Below the pieces are notes generated by a model. The model was not told the origin of the DNA. It did not search any database and saw only the letters and a program-made list of their open reading frames with translations. From the NCBI RefSeq assembly GCF_041435115.1, contig NZ_CP108046.1, forward strand, positions 744,001 to 808,000: a DNA stretch of 64,000 nt, written 5' to 3'. A program made the translations under genes and the position numbers. Numbering within the stretch: the first letter of the stretch is position 1; each line of letters starts with the position of its first letter. The stretch comes from Streptomyces sp. NBC_00289 (lineage in GTDB: Bacteria; Actinomycetota; Actinomycetes; Streptomycetales; Streptomycetaceae). Positions 1 through 64,000 of this stretch are shown piece by piece.

Positions 1-2
1 AG

Positions 3-38
3 GTTCTGGAGGAGAACATCACCCACGACCGTTCATGA
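3..38 (+). CDS. possible C-terminal end of a gene entering from the left
   Basis: One frame reads VLEENITHDRS and then TGA at the very start of the window. It could be the end of a gene whose body lies outside. Eleven residues are too few to name a family, and chance is a real alternative. Confidence 0.2.
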   Translation, partial: VLEENITHDRS

Positions 39-223
39 TCGCGGTTTCGGTGACCCTCCGTGGCCCCAGCACTGAAAGTGATCCAGAACCAGGATTCGGG
101 CGACGGCGAGACCCGTTCCCCTGTGGACAGAATCCGTGTCCGGGCGCCCACGTTGCGGGAGGGTTGACGGCGCAGGTCAGCAGATCGTGGGTGGAGGGCC
201 ACGTCCAGAGCAAGAGGCCGGCC

Positions 224-442
224 ATGGCGTTGCTGGAGTTCTCCGACCGGCTACCGCAGTGTTCACGCTGCCGGGGCAACCGCATCATAGGCGGGGTGGC
301 CCCGCAGGACGACGAACAGGGGCGGCCGGTCTACCTCGGGCTTCGCGTCAAGGAGGGCGCAGGTCTGCTGATGGAGTGGACGAAGGAGTGCACGGCCACC
401 CACGGCTGGTACCTGCCGGACACGCCTCCCGACCAGCCCTGA
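224..442 (+). CDS. small hypothetical protein
   Basis: This is a 72-residue soluble, charged protein of unknown function. I chose the internal ATG at 224 because a purine-rich AAGAGG sits six bases upstream. The protein has two close cysteines (CSRCRG near residue 13) and a third in TKECTATHGWYL near the end, which could bind a metal, but the spacing matches no family I know. No signal peptide or membrane segment is visible. The 180 bases that follow, up to the esterase stop, show nothing clear. Confidence 0.45.
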   Translation: MALLEFSDRLPQCSRCRGNRIIGGVAPQDDEQGRPVYLGLRVKEGAGLLMEWTKECTATHGWYLPDTPPDQP

Positions 443-621
443 GCCGTCATCGGCAGAAGCTGCCGGGCGCGTAGCGCCGCCGCGTCGACGGGCAGCGCGG
501 CCGCCGGGTCCGAAGGTGTCGAGGGCTGCGAGGCGATCTGGGCGCGGCAGTCCGCTGCGGATAGGGTGCAAAGAACGCGCGGCGCGGGCGCCCGGAGGAT
601 GGCCGCGCCACACCTTGTGGG

Positions 622-2028
622 TCAGAGTTTGCCCAGGTACTCGGTGGCCTCGATCTCGTTCAGGTGGATGAGGACGTCATGTGACTGGCCAAGGGCGATC
701 TTGTACGTCACGGGGTCGGGCCATCCGGCGCCGATGTTCCAGGTGACCCGCGACGTGTCGAGCCAGGCGCGCGCGGAGTTGGGGACCGTGCGCATGTCGA
801 GGATGTAGTCGTCCTGACGGACCTTGTCCAGGGTCTCCTCGTTGGAGCCGGGCTTCGCGGCACCCACGCTGTAGGTGCGCATCACGTTGTCGTCGGTGCC
901 GAACGCCTTGAAGGAGCCCTTGAAGAAGCTGAAGCCGATGCTGACGTACTTCCTGCCCAACGCGTCGCGCAGGAACGCCCCTTGGGTCTTGGGGTACCGC
1001 TCGTCGAAGGAGTCGTACGACACATGGGTGTTGTGCGCCGACAGCAGGATCCGGTCGCCGGTGTGCTTGTTCCACCAGGCCACGTTCTCCGCCATCACCT
1101 GGTCACGGAGCCTCATCATCTCCGCGACCTGGGCCTCGTCGGTGATGTCGAGGGAGTAGCCCTTGGCCATCTGATGGATGGCCCTGGCGTGCTGCACGGT
1201 CCACAGGTGCTCCTGCCGGTCGGCGCCGGAGCCGGGGCGCTGCTTGCGCAGCAGCTCGTACACCTTCCCGGTCCGCTCCGCCCGCTCCTCGCGCTCGGCC
1301 AGTGGCAGCTTCAGGTAGTCCCCGCTGTAGGTGCCGGCGTCGGTGGTCGGCGCCAGGCCGCGGTACAACTCGGCGACGCGCTCCAGCAGTTGCGGATACT
1401 GGCGCGCCACCTGGTCGGTCACCTTCTCGTACAGTTCCGGCCCGGCGTATCCCATGTCGTTGCCCATGAACTGCACCTTGTCCTTCGGGTGCTGGCGGTT
1501 GTAGTCCCGCATCCACTCGATGAGGTTGATGTAGTCCTGGTTGTTCCAGATCCGGTACGCCCCCTGGAACTCCTCGTTCGCTATGTCCTTGAGGTTGCCT
1601 TTGCCGTTCAGTACGTAGTCGTTGAGCCGTAGACCGCTGCTCCAGGCGAGCTCAAGGGAGAAGGTCCGGAAGCCCTTCTGCTCCACCAGGTAACGGAAGA
1701 CCCGGTGCTTCATGCGGAAGAAGTCCTGCGATCCGTGGCTGGCCTCGCCCAGACCCACTACCTCGGCGTCCGTGACCATACGGCCCAGCGCGTCCAGGTC
1801 CCGCAGACTGCCTTCGGGCTCGGTGCTCCTCAATGTGTGGGCACTGCGCTCGATGGCATCGACCACGCCGCCCGCCCGTTGCCCTGTGGCCGATGTCTTG
1901 GAAAGGCCGGCGGACGCTGGAACCTGAGTCGGTGACTTGTCCATGGCATCGCCGATGGCCGGAGTGGCAACCGCCACGGCACCGAGGGAGAGGAGGACCG
2001 AGTGGGCTTGATCCGCTTTGACGGACAT
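622..2028 (-). CDS. erythromycin esterase family protein, 5' end replaced by IS3 element
   Basis: The product belongs to the erythromycin esterase/EreA-like hydrolase family. The signature is clear: VGLGEASHGSQDFFRMKH near residue 90 holds the conserved Glu-Ala-Ser-His, and GNDMGY and LLSAHNTHVSY follow later. Such enzymes can open macrolide lactones, but many homologues have unknown substrates, so resistance is only inferred. The first seven residues (MSVKADQ) are encoded by the terminal repeat of the IS3 element at 2003-3282. The next residues, SVLLSLGAVAVATPAIGDA, are the second half of a signal peptide whose first half lies at 3283-3314. Any product from the IS-encoded start at 2028 lacks the positive n-region, so secretion is probably impaired. 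Confidence 0.8.
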   Translation of the reverse strand: MSVKADQAHSVLLSLGAVAVATPAIGDAMDKSPTQVPASAGLSKTSATGQRAGGVVDAIERSAHTLRSTEPEGSLRDLDALGRMVTDAEVVGLGEASHGSQDFFRMKHRVFRYLVEQKGFRTFSLELAWSSGLRLNDYVLNGKGNLKDIANEEFQGAYRIWNNQDYINLIEWMRDYNRQHPKDKVQFMGNDMGYAGPELYEKVTDQVARQYPQLLERVAELYRGLAPTTDAGTYSGDYLKLPLAEREERAERTGKVYELLRKQRPGSGADRQEHLWTVQHARAIHQMAKGYSLDITDEAQVAEMMRLRDQVMAENVAWWNKHTGDRILLSAHNTHVSYDSFDERYPKTQGAFLRDALGRKYVSIGFSFFKGSFKAFGTDDNVMRTYSVGAAKPGSNEETLDKVRQDDYILDMRTVPNSARAWLDTSRVTWNIGAGWPDPVTYKIALGQSHDVLIHLNEIEATEYLGKL

Positions 2029-2065
2029 CCGAGATCAGGGGTTCAGCCCCGGGAGGATGTCCATC

Positions 2066-2374
2066 ATGGAGAGCATGGGGAAGAAGAAGCCTCGCCCTCG
2101 TCGCTCGTTCACGCCGGAGTTCAAGGCGGAGATCGTCGAGCTGTGTCGACGCGGTGACCGCTCGGTCGGTCAGATCGCCAAGGACTTCGATCTGACCGAG
2201 ACCGCGGTGCGTGACTGGGTGAAGCAGGCCGAGGTCGATGCGGGCGAGCGGGACGGCCTGACCAGCAGCGAACGTGAGGAACTGGCCGCACTGCGGCGGG
2301 AGAACCGCCGTCTGCGTGAGGACGTCGACATCCTCAAGCGGGCCACGGCTTTCTTCGCGAAGGAGACCCGGTGA
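2066..2374 (+). CDS. IS3-family transposase OrfA
   Basis: This is the 102-residue DNA-binding subunit of an IS3 transposase. The helix-turn-helix lies in FTPEFKAEIVELCRRGDRSV and IAKDFDLTETAVRDWVKQ, followed by a leucine-zipper-like coiled coil (ELAALRRENRRLREDVDILK) typical of OrfA. I chose ATG 2066 because GGGAGG lies nine bases upstream; ATG 2057 directly abuts that site. The stop TGA (2372-2374) overlaps the GTG start of orfB at 2371, so the two are translationally coupled or fused by programmed frameshifting. Confidence 0.88.
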   Translation: MESMGKKKPRPRRSFTPEFKAEIVELCRRGDRSVGQIAKDFDLTETAVRDWVKQAEVDAGERDGLTSSEREELAALRRENRRLREDVDILKRATAFFAKETR

Positions 2375-3242
2375 CGGTGCACCCGTTCATCGAGGCGGAG
2401 AAGCGTGCAGGTCACAGCGTCAAACGAGCGTGTGAGCTGCTGAAGGTCTCCAGGACCGCCTTCTATGCCCGCCGCGCTGCCAAGCCTGGTCCCCGCGCGG
2501 TCCGTGACGCCGAGCTGGCGGAACAGATCGCCGACGTCCATACGAGATCGCGGGGAACCTACGGCGCCCCGCGCGTCCATGCCGTGCTCAAGCGGGCAGG
2601 CGCCGGATGTGGCCGCCGACGTGTCGCGCGGCTGATGCGGGCTGCCGGCCTGCAGGGCCGACACCGCAGACGACGGCACCTGACGACGATCCCCGATCCA
2701 CGAGTTGCCCTGCGGCCCGATCTCGTCGTCCGGGACTTCCAGCCCGACCCCGCCGGCCTGGATGCCCGCTGGTGCGGCGACATCACCTACATCGCCACGG
2801 AGGAGGGCTGGCTCTATCTGGCCACCGTCATCGACATCGCCTCCCGTCGCGTGGTCGGCTGGGCGACAGCCGACCACCTGCGGACCGATCTGGTCGCCGA
2901 TGCCCTCACGGCCGCCTGCCGCAAGCGCCGTCCCACCCGGCCGGTGATCTTTCACTCGGATCGTGGCTGTCAGTACACGAGCCAGCAATTCGCCGCGCTG
3001 GCAGACCAGTTGGGGGTGCGTCTGTCGGTCGGCCGCACCGGACAATGCTGGGACAACGCACTCGCCGAGTCGTTCTTCGCCACCGTCAAAGGGAGCTGCT
3101 CGACGCCGTCTCCTGGCCCAGCCGGGCCGCCGCCCGCACCGCGATCTTCGATTTCATCGAGGGCTGGTACAACTTGCACCGTCTGCACAGCAGCCTCGGC
3201 TATCGCAGTCCCGCCGAATACGAGACCGCACTCGCAGCCTGA
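2371..3242 (+). pseudogene. IS3-family transposase OrfB, frameshifted
   Basis: This encodes the rve-type integrase domain of an IS3 transposase. The catalytic triad is present: Asp in RWCGDITY, Asp in FHSDRGCQYTS, and Glu in NALAESFF 35 residues later. Just after FFATVK (position 3090/3091) the frame breaks: AAAGGGAG lacks one base compared with the expected AAACGGGAG. The proper C-terminus (ending LGYRSPAEYETALAA) continues in another frame to 3242. The read frame instead runs out of the element to 3435. The copy is probably unable to move by itself unless the missing base is a sequencing error. Confidence 0.85.
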
Positions 3243-3282
3243 CCACCACACCGATGGTGTCCGTCAAAGCGGAACAAGCTCA

Positions 3283-3314
3283 GAGGGAATGATTACTGCC
3301 TTGCGTCGCGTCAT
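3283..3314 (-). other. detached start of the esterase gene (first half of signal peptide)
   Basis: Read leftward from ATG 3314 this encodes MTRRKAVIIP plus two bases of a serine codon. Removing the IS3 element and one GAG copy joins it in frame to VLLSLGAVAVATPAIGDA, giving a normal signal peptide with a basic n-region and hydrophobic core. The rest of 3315-3430 shows no gene. Confidence 0.85.
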
Positions 3315-3430
3315 GGCTTCAGATTCCCGTGCGCACAGGGGTCGTCTCCAACCCATACGCTGCCCACCTCCGGGTACCGCAGGCACTACCGCCGGGACTC
3401 CTGGCACCACCATGTCCACGGCTTCCCGGG

Positions 3431-3470
3431 CGTGAGACAGGGCCCGGCTTCCACCGGGCCCTGTCTCACG
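3431..3470. terminator. strong hairpin terminator
   Basis: A perfect 17-bp stem (CGTGAGACAGGGCCCGG and its complement) closes a six-base loop. It lies downstream of the lamin-tail gene on the minus strand and upstream of the original esterase start, so it separates the two transcripts. There is no clear T-run, as is usual in Streptomyces. Confidence 0.75.
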
Positions 3471-3613
3471 TCATATCGCGGGTTCAACTCAGTTGTTCAG
3501 CGCGGAGATCATCAAGGCTGCAACCGAAGTCGGCCGCGACGTCACTCCGCACCCGCAGAACCAGCCGGGTGGGAAATGAGGTGACGGCCGGTGGGGCTCC
3601 ACCACTGCGGCGG

Positions 3614-4084
3614 TCAGCTCTCGTTGTGGCAGTTGTACGGGTTGGGGTCATCGAAGTCGTGGCCGGCGAAGCAGGCCCGGAAGTCGTAACCGTTGGGCTT
3701 GATCAGGAACGCCATGTCCTGGGTGTTGTTCCAGATGTAGTTGCCGCTGCCCCAGTACAGGTGGCCTGCGGTGTTGGTGCCCCGCCCGGTGTGCAGCTTG
3801 ACCGTCTTGCCCGCGCCGAGCTTGTACGACGGCAGGACGTAGCGGTGCCCCGCCGTATCCTCCACAGACCAGCCCTTGAGCTGCACCGCGGCGGAGTTGC
3901 CGTTGTGGATGTTGATCCACTCGTTGTTCAGGCTCGTGTTGGAGCGGGTGTCGCTGCCGGGGCTGTCGTACTGCCATCCGCCGAAGTGAACGGTCTTCGG
4001 ATCGGTCGCGGCAAAGGCCGGGGCGGTGGCAAGCGTGCCGGCGGCCATGGCGGCAGCGGCGATCAACACGGCGTACTTCTTCAA
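3614..4084 (-). CDS. secreted lamin-tail-domain protein
   Basis: This is a 156-residue exported protein with one lamin tail (LTD) beta-sandwich domain. The TTG start at 4084 is preferred because GGGAGGG lies seven bases upstream and the product then begins LKKYAVLIAAAAMAAG, a clean signal peptide that is probably cleaved after APAFA. The LTD follows from about residue 35 with NNEWINIHNGNSAAVQLKGW and LHTGRGTNTAGHLYWG. Bacterial LTD proteins are thought to bind cell-envelope components or nucleic acids; the exact role here is unknown. Two cysteines near the C-terminus (FRACFAGHD, YNCHNES) could form a disulphide. It stands alone, with a strong hairpin after it. Confidence 0.8.
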   Translation of the reverse strand: MKKYAVLIAAAAMAAGTLATAPAFAATDPKTVHFGGWQYDSPGSDTRSNTSLNNEWINIHNGNSAAVQLKGWSVEDTAGHRYVLPSYKLGAGKTVKLHTGRGTNTAGHLYWGSGNYIWNNTQDMAFLIKPNGYDFRACFAGHDFDDPNPYNCHNES

Positions 4085-4266
4085 AGTGGTCCCTCCCTGT
4101 GCATGGACACGCCCCAGCCTCGCGCTGCGGCGCAGGGAAGCCGGGGCAGCCGTCATGCTGACACACCGCACACGTGCGCCACATCGGTGGGGCACGGAAA
4201 TTGTCTTCAGAGACTGGGGAGCCCTGGGATGTCCTCAGGACACCCCCCTCCGAACGAGGATGGGCT

Positions 4267-4530
4267 TGCGTTCTGCCCGTAGCCGGCGTCGGCCACCAGC
4301 ACCGGCGGAACCAGACCCCAATACACCAGCCCGGCAACGGCGTCCAGAGCCAGGCGCCTCTTCTCCCGGTGTCCGATCTCCTCCGGGATCCCGGTCTTGC
4401 GCCGGCGGACCGGATCCTGCACCCACTCCTGGGGCACGAACAGGCGCCACTGCGGCGGACACGACGCGGTGTCGGAGACCGCGTGCACACTCACCGCGAC
4501 CTGACAGTTGGGCTGCTTGCCCACACCACA
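4267..4530 (-). pseudogene. IS701-family transposase fragment
   Basis: About 88 residues match the middle of an IS701-type DDE transposase, from CGVGKQPNCQVAVSVHAVSD through PQEWVQDPVRRRKTGIPEE to LVADAGYGQNA, which contains the second catalytic Asp. Both the N-terminal part with the DDTG motif and the C-terminal part are missing. No terminal repeats are visible, so this is a relic. The rest of 4085-4266 and 4531-4687 holds no recognisable gene. Confidence 0.75.
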
Positions 4531-4687
4531 CTGATGCTGGCCGCTCTCGCGCCGGCCGCGGTCACAGCCGTCGGCTGGACTCTGGCCATCCGCCGGCGCA
4601 CGCGGTGCGAACCGAACGGCGGGTCCCCACGCCGGCAGGGCGGCGGCCACGGCGTCACAGAGGGCAGCACTCCGCCGCTACCAGAGC

Positions 4688-5785
4688 TCAGAAGCGCTCG
4701 GGCACGTCATCGGCGGCACCTTGCCGGTTGCCGTACTTCTCGCCGAGTCCGCGGTAGCGCCAGACGGCCGCGGCGGAGAGCCAGGAGGCCGCGAAGACGG
4801 CGACCACGATGTAGCCGAGCAGTTCGAAGTGATCCGCCAGGGAAGCGTAGGCGGCAAGGGCTCCCCCGGCTCCGGTGGCGTCGGCAGCGAGTCCGGCGAC
4901 GTAGACACTGGCGATCAACGCGGCCACGGCCACGGTCATGCCGGTGGTCGCGATGTTGTAGTAGAGCCTGCGCGCGGAGCTGCGGTACGCCCACGAGTAC
5001 AGGCGTGTCATCAGCATGCTGTCGGCGGTGTCGAAGGCGCTCATTCCCGCGGCGAAGAGCAGCGGGAGGGAGAGGACGGCGAGGAGGGGCAGGCCGGACC
5101 CGTGGGTGGCGGCGCTGGCGGACAGGGAGAGCAGGGTGATCTCGCTGGCGGTCTCCAGGCCGAGGCCGAAGAGGATGCCGACCGGGTACATGTGCCATGA
5201 CGAGCGGATCAGCCCGCGGGTACGGCGGCCGAGGATGCGGTTCATCAGGCCCCGGTTGAGCAGCTGCTGCTCGAGCTCACCCTCGTCGAGCCGACCCTCC
5301 GCCATACGCCGCCACAGGCCGACGATGCCAGCCAGCACCATGACGTTGAGCACGGCGACCAGGAGCAGAAACAGCACGGCCACGACCTGCGAGACAAGGC
5401 CTCCGACGTGGCGGAAGGTGCCGATGCCCGAGCCGGCGGCGCCCGCGGCGAGCGCGACGACGAAGGAGAGGGCGAGGACCACGGTGGAGTGACCCATGGC
5501 GAAGAAGAAGCCCACGCCGACGGGTCTGCGTCCGCGTTGCATCATCAGTCTGGTGGTGTCGTCGATGGCGGCGATGTGGTCGGCGTCGAAGGCGTGCCGC
5601 ATCCCGAGGGTGTAGGCGAGGGTTCCGGCTCCGGCAAAGGCACCGGCGCCGGCCGGGCCGCTCGCGTAGAAGAGGTACAGGCTCCATCCGGCGACGTGCA
5701 GGGCCGCGATGACGCCGACGATGCCCGTGATGCGCAGCCGTTCGGCGCGGGTCCATCGGCCGGCGGTGATGGTCGTAGTGGTCAC
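4688..5785 (-). CDS. NiCoT-family cobalt/nickel permease (HoxN/NhlF type)
   Basis: This 365-residue integral membrane protein takes up Co2+ or Ni2+. The NiCoT signature in TM2 is intact (RHAFDADHIAAIDDTTR), and LGLETASEITLLSLSA and GMSAFDTADSMLMTRLYSW are the other conserved membrane motifs; about eight membrane segments can be drawn. I use GTG 5785 because AAGGA lies seven bases upstream and the longer reading has no membrane or domain character. It follows a nitrile hydratase whose alpha subunit has the cobalt-type claw. By analogy with NhlF beside the Co-type enzyme of Rhodococcus rhodochrous J1, it most likely supplies cobalt to that enzyme. Confidence 0.9.
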   Translation of the reverse strand: MTTTTITAGRWTRAERLRITGIVGVIAALHVAGWSLYLFYASGPAGAGAFAGAGTLAYTLGMRHAFDADHIAAIDDTTRLMMQRGRRPVGVGFFFAMGHSTVVLALSFVVALAAGAAGSGIGTFRHVGGLVSQVVAVLFLLLVAVLNVMVLAGIVGLWRRMAEGRLDEGELEQQLLNRGLMNRILGRRTRGLIRSSWHMYPVGILFGLGLETASEITLLSLSASAATHGSGLPLLAVLSLPLLFAAGMSAFDTADSMLMTRLYSWAYRSSARRLYYNIATTGMTVAVAALIASVYVAGLAADATGAGGALAAYASLADHFELLGYIVVAVFAASWLSAAAVWRYRGLGEKYGNRQGAADDVPERF

Positions 5786-5931
5786 ACACACATCCTTGGC
5801 AGGGGGCACCGCACGGTGCCGTGGGTCAGCTGCGAGAGGAGCGGGGCCGCACCCCGGCGGAGTCAGTCGCGGGTGCGGCCCCGGGGGACGGGAGGGAACG
5901 GACGTCCCGGTGGTCCGGGGCGTGGAACGGG

Positions 5932-6240
5932 TCAGGCCCCGAGCCGGGCACGCATCTCGTCCTCGGCGATCAGATCGTGATCGACCAGTACGCCTTCGAG
6001 TGCGGCGAGCCAGTGCTCGTAGTACTGCCAACTGTCCTGCTCCGTCGCGGAGGTGGCCTCCCACTCACCGATGGCGGCGACGAGTCTCTGCTGGAACGCG
6101 TCCCAGGGGTAGTGGCCGAACTCCGACAGGGCGACGGCGACGCCGAACGCGCGGCGCTGCCAGTCGGCGTCGAAAGTGGGTGCGTTCGTGTCGGTGACGC
6201 AGGTGTCGTGCAGGGGTGCGGTGGTGGCGGTGGCCTCCAT
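5932..6240 (-). CDS. nitrile hydratase accessory protein (activator/P14K-like)
   Basis: This 102-residue protein resembles the small activators, related to the N-terminus of the beta subunit, that load metal into nitrile hydratase. Recognisable stretches are DWQRRAFGVAVALSEFGHYP and DSWQYYEHWLAALEGVL, which parallel the beta-subunit lines EDWEQRIFGIHVAM and YRYYEKWLGG. ATG 6240 has AAAGGGG upstream. It lies directly after the alpha gene and before the cobalt permease, the usual place for a cobalt-enzyme activator. In known systems the activator swaps its alpha subunit with apoenzyme to insert cobalt. Confidence 0.85.
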   Translation of the reverse strand: MEATATTAPLHDTCVTDTNAPTFDADWQRRAFGVAVALSEFGHYPWDAFQQRLVAAIGEWEATSATEQDSWQYYEHWLAALEGVLVDHDLIAEDEMRARLGA

Positions 6241-6287
6241 GGGATCCCCTTTCTCCAAGTGTGGTTTCGCTGGTGCTCGGATACGGC

Positions 6288-6911
6288 TCAGGCGGCGGGT
6301 GACGGAGCCTCGGCGATGCCGATCATCGACTCGGTGGTGACCAGCGTGGCGAGTTCCTCCTCGGTCATGCCGTCGGTTCCTGCGGGCCGCTGCGGAACGA
6401 CGAACCAGCGCGAATGACCGCTGCTGTCCCACACGCGCAGTTCGACGGACGGGTCGACGTCCAGTCCCATCTCCTTGAGCACCACACGGGGCTCCCGGGC
6501 CGCGCGGGCGCGGAAGGTCGGGTCCTTGTACCAGTACGGCGGGAGGCCGAGCACGGGCCAGGGGAAACAGGAGCACAGGGTGCAGATGACCAGGTTGTGC
6601 ACGCCGGGGGTGTTGGCCACTGCTTGCAGGTGTTCGCCTTCGGCGCCGTCCATGCCGATGGGGAGGTCGAGTTCCGCGACGGCGGCCGGTGTGTCCTTGA
6701 CGAGCCGTTCGGCGAACTCCGGGTCGGTCCAGGCACGGGCGACGATCTTGGCTCCGTTGAGCGGTGTCATGTCGGTCTCGAAGTAGCCGAGCACCTTGTC
6801 GACGGTGGCGTCGGTGATCACGCCCTTCTCGATGAGCAGGGTTTCCAGCGCCCGCACGCGGGCGGCACTGCGGGCTTCGCGGTCCTCGGGGTAGCCGAAC
6901 TGCACGGTCAC
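6288..6911 (-). CDS. nitrile hydratase alpha subunit, cobalt type
   Basis: This 207-residue metal-binding subunit hydrates nitriles to amides. The claw motif C110-TLC-S-C115 sits in VICTLCSCFPWP; the Thr between the first two Cys is characteristic of cobalt rather than iron enzymes. C113 and C115 correspond to the residues oxidised to sulfinic and sulfenic acid. PYWYKDPTFRARAAREPR and WDSSGHSRWFVVP are family-typical. The GTG start at 6911 overlaps the beta stop (GTGA), so the two are translationally coupled and made at equal ratio. The usual amidase partner is not present nearby. Confidence 0.95.
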   Translation of the reverse strand: MTVQFGYPEDREARSAARVRALETLLIEKGVITDATVDKVLGYFETDMTPLNGAKIVARAWTDPEFAERLVKDTPAAVAELDLPIGMDGAEGEHLQAVANTPGVHNLVICTLCSCFPWPVLGLPPYWYKDPTFRARAAREPRVVLKEMGLDVDPSVELRVWDSSGHSRWFVVPQRPAGTDGMTEEELATLVTTESMIGIAEAPSPAA

Positions 6912-7660
6912 TGCTGTTCCTCCGTCGCGGGGGTGAGATAGGCCTGGTAGAGCTCGCCGTAGAGCACGGCGCCGGGTTCGGCGAGTTCGCCCCAGATGCC
7001 GGTGGGTTCGAAGCGGACGGCGTAGACGGGCATGGGCTCTCCGACGCCGTCGGGGCCGGTGGAGCAGAAGTAGCCGTAGTTGCCCTCGAAGACGCGCTCC
7101 ACGGTGCCGGTGCGGCCGCGCAGATTGCCCGGCAGCCGGGTGTGGTCGGTGGGCGGCACGTCCTTGACGGTCACTCGGTCGCCGACGGCGAAAGCGGGGG
7201 ACTCGGCCGGACCCTGGCGGGGCGAGTCGCCCTCGCGCAGGTAGCGGATGACTTGGTCGTCGATGCCTTCGTCCCCGCCCTCGGCGAGCGCGAGTCCCGG
7301 ATCCCGGAGGTATTCGTCGGCCTTCGCCTCCAGTTCCTCCTCCGTGATGTAGCCCTGGGAGACGAAGAATCCGCTGATGCCGCCGAGCCACTTCTCGTAG
7401 TAGCGGTACTGGAAGTAGGCGAAGGGGGGCATCGCCTCGGCGCCCTTGCGCAGGTCCGCCCAGGTCCAGACGGACGAGAAGGAGGTGGGCACGTCCTCGA
7501 TCGGGTACCGGGGTACGGCGTCTGGGAGGTGGGCGCTCAGGCCCATCATCGCGACGTGGATGCCGAAGATGCGCTGCTCCCAGTCCTCGACGAAGACGCG
7601 GGGTTCGTAGGTGACGGGGCCGACGTTCTCCAGGCCGCCCAGGTGGTGCTGTAGCTTCAT
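6908..7660 (-). CDS. nitrile hydratase beta subunit
   Basis: This 250-residue beta subunit starts with the family-typical MKLQHHLGGLENVGPV and ends in an SH3-like barrel (FAVGDRVTVKD, GRTGTVERVFEGNYG, YAVRFEP). The beta-before-alpha order is that of cobalt-type operons. The ATG at 7660 overlaps the stop of the upstream DUF1097 gene by four bases, showing a coupled operon. The beta subunit packs against the alpha subunit to form the active site. Confidence 0.95.
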   Translation of the reverse strand: MKLQHHLGGLENVGPVTYEPRVFVEDWEQRIFGIHVAMMGLSAHLPDAVPRYPIEDVPTSFSSVWTWADLRKGAEAMPPFAYFQYRYYEKWLGGISGFFVSQGYITEEELEAKADEYLRDPGLALAEGGDEGIDDQVIRYLREGDSPRQGPAESPAFAVGDRVTVKDVPPTDHTRLPGNLRGRTGTVERVFEGNYGYFCSTGPDGVGEPMPVYAVRFEPTGIWGELAEPGAVLYGELYQAYLTPATEEQQ

Positions 7661-8175
7661 GACCGTCCTTCCGGGGCCGGCTCGGTGGCCGGGCGGGGGG
7701 TCATCGCGGCTCCCCAGTACTCCGAGGCGATGCCGAACACCGCGCCCAGGACCATGGCCAGCGCCGCGACGAGCGCCGGGTTGCTGATGGATGTGGTGGT
7801 GATGTCGTGGCCGGTGGCGGCCACCGTGCCCACCGTGGAGGCGAATCCCCACACGATGGCCGGGAGTTTCGAGAGCAGGGGAATCTTCGAGGCCTGCACC
7901 ATGGCGGCGCTGCCGACACCCACGGTGATGGCGGCGGTGGTGGTGCCACCGCCCAGCGCGTGGATGACCAGCAGTGTCAGCGAGGCGATGGCAATGCCGG
8001 TCAGGTTCGAGGCGATCGATCTCACCAGGCCCTCGGTGCCGGCTCCGAGGATGAAGAAGGAGGCCCAGGCGATGAAGATGACCCAGACCGGAATGGTCAG
8101 GACGGTTGCGGTCATCAGCGTGGCGGCTCCTCCGAGTACGCCGATACTGATTGACAAAGCATCTAGCTGGCGCAT
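7657..8175 (-). CDS. DUF1097-family membrane protein
   Basis: This 172-residue protein has about five hydrophobic helices (SIGVLGGAATLMTATVL, PVWVIFIAWASFFILGAG, IAIASLTLLVIHALGGG, ALVAALAMVLGAVFG) and resembles DUF1097 proteins such as E. coli YcdZ. ATG 8175 has GAGGAG about ten bases upstream; the longer reading adds only non-hydrophobic sequence. It is the first gene of the nitrile hydratase operon and overlaps beta by ATGA. The function is unproven; movement of a small neutral solute such as a nitrile or amide is a guess based on position only. Confidence 0.75.
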   Translation of the reverse strand: MRQLDALSISIGVLGGAATLMTATVLTIPVWVIFIAWASFFILGAGTEGLVRSIASNLTGIAIASLTLLVIHALGGGTTTAAITVGVGSAAMVQASKIPLLSKLPAIVWGFASTVGTVAATGHDITTTSISNPALVAALAMVLGAVFGIASEYWGAAMTPRPATEPAPEGRS

Positions 8176-8226
8176 GGCTAAAACACTCCTCTGACGCCGA
8201 ATTCTTGTGACTCGGCGAAAATTCGT

Positions 8227-8301
8227 GCCCGAACACGGGCAGGCAAAATGGCCTGCTGAGGTGCGGAAGAGGATGGAGTGCCCTGACGTGAAAAGTTCAC
8301 G
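8227..8301. promoter_or_regulatory. cluster of inverted repeats in the nitrile hydratase leader
   Basis: Three short palindromes lie upstream of the DUF1097 start: GCCCGAACACGGGC (8227-8240), GCAGGCAAAATGGCCTGC (8239-8256) and CGTGAAAAGTTCACG (8287-8301). The first two are adjacent and could form leader hairpins; the third looks like a dimeric-regulator operator. None has been matched to a known regulator. Confidence 0.4.
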
Positions 8302-8495
8302 CAAGGCCCGGTCGGCGGTGCCGAATCCGGTATTTCGAGTGCCTCGATTCTTGCCGCATAGGTGCTGGCGGGGGACACTCGACCGCAGATGCCTTCAGCG
8401 CCGATTGTGTCGGCTCTGGCACGGCAAGACACCAATAGGTTCCGGCCACTTTGTTTCACTTAAATTAACTGCGGCTCAACAAATGATTTCCGGTG

Positions 8496-8524
8496 TTGAC
8501 GTTCGCAGAATTCTGGTATAGACG
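8496..8524 (+). promoter_or_regulatory. candidate sigma-70-like promoter for the GlxA-type regulator
   Basis: TTGACG at 8496-8501 is followed 17 bases later by TAGACG (8519-8524), or 15 bases later by TATAGA (8517-8522). It lies about 250 bases before the regulator start in an unusually AT-rich stretch. The remainder of the divergent gap 8176-8769 shows no gene. Confidence 0.4.
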
Positions 8525-8769
8525 CAGGAAAAGCCACCCAAGCCTGTCGGAGAGGCATTGGGAGGCAGGTCGATATCAGACTGGACCCATCAGGTCTTGG
8601 TGCGGTAAATATTTCTTCCCGTCAAGGAATTCAGACCCCGGACGCCCGGAGTTTGCTTGGCTCCCACGGTCCCGCCTGGCGGGACAGGAGCCAAGGGCTG
8701 AAACGGACCTACGAGCCACGATTACGGACACGCGGGGAAGCCCCACACTCCCCGAGAGGAGGACGGGCC

Positions 8770-9876
8770 ATGAACCGGAGCACCGCGATTACGGACACCG
8801 GCACCGAACGGACGATGGTCTTCGTGCTGTACGACAAGGTGACGCTGCAGGACGTGGCGGCGCCGCTGGAGATCTTCGCCCGGGCCAACGACTTCGGGGC
8901 CCGCTACCGGGTGCTGCTGGTCTCCCCCACGGGGCAGCCGGTCGGGACAACCGCCTTCACCCGGCTGAGCGTGGACCTTCCCGTGGCCGACGCCCCCGAC
9001 TCCATCGACACCCTCCTGGTGCCCGGAGGCGTACCGTCCGACTTCACCTTCGCCCCGGGCACGCACGACATACCGGAGGAGCAGACCCCGGACACGGTCC
9101 CCGAGGCGCTGGCGGCGGTCCGCGAGCTGGCCCCACGGGCGTCGCGGATCGCCTCCATCTGCACCGGCGCCTTCGTGCTGGCCGCCCTCGGGATGCTGGA
9201 CGGACGCCGAGCGACGACCCACTGGGCACACTGCGCGCGGCTCGCCCTGGAGTACCCGCACGTCATGGTGGATCCGGACGCCCTCTTCGTCCAGGACGGC
9301 CCCTTCGTCACCGGCGCCGGAATCAGCGCGGGCACCGACATGGCCCTGGCCATCGTCGAGAACGACTACGGCACAGACGTCGCCCGCAGGGTTGCCCGGT
9401 GGATGGTCGTCTTCCTGCAACGTCCCGGCGGGCAGGCCCAGTTCAGCGTCTGGTCCGAGGCCGGCGCGCCCACCACGCGCGGCCTGCGCCAGGTACTGGA
9501 CTCAGTCGTCCTCGAACCCGCCGCGGACCACTCGGCTGCCGCGATGGCCACCCGCGCCGCGGTGAGCGAACGCCACCTGGCGCGGATGTTCCGCGACGAG
9601 GTGGGCATGACGCCCGCCCGCTACGTTGAGCAGACCCGGCTCGAGGCGGCCAAGCTTCTCCTGGTGACCGGCGACGAAAGCCAGGAGTCCGTCGCACGGC
9701 GTGCCGGCTTCGGTTCCCCCGAGACGATGAGACGGATCTTCCGCCGCAACCTCGGAGTCTCGCCGGGCAGTTACCGCAGCCGGTTCCGCACCACGGGCAT
9801 CGACCCACGGGAGCCGGAGCCCAGTCGGCATGACGGATCCGGTGATCCCGTCTCCTGGAACTTCCGCAAGCCGTGA
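8770..9876 (+). CDS. GlxA-family transcriptional regulator (DJ-1/PfpI plus AraC HTH)
   Basis: This 368-residue regulator has an N-terminal DJ-1/PfpI-like domain (residues about 14-185; nucleophile-elbow Cys131 in ASICTGAF) and a C-terminal AraC double helix-turn-helix (about 225-325; RHLARMFRDEVGMTPARYVE, then SVARRAGFGSPETMRRIFRR). ATG 8770 has GAGGAGG upstream. It is transcribed away from the nitrile hydratase operon, the usual arrangement for a local regulator. The ligand domain of this family senses small molecules; here a nitrile, amide or related nitrogen compound is plausible but unproven. Confidence 0.88.
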   Translation: MNRSTAITDTGTERTMVFVLYDKVTLQDVAAPLEIFARANDFGARYRVLLVSPTGQPVGTTAFTRLSVDLPVADAPDSIDTLLVPGGVPSDFTFAPGTHDIPEEQTPDTVPEALAAVRELAPRASRIASICTGAFVLAALGMLDGRRATTHWAHCARLALEYPHVMVDPDALFVQDGPFVTGAGISAGTDMALAIVENDYGTDVARRVARWMVVFLQRPGGQAQFSVWSEAGAPTTRGLRQVLDSVVLEPAADHSAAAMATRAAVSERHLARMFRDEVGMTPARYVEQTRLEAAKLLLVTGDESQESVARRAGFGSPETMRRIFRRNLGVSPGSYRSRFRTTGIDPREPEPSRHDGSGDPVSWNFRKP

Positions 9877-10003
9877 CAAGCAGGGCATGGCGAGCAGTTG
9901 GACCCACTCAACGACATCGAGTGTGGGGTCCATTGCCGGTGCTACCTGGTGACGGTAGTCAAGGCATGCCCTCCCAGTGAGCTCACCAGCTGTCGCTTGG
10001 CAC

Positions 10004-10383
10004 TCAGCCAACCGCAGCGAACCGGTCAGTTGCCCGATCGGAGGTCGCTTCTGCCGTCCGCCCGGCGCGGACGGCGGCCGCCTCGACGAGGTCGAGCAGA
10101 ACCCACAGCGCCGCGGGTGTGCAGGCGAGCACCGTCTCTGGTGAGCAGATCTCGACCGGGTGGCGGTAGGCGGTCCCGACCTCTCCGTTGCCCAAAGCGT
10201 CGACGGTTGCGCGGCGAGTCGAAGTACGAAGGCGATGCGGTTCGGCGCCGACCAGGTCACCAGGTCGTCGGTGAGATGCCGGACAGTGGCGCGGTCGCCG
10301 CGGGCGGCGGCGACCATTGCCCGGGCAACTTGTCGAGGACGTTCGCCACGTGGAACTTCACGCTGCCTCGATACCGGTCGCAT
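10004..10383 (-). pseudogene. frameshifted hypothetical gene remnant
   Basis: Two minus-strand frames look protein-like and abut near 10190. The first reads GDRATVRHLTDDLVTW then SAPNRIAFVLRLAAQPSTL. The second reads YRHPVEICSPETVLACTPAA then LWVLLDLVEAAAVRAG. A single frame change would join them. I do not recognise the family. The intact stretch 9877-10003 shows nothing. Confidence 0.4.
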
Positions 10384-10760
10384 GTCTAGGCCTCTCCCGC
10401 CCAGCGGACCTGGTGGCTGTGCCGCACCGCGGGAGACCAGGCTGTCGCTCCTGCTGGAGCGTCACCGGCAGCGGCTTGCAGGCGCAGTCCTGCCTCCTTG
10501 GGGGACGGAGAAACCCGCCAGGCTGTCCCGCGCCGGCGCGAACCGCTGTCTCGCGACGTGCTCAAACAGCCGCCGCTGCACGCCAGTTGGCCAGTGCCCG
10601 GCTGCGCTCGGAACCTGCGGACGAACCTTCAGCGCCCCCTGCATCCACGAACACGCCTGCGTCCCTTGTTCGATGCTGCGCCACGCCGACACCCACAATT
10701 CGGCTGCGGTACCCACCGCGACCCGCCGCGCCTTCTCCCCGACCAACGCGCCGAGCTCGC
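10384..10760 (-). other. unassigned sequence left of IS1182 element
   Basis: The minus strand holds a 94-codon frame (10462-10746) reading GEKARRVAVGTAAELWVSAW, which could be a fragment interrupted by the adjacent element, but I cannot place it and no continuation is seen beyond 12477. Near 10335-10375 another frame reads VKFHVANVLDKL, which recalls the recognition helix of a LuxR-type regulator. Both look like relics. Confidence 0.3.
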
Positions 10761-10786
10761 CTAGAAGGCTGATGAAGATCTTGGTG

Positions 10787-10820
10787 AGGGGCTGTCCGGC
10801 CGTCAGGCCGGACAGCCCCT
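10787..10820 (-). terminator. hairpin after the IS1182 transposase
   Basis: A perfect 15-bp stem (AGGGGCTGTCCGGCC and its complement) with a four-base loop starts five bases past the transposase stop. It would end transposase transcription and insulate the flank. Confidence 0.75.
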
Positions 10821-10824
10821 CCGG

Positions 10825-12411
10825 TCATGTAGTGGCTGGTGCGAGGTGCCAGGTGCCACTGGTGTGGGTGAGTCCGAGGTTGATCAGTCGGCGGAGGTTG
10901 AGGGCGGCGGCCCGGGTGTGGAGCCAGGTGTTGTTCTTGATGGTGCCGCGGTAGCGCAGGCGCCGGTTGCCGTGGTGGACGAGCCAGGCGACGGCGCGTT
11001 CGACCGGTGGTCTCCAGCGGCGGTAGTCGGCCTGCCAGCCAGGGTCGGTGGCGGCCTGGTGGCGGGCGGCTGTCTGGAGGTCGTGGTGCGGTCGGATGGT
11101 CAGGATGCGTCCGGCCTTGGCTTTGGTGCACCGCTCGCGCAGGTGGCATGCGGTGCATAAGTCCCCGAAAGAGGCTTTGCGTTGGTGGTGCTGCCCGCCG
11201 GGGTCGGACAGGGCCACGGCGTGTCCGGCCGGGCAGGTCACGATGGCGGCTGTGGTGTCGATGGCGAAGTCGTCGAGGATGAAACCGCCGGGGATGGCGG
11301 GTCGCAGTGGGGCGGGTTTGAGGAACAGCCGGTGGCCGGCCTCGTGGAGGGTCTGGCGGGCGTCGGCGGCGGAGTAGGCGGTGTCGCCGAAGACGTCCAG
11401 CGGGTCGTCCTCGTCGGCGAGCAGGTCCAGGCCGACGGCGGCCTCGTGGTGTTCGGCTCCGGCGCCGGGCCGCAGGGCGACGGCGGTGTATAAGCCGGTC
11501 TCGGGCTCGATGGCCAGGTGGGCCTTGAAGCCGTCCTGCTGGTGGCTGCGGGTCTTGTGGATGTGCCGGGCTTCGGGATCGACGGTGGAGAGCATCCGGC
11601 TGGGAGCGGTGCCTTGGGTGATGCGCCAGCGTCCGTCGCGGCCGTCGGAGTCCTCGGCGGGCTCGACGTCCTGGCCGGCGACCAGGGCCAGGATGCCCAC
11701 CACGTTCGCGGCTTTGTCGCCGAGTTGCTGGTCTGGCAGGTGGCCCAGCAGTCGCAGGGCATCGGTGACCAGCGCGTCGACCAGCTCGGCGCGGGCCTGC
11801 TCGTCGTTCCAGGCGATGCGGGGCTTGCCCGGGTCGGTGTAGTCGTGGGCGGTGCACTGCGCAGCGACGACCGCGTCGGCGCCGGGGACCTCGCGGATCA
11901 CCGCGCGGACGGCGGCGATGAGCTGGGTGACGGTGTCCTGGGTGGCGACCGCGTCGTCCAGCACGGTGGAGTCCAGCGCCCGGCGGTGCTTGCCCTTGAG
12001 GACTCCGGTGGCCTTCACGACCTCGCGCACGGCCTCGAAGATGCGGTTGGGGCGGGCGGAACGGGCCAGCCGGCGGCGGAAGTAGGCCAGCAGCGACGGG
12101 TCGAAGGCCATGTCGTGCAGGCCCAGCCCGCAGGCGGCCTTCCACCGCAGGTCGCACCGCAGCTCCTGGACCGTCTCGAAGTCCGACAGCCCGTTAAGGG
12201 CCTGCAAGGTGATCGCGGCGGCCAGAATCTGCGGCGGCATGCTCGGCCGTCCGTTCGCCGACGGGTACATGTCCACGAACATCTCAGCCGGGAACAGCTC
12301 GCCGCGGTGCTCGGCCAGGAACGCGAACACACTCCCTGCCGGGATCAACTCCCGGCAGGTCTCCCACACGTCCGGCCCGACCATCTCGCCGACCCACTCA
12401 CCCATCGCCAC
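10825..12411 (-). CDS. IS1182-family transposase
   Basis: This 528-residue DDE transposase has the N-terminal DUF772-type domain (PQILAAAITLQALNGLSDFE), a central catalytic region (ALDSTVLDDAVATQDTV; DVFGDTAYSAADARQTL) and a C-terminal cysteine cluster (LCTACHLRERCTKAKAGR) followed by the YRRWRPPVERAVAWL segment containing the Glu. Length and motifs are those of an intact enzyme. It is the only gene of the element. Confidence 0.92.
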   Translation of the reverse strand: MAMGEWVGEMVGPDVWETCRELIPAGSVFAFLAEHRGELFPAEMFVDMYPSANGRPSMPPQILAAAITLQALNGLSDFETVQELRCDLRWKAACGLGLHDMAFDPSLLAYFRRRLARSARPNRIFEAVREVVKATGVLKGKHRRALDSTVLDDAVATQDTVTQLIAAVRAVIREVPGADAVVAAQCTAHDYTDPGKPRIAWNDEQARAELVDALVTDALRLLGHLPDQQLGDKAANVVGILALVAGQDVEPAEDSDGRDGRWRITQGTAPSRMLSTVDPEARHIHKTRSHQQDGFKAHLAIEPETGLYTAVALRPGAGAEHHEAAVGLDLLADEDDPLDVFGDTAYSAADARQTLHEAGHRLFLKPAPLRPAIPGGFILDDFAIDTTAAIVTCPAGHAVALSDPGGQHHQRKASFGDLCTACHLRERCTKAKAGRILTIRPHHDLQTAARHQAATDPGWQADYRRWRPPVERAVAWLVHHGNRRLRYRGTIKNNTWLHTRAAALNLRRLINLGLTHTSGTWHLAPATT

Positions 12412-12420
12412 ATGGCGAGT

Positions 12421-12450
12421 CTGGCCCTGCCGCTGACGCGGCAGGGCCAG
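12421..12450. terminator. hairpin at the promoter-side end of IS1182
   Basis: A perfect 13-bp stem (CTGGCCCTGCCGC and its complement) with loop TGAC lies between the right terminal repeat and the transposase start. It probably blocks read-through into the transposase from outside and mirrors the hairpin at the other end. Confidence 0.65.
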
Positions 12451-12525
12451 AACCCAAGATCTTCATGAGCCTTCTAGGACCTGTCCGGCCGATCACGGTC
12501 GTGGACGGTCCGGCATGATGCCGGG

Positions 12526-12960
12526 GTGAGCATAATCGTCGAGTTCTTCGCGGCTCCGGATGACGCGTCAGCGGCTGTGGTTCTTCAGACCGGGCCGCGA
12601 CACGCATTCGAGTCGCTCTCCTTCGGCAACTTTGATCCCGAAGAGGCTGTGGTCGAGTGGGAGTGCCTGTTTGCCGGCGTCAGCTTCGAGCAACTCGTTG
12701 AAGCTGACGAGCCTCGTCTCGTCGCCGGCCAGGACGATGACGGGTGCGTCGTCTTCGCGATCTCCCCTCGCCTGTCCGCAGCGCTCGCCGAGGCCGAGCG
12801 GTCCGAGTTGAAGGATGCCGCTGTCGCATGGTCCTTTCAGCGGGCGGAGGACGGCGAGGTCATCGACCCGGAGATCGCCGAAGTGATCCTGAGCGATCTG
12901 GCTGCTCTCGTCAGCAGTGCCCGACGCCAGGGCCGGAACGTCTACTGCTGGGTCGCGTAG
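12526..12960 (+). CDS. hypothetical protein
   Basis: This is a 144-residue acidic soluble protein. The GTG start at 12526 gives MSIIVEFFAAPDDASAAVVL, and the body (DPEEAVVEWECLFAGVSFEQ) shows no catalytic motif that I recognise. It has no signal peptide or membrane segment. It begins 48 bases after the IS1182 end and stops four bases before the IS5-type remnant, so it is an island between two mobile elements, and its last residues (GRNVYCWVA) could have been altered by that insertion. Confidence 0.6.
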   Translation: MSIIVEFFAAPDDASAAVVLQTGPRHAFESLSFGNFDPEEAVVEWECLFAGVSFEQLVEADEPRLVAGQDDDGCVVFAISPRLSAALAEAERSELKDAAVAWSFQRAEDGEVIDPEIAEVILSDLAALVSSARRQGRNVYCWVA

Positions 12961-12964
12961 GAGT

Positions 12965-13510
12965 TCACGTTCGGAGCCAGATCGCAACGGACGCCGCGGT
13001 GGCGGTGCCGAGGTAGACGTAGCCGCGCTTGTCGAAGCGCGTGGCGACGGCTCGGGACTGCTTGAGGCGGTTGATCGCCCGTTCGACGGTGTTGCGTTTC
13101 TTGTAGCGGTTCTCGTCGAAGCCGCAGGGCCGGCCGCCGCGTGATCCTTTGCGCAGGCGGGCGGCCTGGCCGTCGGTCTTCTCCGGGATGGTGTGCCGGA
13201 TGCCCCCGCTGCGCAGGTACTCGCGGACGGTACCGTTGCCGTATGCCTTGTCGGCCGCCAGGCTGTCGGGACTCCTGCGCGGTCTGCCCGGGCCGATCCG
13301 CGGAACGCGGATCTTCTCCAGCACGGCAATGAACTGGGTGCAGTCCGCCCGCTGACCTGGAGTGACGATCAGGGACAGCGGGCGGCAACTACCGTCCGCG
13401 CTCAGGTGGAGCTTACTGGTGAACCCGCCCCCACGAGCGGCCCAGGCCCTCACCTCCAGCACCACCTCCACCAGGCGGGCGACCAGGCTCTGCCACGGCA
13501 TTTCGCCCTG
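12965..13510 (-). pseudogene. IS5-family transposase, C-terminal two thirds
   Basis: The reading RGGGFTSKLHLSADGSCRPL, SLAADKAYGNGTVREYL, GIRHTIPEKTD, RYKKRNTVERAINRLK and YLGTATAASVAIWLRT is the C-terminal catalytic part of an IS5/IS427-type transposase, including the second Asp and the Glu. The N-terminal part and one terminal repeat are missing. It is fused in frame behind the first codons of aroB, so translation from the aroB start would make a hybrid. Confidence 0.85.
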
Positions 13511-13591
13511 GAGCTGACGTCCCACCAGGACCTCGTACGGCTCGCTGCCGGCCGTGCCGCCGACCTGGATCCGCGTCACTGCCTCGCTCAT
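13508..13591 (-). pseudogene. aroB: aroB (3-dehydroquinate synthase) stump, truncated by IS5 remnant
   Basis: The first 28 codons ([20 protein letters not shown], then LVGRQL) match the N-terminus of Streptomyces 3-dehydroquinate synthase; all NAD- and metal-binding regions are gone. The start overlaps the shikimate kinase stop by ATGA, which is the aroC-aroK-aroB order of actinomycete shikimate operons. The precise junction with the transposase fragment lies somewhere between codons 28 and 50. Dehydroquinate for the pathway must come from another aroB copy. Confidence 0.82.
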
Positions 13592-14103
13592 GCTTCCTTC
13601 AACTCCAGTGCGTCCAGGGCCGCTTGGGTGACCTCTTCGGGCGTACGGTCATCGGTGGGTACGACAGCCGTGGCGATCCCCTCGTACAGGTGCCGCCGCG
13701 CCTCCATCAGCTCCCGCCACTGCTTGCGCGGGTTGACGGCGAGCAGCGGCCGCGCGGCGTTCAGGCCGGTGCGCTTGACGGCCTCCTCGACGTCCATCGA
13801 GAGGTAGACGACGCGCTGTCCGGCGAGCAGCGCGCGCGTGTCCGCGTCCAGGATCGCGCCACCGCCCAGCGCGAGGACACCGTCGTGCCCGGCGAGCGCC
13901 CGCCGCACGGCGGCCTTCTCGATCGCCCGGAAGGCCAGCTCGCCCTCGTCGACGAAGATCTCCGCGATCGTGCGGCCCCGCTCGGCGACGATGTCGTCGT
14001 CGGTGTCCCGGTAGCCGACAGCGAGCCGATCGGCCAGCAGCTGCCCGACGGTGGACTTGCCCACGCCCATCGGACCGACCAGCACCACCTGGGGACCGGT
14101 CAT
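13588..14103 (-). CDS. aroK: shikimate kinase
   Basis: This 171-residue P-loop kinase phosphorylates shikimate at the 3-[20 protein letters not shown] (Walker A, residues 10-18) begins the domain; [11 protein letters not shown] and [16 protein letters not shown] carry the shikimate-binding Asp and Gly residues, and [19 protein letters not shown] is the lid region. Four-base overlaps on both sides (with aroC and aroB) indicate translational coupling. As a cluster member next to phzE-type genes it probably boosts chorismate supply, but it could also be the main housekeeping copy. Confidence 0.93.
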
Positions 14104-15284
14104 CGGATGGCCAGGTTCTCGAGGTAGGACCGCACGTTGCGGCGGGTCTCGGTCACGCTGTCGCCGCCGAACTTCTCCGCGACCGCGTCCGCCAGGACCA
14201 GGGCGACCATCGCCTCCGCGACGATGCCGGCCGCCGGAACCGCCGACACGTCGGAGCGCTGGTGGTGGGCGGCGGTCGCCTCACCGGTGGTCACGTCCAC
14301 GGTCCGCAGGGCCCGCGGCACGGTCGCGATCGGCTTCATCGCGGCCCGCACCCGCAGCAGCTCTCCCGTGCTCAGGCCACCCTCGGTCCCGCCCGAGCGG
14401 CCGGAGACGCGCCGGATGCCCTCGGGGGTGTTGACGATCTCGTCGTGCGCCTTGGAGCCGGGCACCCGCGCCAGGTCGAAGCCGTCGCCGACCTCCACAC
14501 CCTTGATCGCCTGGATGCCCATGAGGGCGCCGGCCAGCCGGGCGTCCAGCTTGCGGTCCCAGTGCACGTGCGAGCCCAGGCCCACCGGCACGCCGTACGC
14601 CAGGATCTCGACCACGCCGCCGAGGGTGTCGCCGTCCTTGTGGGCCTGGTCGATCTCCGCGACCATCGCCTTCGACGCGTCCGCGTCCAGGCAGCGCACC
14701 GGGTCCGCGTCCAGCTTCTCGACGTCGGCCGGGGTGGGGTACACGCCGTGCGGGGCCTTCGCGGAGGCCAGCTCGACGACGTGCGAGACGATCTCGATCC
14801 CGGCCGTCTCCTTCACGTACGACCGGGCCACGGCGCCCAGCGCTACGCGCGCGGCCGTCTCACGGGCGGAGGCGCGCTCCAGGATCGGCCGGGCCTCGTC
14901 GAAGCCGTACTTCTGCATGCCCGCCAGGTCGGCGTGGCCGGGGCGCGGGCGGGTCAGCGGGGCATTGCGGGCCAGACCGGCGAGGATCTCCGGGTCGACC
15001 GGATCGGCCGCCATGACCTGGTCCCACTTCGGCCACTCGGTGTTGCCCACCATGATCGCGACCGGGGAACCCAGAGACAGACCGTGCCGGACACCGCCGA
15101 GGAAAGCGACCTGGTCCTGCTCGAACTTCATCCGGGCACCGCGGCCATAGCCCAGCCGACGCCTCGCCAGGTGGTCCGCCACCATCTCCGTGGTGATCGG
15201 CACGCCGGCGGGAAGTCCCTCCAGCGTCGCGACGAGTGCGGGACCGTGGGACTCCCCCGCGGTCAGCCAGCGCAACCTGCTCAA
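14100..15284 (-). CDS. aroC: chorismate synthase
   Basis: This 394-residue FMN-dependent enzyme turns EPSP into chorismate. All family blocks are present: [69 protein letters not shown] and [20 protein letters not shown]. The TTG at 15284 is chosen because GGGAGA lies six bases upstream and the product then begins [15 protein letters not shown] as in other Streptomyces proteins. The TTG overlaps the stop of the upstream flavoprotein (TTGA), so the two are coupled. Confidence 0.95.
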
Positions 15285-16468
15285 CGGTGCTCTCCCGTCC
15301 CGCCGATGCGAGCCCCGTGCAGCCACTCGACCTCGTCGTACAGTTCGTCGACCGTGAAGGAGGACAGCATCGCGTTGCGGGCGGCAGCGGCGTCTCCGGC
15401 CGGGTGGTAGAGCCGCTCGCCCATGGCGCGGGCCACCTGCTGTACCCTCGCGGCGCGCTCGTACCGCTCGGCGTTGTACTTCTCCAGGCGCTGTGGGATG
15501 TCTCCGGCGGCTCCCGCGAGTAGTTCGCCGATGACGACGGCGTCCTCAAGAGCCATGCAGGCGCCCTGGGCTGCGTACTGGAGCATGGGGTGCGCGGCAT
15601 CCCCGAGGAGGGCGACGCGGCCGTCCGTCCAGCGCTCGACCGGGTCGCGGTCGCACAGGACCCATTTCTTCCACTCGGTCCCCAGTTCCAGCAGTTGCCG
15701 GGCGGTGTCGCTCAGTTCGGGGAACTCGGACAGGACGTGCGCCCGCTCGGCGGGCCTGCCGGCCACGACGTCCTGGGCGCCGTCGTCGCGGGTGACCGCC
15801 AGATTGAGGAACTTCCCGCTGCCGATGGGGTAGTGGACGAAGTGCCACTTGGGGCCGGCCCACAAGGTGACGGTGTTCCAGCGCAGTTCCCGCGGAACCC
15901 GCTCCATGGGGATGACGGACCGGTAGATCGTGTGGCCGGACACGCGCGGCACGCCGTCCCCGACCAGCCGACCGCGCACAGCGGAACGGATACCGTCGGC
16001 GCCGATGAGTACCGCGCCGGTGAAGCGTCGCCCGGTGTCGGTGATCGCCGTGACGCCGTCCGCGTCCTGTTCGTACCAGGTCACGGAGGAGTTGGTGTGC
16101 AGGGTGATGTTCCGCTGCGCGACGCAGCCGTCGAGGAGCGTCTGGTAGAGGTCGCCGCGGTGTACGACGGCGTATGGATTGCCGAAGCGGTCGCGGTACG
16201 CGCCGGTGAGCGGCATGCTCGCGACCCGCTGTCCGGTGGTGCCGTCCATGAACCTCAACTCGTCGATGTGCACCGCGTGTTGTCGTACCGCCGCGCCGAC
16301 GCCCAGGCAGTCCAGCGCGTGGAAGGCGTTCGGGCCCAGCTGGATGCCCGCGCCCAGTTCACCGAAGGTGTCCCTTCGTTCCAGCACGACGGCCCGGTGG
16401 CCGTGGCGCGCGATGCTCAGTGCCGCCGCGAGGCCGCCGATACCGCCCCCGGCTATGAGTACCTTCAT
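15281..16468 (-). CDS. FAD-dependent monooxygenase, 3-hydroxybenzoate 6-hydroxylase-like
   Basis: This 395-residue class A flavoprotein hydroxylase has [12 protein letters not shown] for FAD ADP binding, a central DG motif ([16 protein letters not shown]) and [20 protein letters not shown]. The latter closely resembles 3-hydroxybenzoate 6- and salicylate-type hydroxylases. It sits between aroA and aroC with four-base overlaps on both sides, embedded in a pathway predicted to make 3-hydroxyanthranilate, which is a 2-amino-3-hydroxybenzoate. The best inference is hydroxylation of that acid, perhaps para to the hydroxyl or with loss of CO2. The substrate is not proven. Confidence 0.87.
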
Positions 16469-17763
16469 CGTGATCCTTGTCGCTGTGGGGAAGCTGGTCG
16501 AAAGGTCGGAGGAAAGAGCCGTCGCAGTTCCTCGTGGAACTGCGGAAAGGTCTTGCCGACGCAGTCCGGGTCGTCGAGCGTGATGCCGGGGACGCGGAGT
16601 CCGAGGACGGAGAAGGCCATGCCGATGCGGTGGTCGCGGCGGCAGGCGATGCGGGCGCCGACGGGGGTGCCGGGGTGGACGGTGATCCGGTCGTGGCTCT
16701 CGTCGGTGTCCACGCCGAGAGCCCGCAGGTTGTGCGCGACGGCAGCCAGGCGGTCCGATTCCTTGAGCCGGGCGTGGGCGATGCCCCGGATGGTGACGGG
16801 CGCGTCGGCGAGGGGAGCGATGGCCGCCAGCGTCATGAAGGTGTCGGAGATCTCCCCCATGTCGACCGAGAAGCCGCCGCGCAGCCGGCCCGCGCCCGTG
16901 ACGCTGGTGGCCGTGTCCGTGATCTCGACGCGCGCCCCGAGCCGACGCAGCACGTCGACGAAGCGCAGGTCGCCCTGGAGGCTGCCGCTGCCCAGGCCGG
17001 GCACGGTGACGGTGGTGCCGGTGATCGCGGCGGCCGCGAAGACGTAGGAGGCGGTGGAGGCGTCCGGTTCGACGGCGAGGTCGACGGCGCCGTAGCCGCC
17101 GGGCCGGACTTCGATGACGTCGCCTGGCCATTCGGTGACTCGCGCGCCGAACCGGCGCATCAGGGCGAGGGTCATGGCTAGGTACGGCCGGCTGACCAGG
17201 CCTTCGACCGTGAAGGTCACCGGTGTGCGCATCAGGGGGGCCGCCATCAGCAGCCCGGACAGGAACTGGCTGCTCAGCGAGGAGTGCACGGTGAGCGCAC
17301 CGCCGTAGAGCCCCTCGGTGTCCAGCGTCATGGGTAGGCCGCCGCCCGGACTGGTCGTTACCGCGGCTCCCAGAGCGGCCAGCGCGCCGGCCAGCGGGCG
17401 CAGGGGTCGGGCTCTGAGCTGAGCGCTACCGTCGAAGACGAACCGGCCCCGGCCGGCGGCCGCGAAGGGCGGCAGGAATCGGGCCGCGGTTCCGGCGTCC
17501 TCGCACCAGACGTCGGCTCTCCCCGTGGGGCCGCGCCCCACGCCGGTCACCTCCCAGACCTCGTCGTGTTCCGGCGCCCCGACCCGGAAGCCGAGGTCCG
17601 TCAGCGCCGTACGGAAGGCGAGGGTGTCGGCGCTGACGAGGGGCCGACACAGCCGGGAGGTGCCGGTCGCGGCGGCGGCCAGCAGCAGGGCGCGGTTGGT
17701 GATGCTCTTGGAGCCGGGGATACGGGCCGTCGCCGCGGTGGGGTACGCGGTCGTGTCCGTCAT
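16465..17763 (-). CDS. aroA: EPSP synthase (3-phosphoshikimate 1-carboxyvinyltransferase)
   Basis: This 432-residue two-domain enzyme joins PEP to shikimate-3-phosphate. ARIPGSKSITNRALLLAAAA carries the Lys-Ser substrate loop, EDAGTAARFLPPFAAAG the PEP-contacting region, and ARLKESDRLAAVAHNLRALG the C-terminal domain signature. ATG 17763 has GGAGG seven bases upstream and is preferred to ATG 17781. It overlaps the flavoprotein by ATGA. Its place in the gene cluster suggests a pathway-dedicated copy. Confidence 0.92.
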   Translation of the reverse strand: MTDTTAYPTAATARIPGSKSITNRALLLAAAATGTSRLCRPLVSADTLAFRTALTDLGFRVGAPEHDEVWEVTGVGRGPTGRADVWCEDAGTAARFLPPFAAAGRGRFVFDGSAQLRARPLRPLAGALAALGAAVTTSPGGGLPMTLDTEGLYGGALTVHSSLSSQFLSGLLMAAPLMRTPVTFTVEGLVSRPYLAMTLALMRRFGARVTEWPGDVIEVRPGGYGAVDLAVEPDASTASYVFAAAAITGTTVTVPGLGSGSLQGDLRFVDVLRRLGARVEITDTATSVTGAGRLRGGFSVDMGEISDTFMTLAAIAPLADAPVTIRGIAHARLKESDRLAAVAHNLRALGVDTDESHDRITVHPGTPVGARIACRRDHRIGMAFSVLGLRVPGITLDDPDCVGKTFPQFHEELRRLFPPTFRPASPQRQGSR

Positions 17764-17800
17764 GGACTGTCCTCCAGGCATATGGCACTAGGGCGTGGGC

Positions 17801-18133
17801 TCAGCCGGTGAAGGCGAGGCCCAGACGGGCCAGTGCGACAGTGTCGTAGGCGCCCTCCGTGGTGGCCTCGACGTCGAAGACGTGCCGCTCGGTGGGCGGA
17901 CGGCCGATGAGCTCGGCGGCCCTGGCCGGAATGGGCGCGGCGGCGGCCTCGGCCGACTCCCACAGGAAGACGGCGCCCCAGCGGTTGGTGCGCTCGTCCG
18001 AGATCCACACCTTCAGGCGCAGCCCCGGCACCCGGGAGAACCGGTCCACGGCCTCGTCGCGCAGGAAGTCCCGGAGCGAGGCGATGGTCTGCCCGGATCC
18101 GTCGAGGTCCCACCAGGCGATCACGACACGCAT
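17801..18133 (-). CDS. YdhR-like small monooxygenase-fold protein
   Basis: This 110-residue protein resembles YdhR-type dimeric alpha-beta barrel proteins: VPGLRLKVWISDERTNRWGA and VFLWESAEAAAAPI correspond to the strand-helix core, and RHVFDVEATTEGAYDTVALA to the C-terminal swapped strands. Family members act on small aromatic or quinone-like compounds or have unknown substrates, and they use no cofactor. The start overlaps the end of the PhzE-like gene by 13 bases, so it is co-translated with the aromatic pathway and could act on a hydroxyanthranilate-derived quinone. Confidence 0.65.
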   Translation of the reverse strand: MRVVIAWWDLDGSGQTIASLRDFLRDEAVDRFSRVPGLRLKVWISDERTNRWGAVFLWESAEAAAAPIPARAAELIGRPPTERHVFDVEATTEGAYDTVALARLGLAFTG

Positions 18134-20013
18134 GTGCGCAGCACCCTTTCCAGCGCGTCACCAACGATGCGTACGCCGTTTTGCGTGAGCACGGACTCGG
18201 CGTGGAACTGCATCGAGGCGAAGCCCGGCCCGCGCAGCGCGTGGACCTCTCCGGTGTCGCCTTCCCGGCTCGCTTCGACGACCCCCACGCCGGGGACGTC
18301 GAACTCGTCGTGCGCGCTGCGGGCGGCGAACGTGTTGTAGAAGCCGACCCGTTCCCGCGCCGCGAACAAGTCGATCTCCCGCTGGACTCCCTGGTTGGGC
18401 ACGGGTCTGCGCACCAGTTCCAGGCCGAGGAGGGTGCTGAGTACCTGATGGCTCAGGCATACGGCGACGAAGGGCCGGCGCTGGTGCAGGAGCGCGTGGA
18501 TCGCGGACCGCAGGTGGGTGATCTTGGGGTGGCGGGTGTCGCGTGGATCCCCGGGGCCCGGTCCCATGACGACGAGTTCGTAGTCGTCGAAGGAATACGG
18601 CTCGTCGTAGCGGCGAACCGTCGGCTTCAGCCCCATGGTCCGCAGTTGCTGGCCGATCATGGAGGTGAAAGCGTCCTCCGCGTCCACCACGAGGACCCGA
18701 CGGCCGGCCAGTGAGGACCTCTCGACTGCCGGGGTGCCGCTCCCCGCGTGCTCGCCGGTCCAGAACCCGGCGATCGAGTCGTTGCGCCGCTCAAGGGCCC
18801 GGCGCACGCGCGGGTGTTCGGCGAGGCGTGTGGGGCCTTCGGCGCCCAGGGCGGCGAGGAGGCCGGCCGCCTTGGCCCGAGTCTCGTCGACCTCCGAGGC
18901 CGGATCGGAGTGCCGCACCAGGGTGGCGCCGACGCCGATACTCAGCCGACCCGCGCCGTCGATGTCGGCGGTGCGGATGAGAATCGAGGAGTCGAGCGTG
19001 CGCCGTCCCCGCTCGTCCTGCCCGATCAGGGCGGCCACGCCGCTGTAGTAGCCGCGGCCGCGGGGCTCGTAGCGGTTGATCACCCGGCAGGCGCTCTCCA
19101 GCGGACTGCCCGTCACCGTCGGTGCGAACATGGTCTCCCGCAGAATCGTGCGGGGGTCGTGGTCGCTCGCGCCCTCGATGAAGTACTCGGTGTGCGCGAG
19201 CCGCGCCATCTCCTTCAGATACGGCCCCACGACCCGGGGAGCGGGGTCGCAGACCCGCGCCATCATCTTGAGTTCCTCGTCGACGACCATGTACAGCTCG
19301 TCGGCCTCCTTGCGGTCGGCGAGGAAGTCCATCACCCCTGCCAGGGTGGGGCCCGAGGGCGGATAGCGGTAGGTGCCGCTGATCGGGTTCATCACGGCCC
19401 GACCGCCCCGGAGGCTCACATGCCGCTCGGGTGAGGCGCCGACGAAGGTGCGGTCGCCGGTGTGCACGACGAACGTCCAGTACGCCCCGCGCTCCCGCTC
19501 CAGCAGCCGCCGGAAGAACGCCAGGGCACTGTGCAGCGTGTAGCCGGTGATGTCGGCGACGAACGACCGCTTGATGACGAAGTTCGCTCCCTCGCCCGTG
19601 CCGATCTCGTCCGCGATCACCTTGCCGACGATGCCGGCGTACTCGTCGTCGTCCAGGTCGAAGGCTCCGCCGCAGATCACGACCGGCTCACCCGGCAGCC
19701 GCCGCAGGGCGTCGCCCAGCGCGACGGAGGTCTGCTCCTCCACGGTGATCGCGATCAGCGGTTCGCCGTCGTCGGCGCAGGCGTAGCCGCGCTCGGCGAC
19801 CTGGCGGTAGGGAAGCAGCGCCAGGACCTCGTGGCGCGCCCCGGCGTCGGGATCGGGCGTCTCGCTCAGTGGGATCCGGGCCACGGCGTCCACCGTCGAC
19901 GCCGTACCCGTCAGGACCTCCAGGGTGTCCGGGCCGCTCACCTCGGGGCGGTGCAGCAGCGCGAAGGCGGGCGGCCGCGGCCCGAGGATCCGGTCGAGCA
20001 GGTCGGGTGCCAT
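18121..20013 (-). CDS. PhzE-like 2-amino-2-deoxyisochorismate (ADIC) synthase
   Basis: This 630-residue fusion has an anthranilate-synthase-like chorismate-binding domain (about residues 100-420; NPISGTYRYPPSGPTLAGVM, DEELKMMARVCDPAP, FAPTVTGSPLESACRVI) and a C-terminal class I glutamine amidotransferase (about 440-620; VAVCLSHQVLSTLLG with the Cys, QFHAESVLTQNG with His-Glu). The CLSHQ form and overall length match PhzE rather than TrpE-TrpG. It converts chorismate plus Gln to ADIC. I chose ATG 20013 because AAGGAGGAG precedes it; ATG 20046, overlapping the phzD stop, is an alternative adding 11 residues. Confidence 0.93.
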   Translation of the reverse strand: MAPDLLDRILGPRPPAFALLHRPEVSGPDTLEVLTGTASTVDAVARIPLSETPDPDAGARHEVLALLPYRQVAERGYACADDGEPLIAITVEEQTSVALGDALRRLPGEPVVICGGAFDLDDDEYAGIVGKVIADEIGTGEGANFVIKRSFVADITGYTLHSALAFFRRLLERERGAYWTFVVHTGDRTFVGASPERHVSLRGGRAVMNPISGTYRYPPSGPTLAGVMDFLADRKEADELYMVVDEELKMMARVCDPAPRVVGPYLKEMARLAHTEYFIEGASDHDPRTILRETMFAPTVTGSPLESACRVINRYEPRGRGYYSGVAALIGQDERGRRTLDSSILIRTADIDGAGRLSIGVGATLVRHSDPASEVDETRAKAAGLLAALGAEGPTRLAEHPRVRRALERRNDSIAGFWTGEHAGSGTPAVERSSLAGRRVLVVDAEDAFTSMIGQQLRTMGLKPTVRRYDEPYSFDDYELVVMGPGPGDPRDTRHPKITHLRSAIHALLHQRRPFVAVCLSHQVLSTLLGLELVRRPVPNQGVQREIDLFAARERVGFYNTFAARSAHDEFDVPGVGVVEASREGDTGEVHALRGPGFASMQFHAESVLTQNGVRIVGDALERVLRTCVS

Positions 20014-20042
20014 ACGGGGTTCTCCTCCTTCGTCGACCGGGT

Positions 20043-20711
20043 TCATCGGCCGAGCTCCTCGATCACGGACGTCGTCGTGGTGACCAGGGCGCAGCGCTCG
20101 GCGGCGTAGTCGAGGGCCAGCCGGTGGTACGCCTCGGTGAAGTCGGCGACCGCGTCGGCCACCAGAAACGTCTCGATGTCGTTGGTGAAGGCCTCCACCG
20201 CGGTGGACAGCACCCCGATGTGCGCGTACACCCCGCAGAGGATCAGCTGGTCGCGGCCGTGGGCGCGCATCCGGTCCAGCAGGTCGGACCGGAAGAACGC
20301 GCTGTAGCGCCACTTGGTGAGCAGCCAGTCGTCCGGGCCGGGGGCGAGTGGTTCCACGACCTGCCGGTCGGCGGGGTCGACGCGCATGCCCGGTCCCCAG
20401 AAGTCCTTGAGCAGTCCGCGCTGTTCGTCGGTCATACCGCCCGGCTGCGCGGTGTACGCGACGGGCAGGCCACAGGCGACCGCCTGGTCGCGGACCCGGG
20501 TCGCGTTTCGCACGAGGTCGGCACCGGGCGCCTGGTCCGCGGGGAACTGCCGAAGAAAGTACCGCTGCATGTCGTGGACGAGCAGGACCGCGCGGTCCGG
20601 ATCGGCCTTCCATGCCGCTGTGTTGGCGGGCAGGTCACCGGGCGAGGGCATCGGGTAGGGCTGGATGGGGGGTATCCCTGGCACGGAATTCATAGAAGGT
20701 GTCCCTGGCAT
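20043..20711 (-). CDS. PhzD-like isochorismatase
   Basis: This 222-residue cysteine-hydrolase-fold enzyme removes pyruvate from ADIC to give trans-2,3-dihydro-3-hydroxyanthranilate. The sequence is very close to Phz[19 protein letters not shown] holds the catalytic Asp, [20 protein letters not shown] and [20 protein letters not shown] the Lys, and [17 protein letters not shown] the position that is Gly rather than Cys in this family. ATG 20711 has GAGGA upstream. Gene order phzC-SDR-phzD-phzE follows the pathway. Confidence 0.94.
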
Positions 20712-20743
20712 GTCTTCCTCGTATCGCTGGGTCGCTTGGGTCG

Positions 20744-21514
20744 TCAGACGCCGAGGGTCGCGCCGCCGTCGACGGTGAGGTCGTGCAAGGTGATGTGCGC
20801 GGCCTGGTCCGAGAGGAGGAACGCCACCGCCTCTGCCACGTCCGAGGGGCGGGCCAGCTTGCCGAGCGGTATGCCGACCCGGTAGGCGTCGGGCGATCCT
20901 TCGAGGGTCGCGCGACGCCCGTGGTCGTCCTGCCACATGGACGTGAGCATCGGGGTCTCGGTGGAGCCAGGAGCGACCACGTTGCACCGGATGCCGTACT
21001 GGGCGACCTCCAGGCCGAGGCACTTGGTGAACATGGTCGCCGCGGCCTTGGACGCCGCGTACGCGGACATGTCCACGCGTGCCGTTCCCGCCGCGTTGGA
21101 GGCGATGGTGACGACGGCCCCGGAGCGCCGTGTGACCATGCGGCCGACCGCCGCCCGCGACATGTAGAACACGCCGGTGGTGTTGACCGCGAACGTCGCC
21201 GCCCAGTCCGCGTCGGTGAGCTCTCGGGCCTTCGCCAGACGCAGTACACCCGCCCCGTTGACCAGGTGGTCGAGCGGTCCCAGGGTGTCCTCTACGTCCG
21301 CGACCAGACGCTCGGCGCCGGCGCTCGTGGTGACGTCGGCGGGGAACGCCCGTACCCGCAGTCCGGCGGCGGCCAGTTTCCCGGTCACCTCGATCAGCCG
21401 CTCGGCGTCCTTGTCCATGGCGGCCACCGAGGCCCCGCGTTCGGCGAGGGTGCGGACGACGGCCTCGCCGATTCCACCGGCGGCTCCTGTGACCAGGGCG
21501 ATCTTTTCTCGCAT
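20744..21514 (-). CDS. EntA-like SDR, probable dihydro-3-hydroxyanthranilate dehydrogenase
   Basis: This 256-residue short-chain dehydrogenase has [20 protein letters not shown] for NAD binding, NGAG, and the catalytic Ser plus YAASK ([20 protein letters not shown]). It resembles 2,3-dihydro-2,3-dihydroxybenzoate dehydrogenases such as EntA/DhbA. Standing between phzC and phzD it most likely oxidises the PhzD product to 3-hydroxyanthranilate, which diverts flow away from phenazines. ATG 21514 is chosen over upstream starts because the domain begins there ([10 protein letters not shown]) and GGAGA lies ten bases before it. Confidence 0.88.
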
Positions 21515-21543
21515 ATCGAAAAAGTCTCCTTTCCGGCGAATTT

Positions 21544-22713
21544 TCAGCGCCGCCATGCCGAGGCGACCTCGACGGCCTGCCGGGGATTGAGCCGCGGGTC
21601 GCAGAAGCTCGTGTACTTGTCTCCGACCGAATTCAAAAACGTGGGGTCGGCAACGCATTCCGTGACCTGGTCAGGCGTGGTTTCCAGGTGCAGGCCGCCA
21701 GCAATCCCACCGGCCGCCGTCACGGATTCCTGGAATTCCTCGACCTCGCGTATGACGGTTTTCACAAAACGCGTCTTGAGACCGTCGGGGCCGGACTCGG
21801 TGTTGCCGTGCATCGGGTCGGACAGCCAGATCGCCGGGTGCCCGGCGCCGCGTACGGCGGCGACCAGGGCGGCGAGCTTCCCGGGTGCCGTGCCGGCTCC
21901 CATCCGCGCGATGAGCGTCAGCCGCCCGGGGACCCGGTCGGGGTCAAGGCGCTTGCACAGGCGCACCAGTTCGTCCGGCATCATGCCCGGTCCCACCTTG
22001 CAGGCCACCGGGTTGCGTACGGCCGCCAGGAGCGCCACGTGGGCGCCGTCCACCTGCCGGGTGCGCTCGCCGATCCACGGCCAGTGCGTGGAGGTGAGCA
22101 GCAGGCCGCCGTCCTCCCCCCTGCGCAGCATGGGCAGTTCGTAGTCGAGGAGGAGGGCCTCGTGGCTGGTCCACACGGGGGCCTGCGCCGCACGCCGGGC
22201 GCCACCGGAACGGCCGAGGTGCTCCATGACCTCGCGTGCGGCCCGGTAACCGGTCAGCAGGCGCCGGGGGTCGGGCCGTCGCAGCACCGGGTCGGGGTTC
22301 GGATCGTTGACCATGTGCCCGCGGTAGACGGACAGTTCGACGCCCTGGACCGTTTCGGTAGGCCGGGAGCGCGGCTTGGCGTACTGGCCGGCGAGCCGGC
22401 CCACGCGCACCACGGGCCGGCCCGTGGCGACGCGCATGACCCCCGCCAGGAGGTCGAGCACCGCCGCCTTGCGGGCGACGTCCACGTGACCGCTCTCCGC
22501 CCAGTCCTCGGCACAGTCACCGGCCTGGATGACCTGGGCGTGGCCCTCAGCGACCGTCCTGAGGTGGTCGTGCAGCCGGGTCACGTCCGTGGCCTCGACG
22601 AGCGGCGGCAGAGCGCTCAGTTCTCGCCTCGCCCGCTCCGTCTCGGGGCGGCCCCGCCAATCGGGCTGCTGGAGAGCGGGGAGCGATTCGATGTAAGCGA
22701 GCTCGCTGTCCAA
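21544..22713 (-). CDS. class II DAHP synthase (PhzC/AroH type)
   Basis: This 389-residue enzyme condenses PEP and erythrose-4-phosphate, the first shikimate step. [32 protein letters not shown] (metal-binding Cys), [35 protein letters not shown] and [12 protein letters not shown] are class II blocks. The protein lacks the N-terminal extension used for feedback control in larger class II enzymes, as in PhzC, so it may be insensitive to aromatic amino acids. The TTG at 22713 is preferred because AGAGG precedes it; GTG 22773 would add 20 residues without a good ribosome site. Confidence 0.92.
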
Positions 22714-22866
22714 CTCGGTTCCTCTCGGAGATGAAGAAGGATTTCTTCGGCTGAACTCGTGAGTTGCTTTCACCGATTCTGCGGAATTACGGTACCCCTG
22801 GGAAGGGGAGAATCATTACTTCGTCAAGTTCCGGCGGGACGGAATTGGCGAATTTCTGGAAAACAC

Positions 22867-22902
22867 GGAGTCCCGGCCGCGTGGACACGCGGCCGGGACT
22901 CC
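22867..22902. terminator. strong hairpin between SDR gene and DAHP synthase
   Basis: GGAGTCCCGGCCGCGTGGAC followed by its complement forms a perfect stem of about 16 bp. It begins 21 bases past the SDR stop and precedes the PhzC-like gene on the same strand. It divides the cluster into two transcription units or acts as an attenuator. Confidence 0.75.
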
Positions 22903-22923
22903 ATTGATAAGGCGGGGGGTGGA

Positions 22924-23685
22924 TCAGGTGGTGACGCCGCCGTCGACGACGAGGTCGTGGCCGACGACGAAACTCGACTCCTCGGACGCCAGCCACAGCA
23001 CCGCGGCCACGATCTCGTCCGTCGTCGCGACGCGGGCGATCGGAACCGTCGTGGCCAGCCGAGCCGCGCGATCGGCGTCGGTCTCCCCGGGACGCAACGA
23101 CATGCCGGTGTCCGTGGCGCCCGGGCTGACCGCGTTGATGCGCACGTTGTCCTTGATGTGGTCCAGGGCGGCGACCCGGGTGAGGGTGCTCACCGCGGCC
23201 TTGGACGCGGCATAGGCGGCCATGCCGGGACGGCGCCCGTGGTAGCCGATGTTGGACGCGGTGTTGACGATGACGCCGCCACCGTTCGCCCGCATGTGCG
23301 CGATCTCCTGCTGCATGCCGATCAGGACACCGTTCAGGTTGACGTCCAGCACGGACCTCCACACGGACAGGTCCAGGTCGCCGACCGGGGCGGGCTTGCC
23401 GAAGATGCCCGCGTTGTTGTGGGCGACATGCAGGCCGCCGTGGCGCTCCACCGTGGTGCGTACCAGGCGCTCCATGTCCTCGGGCCGGGTGACGTCGGCG
23501 ACGACCGCACTGGCTGCGCCGCCGTCCTCGTCGACGAGACGCACGGTCTCCTCGATGGACTCCGGCCGGGCTCCGGCGGCCACCACGGTGGCGCCCTCGC
23601 GGGCGAAGGCCCTGGCGCTGGCCCGGCCGATGCCAGATCCGGCCCCGGTGACGATGACGACCTTGTCCTTGAAACGGGCAGTCAT
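22924..23685 (-). CDS. short-chain dehydrogenase/reductase
   Basis: This 253-residue classical SDR has TGAGSGIGRASARAFAREGA, NNAGIFG and the catalytic Ser/YAASK pair (NTASNIGYHGRRPGMAAYAASK), and ends GHDLVVDGGVTT. ATG 23685 has GAGGAG upstream. It is distinct from the EntA-like SDR at 20744 and lies in the upper operon with exporter, oxidase and cupin. It may reduce or oxidise a later intermediate; the substrate cannot be told from sequence. Confidence 0.85.
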   Translation of the reverse strand: MTARFKDKVVIVTGAGSGIGRASARAFAREGATVVAAGARPESIEETVRLVDEDGGAASAVVADVTRPEDMERLVRTTVERHGGLHVAHNNAGIFGKPAPVGDLDLSVWRSVLDVNLNGVLIGMQQEIAHMRANGGGVIVNTASNIGYHGRRPGMAAYAASKAAVSTLTRVAALDHIKDNVRINAVSPGATDTGMSLRPGETDADRAARLATTVPIARVATTDEIVAAVLWLASEESSFVVGHDLVVDGGVTT

Positions 23686-23758
23686 GGGGGGTGCTCCTCG
23701 GTACGTGTCGTGATGGATGGGATGTGGGGTTCCTGAGCGGCGGAGGGACCGGGGTCCG

Positions 23759-25225
23759 TCAGCCGCCGTCCCGGGGCGGGCGAGGGCGCAGCAGGACGAG
23801 CGCGCAGACCGCGGCGACGGCGAAGGCCGCCGCCGCGAGGGTGAAGGCGAAGCCGTAGCCGGAGGTCAGGGCGGACGCTGTACTCGTCCCCGTGCGCACC
23901 AGATCCGTGGTGCGTCCGGTGGCCAGGGTCACCAGGACGGCGAGACCGATGGCCGGCCCCGCCTCCAGCGCGGTGTTGACCACGGCGCCGGCGAGACCGG
24001 CCTGGTCCCGCGGGACGTCGGTGGTCGCGCTGACGGTGGATCCGGCGAAGACCAGCGCCACCCCTGCGGGAAAGAGCACAAGCCCGGCCAGGACGGCGCC
24101 CACATACGGCGTGTCCCTACCGATCAGGCCCAGCGCCGCAAGGCCCAGTCCGGCGAGCACCAGTCCCGCCACCAGCACCGAGCGCGGCCCGAAGCGCTGC
24201 ACCAGCCTGCCCACGCACAGGCCGCTGACGACCAGGGTCAGGCCGAAGGGCAGGAAGGCCGCCGAGGTCTCCAGCGCGGAATAGCCCCGGACCTCCTGAA
24301 AGTACAGCGCGAGCATGAAGAAGATCGTGGTGATCCCGGCGGACCCCAGGAAGACCGCCAGCAGCGCCATCGCCCTGCGCGGCGAGGCCGGGAAGGACAG
24401 CGGCAGCAGCGGCTGCGGCACCCGTGCCTCGGTGACGACGAACGCCAGCAGCAGCACACCGCCGCCGGCCAGGGTGCCGAGCGCCACCGGGGAGGTCCAG
24501 CCGCGCTCCGGCGCCTCCACCAGGCCGTAGCTGAGCAGCGCGATGGAGGTGGTGACCAGGGCGGCCCCGAGGACGTCCAGTCGGCCGGCCCGGGGCGGCG
24601 CGCCCTCGGGGATCAGACGCGGGGCGGCGACGAGGGTCACCGCCGTCACCGCGACGGGCACGACGAACGCCCAGCGCCAGGAGTTCGACGAGGCGACCAC
24701 CCCGGAGAGCAGCATCCCGGCGGTCCCGCCGGAGGCCGCGAGCCCGCCCCAGACGGCCATGGCACGGGCGTGCCGGGCCGGCTCGGGGTGGACGACGCTC
24801 ACCAGCGCCATCGCGGCGGGTACGGCCAGTGCGGCACCGGCACCCTGAGCGAAGCGCGCCACCAGCAGAGTCCACAGCCCCGGTGACACCCCCGCCAGCA
24901 CCGAGCTCACGCCGAACGCGCCGGTGCCGAGGAGGAACACCCGCCGGCTGCCGTACAGGTCGGACAGCCGGCCGCCCAGCAGCAGCAGTCCGCTGAAGGA
25001 CATCCCGTAGGAGGCCGAGAGCAGGGCGAGTTCGGCCCGGTCGAGTCCGAACTCGCGCTGGATGTCGGGAAGTACGACGTTGAGCACGCTCATGGCGAGG
25101 ATGAGCACGAACTGGACCGACGCCAGCAGGGCGAAGGCCGCGCCTCTTGTCTTGTCGGGTACGGCGGTGAGGGCGGGCGATGGCTCCGCCGCGGCGACGT
25201 CATGCTCCTGCACAGCTCGCCTCAC
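23759..25225 (-). CDS. MFS exporter, DHA2 (14-TMS) type
   Basis: This 488-residue protein has about 14 membrane segments and the motif LGGRLSDLYGSRRVFLLGT between TM2 and TM3, as in EmrB/QacA-type drug-proton antiporters. SWRWAFVVPVAVTAV is the usual TM5-TM6 region. The GTG start overlaps the oxidase stop by GTGA. In a biosynthetic operon it most likely exports the product and gives self-protection. Confidence 0.9.
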   Translation of the reverse strand: MRRAVQEHDVAAAEPSPALTAVPDKTRGAAFALLASVQFVLILAMSVLNVVLPDIQREFGLDRAELALLSASYGMSFSGLLLLGGRLSDLYGSRRVFLLGTGAFGVSSVLAGVSPGLWTLLVARFAQGAGAALAVPAAMALVSVVHPEPARHARAMAVWGGLAASGGTAGMLLSGVVASSNSWRWAFVVPVAVTAVTLVAAPRLIPEGAPPRAGRLDVLGAALVTTSIALLSYGLVEAPERGWTSPVALGTLAGGGVLLLAFVVTEARVPQPLLPLSFPASPRRAMALLAVFLGSAGITTIFFMLALYFQEVRGYSALETSAAFLPFGLTLVVSGLCVGRLVQRFGPRSVLVAGLVLAGLGLAALGLIGRDTPYVGAVLAGLVLFPAGVALVFAGSTVSATTDVPRDQAGLAGAVVNTALEAGPAIGLAVLVTLATGRTTDLVRTGTSTASALTSGYGFAFTLAAAAFAVAAVCALVLLRPRPPRDGG

Positions 25226-26883
25226 GTGTGGTCGGGAAGGGTGATGGACTGTGAGTGCCGGAAGGTGTTCCGGGGGTCGTACGCGGCCTTGATCTGCTGC
25301 AGGCGCGGATAGTTGGCCTTGTAGTAGAGCGTGTACCAGGGGACGCCGGTGGTGTTGACCTTGGTGTCGGTGATGTCGGCGTCCGGGTAGTTGATGTAGC
25401 AGCCGTCCGTGGCCGTGCCCGGCACGGGATAGCCGCCGGTGGCCGAGAAGACCTCACCGTACACGTCACGCACCCAGCCGATGTTCGCCGCGTCGTCGTC
25501 GGCACTCGACCAGAAGCTCTGGAAGAGACCCTTGAAGAGCGAGTCCCGTTGCGCCGCCGCGGTGTCACCCGAGCCCACGGTGTTGATCTTCCCGCCGTAT
25601 GACAGGAGGACGACCATGGAGGCGGGGTTCTCCTGATCGGTGCGCGTCAGGTGCCGGTACATCGCCTTGGCCTGTGCCGTGGTGACGTTCTTACGCAGGT
25701 AGGCGGACTTGTGGTGGCCGCGCAGCGTCGGATTGGTCAGGGTCGGGTTGCTGGCGCCCAGCAGCTTCACCGAGTGCAGCCACGGAAGCCGCTGCGGTGT
25801 GAACAGGTCGGGCAGTGCGCCCAGTTCGCCGACCGGCTCGGACATCGGGCGTACGGCCGTGTCAGAGAGCGAGGAGGTGACCTCGGTGAGGAAGTCGTCG
25901 AGCACCTTCTGCGCGTCAGGGACGGTGGCGTCGATCTGGGTGAGCAGGCCGATGCCTCCGTTCGCCCGGTGATTCATCATCAGGAAACTGCACAGTGAGG
26001 CCGCGGAGGAGTCGGCGGAGCCGTTCTTCTCGTGCCAGGCGCCGAACTTCTGCACGAGCGAGACGAAGGCGTCCTTGTCCAGCTCGCTCCAGGGCAGCGC
26101 GACCGCGCTGACGAGAACGTCCTTCGGGGGCCTGGGCAGCAGTGCGGAGGGGTCGGTGCCGGTGGCGCCGGGGCTGCGGAACCAGTACCGGGTGATGACA
26201 CCGAAGTTGCCGCCGCCACCGCCGGTGTGCGCCCACCACAGGTCGTGGTGAGGGTCGTCGGCCTCACGCGTGGCCACCACGCTGCGCGCAGTGCCGTTCG
26301 CGTCGACCACGACGACCTCGACCGCGTACAGGTGGTCGACGGTCAGGCCGTGCCGTCGGGACAGCATCCCGTAGCCGCCACCGCTGATGTGACCACCCGC
26401 CCCCACCGAGTAGCACATGCCACCGGGGATGGTGACGCCCCAGCCCTTGAAGAGACCGTCGTACAGCTGGAGGAGTGTCGCTCCCGCGCCCACTTCGAAG
26501 GCCTTGAGCTCCTCGTCGTAGCCGACGGTGTCGAGCAGGGAGGTGTCGATGACGACCCGGACCTCGGGGTGGTAGACGAAGTCCGTGTAGCAGTGGCCGC
26601 CGCTGCGCACCGAGATCCGCTTGCCCGCGTCCACGGCTTCCTGAACGGCCCGCACCACCTGCTCGGTGGTCCGCACCAGCCGGACGGAATCGGGCCGGGC
26701 GACCCAGCGGGAGTTGTTGCCGACGACGAGATCGGCATAGCGGGGATCGCCCGGAAGGACGGTGACGGCGTCGGGTCCGGGGGCGGTGGGGGCGGCGGTG
26801 GCGGTCGCCGCGGCGGGGCCGGCCTCCAGGGACGTGGCGGCTATCGCGGCGGCCGTGCCGGCCAGGACGCTTCGTCTTCTCAT
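25222..26883 (-). CDS. secreted FAD-linked oxidase, berberine-bridge type
   Basis: This 553-residue oxidase starts with a twin-arginine signal (MRRRSVLAGTAAAIAATSLE) and is therefore probably exported folded with FAD. The PCMH-type FAD domain carries His97 (RSGGHCYTDF) and Cys157 (GGMCYSVGAGGHISGGGYG), 60 residues apart, as in bicovalently flavinylated oxidases. The C-terminal BBE motif is YTLYYKANYPRLQQIKAAYD then PRNTFRHSQS. Such enzymes oxidise alcohols, sugars or phenolic and alkaloid substrates with O2. In this cluster an aromatic end-step outside the cell is the likely role. Confidence 0.9.
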   Translation of the reverse strand: MRRRSVLAGTAAAIAATSLEAGPAAATATAAPTAPGPDAVTVLPGDPRYADLVVGNNSRWVARPDSVRLVRTTEQVVRAVQEAVDAGKRISVRSGGHCYTDFVYHPEVRVVIDTSLLDTVGYDEELKAFEVGAGATLLQLYDGLFKGWGVTIPGGMCYSVGAGGHISGGGYGMLSRRHGLTVDHLYAVEVVVVDANGTARSVVATREADDPHHDLWWAHTGGGGGNFGVITRYWFRSPGATGTDPSALLPRPPKDVLVSAVALPWSELDKDAFVSLVQKFGAWHEKNGSADSSAASLCSFLMMNHRANGGIGLLTQIDATVPDAQKVLDDFLTEVTSSLSDTAVRPMSEPVGELGALPDLFTPQRLPWLHSVKLLGASNPTLTNPTLRGHHKSAYLRKNVTTAQAKAMYRHLTRTDQENPASMVVLLSYGGKINTVGSGDTAAAQRDSLFKGLFQSFWSSADDDAANIGWVRDVYGEVFSATGGYPVPGTATDGCYINYPDADITDTKVNTTGVPWYTLYYKANYPRLQQIKAAYDPRNTFRHSQSITLPDHT

Positions 26884-26934
26884 GGAACTCGCGTTCTCTT
26901 TCCTTAGTGATGCAAGTCTTTTGTGTACGAGGGG

Positions 26935-27423
26935 TCAGTCGCCCCAGATCATTCCAAGCCCGAGGTTCTCCGCGAATTCCACGGTGCGATCGACCGACCA
27001 CGCATCCCCGACCGGTGCTGAATTACCGGGCTGCACAGGATATCCGGCCTCGGAGAATAACCTCTCGAATCCACCGGGTGTGGTGATGACATAAAAACGG
27101 GCGGCTTCGCTCTCCACCAGGTAGGAATGCGGTATGCCGCGCGGCAGGAACAGCACGCCGGCACCGCTCACGGTTTCGGTGCGGTCCGCGACCGTGAGGC
27201 GGACCTCCCCGCCCTCGATGATGAAGATCTCGTCCTCAAGGGTGTGGGTGTGGCGCGGCGCGCGCTCCCCCCGCACCGCGCTGAAGTGCGTGATTCCCAA
27301 GGCACCACCGGTCTCCTCGGCGGAGAGTTTCGTGGTGACCACCGACCCCTTCCCCCAGAGCCGGGAAATCCCCTCACCGTCCCGGCGAACCACCGGTGAC
27401 TGTCCGTCGAGCCCTGCGGTCAA
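26935..27423 (-). CDS. cupin-domain protein (quercetinase-like)
   Basis: This 162-residue single cupin has motif 1 APRHTHTLEDEIFIIEGG with the metal-binding His-X-His and Glu, and motif 2 FLPRGIPHSYLVE with the last His. The C-terminal tail is longer than in minimal cupins. The TTG start at 27423 has GGAGGG just upstream. It is the first gene of the upper operon. A dioxygenase, isomerase or cyclase acting on an aromatic intermediate is possible; it is not the classical 3-hydroxyanthranilate dioxygenase by motif. Confidence 0.82.
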   Translation of the reverse strand: MTAGLDGQSPVVRRDGEGISRLWGKGSVVTTKLSAEETGGALGITHFSAVRGERAPRHTHTLEDEIFIIEGGEVRLTVADRTETVSGAGVLFLPRGIPHSYLVESEAARFYVITTPGGFERLFSEAGYPVQPGNSAPVGDAWSVDRTVEFAENLGLGMIWGD

Positions 27424-27515
27424 GGTCCCTCCAGAGAACGCTGCGTTTACCCGCTCACCATTTCCCCGGGATCCTCACACGCCGCCGTCGCCGTCTGCAA
27501 CGTACACAGAATTAG

Positions 27516-27599
27516 TTTGTCAAGTGTCCGCCCATGACCTTGCGGAACACATGACGAACCAATACGCAACCCGCGCCGCATACTTTGTCAGGTGTCCGC
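27516..27599. promoter_or_regulatory. paired direct repeats in the divergent promoter region
   Basis: TTTGTCAAGTGTCCGC (27516-27531) recurs as TTTGTCAGGTGTCCGC (27584-27599), one mismatch in 16 bases, start to start 68 bases. They lie between the divergent cupin and transaldolase-like genes, where an operator for the cluster is expected. The second lies in an AT-richer context. The rest of 27424-27715 shows no gene. Confidence 0.6.
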
Positions 27600-27715
27600 G
27601 ATGCGATCACGCAGTAACACGTCCGTTATGCCCGCACGTATGAAATCCTCACGCCAGGCCCTAGGATTACCGCTGCCCTTTACGTCTCGTTCGACTGCTG
27701 GAGGGGAGGCAGTCA

Positions 27716-28837
27716 TTGATCACATGGCCGCGCTCGAAGCACAGTGCCGTCCTGGACCAGCTCACTGCGGAGGGAGTCGGCCTCTGGCTGGACGACTACC
27801 ACCGTGGCCGGCTGGCCGACGGCAGCCTGGAGAGACTGGTGGCCGACGGACTGGTCGGCGGTGTCGTCTCCCGGCCCGCGGCCGTCGCGCGCGCCATGGC
27901 GGACACCACCGCCTACGGGAACCAGCTGAACCGACTCTCGGGCGCAGCCACCTCGGCCGAGGAGCGCGTCTACGCGATCCTCGCCGAGGACGCCCGTGCG
28001 GCCTGTACCGCGCTTGAACCGGTGTTCCGGGCGACCAAGGGCATGCACGGCTGGGTCTCCGTGGGCATCGCGCCCCGGCCGGCGGCGGACGCCGCGGCCA
28101 TGGCCGACCACTCCAGGCTTCTCGCGGAACAGGTCGATCGTCCCAACATACTGATTCGGATTCCCGTCGCGGGCGGCGGACTCGCGGCCGCCGGTGACGT
28201 GCTCGCCCACGGGGTCGGCGTGCACCTCACCTCCGTGTACTCCGTGCGCCGGTACGACCAGGCCGTGGACACCTACTTCCGCAGCCTGGAACACGCCACG
28301 TCCAACGGTCACGCCGCGTCCGCCGTCACCTCGCTCGTCTCCCTGGACATCGGCCGTCTCGACGCCGGAGTCGACGCCCTTCTCGGCGGCTCGGCGGACC
28401 CCAGCGCCGCCGCATTGCGCGGACAGACCGCGGTGGCCACCGCACGACTCGTCTACCGCCGTTACGAGGAGAGCCTCGGCGGTCCGCACTGGCGCTCCCT
28501 GGTGGCCGACGGCGCGCGCCCCCAACGCCTGCTCTGGACCTCGGAGAACGCCCCGGAATCCCCTCGGACCGCGCTGGACAGGGTCGAACGGCTCATCGCC
28601 TGGATGACCTCGCATGCCCTGCCCCAGACGGCCCTCGAGTCCCTGGACAGCCGCGAGGGGTTCCACGGCGACACGCTCTCCGGCTCCGCCGAACACGACG
28701 CGGCCCGCCGGGTGATGGAGGCGCTCGGCCGGTCCGGTGTCGTCTTCGACTCGGTCACCCGCGACCTGGAAACCGCGGCCATCGAGAGGGAACGCACCGC
28801 GTGGAACGAGCTCCTGACGGCGGTTCAGGCAGGCTGA
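27716..28837 (+). CDS. transaldolase-family protein lacking the catalytic lysine
   Basis: This 373-residue protein has the full transaldolase fold and length: GVGLWLDDYHRG, then GVVSRPAAVARA where active enzymes have TSNP, GMHGWVSVGIAPRPA in place of the Glu-containing SIEVDPRLA, and RPNILIRIPVAGGGLAA with Arg148 in place of the Schiff-base Lys. The Asn of the NVT segment is His (GVHLTSVYS). Asp26 or Asp27 remains. It therefore probably cannot do normal transaldolase chemistry. The TTG 27716 start has GGAGGGGAGG upstream. In this cluster a link to erythrose-4-phosphate supply would be expected, but a new or structural role is more likely. Confidence 0.82.
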   Translation: MITWPRSKHSAVLDQLTAEGVGLWLDDYHRGRLADGSLERLVADGLVGGVVSRPAAVARAMADTTAYGNQLNRLSGAATSAEERVYAILAEDARAACTALEPVFRATKGMHGWVSVGIAPRPAADAAAMADHSRLLAEQVDRPNILIRIPVAGGGLAAAGDVLAHGVGVHLTSVYSVRRYDQAVDTYFRSLEHATSNGHAASAVTSLVSLDIGRLDAGVDALLGGSADPSAAALRGQTAVATARLVYRRYEESLGGPHWRSLVADGARPQRLLWTSENAPESPRTALDRVERLIAWMTSHALPQTALESLDSREGFHGDTLSGSAEHDAARRVMEALGRSGVVFDSVTRDLETAAIERERTAWNELLTAVQAG

Positions 28838-29577
28838 GCCACCGTCCGGGCGGGCCGGGTGCGCGGTTCGCCGACGGAGTCGATCTCCAGCAGGAAGTGC
28901 TCGACCACGTCTCCTCGGTCGACGAGGGTGAGCTTCCTGAGGACCCGCAGCCGCCGCCCCGTCTCCGCGGTGATCCGGTGCAGCCCGTCCATGTCCCCTC
29001 TGCTGCTGAAGTGCAGCAGAGCCTGGCCGTCCGCCGTCAGCCAGCGCGGTGCCTCCTCCACATACCTGCGGTGCGTTTCGTATCCGGGATCCACATAGGC
29101 GCGTTCGAGGGGAGTGGCGAAGCGGTAGTTCTCCGGTGCGCGGACGTAGGGCGAACTCCAGACGATGGTGTCGTATCGCTGCCCGGCGGGCAGCGCTTCG
29201 AAGAGGTCGCTGTGCACGGCCCGCACTCGGTCGTCGACCCCGTGCCGCCGCGCGTTGAGCGCGGCGTTCGTCACCGCGTCGGCGTTGATGTCGGAGGCGA
29301 CGACCCGCTCGCAGCCCGCGAGGGCCGCAGTCACAGCGACGACCCCGGTCCCGCAGCCGATCTCCAGGAACACGCCACGTCGAGGGTGCCTCGCGGGATC
29401 CGAGAGGCCGAGCAGGTCCAGGACGATCTCGGTGGTGCCCGCGTGCAGAGGGGCGAAGACCGTGTCGAGCAGATCCCACTCCCTTCCACCCAGCGAGAAG
29501 GCCCCGGGCCGATGTTCCGCCCGCATGGAGTCGCGGCTGCGTTCGAGCGACCGTAGATAGCTCTTGATCTCGGACAT
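28825..29577 (-). CDS. class I SAM-dependent methyltransferase
   Basis: This 250-residue methyltransferase has motif I VFLEIGCGTGVVAVTAALAG, motif II ERVVASDINADAVTNAALNA, and YDTIVWSSPYVRAPENYRFA at the place where N-methylases of the HemK/PrmB group have NPPY; here it is SSPY. It could methylate an N or O of the cluster product. The 3' end overlaps that of the convergent transaldolase-like gene by 13 bases. Confidence 0.82.
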   Translation of the reverse strand: MSEIKSYLRSLERSRDSMRAEHRPGAFSLGGREWDLLDTVFAPLHAGTTEIVLDLLGLSDPARHPRRGVFLEIGCGTGVVAVTAALAGCERVVASDINADAVTNAALNARRHGVDDRVRAVHSDLFEALPAGQRYDTIVWSSPYVRAPENYRFATPLERAYVDPGYETHRRYVEEAPRWLTADGQALLHFSSRGDMDGLHRITAETGRRLRVLRKLTLVDRGDVVEHFLLEIDSVGEPRTRPARTVAQPA

Positions 29578-29848
29578 CCCCCGACATTCCCTCTCTGCAT
29601 GTCAACGCCACCTTCGGCGTTTCCCCGTGACCAACCGTGTCCTCATGGTCACGGCCCCGGCCCGATCTTGCCGTGCCGTCCTGTGCGGGCGACAGGTGAT
29701 CCGGCCACACAACCAACCGGGGAGAGGGGTGGCCCGGCCACCACCGAGGGGATGTTCACATGGCTGTATAGAACAGGCGGTTGCAGCCACAGATCCTCAA
29801 CCTTAGGCTCTCTAAAGATCGATGTGCCTGATCACAGGGGGGATGACG

Positions 29849-31834
29849 ATGACGGGGGGACTGATGTCGACCGCCTCGCCGGATGTGATGTCCGTGCTGG
29901 AACTGCTCGCCGGGGGGGCACCCGCTGCGCGGTTCGAGGAACTGCTGCGCGACGCCCGGTGCGAGGACGCCTCGGCCGACACCCTCGCACAGCTCGACCA
30001 GGCCGTGCGCCTGGCCTCACGCGTCCAGGCCCTGGTCGGCCACGCACAGCAGCGGGAGGCCGGACTCGCCGCGCTGGTCGACACCGCCCACGACCTCACC
30101 CTGGTGCACGGCATGGACGCGCTCCTGTACGAGATCACACGACGGGCACGCCGACTGCTGCACCTCGACATGGCCTACGTCGGACTGCGCGACGCGGGCG
30201 AGGAGAGCCGACCCTCCTCCATCCGCGCGGCAGAGGGCGAGACCACCTCGCGCAGCGTAGGCCTGAAGACCTCCGACGACTCCGGACTCGGCGGCCTCGT
30301 CCAGCGGAGCGGAGCACCAGCCTGGAGCCCGGACTACCTGGCCGACAGGGACATTCCACACTCCCCCGACATCGATGCCGTCGTCCGGGCCGAAGGCCTG
30401 CACGCCATCCTGGCGGTCCCGCTCGGCTACGGCGCCACGGTCTTCGGCACCCTCTACGGCGCCGACCGGAAGGTACGGCACTTCACACCGGACGAGATCA
30501 GCCTCATGCGCTCGCTCGGCCAGCTCGCCGGTGTCGCCATCGAACGCGCGCGGCTGCTGGAGGAGACCCGCGCCGAGGTGACCGAGCTGGAACTGGACAC
30601 CTCCCGCGCCCGGAGCAGTCTCGACGTGCAGCGCCGCGTCGAGGCCGCCTACATCCGGCTGATCGACCTGGTGCTCAGCGGCTGCGACCCTCAGACCCTC
30701 GCCGAAGCCGCGGTCAGGGAACTGTCGGGGTCACTGGTCGTCAGGGACTGCGTCGGCCGCGTGGTGGTCACGACCGGTACGCCGCCCGAACTCGCCGAGG
30801 ACGACGTGCTCAGGTGGACCTACGACGCCCACGCGGCCGGCCGCCCGGTGCCCATGTCCGCGGGCTGCTGGGTCGCGCCGGTCACCGCCGGCGGCGAGAA
30901 CCTCGGCGCCATCGTGCTGGTTCCCGACGAACCGCTCACGGACGGCTTCGGAGTCCGGCTGCTCCAGCTCACCGCGCGGGCGGTCGCCCTCATCCTGTTA
31001 CTGCAGCGCACCTCGGCAGTGGCCCACGACCAGATCCGTGACGAGTTGCTGGACGAACTCCTCAGCGACATCCGGCCGCAGCCGCGCCAGCTGGTCCCGA
31101 GGGCCCGCCGGCTCGGCATCGCCATCGACGAACCGCATGTGATGGTGGTGGCCCGGCCTGAGGGAGGTCCGGAAGGCCGGGCCGGCGCGTGGGCGTCGTC
31201 GTACGCCCATCGCGTGTCCGGGCTCATGAGGCTCCGTGACGGCTGTGTGACGCTGCTGGTCCCCGGCGAGGACCCGCTCGCTGCGGCCACCGCGGTGTCC
31301 GAGGAGCTCGCGCCGCTCGTCGGCCATCCCGTCACGGTCGGGGCGGCAGGGCCGGTCTCGGGCCCGGCCCTGGTGGCACAGGCCCACCGCGAGGCGCTCA
31401 GTTGCCTGGAGGCGCTCACCGAGCTGGGCAACCTGGGTGGTCTCGCCACCCCACAGCAGATGGGCTTCCTCGGCGTCCTGCTCTCCGAGACCCACGGTAT
31501 CGGCGAGTACGTCGAGTCCGCGATCGGCCCCGTACTGGACTACGACGCCCAGCGTTTCACCGAGCTGACCCGGACGCTCTCCGCCTATTTCGCCGCCTCT
31601 TCGAGCCCGACGCGCGCGGCGGCGAGCCTGCACGTCCACCCCAATACCGTGTCCAGGCGGCTGGAGCGCATCACCGAGCTCCTCGGAGCCGACTGGCAGG
31701 ATCCCGATCGTGCCCTGGAGATCCAGCTCGCCCTCCGGCTGCACCACACCCGGCGCACTCTGCAGCACCGGCAGGCGAGCTCCGGGGTGGCAGGGGACGC
31801 AGGTGACCAAGCTCCACGGGGCGCAGGCGCGTAA
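29849..31834 (+). CDS. GAF-PucR-type transcriptional regulator
   Basis: This protein of about 660 residues has an N-terminal coiled segment, a GAF domain (about residues 85-240; MDALLYEITRRARRLLHLDM, LRSGAP-like QRSGAPAWSPDYLADRDIPH, AILAVPLGYGATVFGTLYGA) and a C-terminal PucR/CdaR helix-turn-helix (YFAASSSPTRAAASLHVHPN then TVSRRLERITELLG). ATG 29849 follows a GGGGGG site at six bases; ATG 29822, 29843 and 29864 are alternatives. It is the only regulator next to the aromatic cluster and is the best candidate for its control. Confidence 0.85.
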   Translation: MTGGLMSTASPDVMSVLELLAGGAPAARFEELLRDARCEDASADTLAQLDQAVRLASRVQALVGHAQQREAGLAALVDTAHDLTLVHGMDALLYEITRRARRLLHLDMAYVGLRDAGEESRPSSIRAAEGETTSRSVGLKTSDDSGLGGLVQRSGAPAWSPDYLADRDIPHSPDIDAVVRAEGLHAILAVPLGYGATVFGTLYGADRKVRHFTPDEISLMRSLGQLAGVAIERARLLEETRAEVTELELDTSRARSSLDVQRRVEAAYIRLIDLVLSGCDPQTLAEAAVRELSGSLVVRDCVGRVVVTTGTPPELAEDDVLRWTYDAHAAGRPVPMSAGCWVAPVTAGGENLGAIVLVPDEPLTDGFGVRLLQLTARAVALILLLQRTSAVAHDQIRDELLDELLSDIRPQPRQLVPRARRLGIAIDEPHVMVVARPEGGPEGRAGAWASSYAHRVSGLMRLRDGCVTLLVPGEDPLAAATAVSEELAPLVGHPVTVGAAGPVSGPALVAQAHREALSCLEALTELGNLGGLATPQQMGFLGVLLSETHGIGEYVESAIGPVLDYDAQRFTELTRTLSAYFAASSSPTRAAASLHVHPNTVSRRLERITELLGADWQDPDRALEIQLALRLHHTRRTLQHRQASSGVAGDAGDQAPRGAGA

Positions 31835-31837
31835 AGG

Positions 31838-33043
31838 TCAGGCGGAGCGGCGAAGCGTGCTGAAACACGGCTCCTCTAACTCGCCCGACCCGACCGCCAG
31901 TACCGACACGGCGTGGGCGACGGAGGCCAGGGTCATGTGGCGGTGCCAGCCTCGGAACGAGCGCCCCTCGAAGTCCCGGACGCCCACCCGCTCGCCGATC
32001 TGCTTCTCGTCGTGGGCGACGCGCTGCGCAAGCCACGTCAACCGCACGAGATCACCGACCGGTGCCATCGCCGGGGCCGCGAGCCACAGGGCCGTGGGTG
32101 TCCTTCCCCAGTCGTGCCACTCACCGATCAGCAACAGCTCCGCCCCGGAGCCTGGCCCGGAAAGCCGTACCCGGACCGCTGCCCCGAGCGCTGTGCGCCG
32201 CACCACTCCCCCGGGGGTGTCCAGCGGACGGCGCAGACTCTGCACGGATTCCATGATCCGGCGGGCCGAGATGGCTCCCGCCCGGTATCCGGGTATCGCG
32301 CGGTCCGCCACGATCAGCCGGGTGCTCCCCTTCACCCGGGTGAGCAGGGGGACCTGAGCCTCGGCGAAAGACCGGACGACCCCGCCGAGACCCGCCATGT
32401 GGGTGTCCAGCACAACGGGACGCTTCGGCGTCTCCCATCGGTCCAGCAGAGTCAGTGCCGTGGCGGTGGCGCACTCGTCCGGTGTCTCCGCGCGAGCGCT
32501 GTCCGGAATCTCCGCCTTACGACGCCTGCCCGCGTTGTCGAGCCAGGGCTCGGGAAGGTGCAGCCGCCACTGGACAGGGACGCTGGTCCTCCCGGTCGCG
32601 GCCCAGGCTCCGAAGGCCAGCTGGCCGTTGAGCACCTGCCCGTACTCCGGGACGAACTGCCGCTCCACCCCTACCGAATGCTCACCCGCCTTGGGAATGA
32701 ACAGCGGTCGTACGACCCAGGCCGATGGTGTCAGCGTGCGCGTGACATGGTCAGCGAGAGCCTCGCGTATGGGCGACCAGTCCCAGGTGGAACCGCTGAT
32801 GAAGTGGTGCAGGCTCTGCTCGGCAGCAGCTCCGCCGACGAGCGTGGCGATGTTCCGGATCGACTTGCGTCCCTTCACCGCCAGCAGCCCACGCAGGTAG
32901 TGCCGCGCTCGTAGTCGCTGATCGCTGCGGCGTAACGACGCGAAGAGCGCGGCGCTGAACTCGTCACCCGAATCGGTGACGTCGTGGGCGCCTTCCCGTA
33001 TTCGGTAGCTGGAAAGGACTTTTGCGTTCACGCTCTCCCCCAT
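31838..33043 (-). CDS. IS701-like transposase-derived protein, active site degenerate
   Basis: This full-length 401-residue protein resembles IS701-family transposases (IPKAGEHSVGVERQFVPEYG, QVLNGQLAFGAWAATGR, VQWRLHLPEPWLDN, DECATATALTLLDRW). The first catalytic block, normally DDTGFPK, reads RPLFIPK here, and the second, normally VVADAGYG, reads VVLDTHMAGL. No terminal inverted repeats flank it. It may be an inactive relic, but the intact length and frame allow a domesticated DNA-binding role. It stops three bases from the convergent regulator. The 285 bases after its start (33044-33328) show no gene. Confidence 0.75.
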   Translation of the reverse strand: MGESVNAKVLSSYRIREGAHDVTDSGDEFSAALFASLRRSDQRLRARHYLRGLLAVKGRKSIRNIATLVGGAAAEQSLHHFISGSTWDWSPIREALADHVTRTLTPSAWVVRPLFIPKAGEHSVGVERQFVPEYGQVLNGQLAFGAWAATGRTSVPVQWRLHLPEPWLDNAGRRRKAEIPDSARAETPDECATATALTLLDRWETPKRPVVLDTHMAGLGGVVRSFAEAQVPLLTRVKGSTRLIVADRAIPGYRAGAISARRIMESVQSLRRPLDTPGGVVRRTALGAAVRVRLSGPGSGAELLLIGEWHDWGRTPTALWLAAPAMAPVGDLVRLTWLAQRVAHDEKQIGERVGVRDFEGRSFRGWHRHMTLASVAHAVSVLAVGSGELEEPCFSTLRRSA

Positions 33044-33328
33044 TCGCCAACTTCACTGCTGCGCCTCAACTTTGACCGCTCACATCCGGCAACGGGAGGT
33101 GCACCGGGCACACACCTGCGCACGACCACGGTTGCCGGGCCACCCTCGAGGGGCTTCCGCCGGGCCCGGCCGCGAGGGCAACTCGGCACCTGATGTGTGG
33201 TGCGGTCACCTTGAGCGCGACACGCGCCTCGCACACGATCGCGGTCAACGGATGTCAACCCGCGTCCCGCCAACTTGCCTGCCGTATCGGAACCCACGTC
33301 GGCGTCAGTCCGGCACGAAGAGGCAGGG

Positions 33329-35198
33329 TTGAATGAGCATCAACAGCCGCCAAGGGAAAGGGGCGCAACGTCCGCCCGAGACAGACCGGCCGTCCTCGTG
33401 GTGGTTCCGGACGGACCACTCGCCCTGGTGCCCTTCGCCGGTCTGCGCCTCACCGGGAGCCAGCCGCTTGCCGAGTGCGCGACCACGGTCTTCTTCCCCG
33501 GCCTCAGCCTGCTGGCGCCGCCGGGCGCACAGCCTCGGCCGCAGGGGGCAGCGGCACGCCGTGCCGGACCGCCATCCGCACCGGGCCGCGTGATCGCCCA
33601 TGCCGCCGCGCCGATGTTCACCGAGCGACTCACGACGCTCGTCGAGCAGGCACCGCTGCCGGTGACGGTGAGCGAGCCGATGAACCGGGCGGAGCTGCGC
33701 GAGGCCCTCCTCACCGCCACCGCGCACGACGTGGCGGTGCTCTTTCACCACGGCGACACCGCACCCGACTCGGCCAGCCGAGGCGTCCGCCTCGCCGACG
33801 GCGGATACCTTTCGGCCACCACCGCCCGCCGGTGGAACTGGCCGGACACCGTCGTCCTGGGTTCCTGCTGGGCCGCACATCTACTCCCGACCGAGGCCGA
33901 CGAACCGTTCGGCCTGCCGACCGCCTGTCTCCTGGGAGGCGCCCGCAGCGTGATCGGCGGCCAGGCCCCGATCCTCGCCAACAAGACCGTGGCCACCGTC
34001 ATCGCCCGGGTCGTGGTGAACAGCGCCCAGGGAGAGCGGGCGGCCGAGCGGCTGGGCACGGCACTGAGTACCCTGAGCCGCACCGCGGGCGTCAACCCCG
34101 GACCTGCCGCCGGGTGGGCGGGCCTGACCTGCTGGACCACCGACCCGCCGCCCGCCGCCCACCGGGTCGCGGACGCCTGGACGCCGCGGACATCCCACAG
34201 CACCGACGAGCAGCCGGACGTCCAGGGCCTCCCGATGTCCTGCGCCAGGTCAGCCGCCCCGGGGCCACGACGTCACAACGCCTGGGCTGCGATCTGAGCG
34301 AAACGTGCCGGCGCGCTCTGCGCCACGCCCAAACCCTCTCACCGCCCGGGTCCCCGATGACCACGCTGGCGCTACTGGCCGCGGTCACCGCCACGGACAG
34401 CGCCGCGACGTCCCCGTGGACGGCGTTCTGGCACGGCGCCGACTCCGTACCGCCCGACGGCGCCGCCTTGCTGTCCGGCCAAGAGACCGGCCGTACGGTC
34501 CTGGCCGTCGGCTTCGACGAGCGGATCGTCGTGAGCGACGCACTTATGACGGCCCTCCAACGCGGTCAGCGACTGGCTGAATATCTCAGTCACAAGGTCG
34601 TCGATCCCGGCCATGTCGTCCACGGCATGGTCTGGGATCCCGATTGCACGGCGGCCGTGTGGCTGGGCGCCGTGACCCCGCGGGGACGGGCCGCCGTCGT
34701 ACGGCTGCTCGCGGACCGAGTCATCGGGGAACACCTGCCCACCACGAACCGGCTCGGTGCCGCCCCCTCACCCGCCCCCGTCCTGAAGAGCCCCGTCAAT
34801 ACGGACCGGCCGGCCCCCTCGGCCGAACTCCGCGACTGGGCCGCACACCTCGCAGCAGCCCAGGGGACGCATGACGACGCCGGCACAGCCGAGCTGCTGG
34901 CCCACATGGCCGACCGTCACGATCCGGCACTGGATGTCTGGGCCGCGGCCAGCGTCGTCGTCCGTAAGGCGCGGCACAGGGACGAGGCCCGCGGGGGCAA
35001 GGTGCGCGTGGAGGTCGGGGACACCGGGCTGACCGTCACCGCCGCTGTGGCCGACGGCCTGCGGAGGGCCACCGATCTCGCCCACCACCTTCAGCACCGG
35101 GAGGTGACAACGGCGCACGTGCTCACCATGCTCATCGTCACCCGAGAGGGGGCCGGCGCTGCAAGCTCCGCCCGTCCCAGCGCGCGATGCCTGCGCAG
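33329..35198 (+). pseudogene. CHAT-domain protease with Clp-N-like C-terminal part, frameshifted and 3' truncated
   Basis: From the TTG at 33329 (AAGAGGCAGGG upstream) a 322-codon frame encodes a CHAT caspase-like domain: VVVPDGPLALVPFAGLRL, VLFHHGDTAPDS with the catalytic His (about residue 141) and VVLGSCWAAHLLP with the Cys (about 180). Near 34230 coding sense moves to another frame, which continues PDVLRQVSRPGATTSQRLGC, LSETCRRALRHAQTL and two Clp-N-like repeats (VSDALMTALQRGQRLAEYLS; VTAAVADGLRRATDLAHHLQ). That frame runs without a stop into the att repeat at 35199, so the 3' end was cut by integration. The two parts may also have been separate overlapping genes. Confidence 0.65.
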
Positions 35199-35361
35199 GT
35201 GGGGCGGGTGGGACTCGAACCCACGGCCGACGGATTATGAGTCCCTTGGGGATCTTGGCGGCCCTTGCCGCTCATTGCCGATTCACGCCGTTCTTCCAGG
35301 TCAGACGTGCCGATCACTGTCAGCCCTGTGCAGTGCTTGTCGGTCTGTTCCTGTCCTTGTG
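35199..35361. repeat. att-like direct repeat, left copy (tRNA 3' half plus integrase tail)
   Basis: Bases 35199-35244 are identical to 49600-49645 over 46 bp. On the minus strand they give the anticodon stem-loop (loop CTCATAA, anticodon CAT), T-arm and acceptor 3' strand of a tRNA; the tRNA 5' half is absent. Collinear similarity continues at the same offsets: CCAGGTCAGA at +97 and TTGTCGGTCTGTTCCTGTCC at +138. Minus-strand translation of this flank (GPQGQEQTDK, then SDLEERRESA) looks like the tail of a tyrosine integrase. It marks the left boundary of the fructan island. Confidence 0.8.
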
Positions 35362-35478
35362 GCCCCTCAATGGCCCCTGAGCGTCTTCGAGTTGGACACG
35401 CATCACAGAAGCAGCCGCGTCCGCCCAGGTCAGCCGAGGAGAGAGAACCTTCGTACAGCGGATCCTCTTTCCCACGTG

Positions 35479-35517
35479 CGGAGGCTCCGCCCCAGTGCGG
35501 GGAGGGCGGAGTCTCCG
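35479..35517 (-). terminator. hairpin after the secreted GH32 gene
   Basis: CGGAGGCTCCGCCCC pairs with the following GGGGAGGGCGGAGTCTCCG with small bulges. It lies about 35 bases past the levanase-like stop and is a likely end of that transcript. Confidence 0.5.
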
Positions 35518-35549
35518 CGGTCACGGTTGTTTGTCGGCTTGACCGGCGG

Positions 35550-38500
35550 TCACAGCTCCTGCGCGTAGGTGTCCTGGTACGCCGCCCTCCCGCCGAACAC
35601 ATTCAGGGCGATGTGGCCATCGGCGTATGTCGTGTCCGTCACGTCGATGATCCGGGTGCCGTTGAGGAACACCTGGATGCGGTCGCCCTCGGTGAGGATG
35701 CGGACGGGGTAGGTCGTGCCGCGGCGGACCAGAGCCGGGACGCGGGCGAGGGCTTTGGCGTCGTCGAAGTAGCCGTTGGCCTTGGCGACCAGGCGGATCA
35801 CGCGTAGGTCGGGGTCGATGTTGAGGCAGTAGGCGTCGGCGCCGTCGGAGGAGGCGCGCCAGAGGAGGGAGAGGGCGCCGCCCGTGTCCGGGGCGGGGCC
35901 GCCGAGCCGGACCAGAGTGGTGAGGTCCAGGTCCGTCGCCGTGCGGGCCGAGATCGCGTTGGAGTCCTTGTCGAAGCTTCCGGCGCGGCCCGCGCTGTCC
36001 GTCGACCAGCGGCCGGCGGGGGTGATCGTCAACTTGCCGAGGTTCGAGCGGAATTCACCGCCGGCCGGGGCGGCCACCAGCGGCTTCACCCGATCCACCA
36101 GGCGGAAGGTGCTGTCCAGCCTGTGCACCTTGAGCGACTCGATGTGTGCGGTGCCGCCTTTGGCGTAGAAGGCCATGCCGTCGGCGTCCGGGCCGGGGAA
36201 GATCAGGCTGGTCACGGCGGCCTGTCCGTCCGCGCCGAACGCCTCGACCGAGGACGAGTCGACGTACACGCGCAGGGTCACGCGGCCGTCGGTCGTCTTC
36301 ATCGGCGCGGTCGTGCGGCCCGCGAAGTACTGCGTGAAGTCGCTCAGGCCCGATGCCGAGCGGTCCACGAACAACTCCTGCGCCTCGGCGTCGTATCCGA
36401 CTGTCGTGTGCTGGTCGTCGTCGGTCCGGAGCCGGAAGCCGATCTCCGTGGCGGTGCCGAGGGTGATCTCGGCCTCGATCTCGTAGGCGGTGCCCCGGGC
36501 TCCCGCGAGCGGGTTCGCGGAGTCGGGGCCGACGGCGAGGTTCTTGCGGGTCGTGGTGGACGTGCGCAGCGTGACCAGCTCCGGGACCGGGCGCTGCGCC
36601 AGGCGTACGCCGTCGGCGGTGTCCGTGAGGGTCAGTTCGCGGGGGGTGCTCAGCTGGCCGTTCCAGCCGCCGGTCGGGGCGCTGAAGGGGTAGTCCCAGT
36701 TGCTTATCCAGCCGAGCCAGACGCGGCGGTCGCCGGTCAGGCCGTAGAAGGACATGGCGGCGTAGTAGTCACGGCCGGAGTCGGCGCGCAGGACCGTGCC
36801 GGCCTTCTGGTCGGGAGTGAAGCCGGCGCCGTTCCACTCGCCCGTGAAGTACTGGGCGGCCGAGCCGTTCGTGGCGCGTACGGCACCGGTGCTCAGGGTG
36901 AGAACCCACTTCACCTTGTCCTCGTCGCCGTCGATGGGGAGCGGAAAGAAGTCGGGACACTCCCAGACCCCGGGTGTGGCCCAGTCGCCGTAGCCGAAGG
37001 AGCTGACCTGGGTCCAGGTGAGGAGGTCGGTGGAGGTGAAGAAGCGGATGTGGTCGCCGCCGGATACGACCATCAGCCACTGGTCGTGGGCCTCGTCGCG
37101 GATGACCTTCGGGTCGCGGAAGGTCCAGCCGGCGTCCGGGCCGCCCGGGTTCTGCACGGCCGGACTCGAGCCGCCGTGCAGCTGCCATGATCGGCCCTTG
37201 TCCTTGCTGTACGCGATGCGCACGCTCGCGTTCCCGCCCGGCTTGTTCGGGTGGTAGCTCGTGTAATAGGCGATCAGGCCCGAGCCGCCGTCGAAGAGAC
37301 CGGAGGTGTCGTCGGCGTCCACGACCGCGCAGCCGGTCCAGCAGTGACCGTAGGCGTTCCAGGGCAGGGCTATCGGCAGGGGCTGCCAGTGGACGAGGTC
37401 GGTGCTGACCGCGTGCGCCCAGCGGCCCTCGTCCTGGTGGAAGAGGTGGTACTCGCCGTCGTGGTGCAGCAGGCCGCAGGGGTCGCTGGTGGAGCCGGTG
37501 AGCTGGGAGTAGTGGTACGTGGGGCGGTACGGCTCGGTGAAGTGGTCGGCGGTGCTTCGGACTTCGACGTTCTGGAAGTACGACGTCCCGTGCGCGGCCG
37601 CGGTGCCGAAGGCGGCGCCCTTGGTGCGGGACACGCGGGTTTTCAGCGCCCGTACGCCGTCCACGTACACCTCGATGGTTCTGCCCGTCGCGCGGGCCTC
37701 GACGCGGTACGTGCCTCCGGCCGTGATGCGCCGGACCGGGCCGGAGGCGGAGGCGAGGCGGGTGCCGGAGGAGCGGTCCAGCAGGACGACGGCGTTGCGG
37801 CCGGCTTCCAGGCGGGCTTCGTAGCCGCCGGAGCCGTTCGCGGACGCGCGCAGGACGAGGCCGGCCGAGGAGGAGGGGCCGCCGGGTGTGATGTCGGCTC
37901 TCGCCACCAGGTCGCCGTCGGTGAAGGGGGCCGTGCGCAGGCCGTTCTCGCCGCGGATGCCGCGCAGGTCGGGGGTCCAGGTGCCGGAGCGGGCCGTCCA
38001 GCCCTGGAGGCCGGTGGCGAGATCGGCCCCGGCGATGTTCTCGAAGGACACCGCTCCAGCCGATGCCGTGACGGCGAGTCGGCCTTTGGCGTGGGTGGAG
38101 TCCTGGGCGGTGATGACGGGGCTGTAGCCGTCGGGAGAGAGGAAGTTGGTCTGCCAGTGCACGCGCAGTTCGTCGCGTTCGGCTTCGACGCGCAGGCGGT
38201 AGACCGTGTCGGCCTTGATGGTGGTCGCGTAGGTGCCGAGGGTGACGTTGCCGTCGATGCGGTAGAGCCTCAGCCTGCCCTGGTCCGCGTCGACTTGGAC
38301 GCCGTAGCCGTGCGTGGCCGTGGCGTCGGTGCGCACCAGCAGTGAGGCGATGGCGGAAGCGTCGTGCAGGAGCAGGTCGGCCTGGAGCGCGGTGTCGTAC
38401 GTCTTGGTCGTGGTGAGGGCGCGGGCGGTGGCTCCCAGGGTCGGTGCCGCGCGCCAGCCCAGCGGACTCGCCGTCCAGGTGCCGCCGCTCGTGGTCCAGC

Positions 38501-39119
38501 CGGTGAGGTTGGTGGTGACTGAGGAGAGGGACGGCGGGCCGAAGGTGACCGTGCCGCCCTGGGCGAGCAGGCCCACCGAGCCGGTGTCGTGGCGGTGGTC
38601 CTCGGTGTGGAGGAGCCGTTTGCCGTCGACATGCACCGTCAGCTCGGGCCCGTCGACTGCCACTTCGAGGTCATAGGGTCTTGCGGTCCGCGCACCTGGA
38701 AGTGGAGCGGTGGCGAGTGTGTCGCCGTCGGCCAGGTCGTAGAGCCGTATGCGGGCGCGGCCGGGGTCGAGGGCGACCGCGTATCCGGTCGAGCCGTCCA
38801 GGGCTGCCCGGAACACCAACGCGCCTACGGCGGAAGAGGATTGGGGCGTGACGCGGGCCGCGTACGTGCCCTTGGCCGCGAGTTGCTGCTCGGACAGGGC
38901 GAGGGCGGGCCCGCGACGGTCGGCGGTCGCCTTCTGGCCGCCGTCGGAGGTGCGGGTCCAGGTGCCGGTGACGGGGACGGGGTCGGGAATCGGGGTGGCG
39001 GCGGGGGTCGCTCCGGCGGCGCTCGGGGCGGCCTGTGCTGCGGGGAGGATGCCTCCGAGAGGCAGCAGGGTGGCGGCGGTTCCTCCGGCGAGCAGGAAGG
39101 TACGGCGGGACACGCTCAT
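35550..39119 (-). CDS. secreted multidomain GH32 fructan hydrolase (levanase-like)
   Basis: This 1189-residue enzyme begins with a Tat-like signal (MSVSRRTFLLAGGTAATLLP). Residues about 45-530 form three repeats of a LamG/concanavalin-like fold (each with a G-W-T-G-T-W type entry, e.g. LTGWTTSGGTWTASPLGW). The five-blade GH32 domain spans about 535-870: STSDPCGLLHHDGEYHLF (nucleophile Asp, near 546), GWTFRDPKVIRDE (Asp, near 667) and VWECPDFFPLP (Glu, near 720). A GH32 C-terminal beta sandwich and another LamG-like module follow. The usual WMNDPNG is SDPCG here. It most likely cleaves levan or inulin outside the cell. Confidence 0.9.
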   Translation of the reverse strand: MSVSRRTFLLAGGTAATLLPLGGILPAAQAAPSAAGATPAATPIPDPVPVTGTWTRTSDGGQKATADRRGPALALSEQQLAAKGTYAARVTPQSSSAVGALVFRAALDGSTGYAVALDPGRARIRLYDLADGDTLATAPLPGARTARPYDLEVAVDGPELTVHVDGKRLLHTEDHRHDTGSVGLLAQGGTVTFGPPSLSSVTTNLTGWTTSGGTWTASPLGWRAAPTLGATARALTTTKTYDTALQADLLLHDASAIASLLVRTDATATHGYGVQVDADQGRLRLYRIDGNVTLGTYATTIKADTVYRLRVEAERDELRVHWQTNFLSPDGYSPVITAQDSTHAKGRLAVTASAGAVSFENIAGADLATGLQGWTARSGTWTPDLRGIRGENGLRTAPFTDGDLVARADITPGGPSSSAGLVLRASANGSGGYEARLEAGRNAVVLLDRSSGTRLASASGPVRRITAGGTYRVEARATGRTIEVYVDGVRALKTRVSRTKGAAFGTAAAHGTSYFQNVEVRSTADHFTEPYRPTYHYSQLTGSTSDPCGLLHHDGEYHLFHQDEGRWAHAVSTDLVHWQPLPIALPWNAYGHCWTGCAVVDADDTSGLFDGGSGLIAYYTSYHPNKPGGNASVRIAYSKDKGRSWQLHGGSSPAVQNPGGPDAGWTFRDPKVIRDEAHDQWLMVVSGGDHIRFFTSTDLLTWTQVSSFGYGDWATPGVWECPDFFPLPIDGDEDKVKWVLTLSTGAVRATNGSAAQYFTGEWNGAGFTPDQKAGTVLRADSGRDYYAAMSFYGLTGDRRVWLGWISNWDYPFSAPTGGWNGQLSTPRELTLTDTADGVRLAQRPVPELVTLRTSTTTRKNLAVGPDSANPLAGARGTAYEIEAEITLGTATEIGFRLRTDDDQHTTVGYDAEAQELFVDRSASGLSDFTQYFAGRTTAPMKTTDGRVTLRVYVDSSSVEAFGADGQAAVTSLIFPGPDADGMAFYAKGGTAHIESLKVHRLDSTFRLVDRVKPLVAAPAGGEFRSNLGKLTITPAGRWSTDSAGRAGSFDKDSNAISARTATDLDLTTLVRLGGPAPDTGGALSLLWRASSDGADAYCLNIDPDLRVIRLVAKANGYFDDAKALARVPALVRRGTTYPVRILTEGDRIQVFLNGTRIIDVTDTTYADGHIALNVFGGRAAYQDTYAQEL

Positions 39120-39204
39120 GGCGGCTCCTGAGGGAGAACAGGCGAGGGTGGGCCACGGCCCCGCGGGATGTCCAGCCCGCGGGCCGTGGCCGTGTGTAAG
39201 ACCG

Positions 39205-40749
39205 TCACGGCCACAGCGGCCGGGGTCCGTCGGTGAAGACCGACGCCATCTGCCAGGCGTCGAACCGCTCCAGGGCCACGTCGCCGTCGGCACCGATACC
39301 CACGCCTACGGCCTCGTCCGGGCGGGTGGGGTAGATCCGGGCGGTCAAGGCACGCCCGTTGGCGTAGATCTCCAGTGCGGAGTGGTCGACGAGGACGCGC
39401 AGGTCGACCCGGCCGTCGGGGTCCAACGGCAGTTCGCCGTACCGGGGTTCGGCGTCGACCGTCGGGTCGAGGCTGCTGGTCTCGCGGCGCAGGCGGAGAG
39501 TGCCGCCCGTTCCGTCCTGCGCCCTGCTCACCTCCACGACCGTGCGTTCCGCGCCGTCCGGTGTCTCGCGGACCACGAGCCGGGCGGTCGCTCCGGGAGC
39601 GAGACGCAGGGTCGTCTCGATGTCCAGCTGGTCCCCGCGCACGGCGGGCAGCCGGGTGTACCGGTCGGCCTGCCGGCCCGGAGCCACCTCTAGGCGCTCC
39701 CGCCGCAGCTCGGTCAGCTCCGGCGCCGGGGCCTGATGCAGGCCGCCGTCCGTGGCGAGCGTGACGACCCTCGGCAGGGACATCACGCCGCACCAGCCGG
39801 CCTGCGCGTTCGCCTCGTCCGTCCGTCCCTCCTGGAGCCAGCCGAACATGATGCGGCGGCCGTGCTCGTCGCGAGTGGACTGGGGGGCGTAGAAGTAGCG
39901 TCCGCCGTAGTCGAGGCGGTGGAGGGCGGTCGGGTTGAAGGTGTCGCCCTGGTAGCGGCCGGTCCAGTACAGGGGGTGGTGGGTGGTGCCCTCGTCCCAG
40001 GCGGAGAAGACCAGCACGTCCGTGCTGCCGGCCTCCTCGTCCTCGCCGAGCCGGAAGAGGTCGACGCACTCCCACATCGTGCCGGTCCAGTCGAGCTCGC
40101 CCTGGTTCTGCGAGGCGTCGCCGGTCAGCAGGGGGCCGACGTAGCGCCAGCTGCGCAGATCGTCGGATTCGTACAGGAAGGCCGTTCCGCCGACGCCCCG
40201 GATGCCCGAGCCCACCAACTGGCGCCACACCGTGTTCTCGCCGGAGCCCTCCCGCCAGACGCAGTGGTCGCGGAAGGCCGTGATGTCGACGCCCTCGGGC
40301 GGGGTGGTGATGACTGGGTTGGCCGGGTCTTTGGTCCAGTACCGCAGGTCGGCCGATCCCCTGGCCACGCACGGGAGTTCATGCTCGCCGTGCCTGCCCG
40401 AGTAGACGAGCGTGGGCACTCCCCCGTCGTCCACCAGGACACCGGACCAACAGCCGTCGCGGTCCGGGCCGTCCGAGCCTGGCACCAGGGCGACTGGCTC
40501 ATCGGCCCAGTGCACGAGGTCGGTACTGGTGGCGTGGCCCCAGTGGATGCGGTGGTGGGCGGCGGCGAGGGGGTTGTACTGGTAGAAGAGGTGGTAGACG
40601 CCGTTCCAGTGACTCAGCCCGTTGGGGTCGTTGAGCCAGCCGCCGGGCGAGGTGAAGTGGAAGCGGGGGCGGTGGGGGTCGCGCAGGGCGCGTTCGGCCA
40701 GTCCCTCGGCGGTGTGGCTGCCGGAGGGGAGGGTGAGGTCGTGGGTCAT
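39205..40749 (-). CDS. cytosolic GH32 fructosidase
   Basis: This 514-residue enzyme has no signal peptide. The catalytic residues are Asp41 in GGWLNDPNGLSHW, Asp161 in TAFRDHCVW and Glu227 in TMWECVDLF, with the C-terminal beta sandwich from about 380 (LVDHSALEIYANGRALTARI). It would release fructose from imported sucrose or fructo-oligosaccharides. ATG 40749 overlaps the stop of the upstream ABC ATPase by ATGA, so it is translated with the importer. With the secreted GH32 it forms a two-stage degradation route. Confidence 0.92.
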   Translation of the reverse strand: MTHDLTLPSGSHTAEGLAERALRDPHRPRFHFTSPGGWLNDPNGLSHWNGVYHLFYQYNPLAAAHHRIHWGHATSTDLVHWADEPVALVPGSDGPDRDGCWSGVLVDDGGVPTLVYSGRHGEHELPCVARGSADLRYWTKDPANPVITTPPEGVDITAFRDHCVWREGSGENTVWRQLVGSGIRGVGGTAFLYESDDLRSWRYVGPLLTGDASQNQGELDWTGTMWECVDLFRLGEDEEAGSTDVLVFSAWDEGTTHHPLYWTGRYQGDTFNPTALHRLDYGGRYFYAPQSTRDEHGRRIMFGWLQEGRTDEANAQAGWCGVMSLPRVVTLATDGGLHQAPAPELTELRRERLEVAPGRQADRYTRLPAVRGDQLDIETTLRLAPGATARLVVRETPDGAERTVVEVSRAQDGTGGTLRLRRETSSLDPTVDAEPRYGELPLDPDGRVDLRVLVDHSALEIYANGRALTARIYPTRPDEAVGVGIGADGDVALERFDAWQMASVFTDGPRPLWP

Positions 40750-41798
40750 GCGGCGGTGGTCTCCGCTTTCTCGGTGTCGTCGGTGGCGTCGGTGGCCTCG
40801 CCGTCCGGCCGGTCGGTGGCCTTCAGGACGCGGCGGGCGATGTCGGAGGCGGGTGCGCGCAAATGGCAGCGCACCCAGTGGGGCTGGCCGTCGTCTTCGC
40901 CGACGATGTGGCGGACGGGGTCGGTGCGGCTGCACGCGCCGTCGTCGCCGTAGGGGCAGGACGTGGGGTTGAGGATCGCCTCGCGCAGGCGGGCGCGCTC
41001 GACGGGGTCGTAGCTGCCGGCCCGTTCGGGGTCGGGTACGGCGGACAGCAGCAGGCGGGTGTAGGGGTGGGCCGGGGCGTCCATGACGGCCAACGCATCG
41101 CCGCCCTCGACGAGTTCGCCGGCGAACATGACCATCGTGGTGTCCGCGAGGTAGCGGGCGGAGCCCAGGTCGTGCGTGATGTAGAGCATGGCGATGTTCC
41201 GCTCGTCGCGCAGGCGCCGCATCAGGTTGAGCACGCCGACGCGCACGGAGACGTCCAGCATCGACGTCGGTTCGTCGGCCAGGATGAGGCGCGGCTCCAC
41301 CGCCAGCGCGCGAGCGATGGAGACGCGCTGACGCTGGCCGCCGGAGAGTTCGTGCGGGTAGGACTGGAGCATGTCCTCGCTCAGGCCGACCGTTTTCATC
41401 AGCTCGCGCAGCGCCTCTGGTGTGGCGGAGTGGCCGTGCAGGACGAGGGCCCGGGTGAGGAAGTGCTCGATCCGGTGGACGGGGTTGAGTGAGCCGAAGG
41501 GGTCCTGGAACACCATCTGGACCTTGCGACGGTACGCCCGTGATGCCCTGCGCCGTTCGGTGCGCAGGATGTCCTGGCCGTCGAGCAGTACCTGTCCGGT
41601 GGAAGGCTGTTCGAGGCGGGCGAGGCAGCGGGCGATGGTGGACTTGCCGCTGCCGGACTCGCCGACCAGCGCGGTGATCCGGCCGGCAGGCAGGTCGAAG
41701 GACACGTCGTTGACGGCACGGACGCGGCGCCGGGAGAAGACGGTGCCGACCTGGAAGTCCTTGGTCAGACCGCGTACGGACAGCAGGGGCTGGGTCAT
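40746..41798 (-). CDS. ABC transporter ATPase, OppF/DppF type
   Basis: This 350-residue ATPase has Walker A GESGSGKSTIARCLARLE, Q-loop QMVFQDPFGSLNP, signature LSGGQRQRVSIARAL and Walker B RLILADEPTSMLD, and the C-terminal oligopeptide-type tail with a Cys cluster (NPTSCPYGDDGACSR and WVRCHLRAP). It pairs with the OppD-like subunit directly upstream (ATGA overlap). Given the neighbours it probably drives uptake of fructan oligosaccharides. Confidence 0.92.
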   Translation of the reverse strand: MTQPLLSVRGLTKDFQVGTVFSRRRVRAVNDVSFDLPAGRITALVGESGSGKSTIARCLARLEQPSTGQVLLDGQDILRTERRRASRAYRRKVQMVFQDPFGSLNPVHRIEHFLTRALVLHGHSATPEALRELMKTVGLSEDMLQSYPHELSGGQRQRVSIARALAVEPRLILADEPTSMLDVSVRVGVLNLMRRLRDERNIAMLYITHDLGSARYLADTTMVMFAGELVEGGDALAVMDAPAHPYTRLLLSAVPDPERAGSYDPVERARLREAILNPTSCPYGDDGACSRTDPVRHIVGEDDGQPHWVRCHLRAPASDIARRVLKATDRPDGEATDATDDTEKAETTAA

Positions 41799-42748
41799 CG
41801 CGGGGCTCCCTGGGCACTCTGGGCCGCCCACCGGCCGGGGGCGATCTCGCGCAGGTCGGGGATGTTCATGGAGCAGTCCGAACGGTCCTCGGGACAGCGG
41901 ACGTGGAAGCCGCAGCTGTCGGCGGTGCGCGGGGCGTCGAAGAGGCCGGTGAGCTCTTCGCGCGGGCCGGTCAGCGGCGGGAAGGCGTTCATCAGCGCCT
42001 CGGTGTAGGGGTGGAGCGGATGGGCGAACAGGTCCTTGGCGTTGGCGAGTTCGACGATCCGTCCGCCGTACATCACGCCCATGCGGTCCGACAGCTCGAC
42101 CATCAGGGACATGTCGTGGGTGATGAAGAGGATGGAGAAGCCCAGCTCCCGCTGGAGGTCGCGGATCTGCGCCATGATCTCCTGCTGCACGACCACGTCG
42201 AGCGCGGTGGTCGGCTCGTCCATGATCAGCAGCCGGGGGTGGAGTGCGACGGCCATGGCGATGACCACGCGCTGGCGCATGCCGCCGGACAGCTGGTGCG
42301 GGTACGCCTTCAGCCTTCCCGGGTCGATGCCGACCAGCTCCAGCAGCTCGCCGGCCCGCTCACGCGCGGCCCGCTTCTTCAGCTTCTCGTGGGTGGTGAA
42401 GATGTCGACGATCTGCTCGCCGATGGTCAGAACGGGGTTGAGCGAGTTCATCGCCGACTGGAAGACCATGGCGATCTCCCGCCACCGGAAGTCGCGCAGC
42501 TCCCGTTCGTTCAGGGCGAGGACGTCCCTGCCCTGGAAGCGGATGCTGCCCGCGGTGATCTCCGCCGGGGGCTTCAGCAGCCGCATCACCGCGTTGGCGA
42601 TGGTCGACTTGCCGCAGCCGGACTCCCCGGCGAGGCCGAAGACCTCTCCGGCGCCGATGGAGAAGGAGACGTCGTCGGCGCCCACGACGGTGCGTCCGTC
42701 GCCGCGGTATTCGACGCGCAGGCCGTTCACCTCAAGTACGGGTTCCAT
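41795..42748 (-). CDS. ABC transporter ATPase, OppD/DppD type
   Basis: This 317-residue ATPase has Walker A GESGCGKSTIANAVMRL, Q-loop AMVFQSAMNSLNPVL, signature LSGGMRQRVVIAMAVAL, Walker B RLLIMDEPTTALD and the C-terminal oligopeptide/dipeptide tail (SCGFHVRCPEDRSDCSMNIP), whose cysteines in some members bind an iron-sulphur cluster. It forms the heteromeric motor with the OppF-like subunit. Confidence 0.92.
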   Translation of the reverse strand: MEPVLEVNGLRVEYRGDGRTVVGADDVSFSIGAGEVFGLAGESGCGKSTIANAVMRLLKPPAEITAGSIRFQGRDVLALNERELRDFRWREIAMVFQSAMNSLNPVLTIGEQIVDIFTTHEKLKKRAARERAGELLELVGIDPGRLKAYPHQLSGGMRQRVVIAMAVALHPRLLIMDEPTTALDVVVQQEIMAQIRDLQRELGFSILFITHDMSLMVELSDRMGVMYGGRIVELANAKDLFAHPLHPYTEALMNAFPPLTGPREELTGLFDAPRTADSCGFHVRCPEDRSDCSMNIPDLREIAPGRWAAQSAQGAPR

Positions 42749-42751
42749 GGC

Positions 42752-43681
42752 TCAGCCCCTCCTCTCACGGCGGGCACGGCGGGCACGGCGGTTGCGCAGC
42801 CTCGGGTTGGTGATCTCGTCGACCGCGTAATTGACCAGCGCGAGCGCGAACGCGACGAGCGCGATGCACAGCCCGGAGGGGACGAAGGCCCACCAGGTGC
42901 CCGTCATCAGTGCGCCGTCGTTGCTGGCCCAGTACAGGTTGGTGCCCCAGCTGACGACGCTGCTGTCGCCGAGGCCGAGGAACTCCAGGCCGGCCTGGGC
43001 GCCGATGCCGAAGATCACGCAGCCGAGCAGCGTGGTCATCACCACGGACGCCATGTTGGGCAGGATCTCGCGGAACATGATCCGCAGCGGGCGCTCGCCG
43101 GTGACGACGGCTGCGGCCACGAAGTCCTTGCCGCGGATCGACTTGGCCTGAGCTCGCAGTACCCGGGCCGAGCCCGCCCAGCCGGTGACGACGAGGACCA
43201 GGATCACGGTGGAGGTGCCGGGCGGCAGGAACGCGGCCAGGATGATGAGCAGCGGGAGGCCGGGCAGCAGCAGGAAGACGTTGGTGACCAGGGTCAGCGC
43301 GTCGTCCATGATGCGGCCGAAGTAGGCGGACGCCAGGCCGACGAGGATGGCGACCGCGGTCGCCACGAGCCCCACGGTGAACCCTACGAAGAGGGAGCTG
43401 CGCGCACCCCACAGGGTGAGGGCGAGCACGTCCTGTCCCTTGGCGGTCGTACCGAGCCAGTGCGCGGCCGAGGGAGCCTGGCTGCCCGTGGAGTTGATGA
43501 GCGACGGGTCGCCCGGTACCAGGAAGGGCGCGAGCAGGGCCAGCAGCGCGAAGAGAGCGAGCAGGATCAGCCCGGTCAAGGCTTTCTTGCTGTCGATGAG
43601 CTGGCGCAGCAGTCCGCGTCGGCGGGAGGTGCGTGCGGGGGTGGTCGGCGTGGTGGCCGTCGCGATCTCGATGGCGGTCAT
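42752..43681 (-). CDS. ABC transporter permease, OppC/DppC type
   Basis: This 309-residue permease has an N-terminal OppC-type segment (LLRQLIDSKKALTGLILLAL) and five further membrane helices. The EAA loop is VAAAVVTGERPLRIMFREIL followed by PNMAS. The stretch HWLGTTAKGQDVLALTLWGA is characteristic of OppC/DppC. It lies three bases before the OppD-like gene. Confidence 0.92.
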   Translation of the reverse strand: MTAIEIATATTPTTPARTSRRRGLLRQLIDSKKALTGLILLALFALLALLAPFLVPGDPSLINSTGSQAPSAAHWLGTTAKGQDVLALTLWGARSSLFVGFTVGLVATAVAILVGLASAYFGRIMDDALTLVTNVFLLLPGLPLLIILAAFLPPGTSTVILVLVVTGWAGSARVLRAQAKSIRGKDFVAAAVVTGERPLRIMFREILPNMASVVMTTLLGCVIFGIGAQAGLEFLGLGDSSVVSWGTNLYWASNDGALMTGTWWAFVPSGLCIALVAFALALVNYAVDEITNPRLRNRRARRARRERRG

Positions 43682-43694
43682 GTCGGCAACCTCC

Positions 43695-44672
43695 TCAGCG
43701 GACGCGGACGCGCGGGTCGAGGCGGACGTAGACGAGGTCGACGAGGAAGTTCGCGACCAGTACCGCGGCCGTGATCGTCAGGAAGATGCCCTGCATCAGC
43801 GGGTAGTCCAGGCCCTGGACGGCCATCAGCAACTGGTAGCCGATGCCGGGGTAGGCGAACACGACCTCGGTGAGCAGGGCGCCGCCGACGACGAAGCCGA
43901 GCGCCATGCCGAAGTTGGTGACGGAGGGCAGCAGGGCGTTGCGGGCGGCGTAGCGGAACATGATCCGCGAGGGGCTGAGCCCCTTCGCCTCGGCCATCGT
44001 GATGTAATCCTCGGCCGCCGTGGCGATCATGGTGTTGCGCATGCCGAGCATCCAGCCGCCGATGGAGACCAGCACGATGGTCAGCGCGGGCAGCACCAGG
44101 TGGGTGGCGACGTTGGAGACGAACTCGGCGTTGAAGCCGGGGGTCAGTCCGACGTCGTAGGCGTGCCGCATGGGGAACCAGCCCAGGCTCACCCCGAACA
44201 GGTACAGCGCGCCCATCGCCAGCCAGAAGTACGGGAACGAGCCGACGAAGATCAGCAGAGGCGGGAAGGCGGAGTCGAGGACGCCGCCGCGCCGCCAGGC
44301 GGCGACGATGCCGAGCAGGTTGCCGAGCACGGCGGCGATGACGAGCGCGACGCCACCGAGGAGCAGGGTCCAGCCGATCTGCGAGCCGATCACGTCGGAG
44401 ACCGGGGTCGGGAAGCGGGAGATGGAGATGCCGAGGTCGCCGGTGAAGACGCTCTTGACGTAGGAGACGTACTGCTCCCAGAGGGGGCGGTTGTCGAGGC
44501 CGAAGAGTTTCCGCAGCTGGGCTATCTGGTCGGGCTGCATGGTGCCCTGGGCCTGCGCGAACATCCGGGAGACCGGGTCGCCCGGCATGAAGCGCGGGAG
44601 AACGAAGTTCAGGGTGATGGAGGCCCAGAAGGCGAGCAGATAGAACCCCAGGTTGCGCAGGATCAGACGCAC
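43695..44672 (-). CDS. ABC transporter permease, OppB/DppB type
   Basis: This 325-residue permease has six membrane helices, the N-terminal FWASITLNFVLPRFMPGDPV typical of DppB/OppB, the EAA loop MAEAKGLSPSRIMFRYAARN, and the C-terminal TEVVFAYPGIGYQLLMAVQG. GTG 44672 has GGAG nine bases upstream; longer readings add an out-of-frame shadow of the binding-protein gene. It pairs with the OppC-like permease. Confidence 0.92.
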   Translation of the reverse strand: MRLILRNLGFYLLAFWASITLNFVLPRFMPGDPVSRMFAQAQGTMQPDQIAQLRKLFGLDNRPLWEQYVSYVKSVFTGDLGISISRFPTPVSDVIGSQIGWTLLLGGVALVIAAVLGNLLGIVAAWRRGGVLDSAFPPLLIFVGSFPYFWLAMGALYLFGVSLGWFPMRHAYDVGLTPGFNAEFVSNVATHLVLPALTIVLVSIGGWMLGMRNTMIATAAEDYITMAEAKGLSPSRIMFRYAARNALLPSVTNFGMALGFVVGGALLTEVVFAYPGIGYQLLMAVQGLDYPLMQGIFLTITAAVLVANFLVDLVYVRLDPRVRVR

Positions 44673-44767
44673 GGGTCGTGCTCCCTGTCGGTGGGGGGTG
44701 AACGTGTGGCTCGGTGCGCGGGGGCGGCCGTCCGGGGAGGAGGGCGGCCGCCGGTCCGCGGGCGGCG

Positions 44768-46450
44768 TCAGCCCTTGACGGGCTTCAGCGAGGTGAGCAC
44801 GAGGATCGTGCTGCCGTTGCGGTTGCCGAGGGTGGCGTACGGGTTCTTCTCGGTGGGCCAGCCGGTGAAGCGGGCGTCCGTGTACGCGCCCCACTCGGGG
44901 CCGGTGAACAGCGGGACGACGGGCGCGTCCTTGTTGTACAGCTCCTGCAGGCCGTTCATCTGCTCGGCTTGCGTCTTCTCGTCCGTGGCGGCGGCGAAGG
45001 CGTCGATGAGCTTGTCGGCCTTCTTGTCGCCGAAGCGGTGGTAGTTCTCCGTGGCCTGCTTGCCGACCGGCTGCACCATCTTGGTCGACATCACGCCGCG
45101 GAAGTACTCGTAGGGGGTGGCGCCGTTGTTGCTCCACACGATGCCGGTGTCGAAGGTGCCGGTGTTGTACGAGGACGAGACCGCCGACCAGTCGGGCGTC
45201 TTCACGGTGGCGGTGATGCCGACCTTCGCCAGGTCCTGCTTGATGATGTTGGCGACCGATATCCAGTCGGAGGAGGCGGAGCCGACGGAGATGTCGAGGG
45301 TGAAGTTCTTGCCGTTCTTCAGCTTCCGCTTGCCGCCGCTCTCCTTGTAGCCGGCCGCGTCGAGGGCCTTGGCCGCCTCGGTGCTGTCGTACTTCGTCCA
45401 GGTGCAGGAGGCGGCCAGCGATGTGTCACGCCACTTGTCGTACGTGCGGGCCAGGCCCGTGCAGTCGGTGGGTTCGGCGTAGCCGTTCATCGCGACCTTG
45501 GTGATCTGGTCACGGTCGACGGCCATGCTGAGCGCCTTGCGCACGGCCGGATCGTTGAACGGCGCCTTGGTGGTGTTCAGCTGCCAGTTGATCATGGCGC
45601 CGGTGGCCGGGAACCAGTAGTGGTTGTGCTTCTTGTCCTTGGCGACGAAGGACTTCTCGATGTCCGGGATGAACGACTGCGTCCAGTCCACCTCGCCGTT
45701 GGTGAAGGCGATGTTGGCGCTGTCGTTGCCGGAGAAGGCGAGCATCTGGATGCCGGCGATCTGCTGCTTCGCGGGCTGCCAGTAGTCGGGGTTCTTGCGC
45801 AGCTCGTACGACTGGCTCTGGAACTTCTCGATCTTGGTGTACGGGCCGGTGCCGACCGGGTCCGGGTTGGTGAACTTCGCCGGGTCCTTCACCTTCGACC
45901 AGATGTGCTTCGGCAGGATGTAGTGGCCGCTGATCTCGTAGAAGGCGGTCGAGAACGCCTTGTCGAAGGAGAACTTCACCGTGTGGGCGTCGACCGCGGT
46001 GACCTTGTCGAGGTAGTCGAAGCCGCCGAGCACCTTCTTCTGGAGCTCGAAGGTGTAGACGACGTCGTCGGCGGTGAGCGGCTTGCCGTCCGACCACTTG
46101 ACGCCGTCGCGCAGCGTGAAGGTGAGGGACTTGCCGTCCTTGGCCTGCTCCCACTTGGTGGCCAGCCACGGCGTGTCCTTGGCATCCGCCATGCTGTGCA
46201 CCGCCAGAGGCTCGTAGACCGACTGGAGGGTCATGGGGGCGGCCTGCGGGGAGAGTGGGTTGAAGTTGCGCGTGAACGTCGCCAGATCCTCGCGCGGGAT
46301 GGTGAGCAGCTGGTTGCCAGAAGTGTCACCGGCGCCGGCGGCGCCCGAGCCACCCGTACAGGCGGACAGGACCAGGGCCGCGGCGGCGGTCGCGGTGACC
46401 GCTCTCAGGACGGCTCGTGGCCGCCGTGAAGGTATGCGGGAGGGTGCCAT
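44768..46450 (-). CDS. ABC substrate-binding lipoprotein, SBP family 5 (DppA/OppA type)
   Basis: This 560-residue extracellular lipoprotein has the lipobox LVLSAC with Cys31, then the family 5 fold: FTLRDGVKWSDGKPLTADDV, NPDPVGTGPYTKIEKFQSQS, PFNDPAVRKALSMAVDRDQI and PDWSAVSSSYNTGTFDTGIV. Family 5 proteins bind peptides, nickel or, in many soil bacteria and Thermotoga, oligosaccharides. Its place between fructan hydrolases and a LacI regulator argues for a fructo-oligosaccharide ligand. The purine-rich site AGAGGAAAAGAG precedes ATG 46450. Confidence 0.9.
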   Translation of the reverse strand: MAPSRIPSRRPRAVLRAVTATAAAALVLSACTGGSGAAGAGDTSGNQLLTIPREDLATFTRNFNPLSPQAAPMTLQSVYEPLAVHSMADAKDTPWLATKWEQAKDGKSLTFTLRDGVKWSDGKPLTADDVVYTFELQKKVLGGFDYLDKVTAVDAHTVKFSFDKAFSTAFYEISGHYILPKHIWSKVKDPAKFTNPDPVGTGPYTKIEKFQSQSYELRKNPDYWQPAKQQIAGIQMLAFSGNDSANIAFTNGEVDWTQSFIPDIEKSFVAKDKKHNHYWFPATGAMINWQLNTTKAPFNDPAVRKALSMAVDRDQITKVAMNGYAEPTDCTGLARTYDKWRDTSLAASCTWTKYDSTEAAKALDAAGYKESGGKRKLKNGKNFTLDISVGSASSDWISVANIIKQDLAKVGITATVKTPDWSAVSSSYNTGTFDTGIVWSNNGATPYEYFRGVMSTKMVQPVGKQATENYHRFGDKKADKLIDAFAAATDEKTQAEQMNGLQELYNKDAPVVPLFTGPEWGAYTDARFTGWPTEKNPYATLGNRNGSTILVLTSLKPVKG

Positions 46451-46525
46451 AATGGAGACTCTTTTCCTCTCTTCAACACACAGGGCGAAGACGGGGATGG
46501 GATTCCTCGGCGGACTGATTAGCGG

Positions 46526-47548
46526 TCAGACCGACGAGCGTTCGAGCAGCGGGCAGTCGATCGTCACCCGATGGGTGTCGAGCGGCTGCCCCGCTGCGAG
46601 AGCGGCGAGCATGTCGATGCCCTTGGTGCCCATGGCCTCGAAGGGCAGGGCGAGCGTCGTCAGCTTCGGCCGCAGATAGGCGGCGATGAGTTCCTGGTTG
46701 TCGAACCCCACCACGGCCACGTCGTGCGGGATGCGCAGTCCACGTTCCTTGATCGCGTCGTACGCGCCCATCGCCATCCGGTCGTTTCCGCAGAACAGCG
46801 CGGTCGGCCGGTCGCCGGCCGGGCGGTCCAGCAGTTCGCAGGCGGCGTCATAGGCGCCGTCGGCGGTCGCCCAGCCGGGGACGACGAGGGAGGGGTGGGG
46901 GGTGATCCCGGCCTCGCGCAGGGCACGTTCGTACCCCTCGCGCCTGCCGATGGCGGCCGGGATCGCCGGGTCGAGGTTGATCAACCCGATGCGGGTATGA
47001 CCGGCGTCCAGGAGCCGGCGGGTCGCCTTGTATCCGCCCGACACCTCGTCGGGCAGGATGCACGGGAGCTCCCCTTCCGAGTCGTAGCAGTTGACGAGCA
47101 CCGTCGGCACCTCCCGGGCGGCCTTGGGGAGCGTGACGGCGCGGTGCCAGGTCGTGGCGTACAGGAGCCCTTCCACACGGTGCTCCAGCATCTGGTCGAG
47201 CGCGGCAGCCTCCTGGGCGGGGTCGCCCTCGCTCGCGGCGATCAGCAGGAGCCTCCGGTCACCCCAGGCGCGGCTCTGCGCGCCCGTGATCACCTCCCCC
47301 GCGAAGGGGCCGGTCACGATCTCGGTGATCAGCCCGAACCACCCGCTGCGGTTCGCGGCCAACGCCCGCGCCCCGGCGTTGGGCCGGTAGCCGAGCTCGT
47401 CGATCGCCTCCAGGATCCGCCGACGGGTCTCGTCGGGGATGGTGGCGCCGGGCTTGTCGTTCAGGACGAAGGAGACCGTTGTCCGCGAGACACCCGCGCG
47501 GTGGGCCACATCGCTCATGGTCACGCGATGCGTCTTGTTCGTGGCCAC
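46526..47548 (-). CDS. LacI-family regulator of the fructan locus
   Basis: This 340-residue regulator has the LacI HTH (MSDVAHRAGVSRTTVSFVLN) and hinge (GYRPNAGARALAANRSGWFG), then a periplasmic-binding-like sugar domain (ALFCGNDRMAMGAYDAIKE, VGFDNQELIAAYLRPKLTTL). The GTG 47548 start gives MATNKTHRVTMSDVA. It lies upstream of the transporter operon and divergent from the fructokinase, and probably represses both until a fructose-containing ligand binds. Confidence 0.92.
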   Translation of the reverse strand: MATNKTHRVTMSDVAHRAGVSRTTVSFVLNDKPGATIPDETRRRILEAIDELGYRPNAGARALAANRSGWFGLITEIVTGPFAGEVITGAQSRAWGDRRLLLIAASEGDPAQEAAALDQMLEHRVEGLLYATTWHRAVTLPKAAREVPTVLVNCYDSEGELPCILPDEVSGGYKATRRLLDAGHTRIGLINLDPAIPAAIGRREGYERALREAGITPHPSLVVPGWATADGAYDAACELLDRPAGDRPTALFCGNDRMAMGAYDAIKERGLRIPHDVAVVGFDNQELIAAYLRPKLTTLALPFEAMGTKGIDMLAALAAGQPLDTHRVTIDCPLLERSSV

Positions 47549-47605
47549 TTCCAGTCCCCTTCGGCCGGACGAAGGCGAGACACTGCCTCCGGTTTCGCGC
47601 TTTAA

Positions 47606-47617
47606 TAACGCGCGTTA
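47606..47617. promoter_or_regulatory. candidate LacI operator
   Basis: TAACGCGCGTTA is a perfect 12-bp palindrome with central CG, as in LacI-family operators, inside the wider AATAACGCGCGTTACTT. It lies between the divergent LacI and fructokinase genes. A half-like GTTACG follows at about 47635. Confidence 0.55.
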
Positions 47618-47746
47618 CTTCCTTGTGGCAGGGAAGTTACGTCCGCCTTGAGCGGCATGTCAATACCTGCGCAATGGGCTGCATCAGGCCACCATCCCGG
47701 TGCCCTTCGCCACCCGCGCTCTTCCTGAGAGAGGCAGACAGTCACC

Positions 47747-48760
47747 ATGGCCCGACCCCAGGCCCCCGTCAGCGTCACCGTCCTCGGCGAGTGCGTCGCC
47801 GACGCCTTCACCGACCCCACCCGGTCCAGCTCCGACGAGCTCGCGCTGCGCGCCCTGCCCGGCGGCGGCCCCGCCAACACCGCCGTCGCTCTCGCCAGGC
47901 TCGGCACCCCCACCCGCTTCCTCGGGCGCTTCTCCACGGATGTCTTCGGCACCCTCTTTCGTGCCCGCCTCAGCGCCTCCGGCGTCGACCTGACCGGCAG
48001 CCTGACCGCCCCCGAGCCCAGCACCCTCGCCGTCGCCGACCTCGACGAGACCGGCCAGGCCACCTACACCTTCTACGCCGACAGCGCGGCCGACTGGCAG
48101 TGGACCGACGAAGAACTCGCCGCCACCGGGTGGGAGAGCGCGGCCTGCCTGCACACCGGCTCCCTGGCACTCATACGCCAACCCGGCGGCACCCGCATCG
48201 AGGACCACCTCGCCAAGGCCCGCGAGCACCTCACCGTGTCCATCGACCCCAACGTCCGCCCCCTGCTCGTACCGCCCACCGCCTACCGCGAACGGCTCCC
48301 CCACTGGTGCACCCTCGCCGACATCCTCCGCCTCAGCGAGGACGACCTCGCGCTGCTCCTGCCCGGCGCCAGCCCCGAAGAGGCGTGCGACACCTGGCAC
48401 GCCGCCGGCGCGCGCCTGGTCGTGCTCACTTTCGGCGGACGCGGAGCCCTCGCCTCCCTCGACGGCCACCGCGTCACCGTCCCGGCCCCGGCCGTGGACG
48501 TCGTCGACACCGTCGGCGCCGGAGACTCCTTCACCGCGGGCCTGCTCCACCGCCTCACCGCCCTCGGACACCTCGGCGGCCGACTCGACCGGCTGAACCT
48601 CGAAGACCTCACCGACGCCTGCACCTTCGCCGCCCGCGTCGCTGCCCTGACCTGCTCAGTCCCCGGCGCGAACCCGCCCTGGGCAGAAACCTCCGCGATC
48701 TCCGTTCCCGCGATCTCCGGACGCCGTCCGCTCGGCAGCAGTAGTCCAGTGGTCTCGTAG
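47747..48760 (+). CDS. PfkB-family carbohydrate kinase, probable fructokinase
   Basis: This 337-residue ribokinase-fold enzyme has the N-terminal LPGGGPANTAVALARLG and the C-terminal ATP/anion-hole motif VVDTVGAGDSFTAGLLHRL with the catalytic Asp. It would phosphorylate fructose released by the two GH32 enzymes. The conserved body ends near SVPGANPPW; the last 25 residues (ETSAISVPAISGRRPLG and on) read into a decayed MerR gene and are probably a 3' extension after rearrangement. ATG 47747 has GAGAGAGG upstream. Confidence 0.9.
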   Translation: MARPQAPVSVTVLGECVADAFTDPTRSSSDELALRALPGGGPANTAVALARLGTPTRFLGRFSTDVFGTLFRARLSASGVDLTGSLTAPEPSTLAVADLDETGQATYTFYADSAADWQWTDEELAATGWESAACLHTGSLALIRQPGGTRIEDHLAKAREHLTVSIDPNVRPLLVPPTAYRERLPHWCTLADILRLSEDDLALLLPGASPEEACDTWHAAGARLVVLTFGGRGALASLDGHRVTVPAPAVDVVDTVGAGDSFTAGLLHRLTALGHLGGRLDRLNLEDLTDACTFAARVAALTCSVPGANPPWAETSAISVPAISGRRPLGSSSPVVS

Positions 48761-48825
48761 AAGCGCAGCGTTGCGGCCGGATGCCGAGGCGCTCGGCCAG
48801 CTGCGATATGCGGTAGGTCGTCGCA
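48730..48825 (-). pseudogene. MerR-family regulator fragment, frameshifted
   Basis: Minus-strand frames read TYRISQLAERLGI then, after loss of one base near 48780, ATLRFYETTGLLLPSGRR, which is the winged HTH start of a MerR regulator. The ligand domain is missing. The remnant overlaps the end of the fructokinase gene. Confidence 0.75.
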
Positions 48826-49599
48826 CCACCGACGGTAAAGCCTCGACACAACTCGAAGGTCAAGACCCATCGCCAAACCACCCGAACCCCCGCCTGGACG
48901 GACAGCCAGGAGCCGTCCGTATACGGGTTCACCCGCCGGAACCTCCAGGACCGCGGGAACCCACGTGCTTCCCCCCTTGGACGTGCTCGCCGACGCCGGC
49001 CCGTCGATCATGCCGGCGCGGTCTACCACCCACGCCGAAGGAGGCCATGCCCTGGTCCGTGGCGCTCGAAGGCGCGGGCGCTGCTGCCCAGCCGGCGCAC
49101 TCCTGTTCGGGACAATCCACAGCTGGACAGGGCCTGTTGGTGACCGTCCCACCGGCCTGACCAGTCGAACCGCAGGGCTCTACGCAAGAGGGGCGAGTAA
49201 CCCATCGGGGCGGTTTCCTCTTGGGGCAGTTTCCCCGCCCCTGGACGTCATCACAGAACGAGCGACGCGAGGGCGGCAGTGCCTCCACAACCGATGGCAG
49301 CCCATGCCGCGCAACCAGCAAATGGGACAACGAATCGGCCCCGTAGACACCGTCGACTGGACACGACTCCGCCGTCCCGGCCCCTGTGCGGCCCCTGGAT
49401 CTTGGCATCGCCCCTCAGAGCAGTCGCCCGGACCGCGCGCGGCAATCTCGATCACCTACTCAGCCGCAGGTCAGAGGGGTTCGAACTCCCCCGAGCGCCA
49501 ACGGACTCCAAACCCACGAGCAGCGGATTCAGTCCGCTCAGGCAAAGTTGACGATCCGACACCCAAAAATGAACGTTTCCGCAGGTCAGAAGCCTGCAA
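48826..49599. other. gene-free stretch before the right att repeat
   Basis: No intact gene is visible. The decamer GCAGGTCAGA occurs at 49465, 49581 and 49697, exactly 116 bases apart. Bases 49471-49540 contain tRNA-like pieces (GGTTCGAACTCCCC; stem AGCGG/CCGCT) that do not fold into a full tRNA. It looks like accumulated integration debris. Confidence 0.4.
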
Positions 49600-49762
49600 G
49601 TGGGGCGGGTGGGACTCGAACCCACGGCCGACGGATTATGAGTCCTTTGAGGATCTTGGCGGCCCTTGCGTTTCTACGCTAATTCGTGACGTTCTTGCAG
49701 GTCAGAGGGGGTGAACCATGTCGGCGCTCCCCTACCTTTGTCGGTCTGTTCCTGTCCTTGTG
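49600..49762. repeat. att-like direct repeat, right copy (tRNA 3' half plus integrase tail)
   Basis: The first 46 bases are identical to the left copy at 35199, followed by GGATCTTGGCGGCCCTTGC shared with it, GCAGGTCAGA at +97 and TTGTCGGTCTGTTCCTGTCC at +138. The two copies are 14401 bases apart in the same orientation. Minus-strand translation of the flank gives LVGDALGTQGQEQTDK then FTPSDLQERHELA, an integrase-like tail. Again the 5' half of the tRNA is missing. Confidence 0.8.
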
Positions 49763-50303
49763 TCCCCAACGCGTCCCCAACGAGTCTCCTCAGGGCCGGA
49801 TCGAAGACTGGAACGGCGATCCCCCCAGTTCGCGGGCGGTGCTCGAACTCGCCCACAGCGGATTGCCCTTCCCATGCGCGGCGGCTCGGCCACGGGTCTT
49901 CGGGCGAAGCTTCAGTCGGCCGACAGCGGATGCCGACCGCACACCTGCGGGCTTCCCGTAGTCCGCAGGCCCGGGACCAGCCGAGCGGCCGTGTCCCCCC
50001 GGCCGACGCAGTGGTGTACTGCCTTCCGTGACCGGATCGAGGCGACGTCGCGGTGCACGAGGAATAGCAGGTCGCTGCCGGGTTCCAGGATGTCGTCGGC
50101 GGGCTGCCCCACGACGGCTGCCCCTCCTCGCGTGGCCCCTCGGCATCGAGCGGGCCGCATGTGAGGACAAGTGGGTGCTACTGCCGACCGGCGCATGGCC
50201 TACCGGGGCGGATGGGCGCCACGGCCGCGAGGCTGTGCGGCGCCGTGACCGATGGTCGTACGGCGGGAGGACCGCTGCCGACGTTCCCGCACGAGCAGGG
50301 TCG
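49763..50303. other. stretch without a recognisable gene
   Basis: The minus strand carries a frame to 50196 with the plausible stretch PADDILEPGSDLLFLVHRDV, but it has no clear family and no good start. It may be the body of the decayed integrase or another fragment next to the att copy. Confidence 0.3.
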
Positions 50304-51224
50304 TTACTCTCCCCACGGCGTGATCCCCCACCGCACGGTGTGCTGCTCGCCGGGGCCGAGGCCGATGAGTCCGGTGCCGCTGCGGAAGGCGTCCGGCGGG
50401 CAGGTCATCGGCTCGACGGCGACCGCACGGCGGCGTTCCCCCGGCGGGAGGGTGTCGCCGGTGTAGAGCTGCACGTAGTCCGCGCCTTCGCCGAGCCACA
50501 CGTCCGTACCGAACGCACCCGACGGGTGGGCCAGGCGCACCACCGCCCGACCGTCCGCGTCCCGGTCGAGGTCCCCGAAGGGCGTGTCCAGCCGGAGCGC
50601 ACCGACAGCTCGCGGTGTTCGCAAGTCGTACTCGGTCCCGGCGACCGGTTCGGCGGCCACCGGCAGGCCGCGTTCATCGGTGCGCAACCACGTGCGTGCA
50701 GGGACTGTCAGCACCGCCTGGTCGACGGCCGCGGTGCGCGCGGTGACGTAGGGATGCTGGCCGAAGCCGTAGGGTGCGGCGCTCTCGTCGAGGTTGCGCG
50801 CGGTGACGGAGACGTCGAGTCCGCGCTCGCCCAGGGCGTACTCGGCACGGACGTGGAGGTGGAAGGGGTAGCCCGGCTGCGGCCACAGCGGAACCTCCAG
50901 GACAGCGCGGCTGTCGCTCGCCTCCACGACCTGCCACGCGACCCACCGGAGCAGTCCGTGGATGGCGTTGCCGCCGGCCGGCTCGGTGAGCGGCAGCTGC
51001 AGCTCCTGTCCGTCCCAGGAGTAGCGGCCGTCGCGGATCCGGTTGGGCCACGGCACGAGGATCTGGCCGCGTCCGCCGGTGATCCGGTCAGGTGCGCTGA
51101 ATCCGTCGATCACCGTGCGCCCACCGACCGTGTAGGACCGAAGGGCCGCGCCGAGCTCGACGACGACAGCACGGTGCGTGCCGTGAGAAAGGGTCAGCTG
51201 CCGTCCGGTGCGGCTCTCCTGCAC
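50304..51224 (-). CDS. aldose 1-epimerase (galactose mutarotase type)
   Basis: This 306-residue enzyme interconverts alpha and beta anomers of sugars. It has ILVPWPNRIRDGRYSWDG, GNAIHGLLRWVAWQV (His), PYGFGQHPYVTA (His) and AVEPMTCPPDAFRSG (catalytic Glu). The GTG 51224 start has GAGGAGG upstream. It lies just outside the fructan island, so a shared role in sugar use is possible but not shown. Confidence 0.9.
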   Translation of the reverse strand: MQESRTGRQLTLSHGTHRAVVVELGAALRSYTVGGRTVIDGFSAPDRITGGRGQILVPWPNRIRDGRYSWDGQELQLPLTEPAGGNAIHGLLRWVAWQVVEASDSRAVLEVPLWPQPGYPFHLHVRAEYALGERGLDVSVTARNLDESAAPYGFGQHPYVTARTAAVDQAVLTVPARTWLRTDERGLPVAAEPVAGTEYDLRTPRAVGALRLDTPFGDLDRDADGRAVVRLAHPSGAFGTDVWLGEGADYVQLYTGDTLPPGERRRAVAVEPMTCPPDAFRSGTGLIGLGPGEQHTVRWGITPWGE

Positions 51225-51261
51225 GTGTGGCCTCCTCGGTCCGCCCAGCGTGCGTTCTCAA

Positions 51262-51297
51262 AGAGCCGGCGTAGTGGTGACCTGCGGCGCCGGCTCT
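51262..51297. terminator. hairpin upstream of the mutarotase
   Basis: AGAGCCGGCG pairs with CGCCGGCTCT across a 16-base loop. It lies between the mutarotase start and the DUF389 remnant and could end transcription from the latter side. Confidence 0.4.
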
Positions 51298-51448
51298 CCC
51301 GTCGGAAGCGTGTGGCCCCTCATGGACCGGGTCAAGCGCGACACGTTCTCGTCGGCGCGTTCGCCGGGCAGGTTCGCCCACTGAGGTCACAGGGGATGCG
51401 GCGGTGCAGGCCAGGGCGCTCACGCTGGCGTCTCCGGGGACGGCGGCG

Positions 51449-51703
51449 TCACCCGCTGCTCGAGCGCCCGCCGCGACGGCCGATGCGCCGCCAGACAGCC
51501 CGTTGGAATCTGAGCATCAGGACGCCCACCAGGATCAGCAGCACGATGTTGAGCAGGAGTTGGACCAGGGATCCGCGCGCCTCGCTCCAGCTGGAGAACG
51601 CGCAGGAGACGCCGATGTCGGCGGCGGCCGGGATGGTGGTCACCGAGATGAAGACGCCGAGCAGCGCGCTCGTCCTGGCCTGGGTCAAGCTCGTCTCCGA
51701 CAA
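51449..51703 (-). pseudogene. DUF389 membrane protein, C-terminal fragment
   Basis: The 84 codons (TQARTSALLGVFISVTTIPA then SLVQLLLNIVLLILVGVLML) match the last two membrane helices of DUF389 proteins. The N-terminal two thirds are gone; at 51703 the sequence passes directly into the cyclase remnant on the other strand, marking a rearrangement joint. Confidence 0.75.
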
Positions 51704-52465
51704 TGCCCAGCGCCACGCTGGTGACGCGGCCCGGCCCGGACAATCCGGAGCCCGCGAAGCATCGGATGAGCGGGCGGCCAGGCGAAGGGGCCTCCAGCGG
51801 GCTGCACTTCGCGAGGGACAGCTTCGCGATGAACGTGCACGGCGATGCCGACAGCCATCTCGACGCCCTGTGCCACGTGATCTACGACGGCACCCTGCAC
51901 GGCGGCGTGCCCGCGGGCAGTGTCACAGGGCGGGGCCACGGAGCTCTCCCTCGATGCGGTGCGTGACGGGATCGTGGGGCGTGGCGTGCTGCTGGACGTT
52001 CCGCGGCTGCGCGGGGTGCCCTGGCTCGAACCGGGTGATCACGTGACCGCCGACGACCTCGCCGCGGCCGAGACCGCCCAGCACGCGCCCGTGGGAGAGG
52101 GCGACCTCCTCTTCGTCCGGGTCGGCCACCGCCGACGCCGCACCGAACTCGGGGCGTGGCACGCGGCACGTGAGCGCGCCGGGCTCCACCCGTCGGCGCT
52201 GGAGTTCCTGGCGGACCGGCGGGTCGCCGTGCTCGGCGGCGACGGGAACAACGACACGGCCCCGAGTTCCACCGACGGCGTCGACTTCCCCGTGCATGTG
52301 CTGGCAATCCACGCCATGGGCCTCCACCTGCTGGACTACCTGCAGTTCGAGGACCTGGCGCCGCTCTGCGAGGCGGAGGAACGCTGGTCCTTCCTCTGTG
52401 TGATCGCGCCACTGAGGCCGCCGGACGCCACCGGCTCACCGGTCGACCCGATCGCCGTCCTCTGA
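51703..52465 (+). pseudogene. cyclase-family (PF04199-like) hydrolase, truncated and frameshifted
   Basis: Frames carry the metal-dependent cyclase/kynurenine-formamidase-like family: NVHGDADSHLDALCHVIYDG with the metal-binding His-X3-Asp-X3-His type motif, and, after a frame change near 51930, GDLLFVRVGHRRRRTELGAW then VDFPVHVLAIHAMGLHLLDY. The N-terminal 60-80 residues and a start are missing. It is adjacent to the DUF389 fragment. Confidence 0.75.
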
Positions 52466-52486
52466 CGTATCGGGCCCCAGGCCTGC

Positions 52487-53449
52487 TCAGAGCTCACGAG
52501 GCAGCACGGTGTGCTCCAGCGGCTCTCCGGCGTCGTAACGCAGCAGTTGGGTGCGGATCAGCCGTAGAGCCCGCGGCAGAAAGGCCGAGCTGTTGCCTCC
52601 GACATGAGGGCTGATCAGCGTGTTGGGCGCGTGCCATAGCGGATGCCCGGCCGGCAGCGGCTCGGGGTCGGTGACGTCGAGGGCCGTGCTCAGCCGTCCC
52701 GTCCTGAGTTCGGCGAGCAGCGCGTCGGTCTCCACCACCGCGCCCCTGGACACGTTGACCAGCAGGGCGCCGTCCGGCATGAGAGCGAGAAAGCCCGCGT
52801 CGACCAGGCCGCGGGTGTCGTCGGTGAGCGGGACGGTGAGCACCACGATGTCGGCGCGGGGCAGGAGTTCGGGCAGATCGGAGAGGGCGTGGACGGCGCC
52901 GCGGGTGGCGGTGCGGGCAGTCCGGGCGACCCGCAGGATGTCGCACTCGAAGGGGACGAGCCGGTCCTCGGCGGCGGCGGCGATGGAGCCGTAGCCCATG
53001 AGCAGGACGGTGCGGTCGGCCAGCGCCGGGTGGAAGCCGGACTGCCATTCCTCGGTGTCCTGGGCACGGACGAAGCCGGGGATTCCGCGCAGCGACGCGA
53101 GGGCGAGTGTCACGGCCAGCTCTGCGGTGCTGGCGTCGTGCACTCCCTTGGCGTTGCAAAGCACGACGCCGGCGGGAATGTACTTCACGAGTTCGTCGAC
53201 ACCGGCGGACAGGGACTGGACGACCCGCAGCCGCGGCATGCGCGGCAGCAGCGCCACCGCGACGTCCGTGCGGCCGTAGGGGATCACGAAGAACTCCACC
53301 TCCGCCAGACTCTCGTCAGCGGGCGGATCGCCTGCGCCCTCCCACACCGCCACGGGCAGTCCCCCGGACAGGCCGCCGATCCGTGAGGGCGGGTACGGAA
53401 GCAGGAACCTCGCGGCGCCCGGATCGGCAGGACGGTCCATCGGACTCAT
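52487..53449 (-). CDS. D-isomer-specific 2-hydroxyacid dehydrogenase
   Basis: This 320-residue NAD(P)-dependent enzyme has LLMGYGSIAAAAEDRLVPFE for nucleotide binding and the catalytic triad Arg (LVNVSRGAVVETDALLAEL), Glu (DVTDPEPLPAGHPLW) and His (TLISPHVGGNSSAF). It reduces a 2-ketoacid or glyoxylate-type substrate. ATG 53449 has no clear ribosome site and AT-rich TTTGTATC just before it, so the mRNA may be leaderless. It is divergent from gluconokinase, which suggests sugar-acid metabolism. Confidence 0.88.
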   Translation of the reverse strand: MSPMDRPADPGAARFLLPYPPSRIGGLSGGLPVAVWEGAGDPPADESLAEVEFFVIPYGRTDVAVALLPRMPRLRVVQSLSAGVDELVKYIPAGVVLCNAKGVHDASTAELAVTLALASLRGIPGFVRAQDTEEWQSGFHPALADRTVLLMGYGSIAAAAEDRLVPFECDILRVARTARTATRGAVHALSDLPELLPRADIVVLTVPLTDDTRGLVDAGFLALMPDGALLVNVSRGAVVETDALLAELRTGRLSTALDVTDPEPLPAGHPLWHAPNTLISPHVGGNSSAFLPRALRLIRTQLLRYDAGEPLEHTVLPREL

Positions 53450-53606
53450 GATACAAATCTAGATGAATATTACTAAAGCACCCGAGTAGGCCCGGCTGTC
53501 CGCGTCGCCGCCGGCGCGCGCGTAGGCCGGCGATCTCCCTGGGCATCTCGACTCCCGCGGCGGACACCGCAGCGCGCCCAGGGCCCGATGGCCTCGGAGG
53601 TTCACC

Positions 53607-54131
53607 ATGGCCACAACCGATCCGGCACCCCCGGTCGTGGTGGTCATGGGCGTCTCGGGTTCGGGGAAGTCCACCGTGGGGCGGCTGCTCGCACAGCGGC
53701 TCGGCGTCCCTTTCCTGGAGGCGGACGACCTCCACCCGGCCGTGAACCGCGCCAAGATGGCTGCGGGCCACCCGCTCGACGACGAGGACCGCCGGCCGTG
53801 GCTGCTGGCCGTCGCCGCCCTGATCCGCGAGGCGACCGACGACGGGCGGGGCGGGGTGATGGCCTGCTCGGCCCTCAAGCGCGAGTACCGGGACCTGTTC
53901 CGCACTGCAGGCGCGGGCACGTGGTTCTTGTATCTGGCTCTCGACCGGGATACCGCCGCCCGAAGGGTCGCAGGCCGCGCGGACCATTTCATGCCCGCCC
54001 GGCTGGTGGACTCCCAGTACGCCGCTCTCGAACCCCTGCGGCCGAACGAGCCCGGCCTGACCGTCGACGCGGCGGCCGACCCGCAGACGATCGCCGACGA
54101 GGCGGCGCACGCCGTGCGGGAGACCAGGTGA
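53607..54131 (+). CDS. gntK: gluconokinase
   Basis: This 174-residue P-loop kinase makes 6-phosphogluconate from gluconate. VVVMGVSGSGKSTVGRLLAQ is Walker A; EADDLHPAVNRAKMAAGHPL and DDEDRRPWL are the gluconate-kinase motifs, and MACSALKREYRDLFR the lid region. Together with the glucose-dehydrogenase-like SDR at 59939 it could complete an oxidative route from glucose through gluconate to the pentose phosphate pathway. Confidence 0.92.
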   Translation: MATTDPAPPVVVVMGVSGSGKSTVGRLLAQRLGVPFLEADDLHPAVNRAKMAAGHPLDDEDRRPWLLAVAALIREATDDGRGGVMACSALKREYRDLFRTAGAGTWFLYLALDRDTAARRVAGRADHFMPARLVDSQYAALEPLRPNEPGLTVDAAADPQTIADEAAHAVRETR

Positions 54132-54305
54132 CCGCGCACCTGTCCGGCTCCCGGGTCGCTCCGACCAGACCTACCCGTTACGGTGAATTTGGCACTGAAA
54201 TGTTCCGATTGTCGAGTACTTGTCCGGAGCGACGCGGCGCAGCGGCCCCCTCCGGGCGGGCACTACGGCCAGGACAGCCGACGACTCCTAGAACGGGACC
54301 CTCTC

Positions 54306-55886
54306 ATGGCCGACGATCAGCACTATGACGTCATCGTCATCGGTACGGGAGCAGGCGGCGGTACGCTCGCCCATCGGCTGGCCCCCACCGGCAAACGGGT
54401 CCTGATCCTGGAGCGCGGCGGCTACCTGCCGCGGGAGCGGGACAACTGGGACTCCACCGCCGTCTTCGTCAAGGGCAAGTACCGTGCCCCGGAGTTCTGG
54501 TACGACAAGCATGGCAAGGAGTTCCCGCCGGAGGTGAACTACTACGTCGGGGGCAACACCAAGTTCTACGGCGCCGCGCTGTTCCGGCTCCGGCCCGAGG
54601 ACTTCGGGGAACTGCGCCATCACGACGGAATCTCCCCGGCCTGGCCGATCCGCTACGAGGACCTGGAGCCGTACTACACCGAGGCCGAGCACCTCTACCT
54701 GGTGCACGGCCGTCACGGCGAGGACCCCACCGGCGGGCCGACCAGCGCGCAGTACGCCTACCCGCCGGTCGAGCACGAGGCCCGCATCCAGCAGCTCAGC
54801 GACGATCTCGGCAAGGCCGGCCTGCACCCCTTCCACCTGCCCATCGGCGTGAACCTCACCCAGGACGAGAACGGCCGGGCCACCCATGACAGCGTCTGCA
54901 TCCGCTGCGACCGGGTCGACGGCTTCCCCTGCCTGCTCGGCGCCAAGTCCGACGCGCAGGTGATCTGCGTCGACCCGGCGCTCAAGTACGACAACGTCAC
55001 GATGGTGACCGACGCGAACGTGCGGCGCCTGGAGACCGACCCGACCGGACGCACCGTCACCCGGGTCGTTGCCGAGCTCGGCAACGGAGCAACCGAGGAA
55101 TTCAGCGCCGACATCGTGGTGGTCGCAGCCGGAGCGGTGAACTCCGCGGTGCTGCTGCTGCGTTCGGCCAACGACAAGCACCCCGGTGGACTGGCCAACA
55201 GCTCGGACGTGGTGGGACGCCACTACATGCGGCACAACAACCTGGCGCTGATGGCGGTGTCGAAGGAACCGAACCCCACCAGGTTCCAGAAGACCCTGGC
55301 GCTGAACGACTGGTATCTGGGCGCGGACGACTGGGAGTATCCGCTCGGCGGCATCCAGATGCTCGGCAAGTCGGACGGCGACCAGATCCATGGTGAGGCG
55401 CCGCGCTGGGCCGGCGCCGTCACGCCCGACATGCCCTTCGAGGTACTGGCGCACCACGCCGTCGACTTCTGGCTGTGCGGGGAGGACCTCCCGCTGCCCG
55501 AGAGCCGGGTCACCCTCGACAACGACGACGCCATCCACCTCGCTCTCGACGAGAAGAACAACATCGCCGGACTCAAGCGCCTCCAGCACAAACTGCGGGG
55601 CATGCTCGGGCACCTGGGCATGCACGAGCACCACCTGCTGGACCACAGCATCTACCTGCACAAGGGCATGCCGATCGGTGCCACCGCGCACCAGGCCGGC
55701 ACCGTGCGGTTCGGCGACGACCCGAAGAGTTCGGCTCTCGACGTCAACTGCAAGGCCCACGATCTCGACAACCTGTACGTCGTGGACACGAGCTTCTTCC
55801 CTAGCATCGGCGCCGTGAACCCGTCACTGACCGCCATCGCCAACGCTCTGCGGGTCGGCGACCACATCGCCGACCGGCTGAGCTGA
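54306..55886 (+). CDS. GMC-family oxidoreductase
   Basis: This 526-residue flavoprotein has the FAD site VIVIGTGAGGGTLAHRLAPT and the C-terminal GMC block GTVRFGDDPKSSALDVNCKA, FFPSIGAVNPSLTAIANALR. YYVGGNTKFYGAALFRLRPE is family-typical, and EHHLLDHSIYLHKGMPIGAT leads to the active-site His region. Three cysteines (VCIRCDRVDGFPCLLG) sit mid-protein as in some sugar and alcohol dehydrogenases. It probably oxidises an alcohol or sugar with an unknown acceptor. ATG 54306 is used; upstream codons look noncoding. Confidence 0.87.
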   Translation: MADDQHYDVIVIGTGAGGGTLAHRLAPTGKRVLILERGGYLPRERDNWDSTAVFVKGKYRAPEFWYDKHGKEFPPEVNYYVGGNTKFYGAALFRLRPEDFGELRHHDGISPAWPIRYEDLEPYYTEAEHLYLVHGRHGEDPTGGPTSAQYAYPPVEHEARIQQLSDDLGKAGLHPFHLPIGVNLTQDENGRATHDSVCIRCDRVDGFPCLLGAKSDAQVICVDPALKYDNVTMVTDANVRRLETDPTGRTVTRVVAELGNGATEEFSADIVVVAAGAVNSAVLLLRSANDKHPGGLANSSDVVGRHYMRHNNLALMAVSKEPNPTRFQKTLALNDWYLGADDWEYPLGGIQMLGKSDGDQIHGEAPRWAGAVTPDMPFEVLAHHAVDFWLCGEDLPLPESRVTLDNDDAIHLALDEKNNIAGLKRLQHKLRGMLGHLGMHEHHLLDHSIYLHKGMPIGATAHQAGTVRFGDDPKSSALDVNCKAHDLDNLYVVDTSFFPSIGAVNPSLTAIANALRVGDHIADRLS

Positions 55887-55896
55887 CAGGGTGTCG

Positions 55897-55959
55897 CACG
55901 CAGCGACGGAGCCGACGGCGGGTGGCACGTCCACCCGCCGTCGGCTGCGTCGCTGCGTG
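55897..55959. terminator. long bidirectional hairpin between convergent genes
   Basis: CACGCAGCGACG-GA-GCCGACGGCGGGTGG pairs with its downstream complement around a five-base loop, 27 paired bases with one 2x2 internal mismatch. It lies between the convergent GMC and CydB genes and should stop both transcripts. Confidence 0.85.
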
Positions 55960-55975
55960 AACCGGTGCGGCACCG

Positions 55976-57016
55976 CTACAGGTTGTCGCCGGGGGTTCTG
56001 GCGGCCCGGGTGTCAGCGTCGGTGAGCTCCTCCAGCTCACCCATCGTGTCGAGCCGGTAGAGCAGCACCAGCGCCGGGCCGACCAGCACGATCGCGATGC
56101 CCGTGACGATCACCAGCCAGCGCAGGGTGTGAGCGGCGCCCGCGGCCTCGGTCACCGTCAGGGAGGTGGGCAGCAGGTAGGGCCGCTGCGCGAGGCCCCA
56201 GGCGCCGACGACCAGGGCGACGCTCGCCACCGAGGTGTAGCGGGACCAGCCGTGGGACCGACGCCACAGCAGCACCCCCGTGGCCAGACCGCAGACTGCC
56301 GCCAGGATGATCAGCAGCAGGCCCCAGCCCCCGGTGAGGCCGTCCCAGACGTACCGGGCGTCTTCGTGGGTGACGGGCAGGGCGACGATCGCGAGGACGA
56401 CGATGGCGGCGAAGGCGATCAGCGCCCGCAGGCGGAAGTAGTCGACGAGGTCGTGCGCGCCGAAGCGCAGGGCATCGGAACAGAGGAAGACCGCCCCGAG
56501 GAACGCGGTGGCGGCGATCGCCAGCAAACCTGTGAGGACGGAGGTCCCGTTGGCCCAGGCGTCCGCGGAGGCGGGCGTGCCCACCGCGACCCGACCGGCG
56601 GCGATGCCCCCGAGTACCACTCCGAAGAAGAACGGCGTGAGCAGAGACGAGACGGCGAACAGCGCGCCGTAGACCCGTCGTTGGGCCAGCCTGCGGGCCG
56701 GCTTGCGCAGGGCGAATCCCGCGCCGCGGAGCACGAGCCCGATGGCGGCGAGGGTGAGCGGCAGCCACATGGCCTCGAAGACTGCCTGGAACATGGTCGG
56801 GAAGCCGGTCCACATGACAATCAGGATGAAGATCAGCCAGACGTTGTTGGCCTCCCAGACCGGTGCCATGGCGTGGTCGATGAGCCAGCGCGGCCGCTTG
56901 CCGCGCTCCGCCCCTCCGGCCAGCAGGTCCCAGAAGCCGGCGCCGTAGTCGGTGCCCCCGGCGCACGCATAGGCGGCGATCACGACCACCAACACCCAAG
57001 CGATGAATTCGGCCAT
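55976..57016 (-). CDS. cydB: cytochrome bd-type quinol oxidase subunit II
   Basis: This 346-residue membrane protein has about eight or nine helices and begins with FIAWVLVVVIAAYACAGGTD and APVWEANNVWLIFILIVMWT, both typical CydB stretches. It stabilises the haem-bearing CydA. The ATG at 57016 overlaps the cydA stop by one base (TGATG). The C-terminus has an acidic tail (GELEELTDADTRA), also seen in the decayed copy at the window edge. Confidence 0.93.
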   Translation of the reverse strand: MAEFIAWVLVVVIAAYACAGGTDYGAGFWDLLAGGAERGKRPRWLIDHAMAPVWEANNVWLIFILIVMWTGFPTMFQAVFEAMWLPLTLAAIGLVLRGAGFALRKPARRLAQRRVYGALFAVSSLLTPFFFGVVLGGIAAGRVAVGTPASADAWANGTSVLTGLLAIAATAFLGAVFLCSDALRFGAHDLVDYFRLRALIAFAAIVVLAIVALPVTHEDARYVWDGLTGGWGLLLIILAAVCGLATGVLLWRRSHGWSRYTSVASVALVVGAWGLAQRPYLLPTSLTVTEAAGAAHTLRWLVIVTGIAIVLVGPALVLLYRLDTMGELEELTDADTRAARTPGDNL

Positions 57017-58503
57017 CAGAGCGCACCGCCGGACGTGTGGTCGGACCCGCCACCTGGCGCGACCCCGGTGGCCGCAGGCTCCGGCTCGCCTCTGGGTCCG
57101 TAGGGGGTGTCGGTCTCCGGGGCCGGTGCTTGGCGTTCGGCGGCATAGCCCTCGTCCGTGATGCGCCATCGGGTGCGCATCTTCAGGACGACCGCGAGGA
57201 ACGCGCCGAAGACGGCCACGTACACGACGATGACGATGCCGAGCATCGCCCACAGCGACCCGGCGCCCGTGCTGGTCACCGCCTCCGAGACCCTCATATG
57301 GTTGTAGACGATCCAGGGCTGACGGCCGACCTCGGTGGTGATCCAGCCGCACTCCACCGTGAAGAGGCAGGCGACTCCGGCGAGCGCGGCGCAGCGGTAG
57401 AACCAGCGGCTGGCGGGGTTGTCGCGGTGCCGCCACCAGGACCAGGCGTACCAGAGCGCGAGCAGGATCAGCACGCTACCGACGGTTACCATGATGTCGA
57501 AGGCCCAGTGGGCGATGGTGGCCTGGACGATGGTGGGACGGTCGGCGGCCGGCACCGATGTCAGCCCCGTCACCTGAGTGCTGGGCTTGAAGCCGGCGAG
57601 GATCGAGTCCAGCTGGGGGATCTTGAGTCCGCCGGAGACCGTCCCGTCACTGTTCAGCTTCCCGAACATGTACTCGGGCACATGGGTGTCGGTCTTCCAG
57701 ACGAGTTCCGTGGCGGCGAACTTGACCGGCTGCTTGTGGAAGACGGCGCGAGCGGCGGAGTCGCCGAGCATGAACTGGACCGGCGTGAGGATCGCGGCCA
57801 CGGTGAACGGCAGCGTGAAGCCGAGGCGGTGGTAGCGGTCTCGGCGCCCGCGCAGCCAGCCGACCGCGTACACGCCGGCGACCACGTAGCCGGCGGTCAG
57901 CAGCATCGCGACGACGAAGTGCCAGTACTCCGGGCCGAAGATCGGTGTGAAGATCGCCCGCCGAACGTCGATATTGACCGGCTTGCCCTGGGCGTCGAGG
58001 CTGAATCCCTGGGGGGTGTTCATCCAGGAGTTGGCCGCGATGATGCCGAACGCCCCCATCAGGGCCGTCAGCGGCAGCGGTACGGCCAGCCAGAAGTGCG
58101 TCCAGGGCTTGAGCCGGCGCCATCCGTAGAGGTAGATCGCGATCAGGACGGCCTCGAGGAAGAACGCCCATGCCTCGACACCGAATCCGAGACCGAAGAC
58201 GTCTCCCCAGCGGCCCATCATGCCGGGCCACAGCAGGCCGAACTCGAAGGACAGCACGGTGCCGGTGATGATGCCGATGGCGAACTGGACGGCCATCACC
58301 GCCGACCAGCGCCGGGCGAGCAGGAGGGCGACGGGATCGTTGCGACGCAGCCCCCGGTGGTGCATCAGCAGGGTGATGAACGGCAGTGCGACGCCGAACG
58401 GGACCAGCAGGATGTGCGAGGCCAGGGTGAAAGCCATCAGCTCTCGTGCCGGCAGGAGTTGGTCCGGAGTGCTGCTCGCCAGGTGGGCAGCGTTGCTGAG
58501 CAT
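57016..58503 (-). CDS. cydA: cytochrome bd-type quinol oxidase subunit I
   Basis: This 495-residue subunit carries the haems. ARELMAFTLASHILLVPFGV contains the axial His, TGTVLSFEFGLLWPGMMGRW the conserved Glu and Gly-Arg-Trp motif, and CGWITTEVGRQPWIVYNHMR the C-terminal signature. The quinol loop is short, the Bacillus-type or CIO-type form. It reduces O2 with quinol, with high oxygen affinity and often resistance to cyanide or nitric oxide. No cydDC genes follow in the window. Confidence 0.94.
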   Translation of the reverse strand: MLSNAAHLASSTPDQLLPARELMAFTLASHILLVPFGVALPFITLLMHHRGLRRNDPVALLLARRWSAVMAVQFAIGIITGTVLSFEFGLLWPGMMGRWGDVFGLGFGVEAWAFFLEAVLIAIYLYGWRRLKPWTHFWLAVPLPLTALMGAFGIIAANSWMNTPQGFSLDAQGKPVNIDVRRAIFTPIFGPEYWHFVVAMLLTAGYVVAGVYAVGWLRGRRDRYHRLGFTLPFTVAAILTPVQFMLGDSAARAVFHKQPVKFAATELVWKTDTHVPEYMFGKLNSDGTVSGGLKIPQLDSILAGFKPSTQVTGLTSVPAADRPTIVQATIAHWAFDIMVTVGSVLILLALWYAWSWWRHRDNPASRWFYRCAALAGVACLFTVECGWITTEVGRQPWIVYNHMRVSEAVTSTGAGSLWAMLGIVIVVYVAVFGAFLAVVLKMRTRWRITDEGYAAERQAPAPETDTPYGPRGEPEPAATGVAPGGGSDHTSGGAL

Positions 58504-58594
58504 GTGCGCCTCGATGGTCTGCTGTGCGAAGTGGCGGGACTGAGGAGGGACAAGGGCGGAGGAGTGCCTGCCGAGGATCGGCCGGGGCCCGCTC

Positions 58595-59932
58595 TCAGGG
58601 CGGCGGAGGCGCCTTTCGACCGCCCGCCTGGGTCGCCGTCACGTCGGTGTCGGCCATGGTGAAGGCACGTTCGCGGCGCGAGCTGGTGGCGAAGGCGACG
58701 AACCAGCTGAGCACCGCTCCCAGCCTGCTGCGGAAGCCGGTGAGGAAGGCCACGTGGATGAAGAGCCAGGCCAGCCAGCCGGTGAAGCCCGACAGATGCA
58801 GAGGGCCGGCCTTGACGACTGCCCGGCCGCGGGCGATGTAGGCGGCGCTGCCGAGATCCACGTACTTGAAGGGCTTCGGCTTCTTCGTCCTGCCTTCGAC
58901 CTGGTGTCGCACCAGCCGGCCCGCGTACGCACCGGTCTGCATGGCGACTTCGGCCAGGCCCGGCAGCCGGTTCAGGCTCATCACGTCACCCGTGACGCGG
59001 ATCTCCGGATGGCCAGGGATGGTGAGATCGGGTTCGACGAGGATGCGTCCGGCCCGGTCCTGTTCGGCACCGGTTGCCCGGGCCAGCACGGCTGCGATGG
59101 GCGGCGCCTCGACGCCCGCCGTCCACAGGACGGTGCGTGCGTCGAACCGGGTCGTTGCTCCGGCGCGGTCCTTTACGGTCAGGCCGTGAGCATCGATGTC
59201 GGTGACCATCGTGCCGAGGTGGAGCTCCACACCGAGACCCTGCAGGGTTCGGGCCGCACGGTGGGCCAGTCGAGGACCGAACGCGCCCAACACCGCGTCG
59301 GATCCTTCGAAAAGCAGCACCCGGGCCTTGGCCGAATCGATCCTCTGGAACTCCCGGTCGAGCGTGTGGCCGGCGATCTCCCGGATCTGTCCGGCGAGTT
59401 CGACGCCGGTCGGCCCGGCGCCGACGAGCGCGAAGGTGAGCCATTGCTGCCGTTCCCGGTCGTCTGCGGCCGTTTCGGCCATCTCGAAGGCCCGGTAGAT
59501 GCGTCGGCGGATGTCCAGGGCGTCGTCCAGGGTCTTCATGCCGGGGGCGTGCTTGGCGAACTCGTCGTGCCCGAAGTAGGACTGGCGCATGCCCACCGCG
59601 ACGATCAGATCGTCGTAGGGCAGCTCGACAGCTCCACCGTCGGGTCGCCGGGCGTGGACAAGCCGGGCACCGGCATCCACGTCGGTGGCTTCGGCGAGCA
59701 CGCAGCGCACGTTGCGGTGGCGCCGCAGGACCCCACGGAGGGGTTGTGCGATCTGGCCCTCGGACAGGATTCCGGAGGCACACTGGTACAGCAGCGGTTG
59801 GAAGAGGTGGTGGGCGCGGCGGTCGATCACAGTCACCGCGACCGGTGAGTTCCGTAGGGCGCGGGCGGCGAACAGCCCCGCGAACCCCCCGCCGAGGATC
59901 ACCACCCGGCGGGGCGTGATGTGATCCTGCAT
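58595..59932 (-). CDS. type II NADH:quinone oxidoreductase (NDH-2)
   Basis: This 445-residue monotopic flavoprotein passes electrons from NADH to quinone without pumping protons. It has two nucleotide folds (VVILGGGFAGLFAARALRNS; LTFALVGAGPTGVELAGQIR), HLFQPLLYQCASGILSEGQI and VMSLNRLPGLAEVAMQTGAY near the quinone site, and a C-terminal amphipathic membrane anchor (SGFTGWLAWLFIHVAFLTGF). Placed just upstream of cydAB it can form a two-enzyme NADH oxidase chain. Confidence 0.92.
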   Translation of the reverse strand: MQDHITPRRVVILGGGFAGLFAARALRNSPVAVTVIDRRAHHLFQPLLYQCASGILSEGQIAQPLRGVLRRHRNVRCVLAEATDVDAGARLVHARRPDGGAVELPYDDLIVAVGMRQSYFGHDEFAKHAPGMKTLDDALDIRRRIYRAFEMAETAADDRERQQWLTFALVGAGPTGVELAGQIREIAGHTLDREFQRIDSAKARVLLFEGSDAVLGAFGPRLAHRAARTLQGLGVELHLGTMVTDIDAHGLTVKDRAGATTRFDARTVLWTAGVEAPPIAAVLARATGAEQDRAGRILVEPDLTIPGHPEIRVTGDVMSLNRLPGLAEVAMQTGAYAGRLVRHQVEGRTKKPKPFKYVDLGSAAYIARGRAVVKAGPLHLSGFTGWLAWLFIHVAFLTGFRSRLGAVLSWFVAFATSSRRERAFTMADTDVTATQAGGRKAPPPP

Positions 59933-59938
59933 CGGAGA

Positions 59939-60781
59939 TCAGCCTCCGGTGGCGAAGCCGGGGAAGAGTGTCATTCCGCCGTCGACGTAGAGAGTGGTGC
60001 CGACGACGTAGTCGAGCAGGTCGGACGCCATCGCGACGACGGCGTTGGCGATGTCGTCCGGGTCGCCCACGCGGCGGTACGGGATCAGACGCAGGAGGTC
60101 GGCTTCGGCCTCGGGGGTGTCCCAGGCGTCGCGGTTGATCGGCGTGCGGATGGCTCCGGGTGCGACCGCGTTGACCCTGATCCGCTGGGGGGCGAGCTCC
60201 TGGGCGAGGGTCTGCATCATCATGGCCACACCGCCCTTGGAGGAGGCGTAGTTCACGTGCCCCGACCACGGGACGATCTGGTGCACCGAGCTCATGCAGA
60301 TGATCTTCCCGGCCGACCGGGACACTTCCTCCACCACACCGCGCCGAATGAACTCCTTGGCCGCCTCCCGCGCGCACAGGAACTGGCCGGTCAGGTTGAC
60401 GTCGATGACCTTCTGCCACTGCGCGAGCGTCATCTCCGTCACGGCCGCGTCCCGCTGGAGACCCGCGTTGGCCACCATGATGTCGATGGTGCCGAACTCC
60501 TCGACCATCCGCGCGACCATGGCGGTCACCTGGTCCTCGTCGGACACATCGGCCTCGTGGGCGTAGGCGCGGACCCCGAAGCCCTCGATTTCCGCCACGA
60601 CCTTCTCGGCCTCGTCCGCACCGACGACGTAGTTCACCACGACGTCGGCTCCGGCCCGGCCCAGGGCAACGGCGGTCGCCAGGCCGATGCCCGAGTTGGC
60701 ACCGGTCACCAGCGCCTTCTGGCCCCTGAGAAGCTGCGCGGACATCGCCCCGCGGTTCACGTCGCCATTTCCTGCCACCAC
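59939..60781 (-). CDS. SDR, glucose 1-dehydrogenase-like
   Basis: This 280-residue SDR has TGANSGIGLATAVALGRAGA, NAGLQRDAAVTEMTL, and the catalytic Ser/Tyr/Lys (CMSSVHQIVPWSGHVNYASS and following K), as in Bacillus-type glucose 1-dehydrogenases. The GTG at 60781 is chosen because AAGGAGAGATC precedes it; ATG 60739 (MSAQLLRG) would also give the full domain. It is six bases from NDH-2, so its NAD(P)H may feed the same respiratory chain. Confidence 0.85.
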   Translation of the reverse strand: MVAGNGDVNRGAMSAQLLRGQKALVTGANSGIGLATAVALGRAGADVVVNYVVGADEAEKVVAEIEGFGVRAYAHEADVSDEDQVTAMVARMVEEFGTIDIMVANAGLQRDAAVTEMTLAQWQKVIDVNLTGQFLCAREAAKEFIRRGVVEEVSRSAGKIICMSSVHQIVPWSGHVNYASSKGGVAMMMQTLAQELAPQRIRVNAVAPGAIRTPINRDAWDTPEAEADLLRLIPYRRVGDPDDIANAVVAMASDLLDYVVGTTLYVDGGMTLFPGFATGG

Positions 60782-61393
60782 GATCTCTCCTTCTGCGTTT
60801 CGCGAGGCGTGCCCGCCGGGACGGGCGACGCACATGAGGAAGGCCGGGAGCCTGGGCGACCGCCGGGACAGGCACCGGAGCCGTCGCATGCCCGGCCCCC
60901 CGACCCAAGCACCCTGCCCAGGAGGTGGGACCGACCGGCGCGCCACACAGCCGTATTTCGGCCGGGCATGTCACACGGTCGGGCTACGGGCTGTCCCGAA
61001 CCCTCCTCGTTGGCCCCCATCGCTTGGCGGCCTTGCCGAGCGACTTCAGGAGCGCGGTGAGACCCTTGCTTGCTCGTCGAGGAGGCGGTCGCTCTGACCT
61101 GCGGCAATGTTGGTGATCAGGGCTTCTCGCTCGTCGGGCCAGGCAGGTAGGCGCCGGTCACCCGAAGGGCAGGTTGCGCAGAACGAGCAGCTGCGGTGCG
61201 CTGACCTGGCAGCTCGCTCGCCTGGCCGAAACAGCTGGAAGCTCTCCGAACCTGACGCGGTCCGGGGCGTGCGTACGGGCAGGCGGTCCGACCGCGGCAT
61301 CGGCGCTGCCTGCGCGCCGTCAGGGGGTGGCCTTACGGTGGGCTTGCTGGACCGTGGGAGCTGGATGCGGCGGTGGGCAGGGCGCCCGCCCTA
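60782..61393. other. stretch without a recognisable gene
   Basis: No intact gene is seen. A minus-strand frame ending at 61046 ([20 protein letters not shown] then DRLLDEQARVSPRS) looks like a possible C-terminus, but its start and family are not visible. Confidence 0.3.
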
Positions 61394-61513
61394 TCGCGGG
61401 GCCCGGTACCGGCCCCCGATACCCTGGTGGTCGGCCGTTTGTGCCATGGCCCGGCGGGCCGGGTCGGTGAACACCCGCTCCACCGACTCCTGCAGCAGCT
61501 CCAGCTCTGCGCG
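61394..61513 (-). pseudogene. possible DUF2254-like C-terminal fragment
   Basis: About 40 codons ([20 protein letters not shown] then [13 protein letters not shown]) resemble the end of DUF2254-type membrane proteins, judged from memory of such tails. The upstream part is replaced by a GH15 fragment on the other strand at 61512. Confidence 0.35.
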
Positions 61514-61655
61514 CATCGGCCTGCACTCCGAAGAGATCGACCTGACGGGACGGCAGCTGGGCAACTTCCCGCAGGCCTTCACCCATCTCGCGCTGATCGA
61601 TGCGGCGATCACCCTGGACGCGACCCTCAACCGGGCACGTGAGGGCCAGACGTAG
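61512..61655 (+). pseudogene. GH15 glucoamylase/trehalase C-terminal fragment
   Basis: The frame reads [20 protein letters not shown] and [20 protein letters not shown], the conserved end of bacterial GH15 proteins, where E(I/Y)D...G..LGNFPQAF(S/T)H contains the general base Glu. All upstream sequence is missing, and the piece directly abuts the minus-strand remnant at 61513. Confidence 0.75.
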
Positions 61656-61682
61656 CCGGTGGAATCCCCGCGTGAGAGGGGT

Positions 61683-63455
61683 TCACCGTTCGGAGAGGAC
61701 CGAGCCGAGCAGTACGACGCTGTCCCCTTCCTGCGGAGTGATCCGCTGCTTCTCGGTGACCGGCTCCAGCCAGCGGTTGGCCCGCACCACGAAGAGTGTG
61801 TCGTGATCCGGCGGCAGCGGGGCGGAGGCGGGCTGAACCAGGAATCGGGCTCCCTGTTCATAGCGCGCTGCCAGAACGTGACGGACGAGGGATCTGCCGA
61901 AGAGGATGTCGCCGCCGGTGTAGGGGGCGACGACTCCGTGGCTTTCGTGCGGTGGTCCGACCCGGTAGACGGGGCCTTCGACATTGCCCTGCACTACGAC
62001 CGAGGCGAGCGCGTTGAAGTCGTCGTCTTCGGTGGCCAGGAACACGGCCGTCACTCCCTCCAGTCGCGCCCCGGGGTTGGTGGCCGTGGCCAGCAGATCG
62101 CCCTTGGCCAGTTCGATCCCGGCACCCCTGATCCGTTCCCGCTCCTCCTCGGCTCCGGCCCACATCAGCACGTCGAGTCCGGCGGACCGCAGGGCCCTTC
62201 CCATGTCGACCACCCACGGCTGGCCGCCCACCAGCAGGAGGCGCGTGCCGACAGGTTGGACAACCCCCAGCCGTCGGGCCACGGGTGCCGCGGTCAGTGA
62301 GTACACGAGAACCGTTCCCACGATAACCAGGAAAGTGACCGGAATGATCTTTGAGGCTCCTTCCACCCCTCGCTGGACGAGACCGGCGGCGAAGGCCGAT
62401 GCCGTGGCGGCGGCGACGATCCCGCGTGGGGCCATCCATCCGATGAAGGCCCGTTCCCCTCGGGGCAGACCCGAGCGTGACGCCGCGGCGAAGGCCACGA
62501 GCGGACGCACCACCAGGACAAGGACCGCGATGAGAGCGAATGCGGGAAGGAGGACGGGCACCAGGGAATCGGGGGTGACGGTGGAGGAGATGGAGACGAA
62601 CAACAGCCCGATGATCAGCTGAATCAGGGTTTCGAAGAAGGGACGCCGAGCCGGCATGTCGAATCCGCGGATGTTGGTGACGGCCAGGCCCGTGACGATG
62701 GCGGCGATGAGCCCCGTGTCATCCCGGGCGATGTCGCAAGCCGCCGACACGGTGACCACGGTGGCCAGTTGCGCGAGCGTGCCCAGCGTCTCGCCGAGCC
62801 GAAGGGTACGCAGCGTCAGCCACAGCAACGCGGTTCCCACAGCCCCGCCGACCAGACCGACGGCCATACTGATGCCGAACTGGCCAAGCTGGTAACCCCA
62901 GCCGATCTCGACTCGCTGCGTCGTGGCGATGGCGTGGAAGGTGAGCGCGCCGAGGATGCCGCCGATCGGGTCGGTCAGTGTTCCTTCCCAGATCAGGATG
63001 CGCCGTACCTTGTCGGTCGGTCGCACGTATTCGAGCAGCGGGCCTACAACTGTGGGTCCCGAGACGACGAGGATCACACCCAGCATTGCGGCCACTCTGA
63101 GTGGCATGTCGAACAACGCCGGTGCCAGCGCCGTGGTGACCAGAGACGTGAGGAGCACGCCGAGCAACAGCAGTCTCCCCACGATCCATCGCGTGTGACC
63201 GGCGAGATTGCGCAGGTTGAGCCCCAGCCCCGCGTCGTAGAGGATCACCGCGACGGCCAGCGAAACCAGGGCGGTGAAGTCCGGCGTCCCGAGCAGCTTG
63301 TCCGGGTGAATGGCATCCATCAGCGCACCAGCGGCGAACCCGGCCGGCAGTAGAAGGACCAGAGCGGGAACGCGGAGTTTGCTCGCAACGATCTGCGAGC
63401 CGACGGCGAGGGCCACGATCAGTGCCATCCCGAGCAGGGTATCGTCGTCGGTCAC
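61683..63455 (-). CDS. CPA-type cation/proton antiporter with RCK domain
   Basis: This 590-residue membrane protein has about 12 helices (residues 5-400) with the monovalent cation/proton antiporter core: DFTALVSLAVAVILYDAGLG, VSGPTVVGPLLEYVRPTDKV, LIWEGTLTDPIGGILGAL and ERAFIGWMAPRGIVAAATAS. A cytosolic RCK/TrkA-N domain follows (about 405-520; RLLLVGGQPWVVDMGRALRS, FLATEDDDFNALASVVVQGN), with a C-terminal TrkA-C-like end. It likely exchanges Na+ or K+ for H+, gated by a nucleotide. GTG 63455 has GGGAG upstream. Confidence 0.88.
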   Translation of the reverse strand: MTDDDTLLGMALIVALAVGSQIVASKLRVPALVLLLPAGFAAGALMDAIHPDKLLGTPDFTALVSLAVAVILYDAGLGLNLRNLAGHTRWIVGRLLLLGVLLTSLVTTALAPALFDMPLRVAAMLGVILVVSGPTVVGPLLEYVRPTDKVRRILIWEGTLTDPIGGILGALTFHAIATTQRVEIGWGYQLGQFGISMAVGLVGGAVGTALLWLTLRTLRLGETLGTLAQLATVVTVSAACDIARDDTGLIAAIVTGLAVTNIRGFDMPARRPFFETLIQLIIGLLFVSISSTVTPDSLVPVLLPAFALIAVLVLVVRPLVAFAAASRSGLPRGERAFIGWMAPRGIVAAATASAFAAGLVQRGVEGASKIIPVTFLVIVGTVLVYSLTAAPVARRLGVVQPVGTRLLLVGGQPWVVDMGRALRSAGLDVLMWAGAEEERERIRGAGIELAKGDLLATATNPGARLEGVTAVFLATEDDDFNALASVVVQGNVEGPVYRVGPPHESHGVVAPYTGGDILFGRSLVRHVLAARYEQGARFLVQPASAPLPPDHDTLFVVRANRWLEPVTEKQRITPQEGDSVVLLGSVLSER

Positions 63456-63512
63456 AGCTGCTCCCTTCGTCGGAGTCCGGGCGTCACACGGGATTCAGCC
63501 GGGACCGTGTGG

Positions 63513-64000
63513 TCAGCTGTTGTCTGCCGCACCGCCACCGTCCGTGCCCCTTCTTCTCAGGTCGGCGCCGGTGAGTGCGTCCAGCTCGCCCTGGCTGTCC
63601 AGCCAGTACGGCAAGGCCGACGGCCGACACGACGATCACCAACGCCACCTGTGTGACGAATCCCGGCCAGGCCGGCGTAGCGGGCACGGTCGGCGAGGTG
63701 CGAACGAGGCAGGGCGCTGGGCCGTGCCCCGGACGATGACAGCGGAGGCGGCGACTTCGACGGCCGTGTCGCGGACCCAGGTGCCCCGCGTGCGCAGGGG
63801 CAGCCCGACCGTGGCGAGCGTGGTCGCCCGGCGGTGATGACGAAGACCAGGCCCGCATCATGGGTGAGCCTGCGCCACACGTGAGGGGCGTCTTCGCGGG
63901 TGACGAAGAGCGTGATCACCACCAGTACGGCAAGCGGTGGCCGGCGCGCACCGCCGGAACGAAGGCCGTGCTCGCAATGGGGACCGGCCCGAGCGCGATG
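63513..64000 (-). pseudogene. second cydB, decayed, running off the window edge
   Basis: Successive minus-strand frames read VVITLFVTREDAPHVWRRLT then HDAGLVFVIT, GFVTQVALVIVVSAVGLAVL and YWLDSQGELDALTGADLRRR, which match the second half of CydB (compare VTHEDARYVWDGLT and YRLDTMGELEELTDADTRA in the intact copy). At least two frame changes and lost helices show it is dead. It continues beyond 64000. Confidence 0.78.

Follow-up and report, generated by a model that had tools for sequence, protein, structure and literature searches.

A Streptomyces gene cluster probably directing synthesis of a small chorismate-derived aminohydroquinone or aminoquinone, adjoined by a conserved transposase-fold protein without its DD motif

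In excerpts of the published account (PMC4425429), genes pau17–pau21 for ring A of paulomycin encode a flavin monooxygenase (FMO) resembling 3-hydroxybenzoate 6-hydroxylase (3HB6H), PhzE, PhzD, an EntA-like protein and a DAHP synthase (DAHPS), and the route proposed there leads from chorismate to a hydroxylated 3-hydroxyanthranilate (3-HAA). The caboxamycin and penzonemycin clusters, and those of limazepine and calcimycin (PMC9323291), have DAHPS, PhzE/anthranilate-synthase-like, isochorismatase and EntA-like genes, as does the locus described here. Those pathways build 3-HAA into polyethers, pyrrolobenzodiazepines, hydrazones or benzoxazoles, whereas a coupling enzyme was not found at this locus. 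It lies in the window, by which we mean the 64,000 nucleotide stretch of Streptomyces sp. NBC_00289 that was analysed. By gene content the window encodes the same five enzymes as the excerpted ring A cassette. A sequence-only reading had held that its enzyme set matches none known; this does not apply to the five-gene core, which corresponds to pau17–21, and applies to the remainder, which differs.

The region of interest spans positions 12965..33043 and lies chiefly on the minus strand, with the transaldolase and the PucR-type regulator on the plus strand:

12965..13502, minus: IS transposase sequence (DDE_Tnp_1), in frame after the aroB start (PF01609 6.4e-11; ORF 12965-13591)
13503..13591, minus: aroB remnant (aroB′), first 30 codons only, then IS sequence
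13588..14103, minus: shikimate kinase aroK (PF01202 3.7e-42)
14100..15275, minus: chorismate synthase aroC (PF01264 7.7e-114)
15281..16468, minus: 3-hydroxybenzoate-6-hydroxylase-like FAD monooxygenase, the FMO (NCBIfam PRK08163, 499.1 bits, cut-off 459)
16465..17763, minus: EPSP synthase aroA, cluster-specific (PF00275 2.3e-96)
17801..18133, minus: NosA-like (YdhR-fold) protein (NosA 4za1 1.2e-25); overlaps the end of the PhzE gene
18121..20046, minus: PhzE-like ADIC synthase, chorismate-binding plus GATase (PF00425, PF00117; 3r74 3.3e-219)
20043..20711, minus: PhzD-like isochorismatase (1nf9 PhzD 5.5e-96)
20744..21514, minus: EntA-like dehydrogenase, predicted DHHA to 3-HAA (TIGR04316 349.6, cut-off 300; 2fwm 5.4e-54)
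21544..22773, minus: class II DAHP synthase (PF01474 9.8e-124)
22924..23685, minus: second SDR, proposed intracellular reductase (PF13561 4.8e-57)
23759..25225, minus: MFS protein, putative exporter (PF07690 7.8e-54)
25222..26883, minus: TamL/AknOx-type bicovalent FAD oxidase (BBE), probably exported (2y08 TamL 1.2e-159)
26935..27423, minus: cupin (PF07883 5.8e-09)
27716..28837, plus: transaldolase, putative erythrose-4-phosphate supply (PF00923 2.7e-29)
28825..29577, minus: methyltransferase, HemK/MTS type (PF05175 1.6e-10)
29822..31834, plus: GAF-GGDEF_2-HTH_30 (PucR-type) regulator (PF13556, PF13185, PF17853)
31838..33043, minus: DDE_5 (Tn5-fold) protein without DD motif (PF13546 5.4e-40)

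No intergenic gap between the cupin gene and aroB′ exceeds 150 nt, and at six junctions neighbouring genes overlap, by 4 or 13 nt. Every gene named in the sequence-only reading was recovered, on the minus strand, by Pfam, NCBIfam and solved-structure matches; absent from it were the MFS exporter, the transaldolase, the GAF/GGDEF_2/HTH_30 regulator and the conserved DDE_5 protein adjoining the cluster, which is what the apparent 'IS' at 31838-33043 is. The DAHPS is clear by PF01474 and scores 390 against NCBIfam TIGR01358, below its cut-off of 614.7, and the closest other member of the EPSPS family in the genome shares 39% identity with the aroA product. We consider it probable that these genes form a self-contained cluster whose product is a small aminohydroquinone or aminoquinone derived from chorismate.

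In the pathway that we propose, the transaldolase, class II DAHPS, EPSP synthase, AroK and AroC would supply chorismate, and the PhzE-, PhzD- and EntA-like enzymes would form ADIC, DHHA and 3-HAA in turn. The FMO would hydroxylate 3-HAA para to its hydroxyl group to give 2-amino-3,6-dihydroxybenzoate, and an intermediate of imine or enamine type is probably hydrolysed by the NosA-like protein, whose gene comes straight after that of PhzE. The second SDR would keep the product reduced inside the cell, the MFS protein would export the reduced form, and the bicovalent flavin oxidase (TamL/NapU-type), probably secreted, would oxidise it outside; the GAF-PucR regulator, with the dead Tn5-fold DDE protein alongside, probably controls the cluster. 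The scheme predicts an aminohydroquinone-type product and a protection step in which reduction, export and oxidation follow one another.

The role of 3-HAA as the hub, put forward previously, is well supported by the predicted PhzE-, PhzD- and EntA-like enzymes. The first two are full-length, with phenazine enzymes or their annotated homologues as best solved matches, and the EntA-like SDR passes two curated cut-offs for dihydrodihydroxybenzoate dehydrogenase. The reported lack of core phenazine, NRPS and PKS genes was borne out by Pfam in 20 cluster ORFs (three of which are probably not genes; PhzD and EntA were recognised in separate searches) and in 8 flanking ORFs of the window. PhzF and PhzG were not found among the cluster ORFs given the Pfam scan, and the only PHZA_PHZB match genome-wide is sub-threshold and about 9 Mb away, so that a phenazine PhzA/B is not indicated.

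By curated score and by its active-site Tyr, His and Gln the FMO is a predicted 3HB6H. These residues align with those altered in solved variants of its best match, 4bjy, which we take to be the Rhodococcus 3HB6H, and 80/80, 79/80 and 72/80 members of the family, respectively, retain them. A decarboxylating FMO of the salicylate-1-hydroxylase type would instead give 2-aminoresorcinol; such enzymes do occur among its more distant solved relatives (8x38, 8gsm and 6bz5) and 4bjy itself was deposited as a 'probable salicylate monooxygenase', but with the three altered residues conserved, the 3-hydroxybenzoate 6-monooxygenase cut-off passed and a score of 146 against the salicylate 1-monooxygenase model, far under its cut-off of 446, we regard this outcome as distinctly unlikely. 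About equally doubtful is a phenoxazinone-like pigment, formed by oxidative dimerisation of 3-HAA or an aminophenol outside the cell by the flavin oxidase. That the oxidase is probably secreted and the precursor an aminophenol would suit it, but the closest matches of the oxidase, TamL, AknOx and CrmK, oxidise alcohols or sugars, and the ring hydroxylase, SDR and exporter would be left without a role; phenoxazinones arise via copper oxidases or spontaneous coupling, and the dimer suggested earlier finds no specific support at the window. Highly improbable is a route feeding NAD+ through 3-HAA dioxygenation by the cupin. 3-HAA dioxygenases are cupins. An engineered route from chorismate to NAD+ exists (PMC8097395), but the FMO, exporter and oxidase would go unexplained. 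The cupin itself matches Cupin_2 and AraC_binding and no 3-HAA dioxygenase family in Pfam.

The aminohydroquinone reading also draws on the export genes. His97 and Cys157 of the BBE oxidase align with the FAD-carrying residues of TamL, as predicted for a bicovalent flavoprotein, and are kept in 13/13 (His) and 14/14 (Cys) relatives with a residue at the position. Its start, MRRRSVLAG, is twin-arginine-like as judged by eye, and with a TamL-like oxidase adjoining an MFS exporter this fits the earlier suggestion that the product is finished outside the membrane. Since its nearest solved oxidases, TamL, AknOx and CrmK, act on alcohols, the substrate may also be an alcohol, for example an epoxyquinol.

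Six closely related clusters exist, making seven close members with the window, and there are dozens of wider relatives (gene calls in relatives were made with our own codon-usage script). The order PucR-methyltransferase-transaldolase-cupin-BBE-MFS-SDR together with the 3-HAA genes is kept in the six related loci, so the cluster is not a chance assembly; all seven of these genes are present in 6/6, the methyltransferase gene having an internal stop in one. A wider sample of 79 FMO loci was found by six exact peptide patterns, many of the loci being cut by contig ends. At least one of the EntA, PhzD, PhzE and DAHPS genes is present in 59 of the 79 and all four in 38, while MFS and BBE occur jointly in only 13. 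Because 20 of the 79 have no 3-HAA gene inside the fetched flank (some flanks being short), and locus L037 has an FMO 83% identical with no other cluster gene nearby, the FMO may act on other substrates. The BBE, MFS, SDR order is common to the window, L034-L036, L038, L039 and L112, and recurs on the opposite strand in L057, L060 and L071; two cluster types have it.

The aroC-aroK-aroB′ segment was copied recently from the operon of the host itself, with aroB cut by an IS. The cluster aroC is 96.9% identical in amino acids and 95.5% in DNA to the housekeeping copy, its sister in the tree; aroK is 92% identical in amino acids, and aroB′ shares 97% of its amino acids with the opening of the intact aroB elsewhere in the genome. 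Homology to the housekeeping operon ends at 13503, where IS sequence begins. Of 13 genomes in the tree, 6 have a cluster aroC whose sister is the copy of the same host; a cluster slot refilled or converted from the host aroC would mean that primary and secondary metabolism have been swapping genes repeatedly.

The DDE_5 gene is convergent with that of the PucR regulator, with 3 nt between the stops, an arrangement seen in the window and its nearest relatives and not in all relatives. DDE_5 is presumably the IS701-type transposase family, and the protein has a Tn5 fold match (3.7e-12); the structure model draws on 21 sequences. The DD motif (alignment columns 218-219) is lost in every covered relative (30 of 31 members) and is also absent in 29 further DDE_5 members, two of them from the same places as before. 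We take DD to be the catalytic pair, as is usual for transposases of this class and because 8 of 10 IS proteins encoded by the genome (two being fragmentary) carry it. The gene is under purifying selection: every one of the 15 pairwise comparisons among six close copies gives a dN/dS of 0.22-0.41, with no internal stop. In 38 of 45 genomes the DDE_5 and FMO genes are no more than 30 kb apart, where 0.47 would be expected by chance assuming 8 Mb genomes and uniform placement; the coordinates were transcribed by hand. These 45 genomes, of which two gave partial matches, were kept at ≥54% identity from 69 of 297 listed at E 1e-60, and a set of 88 was kept to about 4e-66 from 113 of 297 listed at 1e-45; in both searches 6 candidates per genome were scored after a first look, and matches may be missed.

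Were the DDE_5 gene an insertion sequence beside the cluster, decaying or passed on passively, this would account for the family and fold, for the true IS relatives common in the genome, for a PucR neighbour at no more than 6 of the 23 named loci and for the lack of arylamine genes within some 10 kb at 13 of 20 DDE loci in other genomes. We nonetheless find it unlikely, given the dN/dS values and intact frames, the loss of DD while 46 columns stay invariant in 21 members, the single copy in the genome, where the next matches are 32-42% identical, and the co-localisation with the FMO gene. No pair of inverted repeats fits closely around the gene; a 17-nt pair at 88% surrounds it, with an arm within the regulator gene. 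PADLOC, consulted for an anti-phage role, gave no match for DDE_5 or PucR. The protein looks domesticated, and a regulatory role is our guess. The broader proposal, on which we are evenly divided, is that actinobacteria have domesticated a catalytically dead Tn5-fold transposase, which would now have a function in secondary-metabolite clusters, chiefly those for chorismate-derived arylamines, and probably bind DNA; in the window's branch it would form a portable control module with the convergent GAF-PucR. A dead transposase kept by purifying selection would, if regulatory, be another bacterial reuse of a transposase.

Among the literature matches listed, a 3HB6H-like FMO in published 3-HAA clusters was found for paulomycin only, a search on EPSPS or chorismate synthase in 3-HAA clusters gave no further cluster with this FMO, and none was seen to report clusters of this type with a transposase that is dead or has been domesticated. 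For three candidate products, no literature link was found for LL-C10037alpha, no biosynthesis paper, judged by title, for enaminomycin, and, among the 15 of 30 matches listed, none naming xanthomycin together with S. pseudogriseolus, whose strain NRRL B-3288 is a near relative with such a cluster.

Several described systems share parts of this locus. A 'transposase' (pzm10, 432 aa) is likewise annotated in the penzonemycin cluster. DDE_5 and Tn5 transposases share family and fold with the window protein, which differs in its lost DD motif, single copy and conserved place in a cluster family. NosA of nosiheptide is of the same family as the NosA-like protein by sequence, and its catalytic K49 and E101 correspond to K41 and E89, kept in 34/34; however, the window has no thiopeptide genes, and its 110-residue protein, aligned to NosA 13-122, is missing the C-terminal loop (112-151) that NosA needs according to excerpts of PMC4525488. 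The gene directly follows PhzE in 30/30 loci where both pass threshold, and NosA-like proteins thereby gain a second setting for testing imine hydrolysis. For naphthyridinomycin, excerpts of PMC8648761 and PMC11375781 describe inactivation inside the cell and oxidation outside it by NapW (an SDR) and NapU (a secreted BBE), a precedent for the proposed logic of a protecting SDR and an oxidase activating outside; its scaffold differs from the product predicted here, and the likeness is one of gene types. The window carries a paulomycin-type ring A cassette and not a whole paulomycin-type cluster: genes for a C-glycosyltransferase, the sugar, paulic acid and a second (TcmG-like) monooxygenase are not among the cluster ORFs scanned. 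Unlike paulomycin, it has EPSPS, aroC/aroK, the NosA-like protein, the cupin, the BBE oxidase, the MFS protein, PucR and the dead DDE protein, placing an unnamed cluster family beside paulomycin ring A biosynthesis.

The window (bases 744001–808000 of contig C1, in a 100% complete genome of 11.0 Mb and 6 contigs; G+C near 70%) carries a minus-strand cluster that extends from about 29.6 to 13.5 kb; a transaldolase gene and a regulator gene accompany it on the plus strand. Pfam, NCBIfam and PDB searches identify its genes and uphold the gene content of the sequence-only reading. The aromatic-route genes encode a class II DAHP synthase (DAHPS), EPSP synthase (EPSPS), chorismate synthase and shikimate kinase, together with a PhzE-like ADIC synthase (PDB match 3r74, 3.3e-219), a PhzD-like isochorismatase (PDB match 1nf9, 5.5e-96) and an EntA-like dehydrogenase (NCBIfam TIGR04316, 349.6 bits against a cut-off of 300). 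Further genes encode a NosA-like protein, a 3-hydroxybenzoate 6-hydroxylase (3HB6H)-like FAD monooxygenase (FMO), a second SDR, an MFS exporter, a BBE-type oxidase, a cupin, a methyltransferase, a transaldolase and a GAF-PucR regulator.

12965–13591, ORF of the IS sequence that cuts aroB
13503–15292, minus, aroC-aroK-aroB′
15281–16468, minus, FMO
22924–23685, minus, second SDR
23759–25225, minus, MFS exporter
25222–26883, minus, BBE-type bicovalent FAD oxidase
28825–29577, minus, methyltransferase
29822–31834, plus, PucR regulator (GAF-GGDEF_2-HTH_30)
31838–33043, minus, DDE_5 (Tn5-fold) protein

Between the cupin gene and the aroB remnant no intergenic gap exceeds 150 nt, and at six junctions neighboring genes overlap, by 4 or 13 nt, so this stretch is likely a single operon. 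By the established chemistry of the PhzE, PhzD and EntA types of families, chorismate would be converted through ADIC and DHHA to 3-hydroxyanthranilate (3-HAA).

The FMO passes the curated NCBIfam model for 3-hydroxybenzoate 6-monooxygenase (499.1 against a cut-off of 459) and falls far under that for salicylate 1-monooxygenase (146 against 446). Its best solved match, which we take to be Rhodococcus 3HB6H, is deposited as a probable salicylate monooxygenase and is present in the PDB in four versions, three of which each carry a single-residue difference from the first. At these positions the first version and the window FMO both have Tyr, His and Gln, which are kept in 80/80, 79/80 and 72/80 family members respectively, seven having His in place of Gln. 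Our best guess from these comparisons is that the FMO would hydroxylate 3-HAA para to its hydroxyl group. In Streptomyces sp. NBC_01481 an FMO 83% identical to that of the window is accompanied by none of the rest of the cluster out to about 10 kb, and seven genomes have two copies each (57–71% identical to the window FMO), about 21–32 kb apart in four of them.

With the FMO as query, a scan of GTDB genomes yielded 79 named loci, mostly from Streptomyces, a sample in which many are cut by contig ends; gene presence was taken as at least 40% identity over at least 40% of the query. EntA-like genes are present in 58, PhzD in 46, PhzE in 44, DAHPS in 41, NosA-like in 33, EPSPS in 30, SDR in 29, BBE in 17, aroC in 16 and MFS in 13. 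Of the four 3-HAA genes (EntA, PhzD, PhzE and DAHPS), 59 of the 79 loci have one or more and 38 have the full set, and in 20 none lies in the fetched flank. Six loci have a near-whole cluster (DSM 110735, OK074, MAG SH_71_13, S. pseudogriseolus NRRL B-3288, S. minutiscleroticus JCM 4790 and S. turgidiscabies Car8), each with the PucR, methyltransferase, transaldolase, cupin, BBE, MFS and SDR genes at 61–94% identity. EPSPS is full length in three of the six; OK074 retains 37 residues of it, and SH_71_13 and Car8 lack it. Only Car8 has a complete aroC, four loci have a partial one (at least three of these copies at contig ends) and SH_71_13 has none; the shikimate genes are thus optional in this cluster family. 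Alternative supply genes among wider relatives are those for transketolase, transaldolase, dehydroquinate synthase and shikimate dehydrogenase. Eleven related loci have an AMP-binding/LuxE-like and aldehyde-dehydrogenase/LuxC-like pair, which suggests that an aryl carboxylate is reduced to the aldehyde; grixazone is a precedent. In nine loci (L217, L227 and L228 among them) a lyase occurs with a large FAD protein, their sizes close to those of the penzonemycin CreD- and CreE-like proteins; some of these loci also have an AMP-binding enzyme, and diazo products are possible there.

The sole strong PDB match of the NosA-like protein is NosA (1.2e-25), which requires Lys49, Glu101 and a C-terminal loop for imine hydrolysis and pyruvate release, according to PMC4525488. 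Counted along the alignment, the two residues correspond to Lys41 and Glu89 of the window protein and are invariant in 34/34 members; the loop is missing from the window protein. The gene lies directly after PhzE in all 30 FMO loci with both above threshold, and in three more PhzE is cut or broken, including L112, a broken-up version of the cluster. We infer that the protein may hydrolyze an imine or enamine near the ADIC and DHHA steps.

The aroC-aroK-aroB′ segment has 94.0% DNA identity to the host housekeeping operon, and the cluster EPSPS shares only 39% identity with the closest related protein of the genome. The cluster aroB stops after 30 codons at the IS sequence; the intact housekeeping aroB is the genome's only DHQ synthase match. 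A second IS transposase (DDE_Tnp_1_6, 10825–12411) follows that IS sequence. An aroC tree was built from 28 sequences of 14 genomes (G numbers), 13 with both copies, omitting the G318 fragments and a G316 copy with an internal stop, and counting the G317 gene among the cluster copies on account of the adjacent EPSPS. The cluster copy is the strongly supported sister of its own host's copy in six of the 13, that of the window among them (G000, G303, G305, G310, G311 and G316), the cluster copies of G307–G309 form one clade adjoining that of their hosts, and those of G312, G313, G314 and G317 are not sisters of their own hosts' copies. The tree needs nine label changes, against a shuffled mean of 9.6 (225 of 500 shuffles as low). 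The slot behind the FMO has thus been refilled from the host chromosome, or overwritten by gene conversion, on several occasions; in other lineages the aroC copy is older. At nine FMO loci the contigs stop shortly after the FMO, in or near the expected aroC, as would happen if a near-identical second aroC breaks assemblies.

The most surprising element lies outside the interval 13508..29577 of the sequence-only reading, and is a conserved dead transposase beside the PucR gene. This DDE_5 gene is tail to tail with PucR and has no second copy in its genome; the best remaining matches are 32–42% identical. The genome's own DDE_5 IS proteins have DD at columns 218–219 in 8 of 10 (the remaining two are fragmentary). 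Among 31 cluster-associated DDE proteins Asp is present at 219 in none and at 218 in one, with a gap there in one, and the second Asp is kept in 31/31 and the third acid (Glu or Asp) in 13/31. No Asp is present at either column in 29 loci from a family search (two being places already counted), which keep the second Asp in 28 and the third acid in 26. Identity to the window protein is 76–80% in four close relatives, 58–63% in two and 38–54% in 24 other loci. All 15 pairs among six close copies have dN/dS of 0.22–0.41 and none of the six has an internal stop; the gene thus appears not to be decaying. An AlphaFold model (mean pLDDT 83, pTM 0.84) matches Tn5 transposase (E 3.7e-12, TM 0.59, rmsd 8 Å over 408 columns) and also the Tn5 inhibitor.

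Among 297 family genomes, 45 have the FMO at 54% identity or more and 88 have a match to the DDE protein with an E-value of about 4e-66 or better. In 38 of the 45, no more than 30 kb separates a DDE gene from the FMO gene, with 0.47 expected under random placement; seven have no DDE gene that close (in G092 the FMO is at a contig end). A further 46 genomes have the DDE gene without the FMO, and 38 of 109 DDE places are near an FMO. Of the 29 family-search loci, which are the best-scoring matches and hence nearest to the window, 26 have a convergent PucR homologue no more than 1.5 kb away, as do 11 of the 14 that come from genomes without the FMO. However, PucR is that close in only 6 of 23 named loci (in 7 of the 23 the flank on one side is shorter than 1.5 kb), which counts against a general pairing; at other loci shikimate dehydrogenase or DAHPS is the neighbor. 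Twenty DDE loci of genomes not in the FMO set were compared, with about 10 kb around each: seven have arylamine-type or diazo-type genes (PhzE/PhzD/DAHPS in L225 and L226; a chorismate-binding/GATase fusion in L216, L227, L228 and L230; putative diazo-forming genes in L217, L227 and L228) and 13 have none of these. The DDE family is therefore not confined to arylamine clusters, and pairing with PucR is characteristic of one branch of it. The simplest reading is a putative DNA-binding regulatory role.

The BBE oxidase matches TamL over residues 41–550 with both FAD-binding residues aligned. Of 17 relatives, 4 and 3 respectively are gapped at these two positions, and the others keep the residue in 13/13 and 14/14. 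The N-terminus, MRRRSVLAG, is twin-arginine-like as judged by eye. The order BBE, MFS, SDR is the same in the window group and in three other loci, and the product would be reduced by the SDR, exported by the MFS protein and oxidized by the BBE enzyme. A precedent for this scheme is NapU, described in PMC8648761 and PMC11375781 as a secreted Tat-type BBE paired with the inactivating SDR NapW. As product, an aminohydroquinone- or aminoquinone-type monomer is favored over a phenoxazinone-like dimer. The enzyme set had been thought to match none known, but its five-gene core is that of paulomycin ring A: PMC4425429 and PMC4802897 assign to this ring pau17 (3-hydroxybenzoate 6-hydroxylase), pau18 (PhzE), pau19 (PhzD), pau20 (EntA-like), pau21 (DAHPS) and pau27 (FAD monooxygenase), of which pau17–pau21 are common to the window cluster. 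Among the cluster ORFs scanned there are no paulomycin sugar, C-glycosylation or paulic acid genes, and to that extent the earlier view holds; the core chemistry is already known, and its setting is new.
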